Source: an uncultured Selenomonadaceae bacterium (GTDB lineage Bacteria > Bacillota > Negativicutes > Selenomonadales > Selenomonadaceae). Taken from it: 52,201 nucleotides of DNA. Location: contig CAJOIA010000012.1 of assembly GCA_905234505.1 (NCBI GenBank), positions 1 to 52,201 of the forward strand, read 5' to 3'. Positions 1-52,201 of the stretch are shown here, piece after piece (position 1 is the first letter of the stretch; each line of letters begins with the position of its first letter). Under the pieces are notes generated by a model. That model was not told where the DNA came from. It saw only the letters and a program-made list of their open reading frames with translations, and searched no databases. The position numbers and the translations under genes are program-made.

Positions 1-1258
1 ATATCTGAACCAAACGTAAGCTGTGGAAATAATTATCGACAAAATCATCAGCGGAAATGCGGTTTTCATAAAGCTGATAAATGAAATTGGTTTGCCGCGT
101 TGAGCCGCCATTGACGCCACAACAACATTTGCACTTGCGCCAATCAACGTACCATTGCCGCCCAGGCATGCGCCCAATGCTAAACTCCACCACATTGGTT
201 CTAAGTTCGATAAGCCCATTTCGCCCATATCTTTAATCAGCGGTATCAGCGTCGCAACGAAAGGAATATTATCAATGAACGCTGAAGCTATTGCACTCAT
301 CCACAAGATTAATATCGCCGTTGCCGGTACGCTGCCATTTGTAACTTTGATAGCCTCTGCCGCTAACATTTTTATAACGCCGGTTTCAACAAGCGCGCCG
401 ACCAAGACAAATAATCCCGCGAAGAAAAATATCGCAAGCCATTCGATTTTGCTAAGAATTTTGGCGATCATTTCTTCATTGTGCGAATACGTCACCAACA
501 GCAATAATCCTGCGCCTGTTAAAGCTGCAGTTGCCGTTTCCAAATGCAAGGCGCCGTGCATTACGAACATTGACATTGTAACTGCCAAAACGCCCAAGCA
601 TTTTTTTAACAAGACCGGATCTGTGATTTGGCTATATTCATTGAGCCTCATGACTTTATCTTGAAGTTCCTGTTGCGTGTGAAGTTTCGAGCCGTACATT
701 ATCAGCATTATCGCTATTGTAACCGCGAAAATAAATATCGCGGGCGGTGTCAAGTTGTAAATGAAGTCCATGAAGTTCAAACCGACTGCCGAGCCTATCA
801 TAATATTTGGCGGGTCTCCTACTAATGTTGCCGTACCGCCTATATTTGAGCTGATTATCTGCGCCATTAAAAACGGTTTCACGTCAACTTTTAATTGCGC
901 AGCTATGTTAAATGTTATCGGCACTGTCAGCAAAACCGTCGTTACGTTATCAAGTAAAGCTGAACATACTGCCGTCAATAAACTCAACGCTACCAAAAGT
1001 TTTACCGGTTGCGCCTTGACTTTTTTAGCTATTGAATAGCCCTGTTTCGCTGGTTATGTTGACAATTATCATCATTCCCATTAGCAGCCCGAGTGTGTTA
1101 AAGTCGATGTGGTGAATCGCCGTTTCCTGTGAAATGATGCCGAAAATTATCATTAACATTGCGCCGACTATGCCGACGATTGTTCTGTGAACTTTTTCAG
1201 AAATTATCAGCGCGTAGGCGGCAACGAAAATTGCTACCGCCACCGTTGTCATGTCCAT
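1..1258 (-). pseudogene. ArsB/NhaD-type (SLC13-like) ion permease, frameshifted and cut by the window edge
   Basis: This is a multi-pass inner-membrane permease of the ArsB/NhaD/CitM superfamily, probably an anion or Na+/H+ transporter; the substrate cannot be read from sequence. The first 77 codons (1258 to 1025) give two hydrophobic helices and end at a stop after SETGLFNS. The rest of the family sequence resumes in another frame from about 1037 (IAKKVKAQPVKLL) and stays open to base 1. It contains the family hallmarks DNVTTVLLTVP, a GGTATLVGDPPN loop, a second DNIPFVATLIPL repeat and a GGNGTLIGASANV loop. The break therefore removes one or two bases, or slightly more with flanking codons, near 1030-1037. 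The remainder would bring the protein to the usual length of about 420 residues. It may be a real pseudogene or an assembly error. The distal end lies outside the window. Confidence 0.75.
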
Positions 1259-1292
1259 TGCGTCACCCCTTTAATTAATGATTCGCGCAGGT

Positions 1293-1604
1293 TTAGAATT
1301 TTTTATCTGTCACGGTAAGGGTAATTTTTTCGCCGTCGCGTTTAATTTTGAAGTTGTAATCTTTGACGCCGGACGCTCCAAGTTCAATCTTCAGCGCGAG
1401 TAATTCCATTCCAAGCTTTTCAGTTAATTCTTTAGTGAATCCAGCCTTAGCAAGCGGCTCGGGCGGCGCTTCAGCGTCTTCGACTAAGCGGCGCTTTTCA
1501 GCTTTTTTTGCTGCTGTCAAAAGTTGCGCCTCTACCGATTGTTCCTCCACGTAATTTCTGATCATATCTTTATCCGTCAAGCCGCGTGGCGGTTTCTTCA
1601 TCAT
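1293..1604 (-). CDS. small conserved-looking hypothetical protein, 103 aa
   Basis: I do not recognise the family. The start is supported by AAAGGAG nine bases upstream of two consecutive ATG codons, and the next downstream start is the permease at 1258. The N-terminal half is Lys/Glu/Ala-rich and probably helical (residues 20-50). The C-terminal third (about residues 75-103) alternates charged and hydrophobic residues in a beta-like pattern ending in ITLTVTDKKF. There is no signal peptide, membrane segment or cysteine. It lies between glnS and the permease on the same strand, separated from glnS by a heptamer repeat element. It looks like a soluble cytoplasmic protein; no function is proposed. 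Confidence 0.6.
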   Translation of the reverse strand: MMKKPPRGLTDKDMIRNYVEEQSVEAQLLTAAKKAEKRRLVEDAEAPPEPLAKAGFTKELTEKLGMELLALKIELGASGVKDYNFKIKRDGEKITLTVTDKKF

Positions 1605-1628
1605 TGTTAAAAACTCCTTTCAGTCGTC

Positions 1629-1704
1629 TTTAGTGATTAGTGAGTAGTGGTTAGGGATTAGTGATTTTTTTCTACTCACTATTCACTAAACCCTAATCCC
1701 TAAC
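1629..1704. repeat. heptamer-type inverted repeat element (copy 1)
   Basis: One arm is built from degenerate TTAGTGA/TTAGGGA heptamers, followed by a short T-rich spacer and a complementary arm of CACTAATCCCTAA-type heptamers, so the element can fold into a long imperfect hairpin. It lies directly at the 3' end of glnS. The last glnS codons and its TAG stop (1693-1695 region) are formed by the repeat itself. Related copies are near 10836, 23110, 31003, 43916 and 48001. Confidence 0.8.
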
Positions 1705-3339
1705 TTTAGCCCAAGAATCTTTTAAACCGACAACTCGATTGAAAACTAAATGCTCGGGCGTGGTATCCTTGTCGACAACAAAATAACCCAGCCGCAAAAA
1801 TTGATAATGAGTACCCGCCGCCGTCCAACGAACCGAAGGCTCAATCAGCGCATTTTCAACAACAATAAGCGAATTTGGATTGAGCGCGCCGATAAAATCT
1901 TCCGGCAAATTTCCGCGTTCGTCAGTCGTCAAAAGGTAATCATACAGCCGCACTTCAGCCTTCAGCGCATGTTCAGCGCTAACCCAATGAATTGTGCCCT
2001 TGATTTTGCGGTTAGCAGTTTCGCCGCCTTGTTTTGAAGTTGGATCAATCGTGCAGTGCAATTCAATAACATTGCCCGCCGCGTCCTTTACAACTTCATT
2101 GCACTTGATAATGTAAGCATATTTCAGCCGCACTTCACCGCCAGGTTTCAAGCGGAAAAATTTTTTAGGCGCCTCTTCCATAAAATCGTCGCGCTCAATA
2201 AAAATTTCCCGAGTAAACGGCACATACCGGCTGGCGCTGCGCGAAGGATGATTTTCAGCGTAAAGATATTCAGTACCGGTGACATTCGTTAAAACAACTT
2301 TCAGCGGATTCAAAACAGCCATAACGCGGTCGGCATTTTTATTTAAATCCTCGCGGACGCAATGCTCTAACATCGCCACGTCAACCAAGCTATTGCTTTT
2401 CGCCACGCCGATTCTTTCGCAAAAATCACGAATAGCCGCCGGAGTAAAACCGCGCCGCCTCATTCCGGAAAGCGTCGGCATGCGTGGGTCATCCCAACCG
2501 CGAACGTGTTTTTCTTCAACGAGCTGTCGAAGTTTGCGCTTGCTGGTAATTGTGTTGGTTAAATCAAGCCGCGCAAATTCAATCTGTCTTGGACGACTGT
2601 TAACATCAAAACCAAGCGAATCAAGAAGCCAATCATAAAACGGGCGATGATCTTCAAATTCCAGCGTGCAAACCGAATGAGTTATGCCCTCGATAGCGTC
2701 TTCAAGTGGATGTGCAAAATCGTACATAGGATAAATCAGCCACTCGTCGCCGGTGTGGTGGTGCGTAGTGCGAGTAATGCGATAAATGACAGGGTCGCGC
2801 ATATTAATATTTGGAGACGCCATATCGATTTTGGCGCGCAAAACTTTTTCGCCGTCAGCAAATTCGCCCGCCTTCATACGCGCAAATAAATTTAAATTTT
2901 CTTCGACGCTGCGATTGCGGCAGGGGCTTTCTTTGCCAGGTTCAGTCAATGTGCCGCGATAAGCTTTAATTTCCTCCGCGCTCAAATCGTCAACATAAGC
3001 CAATCCGCGCCGCGTCAATTCGACAGCATAATCATAGAGCTTGCTGAAATAATCGGACGCAAAAAATTTCCTGTCGCCCCAATCGAAGCCAAGCCATTTA
3101 ATATCTTCCTGTATCGAATCGACGTATTCAACATCTTCTTTAGTTGGGTTAGTATCGTCAAAGCGCAGGTTGCAGACGCCATTATTAAAATTCGCCAATC
3201 CAAAATTCAGGCAAACAGATTTAGCGTGCCCAATGTGCAGATAACCATTTGGTTCGGGCGGAAAGCGCGTTACTATTCCATTAACATACTTGCCAGCCTT
3301 CAAATCATTGTCAATTTCCTGCTGAATAAAATTCGTCAT
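1693..3339 (-). CDS. glnS: glutaminyl-tRNA synthetase
   Basis: This cytoplasmic class I aminoacyl-tRNA synthetase attaches glutamine to tRNA-Gln. The class I ATP-binding signature HIGH is at residues 35-38, inside a [15 protein letters not shown] block. The KMSKS-like loop is ITSKRK at 264-269, the form usual in GlnRS. The central [12 protein letters not shown] block and the C-terminal anticodon-binding beta barrels complete a 548-residue protein of normal length. A purine-rich ribosome site (AAGGGG) precedes the ATG. The last residues (VRD) and the stop codon are contributed by the adjacent heptamer repeat. Its presence means tRNA-Gln can be charged directly, rather than only through the Glu-tRNA amidotransferase route. 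Confidence 0.97.
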
Positions 3340-3375
3340 ATAATCGCCCCTTGTAAAAAAACTTAATCAAATTGA

Positions 3376-3481
3376 GAGGCGCGCAAGGACGCGCGCCTCA
3401 ATGCGGCGAACTAGTCGCGTGACGCGACTATCTGAGCCGCGCTTTTCTTTGCTGGCGTTTCTTTTCCAGAAAAGAAATGCC
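3376..3481 (-). repeat. 3'-end hairpin element, copy D (subtype with inner dyad)
   Basis: Read on the minus strand it starts 5 bases after the HD-protein stop with GGCATTTCTTTT and then AAGAAACGCCAGCAAAGAAA. A GTCGCG/CGCGAC inner dyad follows. It ends in the hairpin GAGGCGCGCG-TCCTTG-CGCGCCTC (3376-3399). It shares its head with the copies at 8071, 27972 and 35567 and, like them, points in the direction of the gene just upstream. It most resembles the copy at 27972. A transcription-termination or mRNA 3'-end role is inferred from position and structure. Confidence 0.75.
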
Positions 3482-3486
3482 GACCA

Positions 3487-4266
3487 TCATTTACCGATAA
3501 TTTTATTGACATATTCGCGCAGAAGTTTAACGCCCTTAGCAACTTTTTCATCCATCGGCAGATTTTCAACAATCTTTTCAATATAGCCGCGTTCGACAAT
3601 TTTTCTCATCGTCCAGGCAAAATTAACATCATAAATCCACATCAGCCGAACAATTTTTCTGTCGCCATTGGTGCGAATTAAGCGATAATCTGTTTGCTCG
3701 CCGCGCATAAATTTTTCAACAAAATCCGGACTAATTTCAGCTCGCGCCTTGCCTTTAATAAATTTGGGCATTTTATCGGCGTTCTCCTGCGCGAGGTATG
3801 GCTCAAGCACGCGGTAAATATCAAGCTTATCTGCATCGCGAATCACTTTAGCAAATAAAAGTCTCCTCTCGCTGTCGGTCGGCGCAATTTCTTTTTTATT
3901 ATGCTGACTAATCGCAAATTTCACAATCTCAAAATCGGCGGCGTCCAATTTCTTAAAAAAATCCAGCTCATTAATAACTTTTATTCCTAAATCGGCGTGG
4001 TCTTCAGAATCAGCATCATTGAAAGTTTTGTAAACGCTGTATTGCCGAAACCGCCCAACATCATGGAACAAGCCAATAATTTCTGCCAGTTCAATATCAT
4101 GCTGAGAAAAATTTAAATTCTTAGCCAGCTCAACGCTATTAGCCGTAACGTAGCCGGTATGTTTTTCCTTAATCAAAATCCCTTGCTGAACTTCGGCGTC
4201 TTCGCTGTAAAAACTTTTCATATAATTCGTCATCCATTGGTGCATTTCGTTAAGAATTTCGCGCAA
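3487..4266 (-). CDS. HD-domain phosphohydrolase
   Basis: A 259-residue cytoplasmic metal-dependent phosphohydrolase of the HD superfamily. The metal-binding set is visible: His36 (KHTGYV), the HD doublet at 68-69 (FHDVGRF), His90 (EDHADLG) and a later Asp in RDADKLDIYRV near residue 145. The fold is shared by enzymes acting on nucleotides or cyclic nucleotides, so the substrate is unknown. The start is a TTG seven bases after an AGGTGGTG ribosome site. The gene stands between ctsR and glnS and is followed immediately by hairpin element D. Confidence 0.85.
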   Translation of the reverse strand: MREILNEMHQWMTNYMKSFYSEDAEVQQGILIKEKHTGYVTANSVELAKNLNFSQHDIELAEIIGLFHDVGRFRQYSVYKTFNDADSEDHADLGIKVINELDFFKKLDAADFEIVKFAISQHNKKEIAPTDSERRLLFAKVIRDADKLDIYRVLEPYLAQENADKMPKFIKGKARAEISPDFVEKFMRGEQTDYRLIRTNGDRKIVRLMWIYDVNFAWTMRKIVERGYIEKIVENLPMDEKVAKGVKLLREYVNKIIGK

Positions 4267-4332
4267 AATTCATCACCACCTTTTTAAAAATTAACCAATA
4301 TATTATAACAGATTAAATCAAATTTGGAATAC

Positions 4333-4370
4333 GCAAAAATAAAAAACTCTCCAGCCGAAACTGGAGAGCC
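4333..4370 (-). terminator. rho-independent terminator of ctsR
   Basis: On the minus strand GGCTCTCCAG-TTTCGG-CTGGAGAG forms a perfect 8-bp stem followed by a run of T. It lies 22 bases beyond the ctsR stop, separating ctsR from the HD-domain gene. Confidence 0.9.
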
Positions 4371-4391
4371 ACGAAAATTTTTAATCAGTTG

Positions 4392-4859
4392 TTAAGTAAT
4401 ATTGGCGAGCGTCACGAAAATGGAGCGAATTAACTTTGCACGCTCAACAGCAGAAATTTTTTCGCTACGATAAAAATTAGCCGTGATTTGAGCGATAATT
4501 TCAGCCTCGCGCCGCGTTATAAATTTATTCGCCAAAAGAAAATCCAGCCTCGACTTAATTCCTTCAAACGGCGTATCGGGATTTATTTTATTAATCATGT
4601 CCTCATACATTAATTTTTTCTCAAGCGCCGTGTCCTCAACAATGGTGATGCGAATGTAGCCGCCCATACCGCGCCGAGATTCGACGATAAAGCCGCGCTC
4701 GTGAGTAAATCGTGTACTCAAAACGTAGCTAATTTGCGACGGCGCACAGCTAATTTTATCGGCAAGTTCCGTCCGTTTCAATTCAACGCTGCCTTCCTGT
4801 TTTTCGGAAAGTTGCTTGAGAATATAATCTTCAATCGTGTCAGCTTTGTTATTCAACAT
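4392..4859 (-). CDS. ctsR: CtsR-family heat-shock repressor
   Basis: This cytoplasmic DNA-binding repressor controls clp and other class III stress genes in Firmicutes. The sequence has the family's N-terminal winged-helix block (NNKADTIEDYILKQL, then CAPSQISYVLSTRFT), the signature wing RGMGGYIRI near residues 62-70, and a helical C-terminal domain. At 155 residues the length is normal. I chose ATG 4859 (MLNNKADT) because GAGGTG sits about seven bases before it; a GTG three codons upstream would bury that site. Unusually, it is not followed by mcsA, mcsB or clpC but by its own terminator, so it is an orphan regulator here. Divergent from dnaG. Confidence 0.92.
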   Translation of the reverse strand: MLNNKADTIEDYILKQLSEKQEGSVELKRTELADKISCAPSQISYVLSTRFTHERGFIVESRRGMGGYIRITIVEDTALEKKLMYEDMINKINPDTPFEGIKSRLDFLLANKFITRREAEIIAQITANFYRSEKISAVERAKLIRSIFVTLANIT

Positions 4860-4882
4860 AAAAATCACCTCGACTTTTTGAT

Positions 4883-4911
4883 ATTATATTTGTTGTTTTG
4901 ACATTTTGCAA
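4883..4911 (-). promoter_or_regulatory. sigma-A type promoter for ctsR
   Basis: On the minus strand TTGCAA (4911-4906) and TATAAT (4888-4883) are separated by exactly 17 bases, with the ctsR start about 24 bases further on. A GTCAAAA stretch falls between the two boxes and could be half of a CtsR operator, but a proper tandem heptad is not present. Confidence 0.7.
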
Positions 4912-4984
4912 GTAAAAATTCTTAAAAACGCAAAAAAGGAAATTTACGAATAACAGGGAATATATAAAACCGGAGGTAATGCTT

Positions 4985-6772
4985 ATGGCTATCGCAGAAT
5001 TGGACGAGTTTGTCAATAAAGTTAGAGAACGCTCGGATATTTACGCGGTAGTTTCCAGGTACATAGCGCTGAATTTTAAGGGCGGACGATATTGGGCGTG
5101 CTGTCCATTTCATAACGAAAAAACTGCTTCATTTACGATTTCGCCGGATAAGGGAATGTTTTATTGTTTCGGCTGTCATCAAGGCGGAAATGTTTTTAAG
5201 TTTATTTCGTTGATGGAAAATATTTCCTATTTCGACGCGATAAAATTGCAGGCGGAACGGCTCGGAATAGCTTTACCTTCGCGAAAAAAAACTCCGGCGG
5301 AACTTAAACTTGAGCAAGAAAGAAAATCACTTTTAAACATAATGACGCTAACACAAGAATTTTATCATAATAGCTTAGTAAAAACCGTTGCAGGCGAAAA
5401 ATGCAGGAAATATCTTGCGGCGCGTGGAATAACAAGCGGCGTGATTGATAAATTCAAGTTAGGTTATGCGCCGGATTCTTGGGACGCTCTTACAAAAACG
5501 CTGAGAAGTCGCGGTTTCGACGATAAACAGTTATTAGCGACAGGTGTGGCTCATGACAAGCAAAGCGGCGCGGGTGTTTATGACAGAATGCGCGACAGAA
5601 TGATTATCCCGATTGCTGATATTAACGGCAATGTCGTGGGATTTGGCGGGCGCATTTTGAACGAGGGCGAACCTAAATATTTGAATACACCAGAGACTGC
5701 GATTTTTATTAAAGGTAAATTGCTTTTCGGTCTTGACAAAGCGACGCGGGCGATAAATGCGGAAAATTGCGCGGTAGTTGTTGAAGGTTACATGGACGCA
5801 ATTTCATTAGCGAGCGCGGGAATTGAAAATGTTGTAGCGACTTTAGGCACGGCTTTTTCTGCCGAGCACGCGAAACTTTTAATGAGGTATACGCGGCGAA
5901 TAATTTTATGCTACGACAGCGACGAAGCGGGACAACGGGCGACTATGAGAGCATTGCCGATAATTCAAAATGCAGGCGCTGAAGTTTTTGTTGTGGCAGT
6001 TCCCGATGGCAAAGATCCAGATGAATTTGTACGCAAGCATGGCAAGGCGGCTTTTGAAAATCTCTTGAAAAATGCTTTGCCTTTCGTGGATTATAAAATC
6101 CAATATATTCTTGCTCGCGCAGATGTTTTGTCGACTAGTGGAAGATCGAAGGCGCTTCGGTCGCTTTTACCGATTTTGTCTGAAATTAACGACGCCGTGC
6201 TTCAAATTGATTATTGCAGAAAAATAGCTGCAGCGCTTGTGCTTAACGAAAGTGCGGTTCTTGATGAATGGCGAAAATTTTCAAAGTCCAATTCCAGCGG
6301 TAAAACCATTAAAAAACCGACTGTGCGAGATGACGATATAATTCAGCGGTCGGGTAGTGCGATTATCAAAAAAGCGTGGCATGATGGTGACGTTTTAAGT
6401 TACGTGCTGGCAACTTTGCCCAAAGAAATTTTTATTGAAGTTCACCGCGAAATTCTCAACTACTTTGAAAAGTGCCGTGAAATGGAAAAACATCCTAGCG
6501 ATATTAGCGCGGCTGAAGAACTGAGCGCAGAGGCAAATGCGGAACTTTCCAGAATCTTAACAGGAGAAGTTAATGATTCTGACGAGTTAATTTCAATGGC
6601 GTATGAAAATTCGATAAAGGCTTTGCGGCGGATTGTATTAAAGGCTCAATATGAAAAAGCCCGCCGAGAAACTGAAGAATATTTAAAATCCGGCGACGAA
6701 GCGGCAATGAGAGTTGCATTTCAAAAATCGCTGGAAATTCAAAAGGAATTGAATAAACTTATGATAAAATAA
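4985..6772 (+). CDS. dnaG: DNA primase
   Basis: This enzyme synthesises RNA primers at the replication fork. It has an N-terminal CHC2 zinc-binding domain ([12 protein letters not shown], then [10 protein letters not shown], about residues 38-65), a catalytic core with the primase lead-in GFGGRIL, a Toprim domain ([12 protein letters not shown] near 262 and CYDSDEAG near 308) and a helical C-terminal helicase-interaction region. The 595-residue length is normal. ATG 4985 is preferred over ATG 4979 because the GGAGG site ends at 4975 and would be too close to the earlier codon. The gene is directly upstream of rpoD with an 17-base gap, the familiar macromolecular-synthesis operon order. Confidence 0.97.
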
Positions 6773-6789
6773 ATGAAAGGAGCTACAGC

Positions 6790-8019
6790 ATGACAGAAAA
6801 AATTGGAGCTGTCGCGGTAGGGAAAACCAAAACTGCTAGCGAAAAAATTAAAACTGTCGGCGCAGAAAATACAAAGACTGTCGAGCCGCTTGGAGATGGC
6901 GTTAATCGTAGCTCTCAAATAGTGTCGATGCTCTTTGATAAAGCCACCAAAAATGGCAATAAGTTATCTCAGGTTGAACTGATTGAGGCTACTCAGCGCC
7001 CTGATTTACCTGCTGAAAAAGAAGCGGCTGAATTTGACTACATTTATTCGGATTTGGCGACTAAGGGCATTGAAATAATTGACGACAAGGACAGCCCCGA
7101 CGAACCGATTATTGATTCAGTTGATATTCCGGTAGAAACAGATCACGAAAAATCTGCCGATAATGTTGATTTAACTATTCCGGACGGCGTAACGATTGAT
7201 GACCCAGTGCGAATGTATTTGAAAGAAATTGGACGTGTTCCTCTTTTGACAGCTCAACAGGAAATTGAATTAGCCAAACGAATGGAACAGGGCGACGGCA
7301 GTGCTCAAAAAGAATTGGCAGAAGCTAATTTGCGTCTGGTAGTCAGCATTGCTAAGCGTTATGTCGGGCGTGGTATGATGTTTCTGGATTTAATTCAAGA
7401 AGGTAATTTAGGGCTTATCAAGGCGGTTGAAAAATTCGACTACAACAAAGGCTATAAATTTTCGACCTACGCCACCTGGTGGATTCGTCAAGCCATAACG
7501 CGCGCCATTGCCGACCAAGCACGCACGATTCGTATTCCTGTTCATATGGTCGAAACAATTAACAAACTGATTCGCGTTTCGCGGCAACTTTTACAGAAAC
7601 ACGGACGCGAACCAACTGCTGAAGAAATTGCTAAAGAAATGGAATTGCCGGTTGATAGAGTTCGCGAGATTATGAAAATCGCTCAAGAACCTGTGTCATT
7701 AGAGACTCCGATTGGCGAAGAAGAAGATTCGCACTTAGGTGATTTCATTGAAGATCATGACGCTCAAGCGCCCGCTGATGTTGCTTCGTTTACCCTTTTA
7801 AAAGAACAACTTGCTGAAGTTTTAGATACCCTGACAACGCGAGAAAAGCAAGTTTTAATGCTGCGTTTTGGGCTTGACGACGGCAAGGCTCGCACTCTTG
7901 AAGAAGTTGGTAAAAATTTCCACGTCACCCGCGAAAGAATTCGCCAAATTGAAGCTAAAGCGCTCAGAAAACTTCGCCACCCCAGCCGCAGTAAAAAACT
8001 GAAAGATTTCCTCGAATAA
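6790..8019 (+). CDS. rpoD: primary sigma factor (sigma-70/sigma-A)
   Basis: Housekeeping RNA polymerase sigma subunit, 409 residues. After a variable acidic N-terminus (about 1-135) come region 1.2 ([17 protein letters not shown]), region 2 with the -10 recognition and melting helix ([19 protein letters not shown]), region 3 (HMVETINKL...[10 protein letters not shown]) and region 4 with the -35 helix-turn-helix ([20 protein letters not shown]). An AAAGGAG site lies nine bases before the ATG. It is cotranscribed with dnaG and followed by a clear terminator. The promoters I see in the window (TTGnnn-17-TATAAT) fit such a factor. Confidence 0.98.
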
Positions 8020-8028
8020 AAAAAATTA

Positions 8029-8056
8029 GACCATCGTAAAACGCGGTGGTCTTTTT
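8029..8056 (+). terminator. terminator after rpoD
   Basis: A GACCA stem pairs with TGGTC (8029-8033 with 8047-8051), with a few further inner pairs, and is followed by TTTTT. It starts ten bases past the rpoD stop. Hairpin element A follows it, so rpoD has two consecutive hairpins. Confidence 0.8.
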
Positions 8057-8070
8057 AATAATCGTAATTT

Positions 8071-8268
8071 GGCATTTCTTTCTTTTTGTAAAAATAAAGA
8101 AACGCCTGCGCGGTTTGCGAAAGCAAAGCGTGCTCTTTAGTACAAAGAAAGAAAAACAAAATAGGATCGGAGATCAGACAAGAACGATTAAAAAAATAAT
8201 ATACAGCCGCGCAGATTTTCAGTCCTGAAAATGGCGCGGAACCGCCCATCCTTGGGCGGTTTCTTTTG
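8071..8268 (+). repeat. 3'-end hairpin element, copy A (long subtype)
   Basis: It begins GGCATTTCTTTCTTTTTG and AAAGAAACGCC and continues through AAAGAAAGAAAAACAAAATA, a GATCAGACA block and ACAGCCGCGCA. It ends in the hairpin ACCGCCCA-TCC-TTGGGCGGT (8241-8260) followed by a T-rich tail. The same block order is found at 35567-35737. Two short open frames across it (8046-8228 plus and 8055-8249 minus) are by-products of the repeat, not genes. It fills the gap between the convergent genes rpoD and hemB. Confidence 0.8.
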
Positions 8269-8274
8269 TTTAAA

Positions 8275-9249
8275 TTAGTTTCTTAGCCACTCAGCAACTT
8301 CCAGCGCATAATAGCTAATTATAATGTCTGCTCCCGCGCGCTTCATCGAGGTTAAACTTTCTAATACTATTCGCCGCTCATCTATCCAACCATTTTCCGC
8401 CGCCGCCTTAATCATCGCATATTCGCCGCTCACATTGTACACCGCAACCGGTAAATTTATTCCTGCGCGAACTTTAGCAACAACATCCAAATACGCTAAC
8501 GCTGGCTTCACCATTATAATATCTGCGCCTTCCGCCACGTCAAGCGAAACTTCCTTAAGCGCCTCCCGAATATTCGCGTAGTCCATTTGATATTGCTTCC
8601 TGTCGCCAAATTGCGGTGCACTATCCGCTGCCTCTCGAAATGGTCCATAAAAACCCGAGGCGTATTTCACCGCGTAGCTCATTATCGCCACATTCCCAAA
8701 ACTTTTTTCATCAAGCGCCTCACGTATCGCCGCTATTCGCCCGTCCATCATATCCGAAGGCGCAATTATATCAGCGCCAGATTCAGCTTGACTTATCGCC
8801 ACTTTCTGCAACAATTTTAAAGTCTCGTCGTTGTCAACGTAATTGCCGCACAATTTCCCGCAATGCCCATGATTTGTATATTGGCAAAGGCAAACGTCAC
8901 CAACAATCAGCAATTCCGGTACAGATTTTTTTATCCCACTTATCGCGCGCTGAACCGGACTGGTCATATCCCAAGCGCCGCTTCCAATTTCGTCCTTGTA
9001 TTCGGGCAATCCAAAAATTTCAATCGCCGGTAAACCCAAATCTGCAATTTTCTTAGCCAATTCCACCGCATTATCTACCGATAAATGATAGCAATTCGGC
9101 ATACTCGAAATTTCTTCACGAACATTTTCGCCTGGCACGACGAATATTGGATAAATTAAATCCTGCACGTCAAGCGTAGTTTCTCGTACCAACGCGCGCA
9201 TTTTTTCCGAAATCCTCAAGCGACGTGGTCTTATCCTTGTGTCGAACAT
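8275..9249 (-). CDS. hemB: delta-aminolevulinic acid dehydratase (porphobilinogen synthase)
   Basis: Condenses two 5-aminolevulinate molecules to porphobilinogen, the second common step of tetrapyrrole synthesis. The 324-residue protein has the zinc-ligand cysteines in CLCQYTNHGHCGKLC, one Schiff-base lysine in MSYAVKYASGFYGPFR and the second in DIIMVKPALAYLD, all as in the zinc-type family. GAGGTG precedes the ATG. It lies ten bases downstream of the cobA-hemD fusion on the same strand, so three tetrapyrrole steps are probably cotranscribed. Confidence 0.97.
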   Translation of the reverse strand: MFDTRIRPRRLRISEKMRALVRETTLDVQDLIYPIFVVPGENVREEISSMPNCYHLSVDNAVELAKKIADLGLPAIEIFGLPEYKDEIGSGAWDMTSPVQRAISGIKKSVPELLIVGDVCLCQYTNHGHCGKLCGNYVDNDETLKLLQKVAISQAESGADIIAPSDMMDGRIAAIREALDEKSFGNVAIMSYAVKYASGFYGPFREAADSAPQFGDRKQYQMDYANIREALKEVSLDVAEGADIIMVKPALAYLDVVAKVRAGINLPVAVYNVSGEYAMIKAAAENGWIDERRIVLESLTSMKRAGADIIISYYALEVAEWLRN

Positions 9250-9258
9250 TTTTTCACC

Positions 9259-10737
9259 TCATCGATTAATTTTAGTAATGGCGTCAACAAGTCCTGCGAT
9301 TGTAAATTCCTGCGCGACAATATCAGCTTCAACGCCAAATTTTTTCAAAGTGCCAGCTGTTACCGGACCAATCGCTGCAGTTTTAACTTTCGACAAAACT
9401 TCAGCGCCCACTGCCGCGATAAAATTTTCAACTGTCGATGAACTTGTAAACGTCACAATATCAAGTTCATTAAAATTAATATCGCCAGCATTTTCAGCGG
9501 CGGCAATTGTTTTATAGGCAGCGGTAACTGTTACCTCAGCGCCAATTTTTTTTAGTTCAATCGGCAAAATATCACGGGCAACTTCTGCGCGAGCGATTAA
9601 AATTTTCTTACCGGCAACGAGATTTTTCAGCGCGTCAATCAAGCCTTCTGCGCGAAATTCAGCGGGAATAATATCAGCCATAATTCCAAATTCAGAAAGT
9701 TTATCGGCGGTTGCAGAGCCAATCACAGCCACTTTCGCATTGCCTAAAGCGCGCGCGTCCAGCTTGAAAATTTTCAGCCGCTCAAAAAATTTCTCAACGC
9801 CATTAGCGCTCGTGAAAATCACCCAGTCAAAATTTTTGATATCGGAAATAGCTGCGTCTAAACTTTTGAAATTATCGGTAGGCGCAGCTATTTTTATTGT
9901 GGGAAATTCGATAACTTCCGCGCCGAGATTTTCAAGTTTTGCACTAAGTTTAGATGCCTGCTCGCGCGTTCGAGTCACAAGAATTTTTCTGCCAAATAAA
10001 ATTTTATTATCGAACCATTTCAGATTTTCGCGCAGATTGACGACTTCACCGACAACGAAAATTGCGGGCGGAGCAATTTTATTTTTCTCAACATCAGCTG
10101 CTGCATTTTCCAGCGTGGTTATCAAAACTTCCTGCGCGGGTTTCGTACCGTTGCGAATAACAGCCGCCGGAGTATTTCCTGCGCGACCATTTTCAATCAA
10201 TTTAGCGGTAATTTTAGCCAAATTGGCAATGCCCATTAAAAAAATCAGCGTATCAGCGGCGGTCGAAATTTTATCCCAGCGAATACTAGATTCAGATTTT
10301 GCGGGATCTTCGTGCCCTGTGACGACGGCAAATGAAGTCGCAATGCCGCGATGAGTGACCGGAATGCCCGCGTATGCCGGAACTGCAATAGCACTTGTGA
10401 CGCCTGGAATTATTTCAAAGTCAACGCCATTTTCGCGCAGAAATAGCGCCTCTTCGCCGCCGCGCCCAAATACAAATGGATCTCCGCCTTTGAGCCGCAC
10501 AATATTTTTTCCGCTCTTAGCCTTATCAACCAGCAATTTATTAATTTCAGTCTGCGCCAAAGTGTGTTGCCCCGCCGATTTTCCAACATAAATTTTTTCA
10601 GCGTCATTTGCGTATTTCAAAATTTTTTCGTCAGCAAGCCGGTCGTAAATCACAACATCAGCCGTTTTTAAAATCTCGCGCGCTTTCACAGTTAAAAGTC
10701 CTGCGTCACCTGGTCCGGCGCCCATTAAATATACCAT
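9259..10737 (-). CDS. cobA-hemD: uroporphyrinogen-III C-methyltransferase / uroporphyrinogen-III synthase fusion
   Basis: A two-domain cytoplasmic enzyme of 492 residues. Residues 1-240 are the SAM-dependent C-methyltransferase (VYLMGAGPGDAGLLT at the start, GGDPFVFGRGGEE, TSAIAVPAYAGIPVTHRG), which makes precorrin-2 from uroporphyrinogen III. Residues about 247-492 are the uroporphyrinogen-III synthase domain (KILVTRTREQASKL, DWVIFTSANGVEKFF, VTFTSSSTVENF). The fusion is common in Firmicutes and channels flux toward sirohaem or cobalamin. The gene lies between murI and hemB with short gaps. A GAGGTG site precedes the ATG. Confidence 0.96.
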   Translation of the reverse strand: MVYLMGAGPGDAGLLTVKAREILKTADVVIYDRLADEKILKYANDAEKIYVGKSAGQHTLAQTEINKLLVDKAKSGKNIVRLKGGDPFVFGRGGEEALFLRENGVDFEIIPGVTSAIAVPAYAGIPVTHRGIATSFAVVTGHEDPAKSESSIRWDKISTAADTLIFLMGIANLAKITAKLIENGRAGNTPAAVIRNGTKPAQEVLITTLENAAADVEKNKIAPPAIFVVGEVVNLRENLKWFDNKILFGRKILVTRTREQASKLSAKLENLGAEVIEFPTIKIAAPTDNFKSLDAAISDIKNFDWVIFTSANGVEKFFERLKIFKLDARALGNAKVAVIGSATADKLSEFGIMADIIPAEFRAEGLIDALKNLVAGKKILIARAEVARDILPIELKKIGAEVTVTAAYKTIAAAENAGDINFNELDIVTFTSSSTVENFIAAVGAEVLSKVKTAAIGPVTAGTLKKFGVEADIVAQEFTIAGLVDAITKINR

Positions 10738-10746
10738 TTCAGCACC

Positions 10747-11562
10747 TCAAATCAAATACATTTCGTCAAGCCGTTGCAAATATTTTTCCAGCCGCGCCAA
10801 TTCTTTTGCCGAAGTTACCTTTCTGCCAGAGTAGTAGTAAGTGATTAGTGGTTGGTGGTTAGTGGCTAGTGTAAAAAAATCACTTTCCACTTTCCACTTT
10901 TCACTTTTCACTAAACCAGCTAAACGTATCAACTGATTCAATGTACCTTCGTTGCCGTCCAAAAATTTTATATGCGCGGGCAAAATTTTTCGCATCGTGT
11001 CTTTGAAATAATTAAAATGCGTGCAACCCAAAACTACCGACGAAAATTCGCTGAAGTCATACGCTGAAAATTCTTCGCGCAGATAATTTTCTACCGCCGC
11101 CGAATTAAATTCCATTCGCTCTGCAAATTCCACCAACTCCGATAACGCACGCAATTCCGCTAATTCTCGCGCGTTCAATCTGTCAATTAATGCTTGGAGC
11201 TTTTCACCCGTGATTGTGATTTCGGTTGCCGTCACCAAAACTTTTCGCGCAGGAAATAAATCTAGCGCTCGCTTTATCGCCGGTTCCATTCCAACTATCG
11301 GCAATGAATATTTTTCTCGCATCGCCCGCACAGCTGCTGAAGTTGCCGTATTGCATGCTATAACTATTGCTCCGACGTCCTGCGCGACCAAAAATTTAAA
11401 CGCTTCCGCTACGTATCCTAAAACTTGCTCTTGCGTCTTTGTGCCGTACGGTACGTTATCTTCGTCCGCATAAAAAATAAATTCTTCATTCGGCAAAATG
11501 TTCATCGCATGGTGCAAAACCGACAGCCCGCCTATCCCAGAGTCGAAAAACGCTATTTTCAA
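10747..11562 (-). CDS. murI: glutamate racemase with a repeat-derived insert
   Basis: Makes D-glutamate for peptidoglycan. The two catalytic cysteines are visible in ACNTATSAA and LGCTHF, and the N-terminus has the family FDSGIGGLSVL block. TTG 11562 is preferred because GAGGTGAGG lies just upstream; the longer ATG frame at 11613 overlaps the phosphate transporter and adds a non-family tail. Between the racemase core and the C-terminal VTSAKELARLEKYL segment, a stretch of about 27-28 residues (KSEKWKVESDFF through LITYYY) is encoded by a heptamer repeat element that stays in frame. The protein is otherwise about the normal length for MurI, so the insert probably sits in a surface loop near the C-terminus. 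Confidence 0.94.
   Translation of the reverse strand: MKIAFFDSGIGGLSVLHHAMNILPNEEFIFYADEDNVPYGTKTQEQVLGYVAEAFKFLVAQDVGAIVIACNTATSAAVRAMREKYSLPIVGMEPAIKRALDLFPARKVLVTATEITITGEKLQALIDRLNARELAELRALSELVEFAERMEFNSAAVENYLREEFSAYDFSEFSSVVLGCTHFNYFKDTMRKILPAHIKFLDGNEGTLNQLIRLAGLVKSEKWKVESDFFTLATNHQPLITYYYSGRKVTSAKELARLEKYLQRLDEMYLI
10836..10914. repeat. heptamer-type inverted repeat inside murI (copy 2)
   Basis: Plus-strand heptamers of the GTGATTAGTGGTTGG type are followed by a T/A-rich centre and then CACTTTCCACTTTTCAC-type complements. It is the same family as the intergenic copies at 1629 and 31003 but lies wholly inside the murI reading frame and introduces no stop on the coding strand. Confidence 0.8.
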
Positions 11563-11572
11563 AATCCTCACC

Positions 11573-12571
11573 TCAATCAAAAATAAAATCCACAGCGTAA
11601 TATGCGCCCGCACCCATAAGCGCCGTCAAAGGTATTGTCATAATCCACGCCTTAACCATTTCTTGAGCCACGCCCCAATGTACCGCGTTAACTCGCTTAG
11701 CCGTGCCTACGCCCATTATCGAGCCGGAAACTACGTGCGTTGTCGATACCGGCAAATGTAAAAGCGTCGCACTAAATACCACAATTGACGAATTTAAATC
11801 CGCCGCAAAGCCGCTTATCGGCTCTAACTTGAAGATTTTCCCGCCGATTGTTTTTATTATTCGCCAGCCGCCCGTCGCTGTTCCTATCGCCATTGCCGTC
11901 GCGCAGAGGATTTTTACAAAGGTCGGAACTTCAAATTCGCTGATAAAGCCGCCGCTGAATAGTGCCAGCGTTATTATTCCCATAGATTTTTGCGCGTCGT
12001 TCGAGCCGTGTGAAAATGCCATTGTCGCCGCTGATAATATTTGCATTCGCCTAAATCCATCGTTAACAGCGTGCGGGCTGAAATTCCCAAATAGCCGAAA
12101 TAAAATATTCATCACGATAACGCCGGTAACAATCGCAACGCACGGCGAAGCTATCAGCGCCACAACAATTTTGCCAATCCCATTCCAATTCAAACCTTCA
12201 GCGCCGACAGAAATTAAAACCGCGCCGATTAATCCGCCAACAAGCGCGTGAGATGAACTCGAGGGTATTCCGAACCACCACGTTAACAAATTCCAAACAA
12301 TTGCTCCGAAAAGCGCCGCGATAATTATTTTTTCGTCAACAATATTAGCCGAACTGACAATATCGCTGCCAATTGTCTTAGCTACGCCTGTTGAAAACAT
12401 TGCCCCAAAAAAATTTAGACCCGCCGCCATAATTATTGCGTGGGTCGGATAAAGTGCGCGTGTTGATACTGAAGTTGCTATCGCGTTTGCCGTGTCGTGG
12501 AAGCCATTTATGAAATCGAACGCCAGTGCCAAGATTATTACCGTGAAAATTAAGTATTGCAGTTCAAGCAT
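11573..12571 (-). CDS. pit: inorganic phosphate transporter, PiT family
   Basis: A 332-residue inner-membrane transporter that couples phosphate (often as metal phosphate) entry to protons or sodium. It carries the PiT hallmark GFHDTANAIA near residue 22, an internal repeat (FSHGSNDAQKSMG), and about ten hydrophobic helices. The start overlaps the end of the DUF47 gene by eight bases, indicating translational coupling. The DUF47-PiT pairing is the standard low-affinity phosphate module in many bacteria. Confidence 0.94.
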   Translation of the reverse strand: MLELQYLIFTVIILALAFDFINGFHDTANAIATSVSTRALYPTHAIIMAAGLNFFGAMFSTGVAKTIGSDIVSSANIVDEKIIIAALFGAIVWNLLTWWFGIPSSSSHALVGGLIGAVLISVGAEGLNWNGIGKIVVALIASPCVAIVTGVIVMNILFRLFGNFSPHAVNDGFRRMQILSAATMAFSHGSNDAQKSMGIITLALFSGGFISEFEVPTFVKILCATAMAIGTATGGWRIIKTIGGKIFKLEPISGFAADLNSSIVVFSATLLHLPVSTTHVVSGSIMGVGTAKRVNAVHWGVAQEMVKAWIMTIPLTALMGAGAYYAVDFIFD

Positions 12572-13220
12572 ATTTCATAACCACCCCGCGAATCATTTCG
12601 GCAATTTTTTTGCAATGGTCAAGCGTCTGCTCAAGGTCTTCAAGAATATCTTTCCATTTGATAAGATGAATAACCGCCTTGCTCGCGCCGTGCTCCTTAG
12701 CTGCAACTTCCGCTTCGTCAAATAAAATTCCAATATCTTCACGGTAAATGTGATCGCCTTTGCCTTCGTAATCGGCAACTTTATGGACGGCGTCAAGCAT
12801 TTCACGCTGATTTTTTTTAATATCCTTCATAAGTTCAAATGCGCGCAAAAGTTCATTTGTGCTGTCGACAAGCAGCTTAGTCATTCGCGCAGATTTTTCA
12901 GTGGCGTGTCCGGCGTGATACATAATGATTCGCTGAAGTGCGTCGTGCAACATATCAACGCCCGTTGCCAATTCGCTCGCTATCATATAAATATCTTCGC
13001 GATCAATCGGCGTAATGAAACTCAGATTCAGCTTAGCGATAATTCGCTCGTTAACTTCGTCTGCGGCGGATTCCAGCCCGAGAATTTCTTCAATGCGCTC
13101 AAATGTTTTATTTGGGTCTTTAATGACTTCGTCGAGCAAAACCGCGCCCAAGTGAAAATATTTCGCGTTCTCCAAAAATAAATCGAAGAACTCCGTGTCC
13201 TTGCGAGAAAAATTAAACAT
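12564..13220 (-). CDS. PhoU-like DUF47 phosphate transport regulator
   Basis: A 218-residue, almost entirely helical cytoplasmic protein of the DUF47/PhoU-like family that partners PiT transporters. It opens with MFNFSRKDTEFFDLF and contains the family's charged helices with repeated E/D-x3-D-like metal-binding spacing (EEILGLESAADEVNERI, and later KVADYEGKGDHIYRED). A GGAGG site precedes the ATG. It overlaps pit downstream and rluD upstream (7 bases), so the three are read as one unit. The role in controlling phosphate uptake is inferred from the family and from this pairing. Confidence 0.92.
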   Translation of the reverse strand: MFNFSRKDTEFFDLFLENAKYFHLGAVLLDEVIKDPNKTFERIEEILGLESAADEVNERIIAKLNLSFITPIDREDIYMIASELATGVDMLHDALQRIIMYHAGHATEKSARMTKLLVDSTNELLRAFELMKDIKKNQREMLDAVHKVADYEGKGDHIYREDIGILFDEAEVAAKEHGASKAVIHLIKWKDILEDLEQTLDHCKKIAEMIRGVVMKYA

Positions 13221-14121
13221 TCGATTCCTCCAGCTGCTTTAAAATTTTCGCCATATCATTTGGCAGCGGGGCAGTGAAATTCATACGCTCATTGGTTTCG
13301 GGGTGAATCAAACTCAATTTATGCGAGTGCAATGCCTGCCCGCTTATCTCAAAAATATTTTTTCGCGCAGTGTATTTTGTATCGCCCAAAAGCGGATGCC
13401 CAATCGCCGCCATATGCACGCGGATTTGATGAGTCCTGCCGGTCTGCAGTTTGCATTCAATGTAGGTAAATTTTTTAAACCGCTCCAAAACTTTAAACTC
13501 GGTAACAGCCGGTTTGCCGCCCGCCACAATTGCCATTTTCTGCCGGTCAATTTTATCGCGCCCTATTGCGCCGTTAATTATCCCAACATTGTCGCGCAGG
13601 ACGCCGTGAACTATAGCCAAATATTTTCGCGTGGCAATTTTATTTTTTATTTGCTCCGCCAAATTCACGTGTGCCAAATCATTTTTCGCAACGACCATAA
13701 CGCCCGAAGTATCTTTATCTAGCCGGTGAACAATGCCAGGACGCTTGACGCCGTTAATCCCAGATAAATCTTTGCAATGAAAAAGCAACGCATTAACCAG
13801 TGTGCCGGATTTCACGGTATCGGCGGGGTGTACAGTCATTCCGCGCGCCTTATTCACCACAATAATATCGCCGTCTTCGTATAGAATATCCAGCGGCAAA
13901 TTTTCCGGCAAATATTCAGTTTCAGCAGTTTCAACTTCGCCAATAAAAATATTTTCGCCGCCCGCCAATTTCAAACTCGGCTTAACAAATTTTTCGTCGA
14001 CAGCAACGATGCCGTCGCCAATAATTTTTTGAATGTACGAACGCGACCAATCTGGAAATTTCTCATTCAAATAAATATCCAGCCGCAAATTTTTAGCTGC
14101 ACTTTCAACTGTAAAATTCAT
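13213..14121 (-). CDS. rluD: RluA/RluD-family pseudouridine synthase
   Basis: A 302-residue enzyme that converts uridine to pseudouridine in RNA, most likely 23S rRNA. An N-terminal S4 RNA-binding domain (about residues 10-75) precedes the catalytic domain with the family motif PGIVHRLDKDTSGVMVVAKN, whose Asp is the catalytic residue. The later block QTGRTHQIRVHMAAIGHPLLGD is also diagnostic. Its ATG overlaps the lspA stop as ATGA. The lspA-rluD order is conserved in many Firmicutes. The exact target (rluD versus another RluA paralogue) cannot be fixed from sequence alone. Confidence 0.93.
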   Translation of the reverse strand: MNFTVESAAKNLRLDIYLNEKFPDWSRSYIQKIIGDGIVAVDEKFVKPSLKLAGGENIFIGEVETAETEYLPENLPLDILYEDGDIIVVNKARGMTVHPADTVKSGTLVNALLFHCKDLSGINGVKRPGIVHRLDKDTSGVMVVAKNDLAHVNLAEQIKNKIATRKYLAIVHGVLRDNVGIINGAIGRDKIDRQKMAIVAGGKPAVTEFKVLERFKKFTYIECKLQTGRTHQIRVHMAAIGHPLLGDTKYTARKNIFEISGQALHSHKLSLIHPETNERMNFTAPLPNDMAKILKQLEESNV

Positions 14122-14645
14122 CGCCGCGCCCTTTCGTCGTCGTCCATTTTAAAAGTTACAATGTAAATCATTATGAGCATACCTCCGACAATTGCCATAT
14201 CTGCCACGTTGAAAATTGCGCCGAATCCTAAATCAAAAAAATCTATCACCTTGCCTGTTTGCACTCTGTCAATTAAATTTGCCGTCGAGCCGCTCACCAA
14301 ACTTATCCACGCGAATTTTAGAAGCCTATTGTCTTTCTTGATTCGCGGAAAAAAATATGCGAATGAAATTAACAGCGCTGCCCCTATTAACAAAAAAAAT
14401 ACCCGCTGATTGGGCAAAATTCCAAATGCCGCGCCGGGGTTTAGTACGTATGTGAATCGGAAAAAATTCCCCAGTATAGGAATTGATTCGCCGAGCGACA
14501 TTGACTTCACGATTTGAATTTTTGAAAATTGGTCGAGTGCGATTATTCCCACGAACAAAACTTTTTCCCAATGTACAATTAATATCACGAAAAATAATTC
14601 AATGACGAGCAAAACTTTTTGCAGAAATTTGATAACAGATTTCAC
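14118..14645 (-). CDS. lspA: lipoprotein signal peptidase (signal peptidase II) with an extra N-terminal helix
   Basis: A membrane aspartyl protease that removes signal peptides from prolipoproteins. The catalytic aspartates are in NLIDR and FNVADM, and NPGAAFG and VIDFFDLGF are conserved family blocks. The family normally begins at the helix containing ALDQFSK; here about 25 further residues precede it and form an additional hydrophobic stretch (FLQKVLLVIELFFVILIV). The GTG start at 14645 is supported by GAGG seven bases upstream, so the extension seems real. It lies between divIVA and rluD. Confidence 0.93.
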   Translation of the reverse strand: MKSVIKFLQKVLLVIELFFVILIVHWEKVLFVGIIALDQFSKIQIVKSMSLGESIPILGNFFRFTYVLNPGAAFGILPNQRVFFLLIGAALLISFAYFFPRIKKDNRLLKFAWISLVSGSTANLIDRVQTGKVIDFFDLGFGAIFNVADMAIVGGMLIMIYIVTFKMDDDERARR

Positions 14646-14654
14646 GGCGAAGCC

Positions 14655-15392
14655 TCAATTTTTCTTGACCGGTGCATAAGCAACGGGTTCGTCCGGTTTA
14701 TCTTTGTTATCGGATTTAGATTTTGCGTCAGCTATTTTAGATTCAGCGGGATTAGAAACTTTTGAAGTTGCAGGAACGTCAGATTTTTTAACAGGCTGGC
14801 TGATAGCGTCATAGACTTTCAAACCCTGTTCGATTTTGAGCGCGGCGGCTTTTATGGATTCAGTTTCATTTGGACCAGGAATTGAGCTCAAAAGTTGCGT
14901 AATGACTGCAAGTTCAGATTCAAGAGCGGTACGCATTTTCAGCAGGAAAGCATTTTTTTCGCGGACAATCCTATCATATTCTGTAACGACGGCGTGCAGT
15001 TTATTAGCTGCCTCGTCCATTTGATGCTTAGCGTCGAGTTGTGCCTGCACACGGATATTTTGAGCTTCGCGCATTGTATTTTCATGGACGCTTTGAGCCT
15101 CATTAGTGGCGTTTTCGCGTATATCCTTAGCATTTTTTCGCGCAGAATTTATAACTTCTTCAGCGGTTTTCTGCGCGACCATCAAGGTATCTTGCAAATT
15201 TTGTTCAAGGTTTTTGTAATGGCTAATTTCCTTTTCATTAAGATTGGCGCGCTCTTTAAGTTTTTCATTTTCGCGCAGAACTCTTTCATAATCGCTCACA
15301 ATCCTATCAAGAAATTCATCAACTTCATTTTCATTGTAGCCGCGAAAACTTTTTTTAAATTCGTGATTGTGAATGTCCATTGGCGTAAGCAC
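14655..15392 (-). CDS. divIVA: DivIVA cell-division/polarity protein
   Basis: A coiled-coil protein that binds curved membrane at poles and septa. The N-terminal lipid-binding domain is typical (VLTPMDIHNHEFKKSFRGYNENEVDEFLD), followed by long coiled coil (about residues 30-170) and a Lys/Asp-rich unstructured tail ending KPDEPVAYAPVKKN. I place the start at GTG 15392: it gives the usual family N-terminus (M/V-L-T-P) and lies eight bases after AGGAGG, whereas ATG 15398 is only two bases from it. It is directly after ylmH, as in many Firmicutes. Confidence 0.94.
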   Translation of the reverse strand: MLTPMDIHNHEFKKSFRGYNENEVDEFLDRIVSDYERVLRENEKLKERANLNEKEISHYKNLEQNLQDTLMVAQKTAEEVINSARKNAKDIRENATNEAQSVHENTMREAQNIRVQAQLDAKHQMDEAANKLHAVVTEYDRIVREKNAFLLKMRTALESELAVITQLLSSIPGPNETESIKAAALKIEQGLKVYDAISQPVKKSDVPATSKVSNPAESKIADAKSKSDNKDKPDEPVAYAPVKKN

Positions 15393-15407
15393 CGACATTG
15401 CCTCCTA

Positions 15408-16196
15408 TTAAAAAAATCTTTTGAGTAGGACGCCGATTCGTCCTTTTTTAGTTTGCCCGCGAATTTCCGAAACTTCCAGCCGACCGCGCCCGCGCATACT
15501 TAAAACGTCGCCTTCCTTGATTGACTGCGCTGCATTTTTCACGGTTTGCCAATTCAGCTTGACTTTTTCAGCGTCAATTTCAGCCGCCATTTTACTGCGC
15601 GACATTCCAAAACCGGCGGCAGCAATAGAATCAACACGCAATGACGCAACGGTTGCGCTAATTTCTTTAACGCGCTCTTCTTTAGGCGCAATTTCCGAAA
15701 GTTCGTCAAGCTTTGTCTCAACGCCCGCGTCGCCAATCCTTTTCAAATTCGCAATGAAATAATCAGCCATTTTCTTATCGATAAGGATTTTAGCAAATTC
15801 TTTCGTGGCAATGATATCGCCGACAATTTCGCGATTAACGCCCAAACTCAAAATCGAACCGAGAACGTCGCGATGACTGAGCCGCGCAAATTCACCATTC
15901 CACTCAGCTTTGATAACCGCAATTTCAAATGCTGGCGTCCCTGCAAAATCCGTGTGACAAAAAGCAACGCGTTGCCTTTCCGCGCCGATATAGCCGCCAT
16001 CAAATTCAACATTCAAATCACCAAGACTATTAGCAATAGTATTCGCCATTTCCTGCTCAAAAGGCGTCAGAAACCCGCTCAATTTATACTTGCGATTCTT
16101 AATAGCTTGACTGGCAAAATCTACCAGCTTAACCGCCATTTGTTCGCCTTCAGTGCCCTTGTAGTAGCGAATTATTTTTTCCCGCGTATCCTGCAA
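15408..16196 (-). CDS. ylmH: YlmH-type S4-domain RNA-binding protein
   Basis: A 262-residue cytoplasmic protein with an N-terminal YlmH domain (GFLTPFEQEMANTIA, then QRVAFCHTDF) and a C-terminal S4 RNA-binding domain (VKLNWQTVKNAAQSIKEGDVLSMRGRGRLEVSEI). Family members act in the division gene neighbourhood and are implicated in ribosome-associated RNA binding. The start is a TTG with AAGGAG upstream. Normally sepF and ylmG lie just before it; here four glycan genes separate it from sepF. Confidence 0.9.
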   Translation of the reverse strand: MQDTREKIIRYYKGTEGEQMAVKLVDFASQAIKNRKYKLSGFLTPFEQEMANTIANSLGDLNVEFDGGYIGAERQRVAFCHTDFAGTPAFEIAVIKAEWNGEFARLSHRDVLGSILSLGVNREIVGDIIATKEFAKILIDKKMADYFIANLKRIGDAGVETKLDELSEIAPKEERVKEISATVASLRVDSIAAAGFGMSRSKMAAEIDAEKVKLNWQTVKNAAQSIKEGDVLSMRGRGRLEVSEIRGQTKKGRIGVLLKRFF

Positions 16197-16214
16197 ATTT
16201 TCAACTCCTTAATA

Positions 16215-17328
16215 TTATTCCGGTATAGCATAAAGCACAAGTTCTTGAGGGACAACCGCTCCGTGCATTCTAAGATAAAATTTATAACTATTGTTAAGGC
16301 TTCTAATATACTGCGGAATTGTAATTAAATCCTCCGGTTTATGGTAAACGCAAATTGTCAGCGTCGGCTTGTTTTTCTTAATGGTCTTAGCTGCGCCTTG
16401 CAATGCCTTCAATTCACTACCTTCAATGTCCATCTTAATAAAGTTGACATTTTCATCTTCAACCAGATTATCAATAGTATCAACCGCTATATATACATTT
16501 CCAGTTTCGGTCACAAGTGAACTTTTTGACCACTTAGAATCAACGTTGAAAGACAGCTGTCCGCGCTCATTCCAAACGCCGCCATTAAAAAGCGTGACAT
16601 TCTCATAATTTTTCTGCGCGATAAACTTTTCTAGCTCTGCAAAATTATTACCATCGGGCTCAATTCCCCAGATTTTTGAATAATTGCCTTTAAAAAATTT
16701 AATGAACTTTGCTATTGTATCCCCGCGCCAAGCTCCGCAGTCTACATACCCCCCCCCTATTATTTATTGTACTATAAGTATATTTATTAAAATAGTCTTC
16801 GTTGCCATCTTCGTAATCAAATTCCTCAGCAATCGCCGGGTCTCCAGATATATGTAGCTTAAGATAGTTAACCATCGTTTTTTTGGAATCATCATTTTCG
16901 AGCAAACTGTAAGTTTCGAGAAATTCATTTTTGTTTTCCAGAATATAGGCGTATGTGATATTTTGATAAGCAGCATAAGAAATGGCATAGTGGATAATTT
17001 TATCATTTTTTAAAAAATCAAATGCGCGCGAGCCGTTCATTCCAAGAACAAAAACATATTTATCCGCCTGCTTTGAGATTTCTTCAAAATTATAGATTGG
17101 AAGTCCTCGAAAAGTTTTATTCGGAGCGTAAAAATCAGCATCAACCGAATAGCCGTGAATCTCTACACCGATACTTTTAAGTTTATCCGTCATTGCACTA
17201 GCATATCCGCCAGCGCCATAAATGATCACGGGGAGATTGTGTTTTTTAATTTTTTCAAGTGTCATTTCGCGAATATCTGACAGCCCTTCAAATTCGCTCA
17301 AAAAATTTTTAAGTTCCATATTTTTCAT
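16215..17328 (-). pseudogene. FkbM-family methyltransferase, switched off by a 9-G tract (putative phase-variable gene)
   Basis: The first frame from ATG 17328 encodes about 190 residues. It holds a Rossmann-like N-terminal domain (LPVIIYGAGGYASAMTDKL near residue 33) of the type often attached to FkbM enzymes. It then meets a run of nine G on the coding strand (16749-16757) and terminates 19 codons later. One base fewer (8 G) or two more (11 G) would join it to the second frame. That frame starts GYVDCGAWRGDTIAKF, a SAM-binding motif I, continues through GIEPDGNNFAELEKF and FIKMDIEGSELKALQGA, and ends at 16215. The restored protein would have about 370 residues and methylate a sugar in a surface glycan. 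Because the tract is a homopolymer, phase variation is the likeliest cause; a sequencing slip is the alternative. Confidence 0.8.
16749..16757 (-). repeat. homopolymeric G9 tract (C9 on plus) in the FkbM gene
   Basis: Nine consecutive C on the plus strand at the exact point where the two FkbM reading frames part. Lengths of 8 or 11 restore one continuous frame; 9 and 10 do not. Confidence 0.9.
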
Positions 17329-17329
17329 C

Positions 17330-18418
17330 TCAATAATTATTTAAAACACCAATAACATAATCGACTTCCGCCTCCGTCATACCGTTGAACATCGGCAAGC
17401 TTAAAACTTCTTCGGCAAATTTTTCGGCAATAGGAAAATCGCCACGCTTATAACCGAGCCGCGTGTAGCATTCTGCTAAATGCGGCGGTATCGGATAATG
17501 AATTACGGTCTTGATATTATTTTTTTCAAGATAAGACTGAAAATCTGCGCGATTTTTTGTACGAACGACGAATTGATGCCAAACGTGCTCCGCGTCTTCA
17601 CGGATTTTGGGCAAAATAATTTTTGAATTGGAAATTTCGCGCAGGTATCGGGCGGCAATATTTTTTCGCTCGCTGTTAAGTTCGTCTAAATGCGAAAGTT
17701 TCACGCGCAAAAGTGCCGCTTGAATTTCGTCCAGCCGCGAATTGACGCCTTCAAGCTTATTGTGATATTTAATTTCGCTACCGTAATTTCTAAGCATTTT
17801 AATTTTCTTGGCAAAATTTTCGTCGTCAGTAACAACCGCGCCAGAATCGCCAAACGCACCAAGATTTTTCGTCGGATAAAAACTAAAACAGCCAATGCCA
17901 AAAGTGCCCGTCATTTTGCCAGCGAATTTGGCACCGTGAGATTGTGCGCAATCTTCAATCAGCGGCAGATTATATTTCCGAGCTATCGCGCAGATTTTTT
18001 CCATATTCGACGCTTGCCCGTACAAATGCACAACCATAATTGCTTTGGTTTTATTGGTAATGGCGGTTTCAATTTTATCAGCGTCAAGATTGTAAAATTC
18101 GTCCGGCTCAATAAAAATCGGCGTCGCACCATTTTCAGTAATGGCTAAAACCGTTGCAATGTAAGTATTCGCCTGAACAATAACTTCATCGCCCGCGCCA
18201 ATTTTCAGCGCCCTAACTGTCAGCGTTAAAGCGTCAAGCCCAGAATTTACGCCAATACAAAATTTTGCTCCAAGATAATCAGCAAATTCGCGCTCAAAAT
18301 TTTCCAGTTCGTGCCCAAGAATATACCAGCCCGAACGTAACGCCCGCAAAGCTGCCGCCTCATATTCGGCTTGATGCAATTCAAATTGCCGCCCTAATAC
18401 CGCTAAATCAATTTTCAC
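17330..18418 (-). CDS. DegT/DnrJ/EryC1-family sugar aminotransferase (FdtB-like)
   Basis: A PLP enzyme of 362 residues that aminates a nucleotide-linked keto sugar. The PLP lysine lies in [18 protein letters not shown]. Other family blocks are [25 protein letters not shown] and [16 protein letters not shown]. Next to the QdtA/FdtA-like cupin gene it most plausibly forms dTDP-3-amino-3,6-dideoxyhexose. That specific product is an inference from the pair, not readable from the aminotransferase alone. GTG 18418 overlaps the cupin stop codon region and removes eight non-family residues of a longer TTG frame; its ribosome site is somewhat distant, so the start is less certain. Confidence 0.9.
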
Positions 18419-19289
18419 CGTTATTTTTACGCTCCTTAACAAAATTCAAAAATTCCCCGTAGTCACGGATATAATCGCTTTCGTCATACAATTCAGAGGC
18501 AAACACCAACAAAACCGCGCCTGGCGAAAAATCGTACATTTCGCGCCACATATCATTTGCCACATAAAGCCCTTCATATGGCTTTTCAAGCGGCACAATC
18601 TTTTTCTCGCTGCCATTGTCAAGCAGAATCTTACAGCTGCCATGAATGCAAACTAAAATCTGTTGCAAACTTTTATGAGCGTGCTTGCCGCGAACGACGC
18701 CGTCAACCGTATCATACATATAATAAACGCGCTTGATTTTAAATGGAATGTCTTTAAATTCCTCAAGCGCCGTCAATTTACCAAATTCATCGCCACGCGC
18801 CGGAAATGTGCATTTCTTAACTGTTGACCACTTTTGAATAAGTTTAATTTCTAAATCAAAATGGGGGGGGGTAATAGCTTTAGAATCTTTTTCCGCGACC
18901 AGCTTTAAAAATTCGTCATAATCGCGGATATATTCATTTGCGTCATAAAGCTCTGAAGCAAAAACTAAAAGCACAGTACCAGGCGCAAAATCAAATTGCT
19001 CGCCCCACATATATTTTGGCATATAAAGCCCCTCGTACGGTTTTTCAAGCGGAATAATTTTTTTCTCGTGACCGTCGTCGAAAAGGATTTTACAGCTGCC
19101 ATGAATACAAACTAAAATCTGCTCAACTTCTCTATGCGCGTGTTTGCCGCGAATAATTTTTTCGTCAACTGTATCGTACATATAATAAACGCGCTTGATT
19201 TTAAATGGAATGTCTTTAATTTCTTCCAGCGCCACCAATTGACCGCGCTCGTCGCCGTGCGGCTGAAATACATATTTCACTACTTGCAC
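18408..19289 (-). CDS. tandem WxcM/FdtA-like cupin, probable dTDP-4-keto-6-deoxyhexose 3,4-ketoisomerase
   Basis: Two near-identical cupin domains of about 135 residues in one chain. Both contain the blocks [20 protein letters not shown], [13 protein letters not shown], [12 protein letters not shown] and [18 protein letters not shown]. Single-domain relatives (FdtA, QdtA, WxcM C-terminal) shift the keto group of dTDP-4-keto-6-deoxyglucose before transamination by the neighbouring aminotransferase. The join between the domains is encoded by nine C (ITPPHF). Adding or removing one base produces a stop within four or five codons, leaving only domain 1. GTG 19289 is chosen because GAGG is seven bases upstream. 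The gene overlaps or abuts both neighbours, so the cluster is cotranscribed. Confidence 0.88.
18863..18871 (-). repeat. homopolymeric C9 tract (G9 on plus) at the cupin domain junction
   Basis: Nine consecutive bases between the two cupin domains, at codons about 140-142. At nine the frame runs on into domain 2; at eight (TPPILI then stop) or ten (TPPPF then stop) it closes at once. Confidence 0.9.
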
Positions 19290-19293
19290 AATC

Positions 19294-21060
19294 TCACCTC
19301 GATTCACAATAGGGTTCTAATTCATCGCTTGCTTTTTCCCAAAGTCCTGTTTGCTCATTTTTTCTAATCAGCGGTCTCAATGGATTATTCTCCGGCAAAC
19401 GCTCAAGTAAAAATCTAATTGAGCCATCAAGAATTTTAGCATAATCACCGGTTTGACAAATTCCACGCAGCTGAATAATCCAATTTTTAAAATGCTTAAT
19501 CTCTTCAGTGTCAGCGTCAGAAAAAGGCATCAGCCACATTGCCGCCATCGTTATCCATTTATGACAGCAATATTTGTATTCTTCGACATTGCGGAAGAAA
19601 ATATTATTCAGCCAGGAAATTGTACAGAAACCGAGCGCGTCGAGCGGTAAATGCGTACGCGTAAAAGGATTAAATGTATTTTGCGCGGCGTGTTGGCGAA
19701 ATGCGCTTAGACATTCGTGCATAAAGACACAATCTTTGCCCGATTTCAAAATCTGCAACCAAGTATCTAAATCGCCGTAAACTGTGCCGCTAATTCCGCA
19801 GTAATTGCCAATCGCGTAACATTTTTTGCCGGTATTCATATCCCTAAAAGCAACATCTTCTTTTTTGAAAAGAACCGTGCTTAATTCGCCTAAAAAATTT
19901 GCTAGCGTGAATAAAACTTTTCGTCCGATGTCTATACCGTTCATTATTCTGTCAGCGTGAGGGTGCCAAGGATTTTTCCGCTTAATCAATTTGCTGTTTT
20001 CGTCAACCAGATCTCGCGCAGAAGTTATCAAACAAATATTATTTTCCAGGTCGCGAATAAAATACTCCATCATCTTATAAATTTTTTCTGGATAAAATAA
20101 ATCGTCATGCAGAAGAAAATTCACATATTCGCCGGTGCAAGCATTCAGCAGGGAAAACATATTTTTTCCGCCGCCGTAAGGTTTGCCGTTGTGATAGAAA
20201 TATTTTATATTTGGATATTTTTTCAAGTATGGCTTAACCATTTTTTTTACTTCTTCATTGGTGCTATCGTCGCCAATTAGAATCTCAATATTTTTGTAAG
20301 TTTGAGCCAAGATACTATCAAGCGCCTCTTGACAAAATTTAGGCTGATTGTAAGCAGGAATTAATACGCTCACTAATGGCTGAAATTTTTTAGCATACAG
20401 CGTTTGGAACTGTTCAAGTTCTTTTGCGTTCAGTTTAGCGTTATAAGTGGATTCGTTATTTGCAAAAACTACCCATCGATTTTCTTGGTGAGGAACGCCA
20501 ATAACATAACCGCGACTGCGGAAATTGCAACACTGCGCCGCCATTATAAAATCTTCACCAACTTTTTCGTCCCACGGCAAATCTTCATTCGTGGCAAAAA
20601 AGCTGAAGTCTAACATATGCGCCGATTGAAAATAAAGCGCGTCCTTGCCTTGATAACTTTTAATATTGCCATTTTCGTCTTTGCAACAATACATGCCATA
20701 AAAATTTTTAGCCTTAGTATAATCGCCACTAATCGGCATTTCAGAACCGAATAATCCAATCATTGCAGTTTTGGGCTCAATGAAAAATCCATTAATCGCA
20801 TTTGAAATGATCAGCGGGTCAATCCAAACTGCGGGCGCAGTCAAATAAAATTTATATTTAGCGTCGTTAGTTTTCTGGATATTGTTGAATGTGGCGGCAA
20901 GATTTTTATTCTTGATAACGGAGATAAATTGAAGATTCCAGCCACTTGGAAATTTTAATTGCGTTTTTTCAAAAAGCTGAGATTGACTTTGAAGTTCCTC
21001 CTTGCTTTTATAGACCACTACTAACAAAATTTTTCTCTCGTCAAGAGATTTTTTTGCCAT
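19294..21060 (-). CDS. family 2 glycosyltransferase with an N-terminal glycosyltransferase-like domain
   Basis: A 588-residue cytoplasmic enzyme. The central domain is a GT-A fold family 2 transferase: VSVLIPAYNQPKFCQEALDSILAQTYKNIEILIGDDST around residues 240-280 and the metal-binding pair in NFLLHDDLFYPEK. The N-terminal 220 residues (LLVVVYKSKEELQSQ, then a stretch with KYKFYLTAPAVWIDPLI and DLPWDEKVGEDFIMAAQC) look like a second, divergent StrF-like glycosyltransferase module; that part is inference. ATG 21060 is selected because AAAGGCGG precedes it; the longer frame overlaps sepF's end. It heads the glycan island after sepF. Confidence 0.85.
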   Translation of the reverse strand: MAKKSLDERKILLVVVYKSKEELQSQSQLFEKTQLKFPSGWNLQFISVIKNKNLAATFNNIQKTNDAKYKFYLTAPAVWIDPLIISNAINGFFIEPKTAMIGLFGSEMPISGDYTKAKNFYGMYCCKDENGNIKSYQGKDALYFQSAHMLDFSFFATNEDLPWDEKVGEDFIMAAQCCNFRSRGYVIGVPHQENRWVVFANNESTYNAKLNAKELEQFQTLYAKKFQPLVSVLIPAYNQPKFCQEALDSILAQTYKNIEILIGDDSTNEEVKKMVKPYLKKYPNIKYFYHNGKPYGGGKNMFSLLNACTGEYVNFLLHDDLFYPEKIYKMMEYFIRDLENNICLITSARDLVDENSKLIKRKNPWHPHADRIMNGIDIGRKVLFTLANFLGELSTVLFKKEDVAFRDMNTGKKCYAIGNYCGISGTVYGDLDTWLQILKSGKDCVFMHECLSAFRQHAAQNTFNPFTRTHLPLDALGFCTISWLNNIFFRNVEEYKYCCHKWITMAAMWLMPFSDADTEEIKHFKNWIIQLRGICQTGDYAKILDGSIRFLLERLPENNPLRPLIRKNEQTGLWEKASDELEPYCESR

Positions 21061-21090
21061 AAATCTTAAACCGCCTTTCAACTTTTCCAA

Positions 21091-21561
21091 TCAATGAATT
21101 TTCCAATCAGTGCGCTTATCGTCATTTGAGCTTTCAACCGTGACGTTTTCAGGCGCGCAAATAAATACATCATCGCTGACTTTTCTAATTTCGCCGTCAA
21201 TTGCGTAGGTTGTGCCGCTGATAAAATCGATTATGCGCTTAGCGTCTCCTCTGTCGGTATCTTCAAAATTCATAACCACAGGAATATTGTCGCGCAGGCA
21301 ATTAGCCACAGTTTGCGCGTCGCTAAAATTTTTCGGCTTGATCGTCGTAATTTTAGTTCTTACAACATTTTCATTTGACGTTAAATCTTCCCTATTAATA
21401 TTCGTTGAACTAAATTCTAAAACCTTAGCACCGGAGTATTCAGGTTCGGGCGGTTCAGAATTCTGTGAGGACTGCTTGTCTTTATCTTTGCCTTCAATTT
21501 CTACTTCATCATCTGGATCTTTCTCCTCAAAAGGATTGTTCATTTGTTTCATAAATCCCAT
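21091..21561 (-). CDS. sepF: SepF cell-division protein
   Basis: A cytoplasmic FtsZ-binding, membrane-associated protein that shapes the septal ring in Gram-positive bacteria. The N-terminal peptide MGFMKQM is the probable amphipathic membrane anchor; an acidic linker follows. The conserved SepF domain (about residues 65-145) shows VRTKITTIKPKNFSDAQTVANCLRDNIPVVMNFEDTD and AKRIIDFISGTTYAIDGEI. ATG 21561 lies nine bases after AGGGGGAT and gives the usual N-terminus. It directly follows yggS (overlap with the longer frame), the standard ylmE-ylmF order. Confidence 0.94.
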   Translation of the reverse strand: MGFMKQMNNPFEEKDPDDEVEIEGKDKDKQSSQNSEPPEPEYSGAKVLEFSSTNINREDLTSNENVVRTKITTIKPKNFSDAQTVANCLRDNIPVVMNFEDTDRGDAKRIIDFISGTTYAIDGEIRKVSDDVFICAPENVTVESSNDDKRTDWKIH

Positions 21562-21580
21562 TTTCGTAAAATCCCCCTTT

Positions 21581-22261
21581 TTAATAATTTCGGTCGCCAA
21601 AAATTGCTGTGCCTATTCGCACAACGTTTGCCCCCTCCTCAATCGCAATTTTATAATCATGCGTCATACCCATCGACAAATAATCAAAATTCTGCCGCGT
21701 CTTTTGAATTGCAACGAAAATTTCATACATGCGACGAAAGAGCGGACGACAATTCTCAACGTCCGAATAATTCGGGGCGATTAACATAAAACCACGGAGA
21801 TGAATATTTTTCAATACATCGACAGCCTCAATCAGGCGTGGCAGGTTTTCTTCATAAACGCCGGATTTAGTTTCTTCCTTTGCTAAATTCACCTGAATAA
21901 GCACATCTTGAATTTTCCCGATAGAATATGCCGCGCCTGAAATCGCCTCTGCCAAATGTTCGCTGTCTACCGAGTGTATCAGGTCAAAAAGTCGTACTGC
22001 TTGTTTAGCCTTGTTAGTTTGCAAATGCCCTATCAAATGTCGAGTTACTTCGCGATTTAGAATTTTAAATTTTTCCGCCGCTTCTTGAATTCGATTTTCA
22101 CCGATATGTTGAGCGCCCGCGTCAATTGCTTGCTGCATCATTTCCACTTCGTGATTTTTTGTAACCGCTATTAAAGTCACCGGCGCTCCGGCTATACTTT
22201 TTCTGCGCGAGGATTCAATTTCACTCTGCACCGCTCGTAAATTTTCGACAATATTAATCAA
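21581..22261 (-). CDS. yggS: YggS/YlmE-family PLP homeostasis protein
   Basis: A 226-residue PLP-binding TIM barrel without known catalytic activity that keeps free PLP in balance. The PLP lysine is in LIAVTKNHEVEM, with HIGENRIQEA, HLIGHLQTNKAKQAV and SMGMTHDYKIAIEEGANVVRIGTAIFG as family blocks. I choose TTG 22261: a good promoter has its -10 box at 22283-22288, so transcription probably starts near 22276, and the GGGGG site then lies just before 22261. It opens the yggS-sepF-glycan-ylmH-divIVA transcription unit. Confidence 0.92.
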   Translation of the reverse strand: MINIVENLRAVQSEIESSRRKSIAGAPVTLIAVTKNHEVEMMQQAIDAGAQHIGENRIQEAAEKFKILNREVTRHLIGHLQTNKAKQAVRLFDLIHSVDSEHLAEAISGAAYSIGKIQDVLIQVNLAKEETKSGVYEENLPRLIEAVDVLKNIHLRGFMLIAPNYSDVENCRPLFRRMYEIFVAIQKTRQNFDYLSMGMTHDYKIAIEEGANVVRIGTAIFGDRNY

Positions 22262-22282
22262 AACATTCGCCCCCAATATTTA

Positions 22283-22311
22283 TATTAAACGGTTTAGCTT
22301 TATTAGTCAAT
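22283..22311 (-). promoter_or_regulatory. promoter for yggS and the downstream division/glycan run
   Basis: TTGACT (22311-22306) and TAATAT (22288-22283) are separated by 17 bases on the minus strand, directly downstream of the deacetylase terminator and about 20 bases before the yggS start. It implies that sepF, the glycan island and ylmH-divIVA can share this promoter. Confidence 0.6.
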
Positions 22312-22328
22312 CATAAAATTTTCACCTA

Positions 22329-22360
22329 TAAAAAAGGTCGGGTTATCTTTTAACCCAACC
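22329..22360 (-). terminator. terminator built into the end of the deacetylase gene
   Basis: On the minus strand GGTTGGGTTA-AAAGA-TAACCCGACC is followed by TTTTTT. The left arm is the last codons of the gene (GWV), the loop encodes KR, and the right arm contains the TAA stop. The hairpin is therefore coding and terminating at once. Confidence 0.85.
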
Positions 22361-23122
22361 AAATTCTTCAAAACTCTGCCGATATTCAATGCGCTCATAA
22401 AAATCTTTCATTGTGTTGCCGGTCTGGAAAATTGGCACTCGCGCAAGCGCAAATAAATTACTGCCCAAATCGACGTTGCCATATTTAATTGTGAACGCGC
22501 CCTTGTAACCAACATCTTTAGCAATTCCGGCAATGTGCAAATTGTAAGTGCCGGTTGGATACGCTAAAAATTCAACCGCGTGCCCAAGATTTTCTTCAAG
22601 TACCAATTTGGAATTTAAAAGCTCGCTGCGAATTTCCTCGTCGGGCAATTCTTCAAGTTTGCGATGGTTCAGCGTGTGACTTTCAATTGTGACGCCGCCT
22701 AATTCCATTTCGCGCAGTTGATCCCACGTAAGATAATTCTTTTTGCCGACAAACGCAGGAATTATAAAAATGGTTGCGCGCATTCCGTACGACTGCAAAA
22801 TTGGAAAAGCATTTGTGTAATTATCAGCATAGCCGTCATCAAAAGTTATCAGCACTGGTTTCAGCGGTAATTCAATTTCGCCGGTCAAGCCTTTGTAAAG
22901 TTCTTCCGGCGTGATTGAAGAATAACCGTGCGTTTTTAGGTAATTCATTTGTTCGTCGAAAAGTTTTGGCGGCATTGATAGCGAAGTGAAAACGTCTTGC
23001 ACTTGGTGATAATTCAGCACTAAAATTTTTGGTCCGGCTGAAATTTCTTGCACGTCCTGCGCGAAAGATATTCTTGCAAACAGAATCAGAATTGCCAAAA
23101 CTAGAAATGTATTCCTAATCAC
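22343..23122 (-). CDS. secreted polysaccharide deacetylase (NodB domain)
   Basis: A 259-residue exported carbohydrate esterase family 4 enzyme that probably de-N-acetylates peptidoglycan or an exopolysaccharide. A signal peptide is clear (RNTFLVLAILILFARISFAQ, cleavage after FAQ or nearby). The NodB motifs are present: TFDDGYADNY with the catalytic base and metal Asp, ESHTLNHRKL with both metal histidines, and LAYPTGTYN. The GTG start lies inside a short heptamer repeat, and the purine stretch AGGGG of the same repeat is the only ribosome site seen. Only 13 bases separate it from the hisIE stop, so it is the last gene of the his transcript. Confidence 0.9.
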   Translation of the reverse strand: MIRNTFLVLAILILFARISFAQDVQEISAGPKILVLNYHQVQDVFTSLSMPPKLFDEQMNYLKTHGYSSITPEELYKGLTGEIELPLKPVLITFDDGYADNYTNAFPILQSYGMRATIFIIPAFVGKKNYLTWDQLREMELGGVTIESHTLNHRKLEELPDEEIRSELLNSKLVLEENLGHAVEFLAYPTGTYNLHIAGIAKDVGYKGAFTIKYGNVDLGSNLFALARVPIFQTGNTMKDFYERIEYRQSFEEFGWVKR

Positions 23123-23140
23123 TAATCTCTAGCCCCTAGT
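23110..23140. repeat. short heptamer repeat bridging hisIE stop and deacetylase start (copy 3)
   Basis: A roughly 30-base piece of the CCTAATCACTAATCTCTAG type. On the minus strand it supplies the TAG stop of hisIE, a purine-rich AGGGG and the GTG start of the deacetylase. Confidence 0.7.
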
Positions 23141-23840
23141 CTTTGGGACGTGTGCCAGTTTTGCCGGTGAATTTGTGATAACTGCCACCCTTGCGTCTGC
23201 TCATAAGTTCGGCGAATAAATCTTCCGGCTTAATTCCGTGATAAGCCAGCAAGACCAAGCAATGATACCAAAGGTCGCCCATTTCATACAAAATATCTTG
23301 CTCTTCGCCATTTTTCGACGCAATTATAGTTTCAACTGCTTCTTCGCCAACTTTTTTCAAAATTTTATCCTGCCCCGCGCCAAATAAATAATTCGTGTAA
23401 GAACCTTCGACGGGGTGACGCTGCCGGTCTTTAATCACGGCGTAAAGTTCATACAAAACCAACGACAAATCTTCTTCTTGCGGCTGGTCAACAACGGCGG
23501 GCAATTGTTTATCGTTATCGTCAAGACGCCGCCCGCTGAAACAGGAATAAGTTCCCGTGTGACAGGCTACGCCGGTTTGATGGACTTTGATTAAAAGCGC
23601 ATCGCCGTCGCAGTCATAATAAATTTCTTGGACGCGCTGAACATTGCCGCTGGTTTCGCCTTTCTTCCAAAGAGTTTGACGACTGCGGCTATAAAAATGC
23701 GTATAGCCAGTCTCAACAGTTTTATTCAGGGATTCCTCATTCATATAAGCCAGCATTAAAACTTGCCCGCTTTCCTCTTGCACAATCGCCGGTACAAGCC
23801 CATTTGCGTCAAATTTTACCTTGCTAATATCAATCTTCAT
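23136..23840 (-). CDS. hisIE: phosphoribosyl-AMP cyclohydrolase / phosphoribosyl-ATP pyrophosphatase
   Basis: A bifunctional enzyme of histidine synthesis, 234 residues. The N-terminal HisI domain (1-115) has the family metal sites in [27 protein letters not shown] and the substrate loop [16 protein letters not shown]. The C-terminal HisE domain (about 128-220) is helical, with [16 protein letters not shown] and [21 protein letters not shown] precedes the ATG. It follows hisF by 15 bases. The stop codon lies in a heptamer repeat. Confidence 0.96.
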
Positions 23841-23855
23841 AAAAAAATCTCCAAT

Positions 23856-24614
23856 CTAAAATCGAACTTCAACGCCATGCTTTTTCAGATATTCCTTAAC
23901 CTGCCGAATTGTATATTTGCCGTAATGAAAGACAGACGCTGCCAAAACCGCGTCAGCTTTGCCATCAATCAAAACTTTCAAAAAGTGTTCATATTCGCCT
24001 GCGCCGCCCGAGGCTATAACCGGAACATTAACAGCCTCTGAAACTGCGCGAGTCAGCGGAATATCGTAACCGTCCTTAGTGCCGTCCGCGTCCATGCTCG
24101 TTAATAAAATTTCACCCGCGCCCAACGCCACAGCTTTTTTAACCCATTCAAGGCAATCAATACCGGTCGGCGTTCTGCCGCCATTGATATAAACTTCCCA
24201 GCTATCGTCGGAGGTAGCTTTAGCGTCAACTGCCAGCACAATACATTGACTGCCGAATTTTTTTGCGCCTTCAGAAATTAACGCAGGATTTTTAACCGCC
24301 GCGCTGTTCACAGAAATTTTATCAGCACCGGCTTTCAACATTGCGCGCATATCTTCAACAGTGCGAATTCCGCCACCAACTGTGAATGGTATGAAAACTT
24401 GAGCCGCACAATTTTTCGCCACTTCAACCATAGTGCCGCGTCTCTCGTGCGAAGCCGTTATATCCAAGAAAACTAATTCGTCCGCGCGCTCTTCGTCATA
24501 TCTTTTCGCAAGTTCGACAGGATCGCCCGCGTCGCGCAGTCCAACAAAATTTGTGCCTTTAACAACTCTACCGGCTTTAACGTCAAGGCAAGGAATTATT
24601 CTTTTCGTCAACAT
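23856..24614 (-). CDS. hisF: imidazole glycerol phosphate synthase, cyclase subunit
   Basis: The TIM-barrel subunit that uses ammonia from HisH to form imidazole glycerol phosphate and AICAR. The 252-residue sequence opens [20 protein letters not shown] with the catalytic Asp of CLDV. The second catalytic Asp is in [25 protein letters not shown] and [12 protein letters not shown] are the phosphate-binding loops. It overlaps closely with hisA (3-base gap), and its ribosome site is weak, which suggests coupling. Confidence 0.97.
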
Positions 24615-24617
24615 AAA

Positions 24618-25340
24618 TCATTCAGCCGCCTTAAGCGCATCTTTAAAATCAATTACGCCTTCATAAATCGCCTTGCCGATAATTGCGCCGACAATTCCAT
24701 CGTCCTCGTGCTCTTTGAGTTTGCGAATATCTTCAATGGAAGTTACGCCGCCCGAAGCAATTACATCAACGCCGGAGCTCTGCGCGAATTCAGCAATTCT
24801 ATCAACATTTATGCCTTTCATCATACCGTCGCGGGCAATGTCAGTATAAATAATCGTGGAAATTCCATAATCGCCCATGCGAGCCGCCAAATCTTTAGCA
24901 TTCATTTCGCCAGAATCAGCCCAACCATGAACTGCAACAATACCGTCGCGTGCGTCAATTCCCACAACAATACTGTCACCAAAATTTTTAGCCGCCTCTT
25001 TAACAAAATCAGGATTTTCAACCGCTGCGCTGCCCAAAATCACGCGATTAACTCCAATATCTAACAAATTATCAATATCGCTCATTTTGCGAATACCGCC
25101 GCCGACCTCGATTGGAATATTGACATTGTCCAAAATGCGCTTAATCACAAAAATATTTGCAAGCGTGCCGAGTTTTGCGCCGTCCAAATCTACCACGTGC
25201 AAAAATTCTGCGCCCGCGCTTTCTAATTCTATTGCTGTTTCGTCTGGATAGTACGAGTACTTCAATTCTTTTTTAAAATCGCCCTGCGTAAGCCGAACGC
25301 ACATTCCGTCGAGAATATCAATCGCCGGTAAAATTAACAT
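24618..25340 (-). CDS. hisA: ProFAR isomerase
   Basis: Cytoplasmic TIM-barrel isomerase of histidine synthesis (240 residues). It starts MLILPAIDILDGMCVRLTQGD with the catalytic Asp8. The second catalytic Asp is in YTDIARDGMMKG, and the phosphate loops are VGGGIRKMSDI and IASGGVTSIEDI. ATG 25340 is chosen because GAGGAG lies eight bases before it. It sits between hisH and hisF in the usual order. Confidence 0.97.
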   Translation of the reverse strand: MLILPAIDILDGMCVRLTQGDFKKELKYSYYPDETAIELESAGAEFLHVVDLDGAKLGTLANIFVIKRILDNVNIPIEVGGGIRKMSDIDNLLDIGVNRVILGSAAVENPDFVKEAAKNFGDSIVVGIDARDGIVAVHGWADSGEMNAKDLAARMGDYGISTIIYTDIARDGMMKGINVDRIAEFAQSSGVDVIASGGVTSIEDIRKLKEHEDDGIVGAIIGKAIYEGVIDFKDALKAAE

Positions 25341-25352
25341 TTCAAACACTCC

Positions 25353-25979
25353 TCACATCTCAACAAAATTTTTTAAAACTTTTAAACCGACGTCGCCGGA
25401 TTTTTCGGGGTGAAATTGCGTTGCGAAAACTTTCCCCAATTCAACAGCCGCCGTTACATTTTCTCCATAATCAGTTGTTGCAGTTACAAGATTTTCATTC
25501 GCCGGTACTGCGTGATAACTGTGCACAAAATAAAAATATGATTTATCATTCAAGCCCGCCATTAATTTTGACGCGCCAAATTTTACAAGATTATCTTTCC
25601 TGCCGATCTTTAATGAGTTCCAACCCATATGCGGAATTTTTAAACCGCCTGCGCGAATTTTTTTTACTTCGCCCTTAAATACGCCTAGACCTTTAACGTT
25701 TGGCGATTCTTCACTGCGCTCAAATAAAATCTGCAACCCGACGCATATTCCAAGTAATGGCTTATGCATTAAAATCTGTTCAAGTATTGTTGGAATTAAA
25801 CCGGTCGCTTCCAAATTTTTCATGCAATCGCCAAATGCTCCGACGCCTGGCAAAACTAATTTTTCAGCGCATTTCAAATCCGCCGCGTCGCTTGTTAATT
25901 TTACTTCGCCGCCAACTGCCATCAACGCTTTTTCGACGCTGTATAAATTCCCGACGCCATAATCTATTATTGCAATCAT
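25353..25979 (-). CDS. hisH: imidazole glycerol phosphate synthase, glutaminase subunit
   Basis: The class I glutamine amidotransferase subunit that feeds ammonia to HisF. The nucleophile Cys is in PLLGICVGLQILFERSEE, and the His-Glu pair in FATQFHPEKSGDVG. The N-terminus IAIIDYGVGNLYSVEKAL is typical. At 208 residues the length is normal. ATG 25979 follows GGTGAT. It is the first his gene of this unit; hisG, D, B and C are not in the window, so the pathway is split over at least two loci. Confidence 0.97.
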   Translation of the reverse strand: MIAIIDYGVGNLYSVEKALMAVGGEVKLTSDAADLKCAEKLVLPGVGAFGDCMKNLEATGLIPTILEQILMHKPLLGICVGLQILFERSEESPNVKGLGVFKGEVKKIRAGGLKIPHMGWNSLKIGRKDNLVKFGASKLMAGLNDKSYFYFVHSYHAVPANENLVTATTDYGENVTAAVELGKVFATQFHPEKSGDVGLKVLKNFVEM

Positions 25980-26028
25980 AAACATCACCACTTTTTAAAT
26001 TCGCACTTTCAAAAAATTATCCTGCATT

Positions 26029-26068
26029 GCTTTCAAAATCGCGCAGGACGGCAGGATTTTTTTTATTT
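26029..26068 (+). promoter_or_regulatory. hairpin with T-run in the leader of the ManA-ROK gene
   Basis: ATCCTGC (26029-26035) can pair with GCAGGAT (26051-26057), followed by a run of T. A second GCAGG (26043-26047) offers an alternative partner for the same left arm, so two exclusive pairings exist. No plus-strand gene lies upstream, so if this terminates transcription it would act on the manA leader. The nearest ribosome site (TGGAGTG) is 35 bases further on. Confidence 0.45.
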
Positions 26069-26112
26069 GGGCGGAAAATGTTCGGGAATAATTTTTATGG
26101 AGTGATTTTTTT

Positions 26113-27963
26113 ATGGCGCTTTTGAAATTAAAACCGGCGTGCAAAGATTATTTGTGGGGCGGTCATAGATTGGTTGAAGAATATGGCGTTGAATATGACG
26201 GCGCAATTTTGGCTGAAGCGTGGGTATTATCGGCGCACTCTGACGGAGCTTCAACTATTGTAAATGGCGAATACGCAGGCAAAACTTTGATTGAATATCT
26301 CGACGCTGAAGGGCTTGAAATTCTCGGGACGCATTGTCGACGTTTCCGCGAATTTCCGATTCTCACTAAATTTATTGACGCGCGCGATAACCTTTCAATT
26401 CAAGTTCACCCGTCGAATGCTTATGCGTTGAAAAATGAAAATCAATACGGCAAAACCGAAATGTGGGTTGTACTTGATGCTGAACCTGGTGCTTTTCTGT
26501 ATTACGGTTTCAAGCGAGAAATTAGCAAAGAAGAATTTGCCGCGCGCATTATGCAAAATACTTTGTTGGAAGTTTTAAATGCTGTGCCTGTCAAAAAGGG
26601 CGATATGTTTTTAATCGAGTCTGGAACATTGCACGCAATCGGCAAGGGAATTTTAATTGCAGAGATTCAGCAAAATTCAAATGTTACGTACAGAATTTAC
26701 GATTATGGGCGGGTTGGCGCTGACGGCAAAAAGCGCGACCTTCACATTGAAAAGGCTCTTGCTGTGACGAATAGGATTCCGATTGTCCAAAATGCGAATA
26801 GTTATCCTCACGTAGCTGATTGCGATTATTTCACGGTTGACAAGATTAATCTGGACGGCAAGCTTACGTACCGAATGCAGGGCAACGTTGACGAAAAATC
26901 TTTCTTGAGCATATTGATTTTGGACGGCAAGGGCACGGTTAGCAACAAGAGCGAAAAACTTTCCTATAAGAAGGGCGATTCTTTTTTCTTACCGGCAAAT
27001 TCGGGCGATTGGCAGATTGAGGGAACGTGCGACGCGCTTATAACTACAATTCGCGAAAAAGCTAATCCGATTCGCGTGGGCGTGAATATTGGCTCGTCGG
27101 AGGTTCAAATGGGAATTATCAATGAGCAAAACCAATTACTTGACGTGCGGAAATATCCTACTCAGCCTAAACGTACTGCGCAAGAAATTATTGATGAGAC
27201 GGCGGAAAATATTTTAAAATTGCTAGCTGAAAATAATATTCCACTTGAACAATGCGTAGGCGTCGGCGTAGGTGTTCCTGGAACGATTGACAGGCGCAAG
27301 GGCACGGTTGTTTATTCGAATAATATTCGCTGGGAAGATGTTCAGCTGACAAAAACTTTGGGCGAAGTGATACCGTGTCCGGTGCGAATTGCTAATGATG
27401 CTGATTGCGCGGCGTTGGGCGAAGCTGTTGCTGGCGCTGGGAAAAATTTCAGCGATGTTGTTATGTTCACAATGGGCAATGGCGTTGGCGGCGGAATTAT
27501 TTTAAATGGCGAAGTTTTTGAAGGCGGAATAATGGGCGGCAGTGAAGTTGGTCATCAAGTTATTCGCGTGAATGGGCGGCTTTGCAGTTGCGGGCGTAAA
27601 GGTTGCCTTGAAGCTTATGTTTCAGTTCCTGCACTTTTAAAATCGGCGTCTCAAGTTGCGGGTAAAGATATAACGCTTGAAGAAATTTTTACCCTTGCCA
27701 AAGAAGAAGATGTTGCAATGACTGAAGTGGTCGAGCAATATGCATTGATGCTTGGTCAAGGCATTGTGAATATCGTGAATATGTTTCGCCCGCAATTAAT
27801 TTTAATCGGCGGCGCAATGAGTACCTACGCGAAAGATTTAATTGAGCCGCTCACTGATATTTTGAAAGAAGATTGTTTTGGTGGAATACACGCGCCAATT
27901 CCGCAAATTGCTATTGCCGAACTTGGTAGTAATGCTGGTATGATCGGCGCGGCTAATCTATAA
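26113..27963 (+). CDS. manA: mannose-6-phosphate isomerase fused to a ROK-family sugar kinase
   Basis: A two-domain enzyme of 616 residues. Residues 1 to about 315 form a type I phosphomannose isomerase: LKPACKDYLWGGHRL at the start, and the metal-site segment LSIQVHPSNAYALKNENQYGKTEMW. Residues about 321-616 form a complete ROK kinase: IRVGVNIGSSEVQMGII as the ATP loop, VGVGVPGTID, IANDADCAALGE with the catalytic Asp, and the zinc motif CSCGRKGCLEAY near 492-503. Together they could turn mannose into mannose-6-phosphate and then fructose-6-phosphate in one protein; the kinase substrate is inferred from the fusion. No internal stop or ribosome site separates the domains. Hairpin element C follows. 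Confidence 0.93.
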   Translation: MALLKLKPACKDYLWGGHRLVEEYGVEYDGAILAEAWVLSAHSDGASTIVNGEYAGKTLIEYLDAEGLEILGTHCRRFREFPILTKFIDARDNLSIQVHPSNAYALKNENQYGKTEMWVVLDAEPGAFLYYGFKREISKEEFAARIMQNTLLEVLNAVPVKKGDMFLIESGTLHAIGKGILIAEIQQNSNVTYRIYDYGRVGADGKKRDLHIEKALAVTNRIPIVQNANSYPHVADCDYFTVDKINLDGKLTYRMQGNVDEKSFLSILILDGKGTVSNKSEKLSYKKGDSFFLPANSGDWQIEGTCDALITTIREKANPIRVGVNIGSSEVQMGIINEQNQLLDVRKYPTQPKRTAQEIIDETAENILKLLAENNIPLEQCVGVGVGVPGTIDRRKGTVVYSNNIRWEDVQLTKTLGEVIPCPVRIANDADCAALGEAVAGAGKNFSDVVMFTMGNGVGGGIILNGEVFEGGIMGGSEVGHQVIRVNGRLCSCGRKGCLEAYVSVPALLKSASQVAGKDITLEEIFTLAKEEDVAMTEVVEQYALMLGQGIVNIVNMFRPQLILIGGAMSTYAKDLIEPLTDILKEDCFGGIHAPIPQIAIAELGSNAGMIGAANL

Positions 27964-27971
27964 ATAAATCA

Positions 27972-28075
27972 GCATTTCTTTAAAAAAGAAACGCTGGCAA
28001 AGAAAGGCGCGCTCAATAGTCGACATCCGGTCGACTAGCACGCGCGCGGGGAGCGGCGCTCATCCTTGAGCGCTC
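27972..28075 (+). repeat. 3'-end hairpin element, copy C (subtype with inner dyad)
   Basis: It starts 9 bases after the ManA-ROK stop with AGCATTTCTTT, AAAGAAACGCTGGCAAAGAAA and a GTCGAC/GTCGAC inner dyad. It ends in the hairpin GCGCTCA-TCC-TTGAGCGCTC (about 28056-28075). It matches the copy at 3376-3481 in block order and lacks the long middle of copies A and B. No strong T-run follows. Confidence 0.75.
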
Positions 28076-28094
28076 CTAAATTGCAGGGAAATCT

Positions 28095-28781
28095 ATGATT
28101 GATAAAATTATTCAAGGTTTAAAATTTATTTGGGCAACGCTTATTTACATAATTTATCCGCCAATTTGTCCAATCTGCCATGAAATTGTTGACGAACGAA
28201 ACGAACTTTGCCCGTCCTGCGCGAAAAAATTTTTTCAGCTGAATTTGCATAAAAAGCCACCGGAAATTTTGAGCAGCATTATCAGAATTACGAAATATCG
28301 CGGCGGCTCGCGTGAACTACTTTGGAAATTGAAATTCGACAATGATTTAACTGTGTTGCCCGCTCTTCAAAAAATGCTTGCTGCCATTATCAACAGCACC
28401 GAAATTAAAAATTTCCTCTCCAATATCGACGTGGCAACTTATGTACCATTGCACGCCAACCGATTGAAAGAGCGCGGCTATAATCAAGTTGAATTAATTT
28501 TTAAAGATTGGCTTATCGCGCAGGGCGTGAGCACTGAAAATTTGCTTGTTCGTAAAAAAAGCACGCCAAAACTTTTCAGTTACAGTCCGGAAGACCGCAA
28601 GAAAATTTTGCAGGACGCATTTGATTTAATGAGTGGCGTTGACATTCGCGGCAAAAATATTTTGATTGTCGATGATATTTATACGACCGGCGCGACGGTT
28701 TGCGGTTGCGCTAAAGTTTTGAAAAACGCGGGCGCAGCGAAAATTTTTGTTATGGCTTTCGCGTCCGATTTTGGAGATTGA
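28095..28781 (+). CDS. comF: ComF-family phosphoribosyltransferase-like protein
   Basis: A 228-residue cytoplasmic protein of the ComFC/GntX family, linked in several bacteria to natural transformation. An N-terminal zinc finger is visible (CPICHE, then LCPSCAKKF, about residues 24-45). A PRPP-binding motif lies near the end (ILIVDDIYTTGATV). VPLHANRLKERGYNQVELI is the family's central signature. AGGGAAA precedes the ATG. It is followed after 3 bases by hypA. The competence role is known for homologues and not shown here, but it is relevant to the octamer discussed under findings. Confidence 0.9.
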   Translation: MIDKIIQGLKFIWATLIYIIYPPICPICHEIVDERNELCPSCAKKFFQLNLHKKPPEILSSIIRITKYRGGSRELLWKLKFDNDLTVLPALQKMLAAIINSTEIKNFLSNIDVATYVPLHANRLKERGYNQVELIFKDWLIAQGVSTENLLVRKKSTPKLFSYSPEDRKKILQDAFDLMSGVDIRGKNILIVDDIYTTGATVCGCAKVLKNAGAAKIFVMAFASDFGD

Positions 28782-28784
28782 AAA

Positions 28785-29123
28785 ATGCATGAGGCTTCAC
28801 TTGTCGAGGGTATTTTAAAAATTGCTTTTGAAGTTGCCGCCGATAATCACGCTGAAAAAATTTCTGCTATTGGATTAAAAATTGGCGAAATGGCGGGCGT
28901 TGAACTTGAGGCTTTGCAATTTAGTTTTGACTTCCTCAAAAAAAATACAATTGCTGAGAATGCCGCGCTGAAAATTAAACGCGTTCCGATTATTGCGCGG
29001 TGCAATAAATGCGGCAAGATTTTTAATGTCGCGCAGTACAATTTTTTTTGTCCAGAATGCGACGGAATTTTAATTTTGCAGAGCGGTCGAGAACTTTTGA
29101 TTGAATTTGTCGATTGCGAATGA
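28785..29123 (+). CDS. hypA: hydrogenase/urease nickel-insertion protein HypA
   Basis: A 112-residue metallochaperone that delivers nickel to NiFe hydrogenase. The N-terminal nickel site MHEASLVEGIL (Met1-His2-Glu3) is intact. The zinc-binding loop has CNKC and CPEC pairs around residues 72-92. Its usual partners hypB to hypF are not in the window, so it is an orphan between comF and a prenyltransferase. The tight spacing suggests a shared transcript with both. Confidence 0.95.
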   Translation: MHEASLVEGILKIAFEVAADNHAEKISAIGLKIGEMAGVELEALQFSFDFLKKNTIAENAALKIKRVPIIARCNKCGKIFNVAQYNFFCPECDGILILQSGRELLIEFVDCE

Positions 29124-29136
29124 GGAGGAATTTTTT

Positions 29137-29988
29137 TTGACGAAAATACAAGCGCACATAAATAACATAGCGCTTTCGCATACCATTTTTGATTTACCTT
29201 TTGCATTTATGGCGGCGCTTTTGGCGTCGAATGGAAAAGTCAGCGCGTGGATATTATTTTTAATCGCAATGACAGTAACATTTGGTCGGGCGGCAGCGCT
29301 GGCGATTGACAATCTCGTAGATTTAAAATATGACAAATTACAACCGCGCTTACGTTATCGGGTAATGGTGCGCGGCGAAATTTCAAAGCAAGAAGCGTTG
29401 GTTTTTATAATCATTTGTTTGCTGATAATGGTTATAGCTGTCGCGCAGTTGCCGGCGATTTGCCTAAAACTTTTGCCGGCAGCGGCGTTACCGTTCATAA
29501 TTTATCCATTTACGAAAAGATTTACCGGCTGGTGTCACGTATTTTTGGGCGTGGCAATAGCGATGGCACCGGCGGGCGCGTGGGTCGCAGTCACGGGCGA
29601 AATTTTTTCAGTGCCAATGTTTTTTTTATGTTTAGCGGTAATGTTTTGGATGGCGGGCTTTGATGCAATGTACGGCGCGCAAGATGAAAAATTCGACAAA
29701 TCTCAAAAGCTGCATTCACTGGCGACAGAGTACGGCGCAGCGGGCGCATTTAAAATTTCCAAAATCTTGCACGTGATTTGCATTGCCTGTTTGCTGATCG
29801 TCGGATTGATAATGAATATGCACGGAATTTATTATTTAGGCGTGGTAATAGCATCGGTGACTTTGATTTATCAGCACGAAATAGTCAGCCCGCGCGATTT
29901 TTCACAAGTGACTCAAGCCTATTTTATGCGCAACGGAATTGTTTCGGTGGCGCTTTTAATTTGCACTTGGCTGAATTATGCGGCGTGA
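29137..29988 (+). CDS. UbiA-family prenyltransferase, probably MqnP-like
   Basis: A membrane-embedded prenyltransferase of 283 residues that attaches a polyprenyl chain to an aromatic acceptor. The two Mg-diphosphate sites are AIDNLVDLKYDKLQPR near residue 55 and DAMYGAQDEKFDKSQKLHS near 180. About eight hydrophobic helices surround them. The DxxYGxQDxxFDxxxxLHS form resembles the menaquinone (futalosine) branch enzyme MqnP more than octaprenyl-hydroxybenzoate enzymes; that assignment is inference. TTG 29137 is chosen because GAGGAGG lies eight bases upstream; an upstream in-frame start would overlap hypA. Confidence 0.85.
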   Translation: MTKIQAHINNIALSHTIFDLPFAFMAALLASNGKVSAWILFLIAMTVTFGRAAALAIDNLVDLKYDKLQPRLRYRVMVRGEISKQEALVFIIICLLIMVIAVAQLPAICLKLLPAAALPFIIYPFTKRFTGWCHVFLGVAIAMAPAGAWVAVTGEIFSVPMFFLCLAVMFWMAGFDAMYGAQDEKFDKSQKLHSLATEYGAAGAFKISKILHVICIACLLIVGLIMNMHGIYYLGVVIASVTLIYQHEIVSPRDFSQVTQAYFMRNGIVSVALLICTWLNYAA

Positions 29989-30017
29989 AATTTTTCAGCA
30001 CTGCGATTTTAAATTTA

Positions 30018-30046
30018 TTGAAATATGATTTTTCCTATTGTATAAT
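30018..30046 (+). promoter_or_regulatory. sigma-A type promoter of the fructose operon
   Basis: TTGAAA (30018-30023) and a perfect TATAAT (30041-30046) are spaced by 17 bases, about 43 bases before the fruK start. No operator dyad is obvious between promoter and gene. Confidence 0.75.
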
Positions 30047-30088
30047 CGCCACGTAGAAATTTTCAATCTATTTGGGGAGGTTTTAGAA

Positions 30089-30994
30089 TTGATTTACACA
30101 GTAACGTTCAATCCCGCTATTGATTATGCCATTCGGCTTGACAAACTTACTTCAGGCGCGATTAACCGCGTAAATTATGAGCAAGTTCTCGGCGGCGGTA
30201 AAGGCATTAATGTTTCAGTCGTTTTGGGAAATCTAGGACACAAATCAACGGCTATGGGTTTTCTCGCGGGCTTTACCGGCAAAGAAATTATTCGTCAGCT
30301 TCGCACTTTCAACGCCGATGAAGATTTTGTTCAGCTCGACGAAGGCTTTTCCAGAATTAACGTCAAAATTAAAGCCGATGTCGAAACCGAAATTAACGGG
30401 CAAGGTCCAAAAATCAGCGACGCCAAACGCGACGAGCTTTTTGCTAAACTGCAAAAACTTCAAGCCAATGATACACTTGTAATTTCCGGATCAATTCCTA
30501 ATACCTTGCCGGATGATATGTACGAGCGCACACTTGAACCGCTGCAGGGTAAAGGCATTCGCTTTGTTGTTGACGCTGAAAAAGGTTTGCTCTTGAAAGT
30601 TTTGAAATTCAATCCGTGGCTGATTAAACCGAATAATCACGAACTCGGCGATATGTTCGGCGTTAAGCTCACAACCGACGCTGAAATTATTGAATACGCT
30701 AAGAAATTGCAGGAAAAAGGCGCGCAAAACGTTTTAATTTCAATGGCGGGCGACGGCGCAATTTTGTTGACGGCTGAAGGTAAATTTTATAAATCACCTG
30801 CTCCAAAGGGTAAAGTTGTTAATTCTGTTGGCGCTGGCGATTCAATGGTTGCCGGTTTCATTGCAGGTTTTGAAGAATCGGGCGGCGATTACGAAAAAGC
30901 CTTCAAAATGGGCGTTGCAACCGGTTCGGCTTCCGCTTTCAGTGAAAATCTTGCAACTCGCCCCGAAGTCGAGGCTCTTTTAAAAACCATTTGA
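30089..30994 (+). CDS. fruK: 1-phosphofructokinase
   Basis: A cytoplasmic PfkB-family kinase (301 residues) that turns the PTS product fructose-1-phosphate into fructose-1,6-bisphosphate. The family blocks are TFNPAIDYAIRLD, LGGGKGINVSVVLGNLG and the C-terminal anion-hole/catalytic motif NSVGAGDSMVAGFIAGF. TTG 30089 is chosen because GGGGAGG lies eight bases before it and gives the family N-terminus LIYTVTFNPA; an ATG frame from 30038 begins before the ribosome site. It heads the fruK-EIIAB-secreted protein-fruA-mtlD run. Confidence 0.95.
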   Translation: MIYTVTFNPAIDYAIRLDKLTSGAINRVNYEQVLGGGKGINVSVVLGNLGHKSTAMGFLAGFTGKEIIRQLRTFNADEDFVQLDEGFSRINVKIKADVETEINGQGPKISDAKRDELFAKLQKLQANDTLVISGSIPNTLPDDMYERTLEPLQGKGIRFVVDAEKGLLLKVLKFNPWLIKPNNHELGDMFGVKLTTDAEIIEYAKKLQEKGAQNVLISMAGDGAILLTAEGKFYKSPAPKGKVVNSVGAGDSMVAGFIAGFEESGGDYEKAFKMGVATGSASAFSENLATRPEVEALLKTI

Positions 30995-31002
30995 TACCAA
31001 TA

Positions 31003-31078
31003 AGTAGTGTAGCGGTTAGTGATTAGGGTTAGTAATTTTCACTTCTCCCTAATCACTTTTCACTTATCACTAAACAAA
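31003..31078. repeat. heptamer-type inverted repeat element (copy 4)
   Basis: AGTGTAGCGGTTAGTGATTA-type heptamers, a short T-rich centre and CACTTTTCACTTATCAC-type complements fill the gap between fruK and the EIIAB gene. The distal end AAACAAAGGAAG overlaps the ribosome site of the EIIAB gene. Confidence 0.8.
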
Positions 31079-31091
31079 GGAAGTGATACTT

Positions 31092-31964
31092 ATGAAAATC
31101 ACAAACTTTATTTCAAAAAAATCTATCGCGCTGAATGTAAGTCCGGCAACGAAACACGACGCGATTGATATGCTGATTGATTTACTTATGACGGCTGGAA
31201 CAATTCGCGACAAAGAAGTTGTACGCCGCGATATTTTAGCCCGCGAAGCTCAAGGTTCAACCGGACTTTCTGACGGACTTGCAACCCCGCACGCGCAGGA
31301 CGCCGCTATCAAAAAAACTTCAATTTCAATAATCACAGTACCAAATGGCGTCAATTTTGATTCAATCGACGATAAACCTGCGCGACTTCTGGTACTTTTC
31401 GCCGCTCCATTAAAAGCCGGTGCGTCCGAAATGACAGAAATGGGCAGACTTGCTGTTTTATTAATGGATAGCGACTTCAAGGAAAAATTAATTCGTGCAA
31501 GATCCGTTGACGAAGTTTTGAAAGCCATCGACGCAAAAGAGGCTGAACGCAACCGCTCTGAAGCACCCGAAATTTCCGGCAGCTCAAAAATTATCGCGGT
31601 GACTTCCTGCCCGACCGGTATCAGTTCTTCATTTATGGCGCGTGAATCGCTGAAAAATTGTGCGGCTAAACTCGGTATGAATATTCGCGTTGAAGTTCAC
31701 GGCGCGGCTGGCGTTTACCACGCTTTAACCGACGAAGAAATTAAAAATGCCGACGTCGTAATTCTCGCCACCAGTAAAAAAGTTCCAATTTCGCGTTTCG
31801 ACGGCAAAAAAGTTCTGCAAACTTCGGTCGGCACTGGTATTCGCAAACCAGAACAACTTTTCGACAGAATCAAAGCCGGTCAAGCTCAAGTTTTTCACGC
31901 CACCGAAGACGACGAACCTATCAGCTCCAAAATCTTCAAGAAAATCAAGAGTATATTCAGCTAA
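31092..31964 (+). CDS. fructose-type PTS EIIA-EIIB protein without a membrane domain
   Basis: A 290-residue soluble protein with two phosphotransfer domains. EIIA (1-150) has the phosphorylatable His67 in LATPHAQD, and EIIB (about 163-265) has Cys173 in TSCPTGISSSFMARE. Compared with the FruA EIIB (ACPTGIAHTFMAAE) the residues right after the cysteine are altered (SS for AH). There is no EIIC. It shares its domain order with the N-terminal half of FruA encoded 500 bases downstream, so it probably arose by partial duplication. It may supply phosphotransfer to FruA or act in regulation. ATG 31092 lies about ten bases after AAAGGAAG. Confidence 0.9.
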   Translation: MKITNFISKKSIALNVSPATKHDAIDMLIDLLMTAGTIRDKEVVRRDILAREAQGSTGLSDGLATPHAQDAAIKKTSISIITVPNGVNFDSIDDKPARLLVLFAAPLKAGASEMTEMGRLAVLLMDSDFKEKLIRARSVDEVLKAIDAKEAERNRSEAPEISGSSKIIAVTSCPTGISSSFMARESLKNCAAKLGMNIRVEVHGAAGVYHALTDEEIKNADVVILATSKKVPISRFDGKKVLQTSVGTGIRKPEQLFDRIKAGQAQVFHATEDDEPISSKIFKKIKSIFS

Positions 31965-31983
31965 TCGGTTGGAGGTAATGACA

Positions 31984-32378
31984 ATGAAAACTTTAAAAAT
32001 GTTACCGATAATTTTATTGATTTGTATACTCATTATGGGGGGGGGGCGATAGGTAATGCCGCCCAAAATGTTCATTGGCAAAATCTTGAAATTGTAAATC
32101 ATACCGGCTATACGATTCGAGAATTTTATTTTGTTCCAACAACTTCAACCAGTTGGGAAGGCAATCAACTGATTGCTTTTAATAGCGGCAACGTTTTGAA
32201 AAACGGAGGTTCTTTTATTTTTACATATAACACATATTATAAAAAATGGTGTTTAAGAATAGGCTTGAATAACGGGAAATACCACAGATGGGAGGGCGAT
32301 CATTGCCTTAAAGTTAATGGGGCTTGGCGCATGACGATTATCCCAAATGGCAAACATTTCACAGTTGTGTATAACTGA
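31984..32378 (+). pseudogene. small secreted protein, switched off by a G10 tract (putative phase-variable gene)
   Basis: A strong GGAGG site precedes ATG 31984, which encodes a signal peptide (MKTLKMLPIILLICILIM). The frame then enters ten G (32037-32046) and stops immediately (GGGR, stop). With 11 or 8 G it would continue as AIGNAAQNVHWQNLEIVNHTGYTIREFYFVP and onwards to 32378, giving about 131 residues with a cleavable signal (GNAA-QN). The mature domain of about 105 residues has an N-H-T-G-Y turn, many aromatic residues and two cysteines, and looks like a small beta-sandwich. I recognise the NxTGY style from secreted proteins of unknown function but no exact family. Its place inside a fructose PTS operon is unexplained. 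Confidence 0.75.
32037..32046 (+). repeat. homopolymeric G10 tract in the signal-peptide end of the secreted protein
   Basis: Ten consecutive G directly after the hydrophobic core of the signal peptide. Lengths of 8 or 11 link the signal peptide to the downstream domain; 9 and 10 each give a stop within a few codons. Confidence 0.92.
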
Positions 32379-32453
32379 TTAGCTTAAAAACGGCGGCTGA
32401 ATTACCAGTGCGCCGTTAGCAATTATAAAATTTTAACAAGGAGAGTGAACTAA

Positions 32454-34352
32454 ATGAGAGTTACCGATTTGCTCAAAAATGCGAGCATCGACCTCAACGC
32501 TCACGTCAAGGATAAACCGGATGCCATTTCGCATTTGGTAGACCTCATGGACAAGGGCGGCAACCTCAAAAACAAGGCGCAATACCTAAAAGACGTGCAG
32601 GCGCGTGAAGCGTCCGGCACAACGGGCTTAGGCGACGGTATTGCAACGCCGCACGCAAAATCCGCTGGCGTTAAAGCAGAAGGCATTGATTTTCAGTCAA
32701 TGGACGGCAACCCTGCGCGATTATTCTTTGCTATAGCAGCGCCGGACGGCGGCAATGACGAACATTTAATGATTTTGTCAAAGCTGGCTACAATGGTTAT
32801 GGACCCCGATTTTAAAGAGGCTCTTATCAAGGCGAAAACCAAACAGGAATTTTTAAAGATTATCGACGACAAAGAAGATGGCAAATTCCAAGCGCCTGCT
32901 GATTCAGCAAACGCCGCGCCAGTTCCGCAAGCTGACCACATTCAGATTTTGGCAGTTACTGCTTGCCCGACCGGTATTGCTCATACATTTATGGCGGCTG
33001 AAAGCCTTGAACAGCACGCTAAAAAACGCGGCATTTCAATTAAAGTCGAGACGAACGGCTCAGGCGGCGCAAAAAATGTTTTGACTGCCGAAGAAATTGC
33101 TAAGGCGGACGGTATCATTGTTGCGGCGGATAAAAACGTTGCAATGGCGCGCTTTGACGGCAAAAAAGTTGTCATTACCAAAGTTGCTGACGGTATTAAC
33201 AAAGCCGATGAACTCATTGACAGAGCGCTCGGCGGTCAAGCCCCGGTTTATCATGCTAAAGCTGGCGAAAGTGCGGGCGATTCTGGCGGCGGTGGCGGCG
33301 AAAATGAAAGTATCGGGCGTCAAGTTTACAAACATTTGATGAACGGCGTTTCTCATATGTTGCCTTTCGTTATCGGCGGTGGTATTTTAATTGCTATTTC
33401 ATTCTTAATTGACGGCGCGTCGGTTGACTTGAACAGTTTACCTGCTGAAGAGCGTAGTAAATTTGGTAATATTACTGAAACTGCTCACATTTTCAATCAA
33501 ATTGGCGGTACTTCATTTAGCTTTATGTTGGCGGTACTTTCCGGCTTTATTGCCATGTCAATAGCAGATCGTCCTGGTTTGGCGGCGGGCTTTGTTGGCG
33601 GCGCATTGAGTGGCGCGAACGGCTCAGGCTTTTTGGGCGCGTTGTTAGCGGGCTTTATTGCCGGTTTCCTTGTCAATACTCTTAAAAAGATTTTGGCTAT
33701 ACTTCCTGCGTCTTTGGAAGGCACTAAGCCGATTCTGTTTTATCCGTTACTCGGCGTTTTGTTTATTGGATTGATTTGTAATTTTGTAATTGGTCCGCCT
33801 GTTGCAGGTATCAATGAATGGCTCAAAGATACACTTGGGCATATGGACCCGAATGCTAAATTGGTTATGGGCGCGGTTATCGGCGGAATGATGGCTATTG
33901 ACATGGGCGGTCCTTTGAACAAAGCAGCTTATGTTACTGGCGTTGGACTTTTGGCTGACGGCAACTATTACGTTATTGCGGCGGCTATGGCTGGTGGTAT
34001 GGTTCCGCCTATCGCTATTGCTATTTCCACTATTTTCTTCAAGAGCAAATTCACCGAGAGCGAGCGCAAAACTGCTCCCACGAATATTATCATGGGCTTG
34101 TCGTTCATTACTGAAGGTGCAATTCCATTTGCGGCGGGCGACCCGTTGCACGTTATCCCTGCCTGCGCGATCGGTTCAGCTTTAACCGGCGCATTGGTTA
34201 TGATGTTTGACTGCACATTGATGGCACCTCACGGTGGTATTTTCGTTGTTCCTACGATTGGCAACCCTGGCGGTTATCTGATTGCTATTGCGGTTGGCTC
34301 AATAGTTGGCGCGGTGATTTTGGGCATTATTAGAAAAACTCGTACTGAATAA
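32454..34352 (+). CDS. fruA: PTS fructose transporter EIIABC with a shortened EIIA domain
   Basis: An inner-membrane transporter that takes up fructose and phosphorylates it at C1. EIIA (1-140) has His67 in IATPHAKS; EIIB (160-260) has Cys171 in TACPTGIAHTFMAAE; EIIC (about 290-632) has some nine hydrophobic helices, beginning HLMNGVSHMLPFVIGGGILIA. Between the EIIA active-site loop and the conserved SMDGNPARL block, nine residues present in the upstream EIIAB paralogue (about its 77-87 region, SISIITVPNG-like) are missing, an in-frame 27-base loss covering a core beta strand. EIIA may therefore be impaired. AAGGAGAG precedes the ATG. Downstream are a hairpin and mtlD. Confidence 0.95.
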   Translation: MRVTDLLKNASIDLNAHVKDKPDAISHLVDLMDKGGNLKNKAQYLKDVQAREASGTTGLGDGIATPHAKSAGVKAEGIDFQSMDGNPARLFFAIAAPDGGNDEHLMILSKLATMVMDPDFKEALIKAKTKQEFLKIIDDKEDGKFQAPADSANAAPVPQADHIQILAVTACPTGIAHTFMAAESLEQHAKKRGISIKVETNGSGGAKNVLTAEEIAKADGIIVAADKNVAMARFDGKKVVITKVADGINKADELIDRALGGQAPVYHAKAGESAGDSGGGGGENESIGRQVYKHLMNGVSHMLPFVIGGGILIAISFLIDGASVDLNSLPAEERSKFGNITETAHIFNQIGGTSFSFMLAVLSGFIAMSIADRPGLAAGFVGGALSGANGSGFLGALLAGFIAGFLVNTLKKILAILPASLEGTKPILFYPLLGVLFIGLICNFVIGPPVAGINEWLKDTLGHMDPNAKLVMGAVIGGMMAIDMGGPLNKAAYVTGVGLLADGNYYVIAAAMAGGMVPPIAIAISTIFFKSKFTESERKTAPTNIIMGLSFITEGAIPFAAGDPLHVIPACAIGSALTGALVMMFDCTLMAPHGGIFVVPTIGNPGGYLIAIAVGSIVGAVILGIIRKTRTE

Positions 34353-34369
34353 AATTCTTACTTAAACGA

Positions 34370-34408
34370 AAACGCGGCGCAATTCTTCAAGGGTTGCGCT
34401 TTTTTATT
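34370..34408 (+). terminator. hairpin with T-run between fruA and mtlD
   Basis: GCGCAA and TTGCGC pair over an 11-base loop and are followed by TTTTTTATT. The mtlD ribosome site (AGGAGG) begins just after it. It may partly end the fructose transcript so that mtlD is made at a lower level. Confidence 0.7.
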
Positions 34409-34421
34409 AGGAGGTTTTAAA

Positions 34422-35564
34422 ATGAAAAAGGCAGTACATTTTGGCGCGGGGAATATTGGGCGTGGATTTATCGGGTTACTTTTGAGCAAAGCCGGTTACC
34501 ACGTGACTTTTATTGATATCATTGATAAGCTTGTCGAGGATATTAACGCGCTTGGCAAGTACAACGTTCAAATTACCGGCAAGCCAGATAAAATTTCGGT
34601 TGAAAATATCAGTGCAATTGATAGCGATAAAGATGACGTTGCAGTTGAGGCGGTGGTTGAGGCTATTGCTGACGCGGATATTATTACCACGGCGATTGGT
34701 CCCAATTCATTGCAATATCTTGGTGAAAATCTTGCTAAAGGTTTGACTAAGCGCTTGCAAACAAAAAAAACGCCGCTGAATGTTATTGCGTGCGAAAATA
34801 TGTTTGGTAGTTCCACGACTCTGAAAAATTTTGTTTACGCGAAACTTTCTGATGATGTTAAAAATGAACTTAATAAAATTGTCGGATTTCCGGACGCGGC
34901 GGTTGATAGGATTGTTCCGAACCAGCCATATGGCGAGAAACTTTTGGTAACGGTTGAAGAATATGCTGAATGGGATGTTGATTCAAAGCAAGTTGTTGGT
35001 GATTTGAGCGACATTGAGGGTTTGAATCTTGTTGATAATTTGAATGCCTACATTGACAGGAAAATTTTTACAGTGAATACCGGTCACGCAGCGATAGCTT
35101 ATCTGGCGTATCAGCGCGGGATTAATGATATTTCAAATGCAATGCGTATTCCGGAAATTTTGGAAACTACGCGCGACGTTTGGGCTGAAACTTCGGCTTT
35201 GTTGATTGCAAAATATAGATTTGCGCCTGCGAATCATAGGCGTTACGTTGAACAAGTTGAGCGGCGTTTTTCAAACCCATATCTTTCAGACGAAGTTATA
35301 AGAGTTGGCAGGAGCCCCAAGCGTAAACTTGCACCGAATGACAGAATTATTTATCCGGCGAACCAACTTGCTCTGCATGATATTAATCCGGAAGCTCTCG
35401 GTAAAGTTGCTGCTGCTGCTTTTAAATTTGATTTTGACGGCGATACTGAAGCTGTTGAAATTCAAAATTATATTCTGGCAAATGGCATCGACGCAGCAAT
35501 CTCCCATTTTACCGGCGTTACTCTCAGTTCTAAACTTTTCTATATCATTAAAAAGAATTATTAA
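34422..35564 (+). CDS. mtlD: mannitol-1-phosphate 5-dehydrogenase
   Basis: A 380-residue cytoplasmic NAD-dependent long-chain mannitol dehydrogenase interconverting mannitol-1-phosphate and fructose-6-phosphate. The NAD-binding N-terminus is AVHFGAGNIGRGFIGLLL, and the catalytic lysine segment is VVDxxNAY-like, here VDNLNAYIDRKIFTVNTGHA. Normal length. AGGAGG precedes the ATG. No mannitol-specific EII lies nearby; sitting after fruA it could either use mannitol phosphate made by the PTS or run toward mannitol formation. Hairpin element B follows the stop directly. Confidence 0.95.
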   Translation: MKKAVHFGAGNIGRGFIGLLLSKAGYHVTFIDIIDKLVEDINALGKYNVQITGKPDKISVENISAIDSDKDDVAVEAVVEAIADADIITTAIGPNSLQYLGENLAKGLTKRLQTKKTPLNVIACENMFGSSTTLKNFVYAKLSDDVKNELNKIVGFPDAAVDRIVPNQPYGEKLLVTVEEYAEWDVDSKQVVGDLSDIEGLNLVDNLNAYIDRKIFTVNTGHAAIAYLAYQRGINDISNAMRIPEILETTRDVWAETSALLIAKYRFAPANHRRYVEQVERRFSNPYLSDEVIRVGRSPKRKLAPNDRIIYPANQLALHDINPEALGKVAAAAFKFDFDGDTEAVEIQNYILANGIDAAISHFTGVTLSSKLFYIIKKNY

Positions 35565-35566
35565 AC

Positions 35567-35737
35567 GGCATTTCTTTCTTTTTGTAAAAAGCAAGAAACG
35601 CCAGCAAAGAAAGAAAAACAAAATAGAATCGGTTCCGCGAGATCAGACACGAGTGATTAAAAAAATAACATACAGCCGCGCAAATTTTCAATCCTTGAAA
35701 AGCGCGGGAGCGCTCATCCTTGAGCGCTCTTTTTTTG
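35567..35737 (+). repeat. 3'-end hairpin element, copy B (long subtype)
   Basis: It begins two bases after the mtlD stop (GGCATTTCTTTCTTTTTG, AAGAAACGCCAGCAAAGAAA), continues through AAACAAAATAGAATCGG and a GATCAGACACGA block, and ends in the hairpin GAGCGCTCA-TCC-TTGAGCGCTC followed by seven T. It matches copy A at 8071 block by block. Open frames of about 60-147 codons across it are repeat by-products. Confidence 0.85.
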
Positions 35738-35744
35738 TTTGTAA

Positions 35745-36359
35745 TTAAGTATCTAAGTCCACAAACGCACCGCGTAAATCGTCAGCAGGCTTTTTGTCGT
35801 CGTCATCTGTGTATTTCATTTCAGTATGAGTAACGCCGCCAGAAATATATACTCTGCCGCATTCAGGGCAAATGTCGGTATGCAAACTGACTGACGCGCG
35901 TTGAACTTTCGCTTCGCCGTTACGCTCCTTTTCATAGGCGTTAGCAACGTGCTCGTGTTCGTGACCAAGAATTACTGACGCGGCTATATTCGGCGAAATA
36001 TGCGACGGCGTTTTAAATGAAACGTCCATTTCATCCGAGCCGTCTTGATATTTGCGATTCGCGCAGGTTTCACATTCAGCGGGTGAAGATTTCCTACCAA
36101 CGGCTTTGTGCGTCGACGCGCCTGGATTCAAAATAATTCCGTGCGTATTTCCAGCAGCGTCAGTATCGTCGTTTTCAAATAATTCAAAGCTAATTGGCGA
36201 ATAACCGCTTTCTTGCGCCGCTTTGAACATTTTGCTGACATCTTCGGGCACATTCCGATTATTGCCGCCACTTCTCAAATTATTTTCCGGCAAATTAAAT
36301 CCCTTACGCTCCGGATAAAATTCTGCGCGACCGTTGCCAATGTTAATAATTCCGTTCAT
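35745..36359 (-). CDS. SprA-related putative metalloprotease-like protein
   Basis: A 204-residue protein resembling the SprA-related/CJM1_0395-like family. It has a CETCANRKYQDGSDEMDVSFKTP-type block (Cys96, Cys99), then SVILGHEHEHVANAY with HEHEH at 133-137 as probable metal ligands, and a second Cys pair in ICPECGRVYISGG near 169. No signal peptide is seen. ATG 36359 lies eight bases after GGAGG; the longer open frame would reach back into the galU promoter region and is rejected. Protease activity is inferred from the H-E-x-E-H motif. Divergent from galU and convergent with mtlD. Confidence 0.8.
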   Translation of the reverse strand: MNGIINIGNGRAEFYPERKGFNLPENNLRSGGNNRNVPEDVSKMFKAAQESGYSPISFELFENDDTDAAGNTHGIILNPGASTHKAVGRKSSPAECETCANRKYQDGSDEMDVSFKTPSHISPNIAASVILGHEHEHVANAYEKERNGEAKVQRASVSLHTDICPECGRVYISGGVTHTEMKYTDDDDKKPADDLRGAFVDLDT

Positions 36360-36462
36360 AATAAAAACCTCCCTGTATTTTTTTTCAGTATAACAAATGA
36401 TTTTTATAGCCGCAAGATTTTTTTTGTTATACAATAGGCGAAAACTGCGGGGAGGAATTTTT

Positions 36463-37353
36463 ATGAAATTGAGAAAAGCGGTAATACCGGCGGCGGGCTT
36501 AGGCACAAGATTTTTACCGGCAACGAAGGCGCAGCCTAAAGAAATGTTGCCAATTGTCGATAAGCCTACTATCCAATATATAATCGAAGAAGCGGCGGCG
36601 GCTGGCGTCGAAGATATTATAATCGTGACGGGGCGCAGTAAGCGCTCAATCGAAGATCATTTCGACCGCTCAATCGAATTAGAAATGGAACTTGAAAAAG
36701 CGGGCAAGGAAGATTGGCTCGCGATGGTTAAATCCATTTCCGAAATTGCGAATATCCATTTTATACGGCAGAAACAGCCACTTGGATTGGGACACGCTGT
36801 TTTGACGGCGAGTCATTTTATTGGCGATGAACCTTTCGCGGTACTTTTGGGCGATGATGTTGTTGTATCGCAAAAGCCGACGCTCCAGCAAATGGTTGAA
36901 GTTTTCAACGAATATAAAACTTCGATTTTGGGTGTGCAGGAGGTTTCACCTGAAGTTGTTCACCGCTATGGCATTGTCGATTGCCGCTTGGTAGACAATG
37001 ACGTTTACAAAGTGCGCGATTTAATCGAAAAGCCGCAAAAAGAAAATGCGCCAAGCAATATCGCGATTTTGGGGCGATATATCTTGACGCCGAGCATTTT
37101 TAATTATTTAGAGAATCAGACGCCTGGCGCGAATGGCGAAATCCAGCTGACTGATTCATTAAAGCGACTCGCCAAAGATGAGGCAATGTATGCTTATGTT
37201 TTCAAAGGTCATCGCTATGATGTTGGTACTAAAATTGGATTTTTGCAGGCGAATATTGAATTTGCTCTGCGCAACGAAGAAGTTTCCGCCGATTTAAAAA
37301 AATATCTTGACGAATTGCACAACAATATGACTGAAATGCTTGCTTACGATTGA
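36463..37353 (+). CDS. galU: UTP-glucose-1-phosphate uridylyltransferase
   Basis: Makes UDP-glucose for cell-surface glycans. The 296-residue sequence shows the nucleotidyltransferase signature AVIPAAGLGTRFLPATKAQPKEMLPIVDKP, the uridine-binding LLGDDVVVSQKP, and VFKGHRYDVGTKIGFLQANIEFAL near the end. ATG 36463 follows GGGGAGG by six bases; an in-frame ATG at 36397 adds a tail with no family match. Its 3' end overlaps that of the convergent tyrosine phosphatase gene by ten bases. Confidence 0.96.
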   Translation: MKLRKAVIPAAGLGTRFLPATKAQPKEMLPIVDKPTIQYIIEEAAAAGVEDIIIVTGRSKRSIEDHFDRSIELEMELEKAGKEDWLAMVKSISEIANIHFIRQKQPLGLGHAVLTASHFIGDEPFAVLLGDDVVVSQKPTLQQMVEVFNEYKTSILGVQEVSPEVVHRYGIVDCRLVDNDVYKVRDLIEKPQKENAPSNIAILGRYILTPSIFNYLENQTPGANGEIQLTDSLKRLAKDEAMYAYVFKGHRYDVGTKIGFLQANIEFALRNEEVSADLKKYLDELHNNMTEMLAYD

Positions 37354-37790
37354 ATTTTCTTCAGCAAAGCATCACACGCACGAATCAAATCGTTATAAGT
37401 CGCGGCGTAATTGTCGGTCATATAAGGATCGTCAACGTCGCGATGTTCGTTTACAAAATCCATCATCAGAAAAATTTTATTATCGGGGTCGCCTCCGGTA
37501 ATTTTTTTTATGTCTCGGACATTGCCAAAATCCATACCAATAATATAATCGCAGCGCTGATAATCGGCGGCTGTAAGTTGCCGCGAAGTGCGATAATCGA
37601 ACGGTATATTATGCGCTTTAAGCTGTTGACAAGTACCGTTAGAAATTGGCGTACCGACTGACGCGTGGCAACCGGAAGATTCAACTGAAATTTTATCAGT
37701 CAAGCCCGCCTCATTAACTAAATTCTTCATAATAAATTCTGCCATAGGCGAGCGGCAGATATTCCCAAAACAAACAAAATTTATTATCAA
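37344..37790 (-). CDS. low-molecular-weight protein-tyrosine phosphatase
   Basis: A 148-residue cytoplasmic phosphatase. The phosphate loop CFGNICRSP places the catalytic Cys at residue 7 and Arg at 13, and the general acid lies in VDDPYMTDNY. In many bacteria such enzymes dephosphorylate tyrosine kinases that control polysaccharide export; being next to galU would fit that, but no kinase gene is here. The TTG start overlaps the stop of the preceding gene (TTGA), so the two are coupled. Confidence 0.93.
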   Translation of the reverse strand: MIINFVCFGNICRSPMAEFIMKNLVNEAGLTDKISVESSGCHASVGTPISNGTCQQLKAHNIPFDYRTSRQLTAADYQRCDYIIGMDFGNVRDIKKITGGDPDNKIFLMMDFVNEHRDVDDPYMTDNYAATYNDLIRACDALLKKIQS

Positions 37791-38809
37791 GGCAGCTCAC
37801 CTTCTTGTCCTGCTAAATGTTCAGCAAGTGCGGCGGCTTCGTTGCTCAAGGTTCTAGCTTGCGTCTTTTTATCTTCCGCAGATATTATTGTCGCTTCTTT
37901 CTTATCGTCCATCCATTGAACATAATCTTGAGCGTAGCCAATTTCCAAATCACAAATCATAAGCCGTTTTTCCTGCAAATTTTGAGCCATTACCGGCACA
38001 GTTAAATTTGAAAGTTCCTGCTTGCGAGCTTCCCAATCTTTTTGTACAACGTCAATCATTAGCGCGCGCAAATCTGTCGAAACTTCTTCCTGCCCGACAG
38101 TTCCCATTGCCATTATCGACGCGTATTTTTGTTCAGCCTCGTGAATTATCATTTCGTGGCGTGAAATTATTTCGGCGCTTTCGTCAAGATATTTATTGAG
38201 TTGGACGTGGCGAATATTACTCACGCTGTTAACAAAATCCTGGAAATTAATTATGCGGGTGATTTGCCAATTTTCCGCGCGGTCTTTATTCAACGTTAAA
38301 CCCATCGATAAATCCTGCGCGAAATCCGGATGATAAATGCGAATTGAAGCTGTCGCCTCATTAGCATTGTCAGGGTCAATTTGAACAAATTCAATACCGC
38401 GATATTCGATTTTGTCAATTCCTGTTCTGCCGAAAAGTTCCACGACGCCTGCATTGTCATTAAATCTTCCGGTTTCAACATAAGAATCAATCGCCGTTTT
38501 CATACTGGCAATCATCGGATCTTTAAACATTTGCGTAAAACTTTTAATCGCGGCTTTGGCTTCAACCGGCATATTTCTATCGGCGTCGGCGAAACTGTCA
38601 ATGATACCGTCGTAACTGTAATTTAAAATGCTGTCCAGATTAACGAAGCGGTCAAATTCTGCGCGATTATGATTAGCGATAGACTGTTCAGCGCTTTGCA
38701 GAGCAATTTCCGGCGTAGGTTTATCGCAACTCAAAAGGCAATAACTTCCTCCCGCAACAATTAGCGCCGCTATTCCTAATCCCGCGCCAATTTTCAATTT
38801 GTTATCCAT
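37787..38809 (-). CDS. membrane-anchored hypothetical protein, DUF2939-like
   Basis: A 340-residue protein with one N-terminal hydrophobic segment (IGAGLGIAALIVAGGSYCLLS, about 6-26) and the rest predicted outside the membrane. The cysteines at 24 and 28 could suggest a lipoprotein, but the -3 to +1 pattern is poor. Residues about 33-75 (EIALQSAEQSIANHNRAEFDRFVNLD) resemble DUF2939-type domains. The C-terminal third is helical and charged. The function is unknown. GAGAGGA precedes the ATG. It is translationally coupled to the tyrosine phosphatase downstream and follows the DUF262 gene. Confidence 0.7.
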   Translation of the reverse strand: MDNKLKIGAGLGIAALIVAGGSYCLLSCDKPTPEIALQSAEQSIANHNRAEFDRFVNLDSILNYSYDGIIDSFADADRNMPVEAKAAIKSFTQMFKDPMIASMKTAIDSYVETGRFNDNAGVVELFGRTGIDKIEYRGIEFVQIDPDNANEATASIRIYHPDFAQDLSMGLTLNKDRAENWQITRIINFQDFVNSVSNIRHVQLNKYLDESAEIISRHEMIIHEAEQKYASIMAMGTVGQEEVSTDLRALMIDVVQKDWEARKQELSNLTVPVMAQNLQEKRLMICDLEIGYAQDYVQWMDDKKEATIISAEDKKTQARTLSNEAAALAEHLAGQEGELP

Positions 38810-38827
38810 GAAAATCTTCCTCTCAAT

Positions 38828-40552
38828 TTATTTTAAAAGATTATTTTCCTCAAGGTAATTCATAAAGCCATTCAAAATTTTTTCGTTGCGCTCGTGAATA
38901 TCGGACTCAGTGAAATCTGTTTTCGTCTTAGCCAAGTCGCGCAGTTCAAGAATATCAGTGCCGCGCTGTAATTTATTATTTTTCGTATAGCCGAGATAAT
39001 ATTTTGCTTTATCGGCAAAGCGATAATCCGACGCGCGAATATTTATGCGCTTTTCCAAAAGTGATTTATTCCCTAAAAGTTCAAGACTCGATTCATCTTT
39101 GAACGGCTCAAATTCTGCGCGACGTTTAGAAAAAATATGCTCAACTTCCAATTTGATATCAATCGGCGGCAATTCCTGTTTATCATTTTGAAAAGTCCAC
39201 CAAGCCAGCATTGCATAAGTAATTCCCTTCCAAGGTGAAAATGTTGTATTGAAAAGTTGCTCACGAAAAATTTTTCTATCTTGAAGATAATATTTAAATC
39301 TCAAATTATTGCCATGAAGAATATTTCTATACTCTACGAAAAATGGTCGGCGGACGTTATATACGCCTGGATTAACTATTGCGTGCATTAAAAACATAGC
39401 GGTAATTTTTTTGAGGAAATTATAAAATTTGCCTTCCTCAAGTAGATTTTGCGAATCACGGTTGCCCATGAAATAAATTGAAACAATATAATTCCAATAG
39501 CTATGTGGCAAATATTTCATAACATATAAACGCTTAAGTACACGATTAGAAAATCTTTTATTGTCGCGCAGAGAAATACCATCCCAAAAATCCGCCAGGG
39601 TTATTAAATCTTCAAAGGTTTTGTCGTTTTTTAAAATTTTATAGTTATTACGCTCATAAAATGGACGCAGACCTTTAACCTTGTCGCTTTGAACTTCAGC
39701 CTTCGCAATCAGATAGTACATATAGCGCATAAACAAATCATCAGTTGGAGTACCGGTGCGCGGGTGGAAATTCTTATTGCACAGTTCCTCAAGATTTTTC
39801 CAGCGCTTTATAAAATTTTCTTTAGCGTCCTTGCCCTGCGCCTTGTAAAATTTGTAAAACTGCGCCTTGAAAATGTCAGAATCCGAAAGCGGCATACCGC
39901 GGTCGTTGAGCGTAGTAAAAATCCTCAGCGCGGTACTTTGATATTGCGTTTCAATCGGTAGCAAAATGCAATTATCCAAAATGCGCTTAGCGAAAATCGA
40001 AAAATTATTTGGCATAGATATTTTGAAAGAATCAATTTCTTTTTGGAAGTAGCGGTAATTTTCGGCGTACAAACTTTTATTGTTGATTGTGGCTTCACCG
40101 CTATCAATGATTTTTTTTAATTCGGCAAGATCGTCGTCAGTTGCAACTTCCGATTCAATTTTCAGCTTAGACTTATTGGGGTTATCGTCTTTGTCGAGAT
40201 GCCAAATGCATTCGGAAATTCGGCTGTAAGTTCTGTTTTGATTTTCGCCGAACGCCTCATAAAACGCGCGCAATAACAGCAATAAAGTTATCAGCCGCTG
40301 TTGCCCGTCGATAACTTCATTTTGGTCGTATTCATTTTTGAAAGTTACAATTGTGCCTAAAAAATATTCGTCTTTATCGTCGTCGAAATCTTTATTATCA
40401 ATTACGGCGAAATTCTTCAAATCTTCCCAGAGAGTTTCACACTGCTCCCGCTCCCAAGAATACGGACGCTGATAGTCCGGTATTAAAAAACTCGTGCCTT
40501 TCTTAGAAAAAATTTCATATACATTTCGCTTAGAAATACTTAAATCAGACAT
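38828..40552 (-). CDS. DUF262/DUF1524 protein, possible GmrSD-like modification-dependent nuclease
   Basis: A 574-residue cytoplasmic protein. The N-terminal DUF262 domain has PDYQRPYSW at 25-33 and the NTPase-like signature IDGQQRLITLLLLL from 81. The C-terminal DUF1524 domain (about 440-540) has VEHIFSKRR and LGNKSLLEKRINIRASD, the HNH-like nuclease core in which His is the likely catalytic residue. This fused GmrS-GmrD architecture is found in type IV restriction enzymes that cut modified phage DNA, so defence is a plausible role. Some relatives have other functions. AAAGGAG precedes the ATG. No partner methylase is adjacent. Confidence 0.85.
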   Translation of the reverse strand: MSDLSISKRNVYEIFSKKGTSFLIPDYQRPYSWEREQCETLWEDLKNFAVIDNKDFDDDKDEYFLGTIVTFKNEYDQNEVIDGQQRLITLLLLLRAFYEAFGENQNRTYSRISECIWHLDKDDNPNKSKLKIESEVATDDDLAELKKIIDSGEATINNKSLYAENYRYFQKEIDSFKISMPNNFSIFAKRILDNCILLPIETQYQSTALRIFTTLNDRGMPLSDSDIFKAQFYKFYKAQGKDAKENFIKRWKNLEELCNKNFHPRTGTPTDDLFMRYMYYLIAKAEVQSDKVKGLRPFYERNNYKILKNDKTFEDLITLADFWDGISLRDNKRFSNRVLKRLYVMKYLPHSYWNYIVSIYFMGNRDSQNLLEEGKFYNFLKKITAMFLMHAIVNPGVYNVRRPFFVEYRNILHGNNLRFKYYLQDRKIFREQLFNTTFSPWKGITYAMLAWWTFQNDKQELPPIDIKLEVEHIFSKRRAEFEPFKDESSLELLGNKSLLEKRINIRASDYRFADKAKYYLGYTKNNKLQRGTDILELRDLAKTKTDFTESDIHERNEKILNGFMNYLEENNLLK

Positions 40553-40606
40553 AACTAACTCCTTTCGTTTTGCGTATTCGGCGCGCTAAAAATTTTTCCT
40601 GCCCAA

Positions 40607-40640
40607 ATAAAAAAGCCGGAAGCTTGGCGCCTCCGACTGA
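40607..40640 (-). terminator. terminator of the GH32 gene
   Basis: On the minus strand AGTCGGAG pairs with CTTCCGGCT (with G-T pairs) around GCGCCAAG, followed by TTTTTT. It lies about 25 bases beyond the GH32 stop. Confidence 0.8.
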
Positions 40641-40664
40641 AAAAGTTTTATCGGTAACAAAATC

Positions 40665-42230
40665 TTATCTGAAATAAGGTTGGGTAATTCCTTCGCCCAA
40701 AGTGTAGAATGTCACGTCTTTAAGTTCGAGAGCGCCGCTCTGTGCCTTGAAAACGATATCTTGAGAAGTTTCTTGCGGATAAATTCTGGAAGAAATAACC
40801 GCTTCGCCGTCATTAACGAAAATTTCAAGTGAAGATCTGTCAATAAAAACGTGCAATTTCATTGTATCATTCGGTTCAATTTGAACTTCGCGCTCGCCAA
40901 CAACGCCTGCGCTTTCGCCGGATTTATCGCGATTAAGTTTCAAAGTTCTGGTCGCTGCGTCGTAGGAAAGAACAGTTTTTTCTTTGCCGGAACTTCTAAA
41001 TTCGATAGAGAAATTTTTAGATTTCGCAGTGTCAATCGTTGCAATAAGTTCGCCGGTTTCGCCGCTTACGCCTTCAAGTTTCTTAGAGCCTCTGAATTTC
41101 AAATTCTGGTAGGAAACCTCAGACTTTCTTAAGCTAGCCAATTCTTTAACGGGCGTGGTATAAAGTTTGCCGTCACGAACATGCAATTCACGCGGAACAG
41201 TCATTTGGCAAGACCAACCGTCAGCCTGTTCAGGGAATTTGCTTTCCCACATATCAAGCCAGCCAATCATAACAACGCGCCCGTCAGCCATTTGCAAAAC
41301 TTGCGGCGCGTAAAAGTCAAAGCCGTAATCAAGCATTGTCATATTGCCGTGTTTATAAATTCCGCTCTCATAATCCAAATCGCCGAGCATATAAACTGAT
41401 TGGTGAACGTTCAAATATTTATTGCCTTCAGCTTTGACACCTTGCGGCGAGAAAATGAAAACGTCTGTGCCGTCAACATTTGCAAAGTTCGGGCATTCCC
41501 ACATAAAGCCTTGGTTGCCTTGTCCCTTAGCCATTATGCTTTTGAAATTCCAATCGATTAAATTATCAGATTCGAAAAGTAGCACTTGACCGGTGGAACG
41601 GCGATCTTCCGGATCTGCAGTAGGAGTTCTTGAACCAACTACAACGTAATATGTGCCGTCGTGTTCCCACATTTTAGGATCGCGAAAATCGCTTTGACTT
41701 ACGCCTTTAATATTCGGAACATAGAGAACTGGATTTTCGGCTATTTTGGTGAATTTAAGTCCGTCTTCGCTAATTGCGATATTTTGAGTTTCGATTCTGT
41801 CAGCGCCGTTAAGGGTTTTAACCGGCAAATCCACGTGACCGGTATACATCAGATATAATTTGCCGTCTTTTTCAATGGCACTGCCGCTGAAGCAGCCGCC
41901 GCTTGCGTCGTAGATGTGATCTGGCTCAAGAGCGATAGGTAAATGTTGCCAATGTGTTAAATCTTTGCTGACAACGTGCCCCCAATGCATTGGGTGCCAT
42001 TTTACATCGTAAGGGTAATGCTGATAAAAGAAGTGGTATTCTCCATTAAAATAAGAGAAACCATTGGGGTCGTTGACCCAACCAGCTGGCGCGGCAATGT
42101 GGTACAGAGGATACCAGCGCGCATTTGTCACTGAAACGGGTTTTCTGTCAGCCGCCGCTTCAACTTGCGCAGAAATGACGAACAGCGCTAAAAACACTGC
42201 CGCCAATACAGAGGTACAGAACTTTTTCAT
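40665..42230 (-). CDS. secreted glycoside hydrolase family 32 fructosidase (levanase/invertase type)
   Basis: A 521-residue exported enzyme that releases fructose from sucrose or fructans. A signal peptide is clear (MKKFCTSVLAAVFLALFVIS, cleavage after VEA near residue 26). The three GH32 catalytic motifs are intact: NDPNG at 53-57 with the nucleophile Asp54, FRDPKMW for the transition-state Asp, and WECPNF with the acid/base Glu. The C-terminal beta-sandwich ends with HVFIDRSSLEIFVNDGEAVISSRIYP. Product fructose would feed the FruA PTS encoded 6 kb away. AGGGAGGAG precedes the ATG, and it has its own promoter and terminator. No copy of the TCGCGCAG octamer lies in it. Confidence 0.95.
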   Translation of the reverse strand: MKKFCTSVLAAVFLALFVISAQVEAAADRKPVSVTNARWYPLYHIAAPAGWVNDPNGFSYFNGEYHFFYQHYPYDVKWHPMHWGHVVSKDLTHWQHLPIALEPDHIYDASGGCFSGSAIEKDGKLYLMYTGHVDLPVKTLNGADRIETQNIAISEDGLKFTKIAENPVLYVPNIKGVSQSDFRDPKMWEHDGTYYVVVGSRTPTADPEDRRSTGQVLLFESDNLIDWNFKSIMAKGQGNQGFMWECPNFANVDGTDVFIFSPQGVKAEGNKYLNVHQSVYMLGDLDYESGIYKHGNMTMLDYGFDFYAPQVLQMADGRVVMIGWLDMWESKFPEQADGWSCQMTVPRELHVRDGKLYTTPVKELASLRKSEVSYQNLKFRGSKKLEGVSGETGELIATIDTAKSKNFSIEFRSSGKEKTVLSYDAATRTLKLNRDKSGESAGVVGEREVQIEPNDTMKLHVFIDRSSLEIFVNDGEAVISSRIYPQETSQDIVFKAQSGALELKDVTFYTLGEGITQPYFR

Positions 42231-42273
42231 TGAAACTCCTCCCTTTCATAAGAAATAATTATTGATAGTTAAA

Positions 42274-42302
42274 AGTTTAGCATAATTTTATATTCTGTCA
42301 AT
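42274..42302 (-). promoter_or_regulatory. promoter of the GH32 gene
   Basis: A consensus TTGACA (42302-42297) and TAAACT (42279-42274), 17 bases apart on the minus strand, about 45 bases before the GH32 start. I see no clear cre-type (TGWAANCGNTNWCA) site in it. Confidence 0.65.
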
Positions 42303-42316
42303 GAAATTTCTTTACA

Positions 42317-42351
42317 CAAAAAAAGCCGGAAGTGAATACACACTCCCGACA
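42317..42351 (-). terminator. terminator of the HPr-like gene
   Basis: On the minus strand GTCGGGAGTG-TGTATT-CACTTCCGGC is followed by seven T. It shares the CTTCCGGCTTTTTT tail with the GH32 terminator, though the rest differs. Confidence 0.88.
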
Positions 42352-42377
42352 GAGAAAGGTTTCAATATAAGTTTTAA

Positions 42378-42743
42378 CTAGCTTGCCACTGATGCTTCGC
42401 CGCTGATAATCTTTGAAATTCTGTCAAACGCTTCCTTGTTGTTTTCGCCCTTAATAGTAAGAACCAGACTTTTATCAGCAGTTATACCAAGATTGACAAG
42501 CGATAAAATACTACTGGAATCGCCGGATTTTGTACCGGACGCAATTTCTACGACGCAACCGGTATCTTCGGCAATTTTGATAATTGCAGCGCATTCACGG
42601 AAACAAAGTTTAACCCTCGCCACTAAAATGAATGACACGACAGATTGAATTTTTTCAGTGATAGAATTAGTCAATGAACCTCCCTCCTTGTAATATTGGG
42701 TATTGCCTTTATTTTTATTGATAACTCTATATGCAAATCTCAT
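42378..42743 (-). CDS. HPr-like protein lacking the catalytic histidine (Crh-like)
   Basis: An HPr-fold protein. Aligning VKLCFRECAAIIKIAEDTG with the HPr segment GLHARPAAxFV puts Cys47 where HPr has its phosphorylatable His15, and Arg49 at Arg17. Exactly 31 residues later Ser78 (SSSILSLVNLG) matches the regulatory Ser46. Such a pattern, His lost and Ser kept, is that of Crh, the catabolite-repression paralogue of HPr in Bacillus, which has Gln at that place. It therefore cannot pass phosphate to sugar but could be a co-repressor after serine phosphorylation. ATG 42743 has AAGGGAG upstream; TTG 42674, with a stronger AAGGAGGGAGG, would give a more HPr-sized 98 residues. It sits upstream of the GH32 fructosidase gene. 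Confidence 0.75.
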   Translation of the reverse strand: MRFAYRVINKNKGNTQYYKEGGSLTNSITEKIQSVVSFILVARVKLCFRECAAIIKIAEDTGCVVEIASGTKSGDSSSILSLVNLGITADKSLVLTIKGENNKEAFDRISKIISGEASVAS

Positions 42744-42797
42744 TTTAAAAAACTCCCTTCAAAAAGCGACCCTGCCAACTTCCCTGTTGACGTTTGA

Positions 42798-42826
42798 ATT
42801 TTAACATTTATAAAGCTGCCACGCAA
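42798..42826 (-). promoter_or_regulatory. probable promoter of the HPr-like gene
   Basis: TTGCGT (42826-42821) and TAAAAT (42803-42798) with 17 bases between, about 55 bases before the ATG at 42743. The AT-rich stretch 42827-42900 between this and the divergent promoter holds no gene that I can see. Confidence 0.5.
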
Positions 42827-42906
42827 CCAGAAATTATTATTATTTAGCAAAAGATTTTATCGTATTCTGCGGGAAATTCCTTGCTATTTTCAGATTTGCT
42901 ATTTGC

Positions 42907-42935
42907 TTGACGTGATAATTGGCAGGAAATATAAT
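42907..42935 (+). promoter_or_regulatory. sigma-A type promoter of the FlhB-like/dapF/gmk run
   Basis: TTGACG (42907-42912) and a perfect TATAAT (42930-42935), 17 bases apart, about 38 bases before ATG 42973. It probably drives the run from the FlhB-like gene through coaBC. Confidence 0.75.
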
Positions 42936-42972
42936 ACGCGAAAGAGTCAATCAAGGTTTGGAGCGGATTTTA

Positions 42973-43314
42973 ATGGATGAAGAAAATCAAAAATCGGAGG
43001 CTGAAAGAATAGCCGAGCAAAAAGCAGTAGCGTTAAAATACGATATGCAACAAGACACCGCGCCGCGCGTCATTGCCAAAGGTCGCGGGCATGTTGCCGA
43101 GCATATTTTAGAGACAGCTCAGAAAAATTCTATTCCGGTTTATCAAAATAAATCGCTCGTTAGTATGTTGATGGCTCTGGAAATTGACCGCGAAATTCCG
43201 CCCGAACTTTATAAAACTATCGCTGAAGTTATGGCTTATGTTTATAAAATGGACAAAGACAAAGGGCGCGCCAATGCTACAAGAAATTTGAATCGTGGGC
43301 GACCGCTGATTTGA
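42973..43314 (+). CDS. FlhB C-terminal-domain-like protein (FhlX/YlqH type)
   Basis: A 113-residue soluble protein equivalent to the cytoplasmic domain of the flagellar export switch FlhB. The conserved core is VALKYDMQQDTAPRVIAKGRGHVAEHILETAQKNSIPVYQN, followed by LVSMLMALEIDREIPPELYKTIAEVMAYVY. The self-cleaving NPTH motif of full-length FlhB and the membrane part are absent. Such stand-alone domains can partly replace the FlhB tail in export. ATG 42973 lies nine bases after TTGGAG; an earlier in-frame start overlaps the promoter. It is followed by the MetH-activation-like gene after nine bases. Confidence 0.85.
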   Translation: MDEENQKSEAERIAEQKAVALKYDMQQDTAPRVIAKGRGHVAEHILETAQKNSIPVYQNKSLVSMLMALEIDREIPPELYKTIAEVMAYVYKMDKDKGRANATRNLNRGRPLI

Positions 43315-43323
43315 GGTGAAATT

Positions 43324-44001
43324 TTGCCGATTTATAATGCTCCTATTTTAAAGATTGACGCGGCTGAAACTTGCCGATATGCTGGTTTGAAAAATGCTCA
43401 AAACTTCGACGAAAAAAATATTTCCGACGCCTGCGAAGAGGCGCTTTTGCTTTTGGACGTGCGCGGCATTTGGAAAATTTACGATTATGACTGCGCGAAT
43501 CGCATTGTAAAATCTGAGCCGCAATTTGAAATTATCGGCGCGTCAATTATCAAACATTTGGCTGGTTGCGAGAAAGTTGCCTGCATTGCGGTCACTGTTG
43601 GAGAAAATATCGAAAATGAAGTTTCGCGCAGATTTACTGTTGGCAATTATGTTTCATCGGTACTTTTGGACGCTGCCGCTACCGCCGCAGTTGAGCAAGC
43701 TGCAGATTCTCTTGAAAAAATTATCGCCCGCGAAGTTAGCAAAGACAGTTATAAAATGCGCTGGCGTTTCAGTCCTGGCTATGGCGATTGGCAACTTGAT
43801 AATCAGGAAAAATTTTTTGAGATAACCGGCGCGCGCGAAATTGGAATGAGTCTTAGCGCGGCTTTTATGCTTATTCCAAGAAAATCTGTCACCGCGATTA
43901 TTGGCTTGGAGAAGGTGACTAGTGAAAAATGTTTAGTGGTTAGTGATAAAAAAAAATCCTGCGCGATGTGCGATAAATTGAATTGTCCTGCGCGTTTTTG
44001 A
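43324..44001 (+). CDS. vitamin B12-dependent methionine synthase activation-domain protein
   Basis: A 225-residue cytoplasmic protein like the SAM-binding reactivation domain of MetH, occurring separately in Firmicutes. MRWRFSPGYGDWQLDNQEKFFEI near residue 140 is the SAM-binding signature, and MLIPRKSVTAIIGLE follows. The C-terminus carries a Cys cluster (CAMCDKLNCPARF) typical of this stand-alone type. The stretch between them (VTSEKCLVVSDKKK) is encoded by a heptamer repeat. TTG 43324 has GAGGTG upstream. Its partner methionine synthase is not in the window. Confidence 0.85.
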   Translation: MPIYNAPILKIDAAETCRYAGLKNAQNFDEKNISDACEEALLLLDVRGIWKIYDYDCANRIVKSEPQFEIIGASIIKHLAGCEKVACIAVTVGENIENEVSRRFTVGNYVSSVLLDAAATAAVEQAADSLEKIIAREVSKDSYKMRWRFSPGYGDWQLDNQEKFFEITGAREIGMSLSAAFMLIPRKSVTAIIGLEKVTSEKCLVVSDKKKSCAMCDKLNCPARF

Positions 44002-44037
44002 TTAGGATTTAGGAATTAGGAGATAGGAGATAGGGAT
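43916..44037. repeat. heptamer-type repeat spanning the end of the MetH-activation gene to dapF (copy 5)
   Basis: Two pieces are seen: GTGACTAGTG...TTTAGTGGTTAGTGAT inside the coding region (43916-43948), and a purine-rich ladder of GATTAGGATTTAGGA-like units (44001-44036) in the gap. The second piece provides the only ribosome site (AGGAGATAGG) for the dapF TTG start. Confidence 0.7.
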
Positions 44038-44832
44038 TTGCAGAAATTTGAAAAGTGGCAAGGCTGCGGCAATGATTTTATGATAATCGACAGCCGCATT
44101 GATAGCCATATTGACGACGCTAAAAAAATTTCCCGACTTTGTGACAGGCATTTTGGAATTGGCGCAGATGGCGTGATTTACGTTTTGCCTAGCGAAATTG
44201 CAGATGTGCGAATGAGAATTTTCAACGCGGACGGCTCTGAAGCTGAAATGTGCGGCAATGGCATTCGCTGTTTCACAAAATATTTGGGCGGCGATAATCT
44301 GAAGGTTGAAACCGGCGCAGGCGTTTTAACTGTCAAGCTGAATAATAATCTGGTAACTGTTGACATGGGCGAGCCGATTTTGGACGCTGAAAAAATTCCG
44401 GTTGCCGATTTTTCCGGCAAAGTTATTAATGAGCCAATTGAAATTGACGGCGAAATTTTTAAAATGACCTGCGTAAGTATGGGCAACCCGCATTGCGTGA
44501 TCTTCGTTGAAGATTTGAGCAAAATAAATCTCGCGCAGATTGGACCGAAATTCGAGACGCACAAAAAATTTCCGCGCCGTACCAATACTGAATTTGTTCA
44601 AGTTGTCGGCGAAAATGAATTGCGAATGCGCGTTTGGGAGCGTGGCAGCGGAATAACTTTAGCTTGCGGTACTGGCACCTGCGCGACAGTTGTTGCGGCG
44701 AATCTGAACGGCTTAACGGGTAAATCTGCGCTGGTTCATCTGGACGGCGGCGATTTACAAATTGATTGGCGAGCTGATAATCGCGTTTATATGACGGGCG
44801 CGGCTGAAAAAAGTTTTGTTGGAGAATTTTAA
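44038..44832 (+). CDS. dapF: diaminopimelate epimerase
   Basis: Converts LL- to meso-diaminopimelate for lysine and peptidoglycan synthesis; cytoplasmic, 264 residues. The two catalytic cysteines lie in EMCGNGIRCF and ITLACGTGTCA. The N-terminus FEKWQGCGNDFMIID is typical. The TTG start at 44038 is read from a ribosome site made by the heptamer repeat. The gene ends by overlapping the gmk ATG by one base (TAATG). Confidence 0.96.
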   Translation: MQKFEKWQGCGNDFMIIDSRIDSHIDDAKKISRLCDRHFGIGADGVIYVLPSEIADVRMRIFNADGSEAEMCGNGIRCFTKYLGGDNLKVETGAGVLTVKLNNNLVTVDMGEPILDAEKIPVADFSGKVINEPIEIDGEIFKMTCVSMGNPHCVIFVEDLSKINLAQIGPKFETHKKFPRRTNTEFVQVVGENELRMRVWERGSGITLACGTGTCATVVAANLNGLTGKSALVHLDGGDLQIDWRADNRVYMTGAAEKSFVGEF

Positions 44833-45434
44833 TGGACAGAGGATTATTAATTGTTATTTCCGGCGCGAGTGGCACGGGCAAAGGCACTGTTTGCAAAAGA
44901 CTTTTGGCTGAAATTCCAAATTTATTTTACTCAATTTCGGCAACTACCAGACCTGCGCGAGTGGGTGAAACTAACGGCGTTGAATATTTTTTTGTGACGG
45001 TTGACGAATTTAAAAATTGGATAGCTGAAGGCAAATTTCTTGAATACGCTGAAGTCTATGGTAATTTCTACGGGACGCCCGCACATAAAATTGAAGAGCG
45101 CTTGAAGCGCGGCGAAGATGTTTTGCTGGAAATCGATATTCAAGGCGCGCTAAATGTTATGCAGAAACGTCCCGAGGGCGTGTACATTTTTTTATTGCCA
45201 CCGACAATTGAAGAACTAAAAAAGCGAATAATTAATCGCGGCACAGAATCAGCGGAAACTTTCTCGCGCAGAATTAAAGCCGCCACTAACGAAATTGAAA
45301 CTGGCAGAAAATATCAATATGCTGTTGTTAATGACACTGTCGACGCGGCTGTTGAGAAAATCAAAGCGATAATTGCCGCCGAGCGTTGCAAAGTTATTCG
45401 CAATGAAAATCTTTTTGAGAGTTTAACAAAGTGA
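44832..45434 (+). CDS. gmk: guanylate kinase
   Basis: Phosphorylates GMP to GDP; cytoplasmic, 200 residues. The P-loop is SGASGTGKGTV. The GMP-binding block TTRPARVGETNGVEYFFV and the ILLEIDIQGALNV-type Walker B (here LLEIDIQGALNVM) are present. It is followed after twelve bases by rpoZ and then coaBC, the conserved gmk-rpoZ-coaBC order. Confidence 0.97.
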   Translation: MDRGLLIVISGASGTGKGTVCKRLLAEIPNLFYSISATTRPARVGETNGVEYFFVTVDEFKNWIAEGKFLEYAEVYGNFYGTPAHKIEERLKRGEDVLLEIDIQGALNVMQKRPEGVYIFLLPPTIEELKKRIINRGTESAETFSRRIKAATNEIETGRKYQYAVVNDTVDAAVEKIKAIIAAERCKVIRNENLFESLTK

Positions 45435-45446
45435 GGTAATTTTTTT

Positions 45447-45668
45447 ATGAATGCTCCAAGCATGGTAAATCCTTCGACAGATGAAATGGTGAAACGCACG
45501 CACAGCCGCTATACATTGGTAGTATTGGCGTCGAAGCGGGCGCGTCAACTTTTGGCAGGCGAACCTTGCCACGTCGATAATCCTTCAAATAAATTCGTAA
45601 CCAACGCAATGGAAGAAATTTTTGAAGGTAAAGTTACCTACGAAATGAACGGAGAACAGCCCGAATGA
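45447..45668 (+). CDS. rpoZ: RNA polymerase omega subunit
   Basis: A 73-residue subunit that helps assemble RNA polymerase. The core VKRTHSRYTLVVLASKRARQLLAG and the later KFVTNAMEEIFEGKVTY fit the family. GTGAGGTAA lies upstream of the ATG. It overlaps the coaBC start by four bases (ATGA). Confidence 0.95.
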   Translation: MNAPSMVNPSTDEMVKRTHSRYTLVVLASKRARQLLAGEPCHVDNPSNKFVTNAMEEIFEGKVTYEMNGEQPE

Positions 45669-46858
45669 ATGAACTTGCTGGAAAAAATATATTAGTCGGA
45701 GTAACCGGCGGAATTGCAGCTTACAAAGTGGTTGAAGTTGTCAGTCGGTTTAAAAAGATGGGCGCTGAAGTCCGAGTAGTAATGACGCGCGCCGCCGCAG
45801 AATTTGTCGCACCGCGTACTTTTCAAGAAATTACCAAAAATCCCGTGTCTGTAGAAATGTTTGCAGGCACGGTTAATTTTCACGTTGAACACATCGCGCT
45901 GGCGAATTTTGCGGACGTAGTTTTAATCGCTCCGGCAACTGCGAATTTCCTTGCAAAGGCGGCTCATGGTATTGCCGACGATTTATTGACAACGATTGTT
46001 TTAGCTACAACTGCGCCGATGATTGTCGCGCCGTCCATGAATACAAAAATGCTGGAACATCCGGCAACGCAGGCTAATTTGAAAATATTGGAAGGTCGCG
46101 GTGTTAAAATTATCGACGCCGAAATTGGGAGGCTGGCGTGCGGCACAAGCGGCAAGGGCAGACTTTCTGAGCCGGAAAATATTTGCGCAGAAATTGTTAA
46201 GTTTTTCGCGCCGAAAATTCTTATTGGCAAAAAAATTCTTGTGACGGCTGGCGGTACCATTGAGCCGATTGATCCTGTTCGATTTATCTGCAACCGTTCA
46301 ACCGGCAAAATGGGTTATGAAATTGCGCGAGCGGCGAAAAATGCGGGCGCTGAAGTCATTTTAATTTCCGGCAACGCCACTGCCGAACCTCCAAGTGATA
46401 TTAAATTTGTTAAGGTTGAGACGGCTCTTGAAATGCGCGAGGCGGTTTTGGCTGAATATGAAAATGTTGACGCGGTGATAATGTCGGCGGCAGTTTCAGA
46501 TTATCGCGTGAAAAATGTTGCCTCTCAAAAAATTAAAAAGTCCAATGAAACTTTGACGCTTGAGCTTGTTAAAAATCCGGACATTTTAAAGGAACTCGGC
46601 GAGCGTAAAAATAATCAGCTGCTGGTTGGATTTGCAGCAGAAACTGAAAATGTTATTGAATATGCGCGCGGCAAAATCGATGAGAAAAATCTTGACTTCA
46701 TCGTTGCTAATGACGTTTCGCAGGAAGGCGCAGGTTTCGGCGTCGATACCAATATTGTTTCGCTGATTGATCGCGCAGGTGACATTGAAAACCTTCCACT
46801 AATGACTAAGGCTGAACTGGCTGAAAAGATTATTCAACGCATCGCAGAGCTGATTTAA
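45665..46858 (+). CDS. coaBC: phosphopantothenoylcysteine decarboxylase / phosphopantothenate-cysteine ligase
   Basis: A bifunctional coenzyme A enzyme of 397 residues. The N-terminal flavoprotein (CoaC, 1-180) has VTGGIAAYKV, the active-site His in NFHVEHIALANFADVV, APSMNTKMLEHPA and the catalytic Cys in RLACGTSGKGRL. The C-terminal ligase (CoaB) has VTAGGTIEPIDPVRFICNRSTGKMGYE and NDVSQEGAGFG. It is coupled to rpoZ. The 81-bp tandem array begins 15 bases after the stop. Confidence 0.97.
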   Translation: MNELAGKNILVGVTGGIAAYKVVEVVSRFKKMGAEVRVVMTRAAAEFVAPRTFQEITKNPVSVEMFAGTVNFHVEHIALANFADVVLIAPATANFLAKAAHGIADDLLTTIVLATTAPMIVAPSMNTKMLEHPATQANLKILEGRGVKIIDAEIGRLACGTSGKGRLSEPENICAEIVKFFAPKILIGKKILVTAGGTIEPIDPVRFICNRSTGKMGYEIARAAKNAGAEVILISGNATAEPPSDIKFVKVETALEMREAVLAEYENVDAVIMSAAVSDYRVKNVASQKIKKSNETLTLELVKNPDILKELGERKNNQLLVGFAAETENVIEYARGKIDEKNLDFIVANDVSQEGAGFGVDTNIVSLIDRAGDIENLPLMTKAELAEKIIQRIAELI

Positions 46859-46873
46859 TTTCCACTTTTACAT

Positions 46874-48007
46874 GGGAAAAAACAATCAAAATGCGACAAA
46901 TGGCGTCAATACGCGATTCTTATTTTTGAAAACGTTGATTTTGGACTTTTCACTGGGAAAAAATAACATAATCGTCAGAAATGGCGTCAATACGCCAAAT
47001 CGATTTTTTAAAACGTGGATTTTGGACTTTTCCCCGGGAAAAAACAAACAAAATGCGACAAATGGCGTCAATACGCGATTATTATTTTTTAAAACGCTGA
47101 TTTTTAACTTTTCCCCGATAAAAAACAACATAATCGGTACAAATGGCGTCAATACGCGATTCTCATTTTTGAAAACGCCGATTTTGGACTTTTCCCCGTG
47201 AAAAAACAACATAATTGGTACAAATGGCGTCAGTATGCGATTCGCATTTTTTAAAACGCTGATTTTGGACTTTTCCCCGATAAAAAACAACATAATCGGT
47301 ACAAATGGCGTCAATACGCGATTCTCATTTTTGAAAACACCGATTTTGGACTTTTCCCCGTGAAAAAATAACATAATTGGTACAAATGGCGTCAGTATGC
47401 GATTCGCATTTTTTAAAACGCTGATTTTAGACTTTTCCTCGGTAAAAAACAACATAATCGGTACAAATGGCGTCAGTATGCGATTCTCATTTTTCAAAAC
47501 GTGGATTTTTAACTTCTCCATGGGAAAAAACAACATAATCGATACAAATGGCGTCAATACGCGATTCTAATTTTTTAAAACGCTGATTTTGGACTTTTCC
47601 TCGGGAAAAAACAACATAACCGGCAGAAATGGCGTCAGTATGCGATTCTAATTTTTGAAAACGCTGATTTTTAACTTCTCCATTGGAAAAAACAATCAAA
47701 ATGCGACAAATGGCGCCAGTACGCGAAATTGATTTTTTAAAACGTTGATTTTCTACTTTTGCATGGGAAAAAACAATCAAATTTGTACAAATGGCGCCAG
47801 TACGCGAAATCGATTTTTTAAAACGTTGATTTTCTACTTTTACATGGGAAAAAACAATCAAAACGGGACAAATGGCGTCATTAAGCCAAATCGATTTTTA
47901 AAACTGCTGAATTTCCACTTTTACATGGGAAAAAACAATCAAAACGGGACAAATGGCGTCAGTAAGCCAAATCGATTTTTAAAACTGCTGAATTTCCACT
48001 TTTCACT
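46874..48007. repeat. tandem array of fourteen 81-bp units
   Basis: Units begin at 46874 and every 81 bases to 47927 (checked at each boundary by the GGGAAAAAACAA-like motif), with no insertion or deletion between units. Each carries CAAATGGCGTCAATACGC followed by an AT-rich stretch with AAAACGCTGATTTT and a CTTTTCCCC-like end. GCGT-CAAT-ACGC can form a hairpin; unit 2 extends it to GGCGT-CAAT-ACGCC, others keep it with a G-T pair, the last four are weaker. Since 81 is divisible by 3, open frames of 92-223 codons cross several units on both strands, but at least five stops interrupt the plus frame and the minus frames are broken too. I treat the array as non-coding. It fills the gap of about 1.2 kb between coaBC and the GGDEF gene. 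Confidence 0.92.
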
Positions 48008-48042
48008 AGTCACTAACCACTAACCACTAGCCACTAAAAAGG
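48001..48042. repeat. heptamer repeat element (copy 6) at the end of the 81-bp array
   Basis: CACTAGTCACTAACCACTAA-type heptamers continue directly from the last 81-bp unit. The following AAAAAGGAG forms the ribosome site of the GGDEF gene. Confidence 0.8.
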
Positions 48043-48052
48043 AGCTGAACCT

Positions 48053-48988
48053 ATGAGCGTACAAAATATGATACATGAAAAAATCTTGCACGATATTTCT
48101 GCAGGAATAATCTATATCAATCACGGAAAAATCAATTACGTTAATCCGGCGGCGTCGAATATCCTAAATAAATCTAGCGAAGAAATGCTTGAAAAATCCT
48201 TTGCCAAAGTTTTTATAGACTACGAAGAAAACGACGATTTTATTCAGACTGTCATAGATGCAATTTGCGATTCTTCAAATACTCATGAAAATATCGTTCA
48301 ATATTTCGACGGCACGAATACTAAAAGTCTGCATTTAAAAACTTCATTTCTGCGCGAAGGTTTGCGAAGAATTGGTATCCTGATTTTGATTGACGACGTA
48401 ACCGAATTAATGAAATTGCGCGGCGTGGAATTAGATTTTCAAAAAGTGCGCGAGATTAATGAACAACTTGAAATTCGCAATGCTCAACTCAAGCACGAAT
48501 CAGAAACAGATAAATTAACCGGCTTGCTGAATAAAAAAGCTATGGAAAATCTTTGCGTTGAATATCTGCGGGAATTGGAAGGTCGCGCAGCGCTATATGT
48601 GATTGATTTGGATCATTTCAAAGAGGCTAATGATACTTACGGACATCAAACAGGCGACATTATTTTGAAAACATTTGCCGATTCAATAAGCAAAATTTTT
48701 GAAGACATTGGATATGTCGGGCGATTTGGCGGCGATGAATTTGTAATTCTGTTGCAAGACCCGCCGGACGAAAATTTTATCGAGGAAAAAGCGCGAGCGA
48801 TTTTGAAGGCGGCAACCGATATTAAAATTGCCGGAATGGAACTTCAAATTACAGCGAGTATCGGCGTGGCGGATATCACTGAGGCTATCGATTATGAAAC
48901 AGCCTTTGCACTGGCTGATAAGGGCGTGTACTTTGTTAAGGAACGCGGGCGCGCCAATTTCAAAGTAAATCAAGCAGCCGCCGATTAA
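48053..48988 (+). CDS. PAS-domain diguanylate cyclase (GGDEF)
   Basis: A 311-residue cytoplasmic protein that probably makes cyclic di-GMP. Residues about 10-120 form a PAS sensor (ISAGIIYINHGKINYVNPAASNIL), a short coiled coil covers 125-155, and the GGDEF domain covers 156-305 with DKLTGLLNKKAM, IDLDHFKEANDTYGHQTGD and the active-site loop RFGGDEFVILLQ. No membrane segment. An inhibitory I-site RxxD is not clear before GGDEF. AAGGAG lies about nine bases before the ATG. Confidence 0.93.
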   Translation: MSVQNMIHEKILHDISAGIIYINHGKINYVNPAASNILNKSSEEMLEKSFAKVFIDYEENDDFIQTVIDAICDSSNTHENIVQYFDGTNTKSLHLKTSFLREGLRRIGILILIDDVTELMKLRGVELDFQKVREINEQLEIRNAQLKHESETDKLTGLLNKKAMENLCVEYLRELEGRAALYVIDLDHFKEANDTYGHQTGDIILKTFADSISKIFEDIGYVGRFGGDEFVILLQDPPDENFIEEKARAILKAATDIKIAGMELQITASIGVADITEAIDYETAFALADKGVYFVKERGRANFKVNQAAAD

Positions 48989-49063
48989 AAACAACTTTGC
49001 AGGAATAATTTTACAATCTGCCGAATAAGCTAAAATATTTTTTGGCTGAAAGGTAGATTTTTT

Positions 49064-49828
49064 TTGGTATATTTACTGAAGTTCGGAGCGAGCTGGATTT
49101 TGCCGCCCGGGCTTTTCATTATATTGCTGGTAATTTTGACGCTGTACCTTTTGAAATACAATTTGAGGCTGTCGATTTTGGTCGGATTATGGACGCTGAT
49201 TTTTTACGCGCTATGCACAGGCTTTGTTGCGGAGCGTGCAATGGGTTGGTTAGAGCAAAAATATTCTCTGCCTGCGCAAATTGAAAAATCTGGCGCTGAT
49301 GTGATTATAATGCTGGGTGGCGGTGCAATTCGCGATTCTCAAGACGTGGACGGCGAAGGTACCCTCTGCGCGAGTCCGGCAAATAGACTTTTGACAGCGG
49401 TTAGATTGCAGAAAAAATTAAACCTGCCAATACTTTTAAGCGGCGGGCAAGTTTATTCTGATACCGGCGCAGAAGCAATGATTGCTGGCAGAATTTTAAA
49501 TGCGCTCGGAGTTCCAGAAAATAAAATCTTGCTTGAAACTAAGAGCATCAACACTACTCAAAATGCAATTTTCTCGGCTGAAATTCTGCGCGAAAATAAT
49601 TTGCATAAACCAATTGTCGTAACCAGCGCCTTTCATATGAATCGCGCAGTGCTCAATTTCCGGCAACAGGGCTTTGAAGTCATTCCATGCCCGACAGATT
49701 TTCTTGTGCCACATAATCCGCAATTTCACTATACAAAACTTCGCCCGCAATCTGAAGCGTTATTGTTAAACGTTACTGTAATGCAAGAAACTTTGCGGAC
49801 GCTTGTTACAGAAATTTTAAAGATATAA
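49064..49828 (+). CDS. ElyC/YdcF-family DUF218 membrane protein
   Basis: A 254-residue inner-membrane protein. Two hydrophobic segments at about 8-29 and 34-56 precede a DUF218 domain (IIMLGGGAIRDSQ, ANRLLTAVRLQKKLNLPILLSGGQ, GAEAMIAGRIL, ETKSINTTQNAIFSAEIL, VTSAFHMNRAVLNFRQQG). ElyC-type members affect envelope polysaccharide and peptidoglycan precursor metabolism. The start is a TTG with AAAGGT upstream. Its end is 14 bases from tmk. Confidence 0.9.
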   Translation: MVYLLKFGASWILPPGLFIILLVILTLYLLKYNLRLSILVGLWTLIFYALCTGFVAERAMGWLEQKYSLPAQIEKSGADVIIMLGGGAIRDSQDVDGEGTLCASPANRLLTAVRLQKKLNLPILLSGGQVYSDTGAEAMIAGRILNALGVPENKILLETKSINTTQNAIFSAEILRENNLHKPIVVTSAFHMNRAVLNFRQQGFEVIPCPTDFLVPHNPQFHYTKLRPQSEALLLNVTVMQETLRTLVTEILKI

Positions 49829-49842
49829 GGTAGGTGTTGACA

Positions 49843-50472
49843 ATGGGTAAGTTGATTGTCATTGAAGGCACGGACGGTTCGGGTAAAGCCACCCAAACTA
49901 CGCGACTTTTTGAGCGCCTTCAGAATCTGCGCGTTAAAGTTATGCGCGTGAGTTTCCCGCAATATGAATCCGATTCTTCCGGTCCTATTAAAATGTATCT
50001 GCGCGGCGATCTTGGTTCAAATCCTATGGAGATTAATCCCTATGCTTGTTCTATGTTTTACGCGGTTGACAGATTCGCCAGCTTTCAAACCTGGAAAAAT
50101 TTTTTTGCCGAAGATAATACAATAGTACTGGCTGATCGTTATACCGGCTCAAATGCTGCTCATCAAGGCGCTAAATTTAATCGCAAAGCCGACAGGGAAA
50201 AATTTTTTAATTGGCTTGAAGATGTCGAATTTAAAAAATTTCAAATGCCTCACCCTAACCTTACTATCTTTTTAAATATGCCGCCCGAAATTTCAGCTAT
50301 GCTCCGCAGAAAGCGCGGGCGTGTTGATTTGCACGAAGACGATAACGAGTATATGCTTAAAGCCTACAAAGCTTATTGTGAAGTTGCTCAAAAATTCGGC
50401 TGGAAAACTATTGACTGCGCTGAAGGCAATTTTGCCAAATCTGCCATTGATATTGAAGATGAAGTTTTTTAA
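49843..50472 (+). CDS. tmk: thymidylate kinase
   Basis: Phosphorylates dTMP to dTDP; cytoplasmic, 209 residues. The P-loop is EGTDGSGKATQT. The DR(Y/x)-type lid residue block is LADRYTGSNAAHQGAKF. SFPQYESDSSGPIKMYLRGDLG is typical of the form common in anaerobic Firmicutes. ATG 49843 is used rather than a GTG nine bases earlier because AGGTAGGTG then lies at proper distance. It precedes the MmeI-type remnant by 20 bases. Confidence 0.93.
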   Translation: MGKLIVIEGTDGSGKATQTTRLFERLQNLRVKVMRVSFPQYESDSSGPIKMYLRGDLGSNPMEINPYACSMFYAVDRFASFQTWKNFFAEDNTIVLADRYTGSNAAHQGAKFNRKADREKFFNWLEDVEFKKFQMPHPNLTIFLNMPPEISAMLRRKRGRVDLHEDDNEYMLKAYKAYCEVAQKFGWKTIDCAEGNFAKSAIDIEDEVF

Positions 50473-50492
50473 TTAGCTGAAAGGAAAATATC

Positions 50493-51454
50493 ATGCCCAC
50501 AATTTTTAAAACAAATCCGGACGGCACTATTACCGCGACAGAAGTTCCACACATTAACGCATATTTGATTAATGGTCCAGATGTTTTTGTTGAGAGCCGG
50601 AAAAAGCCGCTGTGCAACGTACCGCCCATGATTAAAGGCAGTCAACCGACTGACGACGGCAATTTAATTCTATCACCGGCTGAGCGCGACGAACTTATTA
50701 AAAAATGCTCGCCCGCTGAAAAATATATCCGCCGCTTTATTGGCTCTGAAGAATTTATCAATAATAAAATTCGCTATTGCCTGTGGCTTGTAGATTGCCC
50801 GCCCAATGAACTTAGAAAAATGCTGCCAATTTATGAGCGCATTAAAAATGTCAAGCAATTTCGTTTGCAAAGTAAAAAAGGCGCCACTCGCAAGTGGGCT
50901 GATAAAGCCTGGCTATTCACTGAAAATAGACAACCAAAAACAGATTTTGTTGTAGTTCCTGCAGTTAGCGGCGAAAGTCGAAAATATATTCCAATGGGAT
51001 TTATGACGCCGGATATTATTGTCTCAAATCTTGTTTCGTTTATTCCGGACGGCAATTTGTATTTGTTTGGGCTGTTGAATAGCGTGGTGCATATGGCGTG
51101 GATGAGAATTGTCGCGGGGCGGCTTGGAATTAGCTACAGATATTCAGGGACATTGGTTTATAATAATTTTCCATTCATTAATACCGATTCAAAGCGGCGG
51201 GCAAAGATTGAAGCGGCGGCGCAGACAATATTGGACGCGCGGGCGAAATATCCAGATTCGAGCCTGGCTGATTTATATGATGAAAATGTAATGCCGATAG
51301 AATTGCGGGCGGCTCACAGAGCTAACATGGTTATCCTGATTCTTGGTACGACGACGAAGAAAAAATTGTAGTTGATTTGCTGTACAGGTATGAAGCTTTG
51401 ACAAAAGGCGGACCGAAATCGCGCATTGCGGCAATAAGCCGGAGGAGTTTTTAA
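50493..51454 (+). pseudogene. C-terminal remnant of a MmeI-type (type IIL) restriction-modification enzyme
   Basis: The open frame 50493-51371 (292 codons) matches only the last third of MmeI-like fused restriction-methylases. It has the lead-in YLINGPDVFVESRKKPLCNVPPM, the target-recognition region (ADKAWLFTENRQPKTDFVVVPAVSGESRKYIPMGFMTPDIIVSNLV, LNSVVHMAWMRIVAGRL) and the C-terminal YRYSGTLVYNNFPF block. The nuclease and SAM-methylase domains are missing. After RAAHRAN the frame is lost (MVILILGTTTKKKL is out of frame). The family tail continues in another frame as GYPDSWYDDEEKIVVDLLYRYEALTKGG and ends at 51454, overlapping the rnmV ATG. A good AAAGGAAA site and ATG remain, so a DNA-binding fragment might still be made. 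Confidence 0.85.
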
Positions 51455-51999
51455 TGATTCAAGAGGTTCTGATAGTTGAAGGGAAATCTGATGTGGCGGC
51501 GATAAATCGGGCAGTTGAAGCGGATTGCATTATCACCAATGGATTTCATTTCAGCAAAAAAACTTTGTTGGATATAGCGGCGGCGTATAATCGGCGTGGG
51601 ATAATTATTTTGACTGATCCCGATGTTGCCGGTGAAAATATCCGAAAATATTTGTGCAAGAAATTTCCTGCCGCTAAAAACGCCTACGTGCCCCGTGACG
51701 CGGCGACAGCTGGTTTAGACATAGGAATAGAAAATGCGTCGCCAAAGGCTATTGTCGAGGCGCTGAGTGTGCTTAGAACGGCTGTTATCGAGCCGCGCAA
51801 TGAATTTACCGCTGCTGAAATGGTTGGACTTGGATTGTCGGGCGGCGTGCATAGTTCAGTCCTGCGCGATAAAATTGGAGCGGCGCTGGGTATTGGTTAT
51901 GGCAATGTCAAAACTTTTGTTAAGCGGCTGAATAATTACGGCGTCACTCGCGCAGAATTTACGGAGGCGTTGAAAAATGTTACATCCGAGAATAGCTGA
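51454..51999 (+). CDS. rnmV: ribonuclease M5
   Basis: A Toprim-domain nuclease (181 residues) that matures the 5S rRNA precursor. The catalytic Glu is in VLIVEGKSDVAAI and the acidic pair in IILTDPDVAGENIRKYL; YVPRDAATAGLDIGIENASP is diagnostic. The ribosome site GGAGG lies within the end of the MmeI remnant. It overlaps the rsmA start by 23 bases; rnmV-rsmA is the usual Firmicutes order. Confidence 0.95.
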   Translation: MIQEVLIVEGKSDVAAINRAVEADCIITNGFHFSKKTLLDIAAAYNRRGIIILTDPDVAGENIRKYLCKKFPAAKNAYVPRDAATAGLDIGIENASPKAIVEALSVLRTAVIEPRNEFTAAEMVGLGLSGGVHSSVLRDKIGAALGIGYGNVKTFVKRLNNYGVTRAEFTEALKNVTSENS

Positions 52000-52201
52000 C
52001 GTATCGGCAACGCGGCATATTTTAAAAACATTTAACTTGCGTGCGTCAAAAAGATTGGGGCAAAATTTTTTAATCGAAGCTGCGGTAGTGCAGGCAATAG
52101 TGAATGCAGCGGAAATTGCGGAAGGCGACGAAGTTTTAGAAATTGGACCAGGTATCGGCACATTGACGCAAGGATTATTGGAAGCGGGCGCGCACGTCAC
52201 G
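51977..52201 (+). CDS. rsmA: 16S rRNA dimethyladenosine methyltransferase, N-terminal part
   Basis: The first 75 codons of the KsgA enzyme, which dimethylates two adenines in the 16S rRNA 3' hairpin. FNLRASKRLGQNFLIE is the family N-terminal signature and VLEIGPGIGTLTQGLLEAGAHV the SAM-binding motif I. ATG 51977 follows GGAGG by nine bases. The window ends inside the gene. Confidence 0.95.
   Translation, partial: MLHPRIADVSATRHILKTFNLRASKRLGQNFLIEAAVVQAIVNAAEIAEGDEVLEIGPGIGTLTQGLLEAGAHVT

Follow-up and report, generated by a model that had tools for sequence, protein, structure and literature searches.

Why should a single octamer, TCGCGCAG, recur along an entire stretch of DNA from an uncultured Selenomonadaceae bacterium? 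The stretch analysed here (the window; 52,201 nt of contig CAJOIA010000012.1, assembly GCA_905234505.1) holds 66 exact copies by a search of both strands, 33 on each, compared with a mean of 3.22 and a maximum of 10 in 100 dinucleotide-preserving shuffles and with Markov expectations of 3.1 (order 3) and 6.2 (order 4). The original prediction, of an uptake or genome-signature word, had counted 63 copies split 32:31 over positions 1283-51955; the strong excess, the even split and the span all stand, while the exact figures give way to the recount (Table 1). Near-miss spellings are as few as predicted, with no one-mismatch variant exceeding six copies in the window, and the proposed extension of the consensus by a purine is seen in 54 of the 66 copies (29 A, 25 G).

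Table 1. Exact copies of TCGCGCAG and the ComF-family gene within the window.
Feature	Position	Strand	Remark
TCGCGCAG copy	1283..1290	+	exact match
TCGCGCAG copy	2237..2244	-	exact match
TCGCGCAG copy	3515..3522	+	exact match
TCGCGCAG copy	3787..3794	-	exact match
TCGCGCAG copy	6115..6122	+	exact match
TCGCGCAG copy	8463..8470	-	exact match
TCGCGCAG copy	9310..9317	-	exact match
TCGCGCAG copy	9585..9592	-	exact match
TCGCGCAG copy	9648..9655	-	exact match
TCGCGCAG copy	10028..10035	+	exact match
TCGCGCAG copy	10179..10186	-	exact match
TCGCGCAG copy	10433..10440	+	exact match
TCGCGCAG copy	11075..11082	+	exact match
TCGCGCAG copy	11245..11252	+	exact match
TCGCGCAG copy	11380..11387	-	exact match
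TCGCGCAG copy	11899..11906	+	exact match
TCGCGCAG copy	12885..12892	+	exact match
TCGCGCAG copy	13363..13370	+	exact match; C-dialect relative has CCGCGCAG at same position
TCGCGCAG copy	13592..13599	+	exact match
TCGCGCAG copy	15138..15145	+	exact match
TCGCGCAG copy	15171..15178	-	exact match
TCGCGCAG copy	15271..15278	+	exact match
TCGCGCAG copy	15595..15602	-	exact match
TCGCGCAG copy	16614..16621	-	exact match
TCGCGCAG copy	17545..17552	-	exact match
TCGCGCAG copy	17637..17644	+	exact match
TCGCGCAG copy	17986..17993	+	exact match
TCGCGCAG copy	20014..20021	+	exact match
TCGCGCAG copy	21290..21297	+	exact match
TCGCGCAG copy	22203..22210	-	exact match
TCGCGCAG copy	22710..22717	+	exact match
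TCGCGCAG copy	23057..23064	-	exact match
TCGCGCAG copy	24044..24051	-	exact match
TCGCGCAG copy	24532..24539	+	exact match
TCGCGCAG copy	24780..24787	-	exact match
TCGCGCAG copy	25649..25656	-	exact match
TCGCGCAG copy	26039..26046	+	exact match
ComF-family protein	28095..28781	+	TIGR00201, E 1.8e-29, below model's curated cut-off
TCGCGCAG copy	28217..28224	-	exact match
TCGCGCAG copy	28516..28523	+	exact match
TCGCGCAG copy	29029..29036	+	exact match
TCGCGCAG copy	29441..29448	+	exact match
TCGCGCAG copy	31378..31385	-	exact match
TCGCGCAG copy	32713..32720	-	exact match
TCGCGCAG copy	34163..34170	-	exact match
TCGCGCAG copy	36059..36066	+	exact match
TCGCGCAG copy	36323..36330	-	exact match
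TCGCGCAG copy	38315..38322	-	exact match
TCGCGCAG copy	38659..38666	-	exact match
TCGCGCAG copy	38937..38944	+	exact match
TCGCGCAG copy	39115..39122	-	exact match
TCGCGCAG copy	39564..39571	+	exact match
TCGCGCAG copy	43491..43498	-	exact match
TCGCGCAG copy	43624..43631	+	exact match
TCGCGCAG copy	43959..43966	-	exact match
TCGCGCAG copy	44531..44538	+	exact match
TCGCGCAG copy	44679..44686	-	exact match
TCGCGCAG copy	44953..44960	-	exact match
TCGCGCAG copy	45264..45271	+	exact match
TCGCGCAG copy	46771..46778	+	exact match
TCGCGCAG copy	48350..48357	-	exact match
TCGCGCAG copy	48583..48590	+	exact match
TCGCGCAG copy	49366..49373	-	exact match
TCGCGCAG copy	49586..49593	-	exact match
TCGCGCAG copy	49642..49649	+	exact match
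TCGCGCAG copy	51862..51869	-	exact match
TCGCGCAG copy	51948..51955	+	exact match

A genome signature

The genome under study (G000), a MAG of 1.79 Mb whose closest named relatives are rumen Selenomonadaceae, carries 2206 copies of TCGCGCAG (1089 + 1117 on the two strands; 1.23 per kb) against 165 (84 + 81) of the reversed word, and an octamer count places TCGCGCAG first among GC-rich octamers. In a 798 kb sample 994 copies were observed, split 491:503 between the strands, where an order 3 Markov model with the word masked expects 28.5. Counts close to a Markov expectation, or confined to the window, had been named beforehand as grounds for giving up a signature; the word lies far above the one and extends genome-wide without strand bias by contig, and is thus a genome signature.

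Predicted ORFs hold 952 of the 994 copies in this sample and, as originally predicted, all reading frames (six of six) are occupied, with LRE, LRD or xAQ as the common translations; there is no enrichment outside ORFs, where 42 of the 994 copies lie in 6.3% of the sample. Close pairs are under-represented, 64 gaps being shorter than 100 bp where Poisson predicts 120, and close pairs on opposite strands are few. The YCGCGCAG dialects tested show a preference for a purine at +8 and for T/A from +9 to +12, which the control words do not share. One-mismatch forms of TCGCGCAG number 746, compared with 727 for a word-masked Markov model and 335 for base composition, while those of four control words range from 314 to 980; singly mismatched forms of the uptake words of H. 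influenzae and N. gonorrhoeae are described as exceeding a base-composition expectation (PMC1939737). Judged by eye, the TCGCGCAG deserts of the sample resemble giant or highly expressed core genes: a single giant, repetitive ORF makes up the sole desert of 20 kb, while further stretches of low density look like dnaK/grpE/dnaJ, groEL, flagellin and envelope genes. Such content looks like core genes and not like foreign islands, and bears neither way on an exclusion of the word from mobile DNA.

Dialects of the word and switching at shared sites

A comparison within a genus of 66 genomes provides a new finding, namely that TCGCGCAG is one dialect in a family of related words. With dialects assigned by thresholds that we set ourselves, TCGCGCAG is used by eight of the 66 genomes, which form one clade (support 98), at 621-1232 copies per Mb in seven of them and 236 in the eighth, while 33 of the 66 use CCGCGCAG, which reaches 956 per Mb; in most cases a genome rich in one of the two words has the other at about its control level. 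On a ComEC tree (37 rows), which leaves aside four genomes having no ComEC match, the first letter, T or C, changes once. The dialect of G092, CTGCGCAG, and that of G103 and G036, CCGCGCGG, often with a flanking T and A, are palindromic, palindromic words being counted on both strands. The dialects follow the phylogeny and share an inner core, GCGC followed by one variable letter and then G. Across 200 genomes of the class, G000 and G005 have the highest densities of YCGCGCAGR; other genera attain no more than about 320 per Mb, and in several of them the word is 2- to 8-fold in excess over its reverse.

Site alignments, which cover a partial sample of genomes, show to what extent copies are retained. 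In counts that were not de-duplicated, 42 of 47 sites are kept in G005 and G098 (83% identity; controls 46%) and 41 of 79 in G024 and G033 (77% identity; controls 21%). G034 and G018 belong to the same clade, yet only 27 of 102 G000 sites are kept in them, little above the controls (23%), with TCGCGCGG at 17 further sites. The conservation that was to be checked is found in near relatives, but it is not uniform. In C-dialect genomes the majority outcome at 90 unique G000 sites is CCGCGCAG at eight and TCGCGCAG at four, against 59 and 380, respectively, of 2634 controls (p 4.9e-5). In the reverse direction, 61 G000 positions opposite CCGCGCAG present TCGCGCAG at 12 and CCGCGCAG at none (p 2e-9, the controls not being de-duplicated); five of these 12 come from around ComEC, a reflection of the sampling, in which the surroundings of this gene were retrieved from most genomes. 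Both switching counts take each G000 site once and set gapped sites aside. No switch is seen in G092, in which 0 of 62 G000 sites, again not de-duplicated, carry CTGCGCAG. Taken together, the dialects, the retention and the first-letter switching at shared sites imply a sequence-specific reader, and a one-letter switch at shared sites between species would point to an unknown reader of sequence even if this is not an uptake system.

Competence genes and known uptake words

The ComF homologue that had been predicted in the window is recognised by its family model, though below the curated cut-off; it is the only competence-associated gene recognised there, and two copies of TCGCGCAG lie inside it. 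A ComEC match is found in 62 of the 66 genomes of the genus, and G000 carries PilT, PilC, a PilB/GspE-like ATPase and pilin, its pilins being recognised by eye and motif. Pilin matches and FimT-like minor pilin matches each occur in 63 of the 66 genomes, four of them in either case weak or N-terminal only. Of 21 aligned minor pilins, for which a receptor role is putative, 18 carry the GRxR motif of FimT-type minor pilins (PMC8897410), and the motif also occurs in the word-poor genome G012. Word-poor genomes retain the genes for ComEC, pilin and FimT-like minor pilin; among the genes searched for, no loss of machinery is seen in them. Pfam ComP_DUS matches a major-pilin-like protein at E 0.009, below cut-off, and the one Pfam N_methyl match in G000 is likewise below cut-off.

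The DUS of Neisseriaceae is described as a short word that occurs roughly once per kb, with phylogeny-congruent clade dialects around a constant core CTG (PMC3630211). The word described here has a similar density of about 1 per kb and clade dialects that differ by few letters, but it is unrelated in sequence, comes from another phylum, has a core of GCGC-variable-G in place of CTG, is not concentrated outside genes, and is accompanied by a ComP match only below cut-off. Inverted pairs outside genes are frequent for neisserial DUS; in the 798 kb sample close opposite-strand pairs are few, and with its different core the word is not a neisserial DUS proper. The Pasteurellaceae USS is presented as a word of the 9-nt class with a core GCGG, AT-rich neighbours and a FimT/PpdA-type minor pilin as receptor candidate (PMC12616744). 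Here too there is a word of the 9-nt class with AT-rich side bases, alongside a FimT-like minor pilin that carries GRxR, but the flank is weak, the core is not GCGG and one-mismatch forms are at Markov background. Closer to hand, Veillonella parvula belongs to the same class as this Selenomonadaceae bacterium. It is described as having a type IV pilus/T2SS-like competence locus and a preference for its own genomic DNA, and its authors found no word of at least 10 bp at 100 or more copies, leaving shorter words open (PMC5397411).

A proposed uptake word and its alternatives

From the analysis of these genomes we consider it likely that this Selenomonadaceae genus has a natural-transformation system that recognises its own kind of DNA by TCGCGCAG, with a purine and then T/A-rich bases after it. 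The competence type IV pilus would bear a sequence-specific binder, for which a minor pilin is the best candidate, and this would catch DNA that bears the word; the pilus would draw this DNA in, ComEC would move it across the inner membrane, and recombination would copy word-bearing alleles into the genome, where the words would accumulate and persist. A shift in the taste of the binder would shift the word, partly at existing sites, giving rise to the dialects TCGCGCAG, CCGCGCAG, CTGCGCAG and CCGCGCGG. The reader would then be the uptake machinery, with the FimT-like minor pilin as the candidate receptor, and these bacteria would be competent. Against this reading we count the uneven retention in G034 and G018, the lack of a switch in G092, mismatch forms at Markov background, the lack of enrichment outside ORFs, the ComEC and pilin genes of word-poor genomes, the GRxR motif of G012, the ComP_DUS match below cut-off, the resemblance of the word deserts to core genes and not to foreign islands, and the palindromic form of CTGCGCAG and CCGCGCGG; we know of no uptake word that is palindromic.

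According to PMC12616744, uptake words are known from Neisseriaceae and Pasteurellaceae alone. We incline slightly to the broader view that the present case may be a third, independently evolved system and the first in Bacillota, with at least four dialects in one rumen genus, a FimT-type minor pilin that has gained specificity, concerted switching at the same sites, and dialect borders that amount to sexual isolation between species. In the open-licence literature TCGCGCAG was not found as a whole word, 'uptake sequence' with Selenomonas gave nothing related, 'DNA uptake sequence' with Negativicutes gave no match, and among the matches listed none names such a system in Selenomonadaceae. If true, the rise of such a system for a third time, and in a remote phylum, would mean that species-specific sex by uptake words evolves repeatedly, and would offer a handle for the transformation of rumen bacteria, in which manipulation is difficult; the natural dialect switches among the 66 genomes would allow a search for the receptor by co-variation and tests of drive versus selection.

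The word might instead be kept by a methyltransferase or another chromosome protein, in repair, recombination or self-marking unlinked to uptake, although we regard this as unlikely. The precedent is the cyanobacterial HIP1, described as a single, fixed palindromic octamer, GCGATCGC, that is tied to methyltransferases (PMC4390886). Like HIP1, the present word is a GC-rich octamer that is in excess throughout the genomes of one lineage, is of a similar density class, is mostly genic and, in CTGCGCAG and CCGCGCGG, takes a palindromic form, and a motif scan of the 798 kb sample identified a DPPY-motif ORF (DNA adenine methyltransferase-like) and an NPPY-motif ORF. However, the two commonest dialects, TCGCGCAG and CCGCGCAG, are non-palindromic and the word varies by clade, a single adenine-methylating enzyme for every dialect core is unlikely since CCGCGCGG contains no A, and no cytosine-5 methyltransferase was found when 45% of the genome was scanned with simple motifs. 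The spread of the word along the whole genome, the scarcity of close pairs and the keeping of copies at orthologous sites are also compatible with a chromosome-wide binding site for a nucleoid or segregation protein, which we think distinctly improbable: polar systems such as KOPS and AIMS are strand-biased by replichore, whereas TCGCGCAG lacks strand bias by contig, its strand correlates little with GC skew (r 0.22), and to our knowledge no segregation site is as dense.

A Chi-type recombination hotspot would likewise be over-represented and genic, but Chi is strand-biased and, as with KOPS, biased along replichores. The strand-balance check gave a heterogeneity chi2 of 20.0 over 32 contigs (p 0.95), where a 75:25 bias on the same contigs would give about 272, and relative to genes 504 copies are sense and 448 antisense (p 0.075); as the original prediction had argued, polarity of the Chi or KOPS kind is disfavoured, and a hotspot is scarcely credible. 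That codon usage, repeats or base composition produced the word as a by-product seems to us equally far-fetched. The frequent LRE, LRD or xAQ readings would suit it, but all six frames are used, the reversed word and the summed one-mismatch words are at background, and letters switch at shared sites. The flanks of the copies in the window are unique, which also speaks against a CRISPR or mobile repeat as the source of the word; the array at 46864-48004 is an 81-bp tandem repeat unrelated to TCGCGCAG.

Abundance and setting of the octamer

The octamer TCGCGCAG occurs 66 times exactly in the window, with 33 copies on each strand between 1283 and 51955. The original prediction had counted 63; its number falls short, while the over-representation and even strand split that it described are borne out: over 100 shuffles of the window the count averages 3.22 and never exceeds 10. 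Near-misses are rare, as had been noted, each one-mismatch word occurring at most six times in the window, and the one-mismatch forms show no clear excess. The abundance is not confined to the window, which is contig 12 of the 97 contigs (1,792,840 bp) of genome G000: the whole genome holds 1089 + 1117 copies against 84 + 81 of the reversed word, and a 798 kb sample holds 994, where a word-masked Markov model of order 3 predicts 28.5.

Predicted ORFs, called mechanically by length, contain 952 of these 994 copies; the other 42 lie outside, where 6.3% of the sequence is found. Within ORFs 504 copies are sense and 448 antisense, and all six frames are used, as originally proposed, at 50 to 236 copies per frame. 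Neighbouring copies are separated by less than 100 bp in 64 cases, where Poisson spacing would give 120. The strands are balanced over 32 contigs (χ2 20.0, where a 75:25 bias would give about 272), which speaks against the roles of strand-biased words such as Chi and KOPS, in line with the earlier view that these do not fit.

The purine suggested to follow the word is found after 74% of 550 copies in G000, and C after 4%. Position +9 prefers A, +11 and +12 prefer T, and the bases 5′ of the word are weakly AT-rich. The +8 purine and the T/A preference at +9 to +12 are seen again with TCGCGCAG in the relatives G005, G033, G034 and G018, and with CCGCGCAG, the spelling with C as first letter, in G022, G095, G009 and G083 (19 and 20 copies in the last two). 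In G000 neither five near-miss words (315 copies) nor three further control words (304 copies) are followed by this pattern.

Dialects and conservation among relatives

By GlnS comparison the nearest named record is the uncultured Selenomonadaceae bacterium isolate Sheep_1_mag_18, at 90% identity, whose word counts match those of G033 of the genus; two Selenomonadaceae MAGs from goat rumen come next (89 and 86%). Among 200 genomes of the class, the density of YCGCGCAGR (either spelling plus a purine) per Mb is about 950 for G000, 930 for G005 and at most about 320 in other genera, several of which exceed the reversed word 2- to 8-fold; a weaker relative of the word system is possible there.

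Within the 66-genome genus the densities of TCGCGCAG per Mb, with genome sizes rounded except for G000, are 1232 in G000, 1168 in G005, 1092 in G098, 844 in G024, 726 in G034, 638 in G033, 621 in G018 and 236 in G094. By thresholds that we set, 33 genomes use CCGCGCAG, which reaches 956 copies per Mb in G095 and 809 in G009 (reversed word 132 and 215), and the remaining 25 show weak or mixed usage or have neither word; G020 and G087 are among those with both at moderate levels. On a quick single-gene ComEC tree of 62 genomes all eight TCGCGCAG genomes fall in one clade (support 98), and T versus C is a single change over 37 rows. Other words are present as well. In G092 the word is a palindrome, CTGCGCAG (477 sites versus 44 for the reversed word), found also in G086 (80 versus 12). 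CCGCGCGG, about 5-fold over Markov expectation, is the word of G103 (53 sites in 90 kb) and G036 (25 in 76 kb), often bordered by T and A as TCCGCGCGGA (23 and 17 sites), while G018 additionally has TCGCGCTG (55 versus 14.4) and TCGCGCGG (52 versus 18.4). Another strongly over-represented word, GGATCTGA (40 versus 2.3), in 27 kb of G003 (L096, L097) may be a local repeat.

Retention was measured in blastn blocks against G000, with T-initial octamers holding at least two CpG as controls. In G005 and G098 (83% identity) 42 of 47 sites keep TCGCGCAG, against 46% of controls identical, and in G024 and G033 (77% identity) 41 of 79 against 21%. G034 and G018 keep just 27 of 102 (controls 23%), a further 17 sites reading TCGCGCGG there. 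Nine genomes poor in both spellings, including G086 with its CTGCGCAG, keep 0 of 59 (controls 5.7%).

At some shared sites the first letter switches with the dialect. Of 201 G000 copies aligned with 21 C-dialect genomes, 29 lie opposite CCGCGCAG and 9 opposite TCGCGCAG; of controls 13% are identical and 2.4% differ solely by an initial T-to-C change. Counting each G000 site once by majority, 90 sites give 8 and 4, and 2634 controls 59 and 380 (Fisher p 4.9e-5); G095 alone gives 6 and 2 among 36 sites (p 9e-4) and G022 alone 5 and 3 among 23 (p 6e-4). In reverse, 61 G000 positions opposite CCGCGCAG read TCGCGCAG 12 times and CCGCGCAG never, against 117 and 530 of 5889 controls (not de-duplicated, p 2e-9); five of the 12 lie round ComEC, so these sites are not a random sample. 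A switch to CCGCGCGG is weak: G103 and G036 have it at 7 of 41 sites and TCGCGCAG at none, and among 134 control octamers the matching double change is seen in 7 (p 0.02). At 62 sites G092 has CTGCGCAG at none, TCGCGCAG at six and TTGCGCAG at seven. Such switching may reflect either shared descent with a concerted change of letter or repeated gain at permissive sites; both routes would imply a reader whose taste depends on the clade.

A probable uptake-like role and the pilus genes

TCGCGCAG probably works like an uptake sequence, though it is not classed as a DUS or USS proper. It resembles uptake words in density and strand balance, in clade dialects round constant letters, and in the type IV pilus and ComEC genes of its genome. 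Counted against this reading are the lack of a clear one-mismatch excess, weak retention in G034 and G018, the absence of site switching in G092, the pilus and competence machinery of word-poor genomes, and the palindromic form of two dialects; an uptake-like function remains the likelier outcome once these are weighed. Veillonella parvula belongs to the same class as the Selenomonadaceae bacterium. It is reported to be naturally competent via a type IV pilus-like locus and to favour its own genomic DNA, and no word of at least 10 bp was detected in it at 100 copies (PMC5397411).

ComEC is present in 62 of the 66 genus genomes, PF00437 ATPases, a family that takes in Tad systems too, in all 66 (65 above cut-off), and pilin and FimT-like minor pilin matches in 63 each, the former weak in G002, G010, G025 and G026 and the latter covering just the N-terminal region common to pilins in G007, G017, G094 and G099. 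Family models gave weak N-terminal matches or none for the four minor pilins of G000. The first of these ends in a C-terminal GRxR motif, which 18 of the 21 aligned rows share, its own included; the G022 and G023 rows deviate and that of G103 is cut short. GRxR is reported as the conserved DNA-binding motif of FimT (PMC8897410), and comparable residues are reported to have just a minor role in S. pneumoniae (PMC12040237). Since GRxR is not tied to dialect and occurs in word-poor G012, it would support DNA binding by the FimT-like minor pilin, not specificity. Between G000 and G005 this protein is 49% identical, and the major-pilin-like protein 78%.

Pilus and competence genes of G000 and other features of the window and genome
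Feature	Location	Remark
ComEC	contig 3	
Tad cluster	contig 8	
PilB/GspE-like ATPase	contig 10	
Four consecutive minor-pilin-like ORFs	contig 15	recognised by eye
Major-pilin-like protein	contig 22	
PilT and PilC, adjoining	contig 38	
ORF with mannose-6-phosphate isomerase-like N-terminal and ROK-family sugar kinase C-terminal halves	window, 26113-27963	single ORF
GmrSD-type restriction enzyme gene	window, 38828-40552	three TCGCGCAG copies
Tandem array	window, 46864-48004	about 14 units of 81 bp
ORF matching MmeI-type restriction-modification target-recognition and C-terminal domains	window, 50493-51371	292 aa; no other Pfam family
Giant open frame, G-D-rich repetitive units at start	L102:1-19722	at least 6574 aa; one TCGCGCAG copy in the 20 kb stretch

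Other features

The two genes on either side of the tandem array resemble, by eye, coaBC and the gene of a PAS-GGDEF regulator. Units like those of the array recur at two further sampled G000 places (L103 and L222), and an exact 13-letter piece is absent from the sampled DNA of seven relatives. The MmeI-type ORF, near the contig end, would be a detached specificity part or a remnant. In a 452 kb sample of G000, both strands counted, GGCGCC (102 versus 701), GCCGGC (98 versus 557), CCGCGG (24 versus 420) and GAATTC (76 versus 395) are strongly depleted, a scarcity that suggests restriction systems, past or present.
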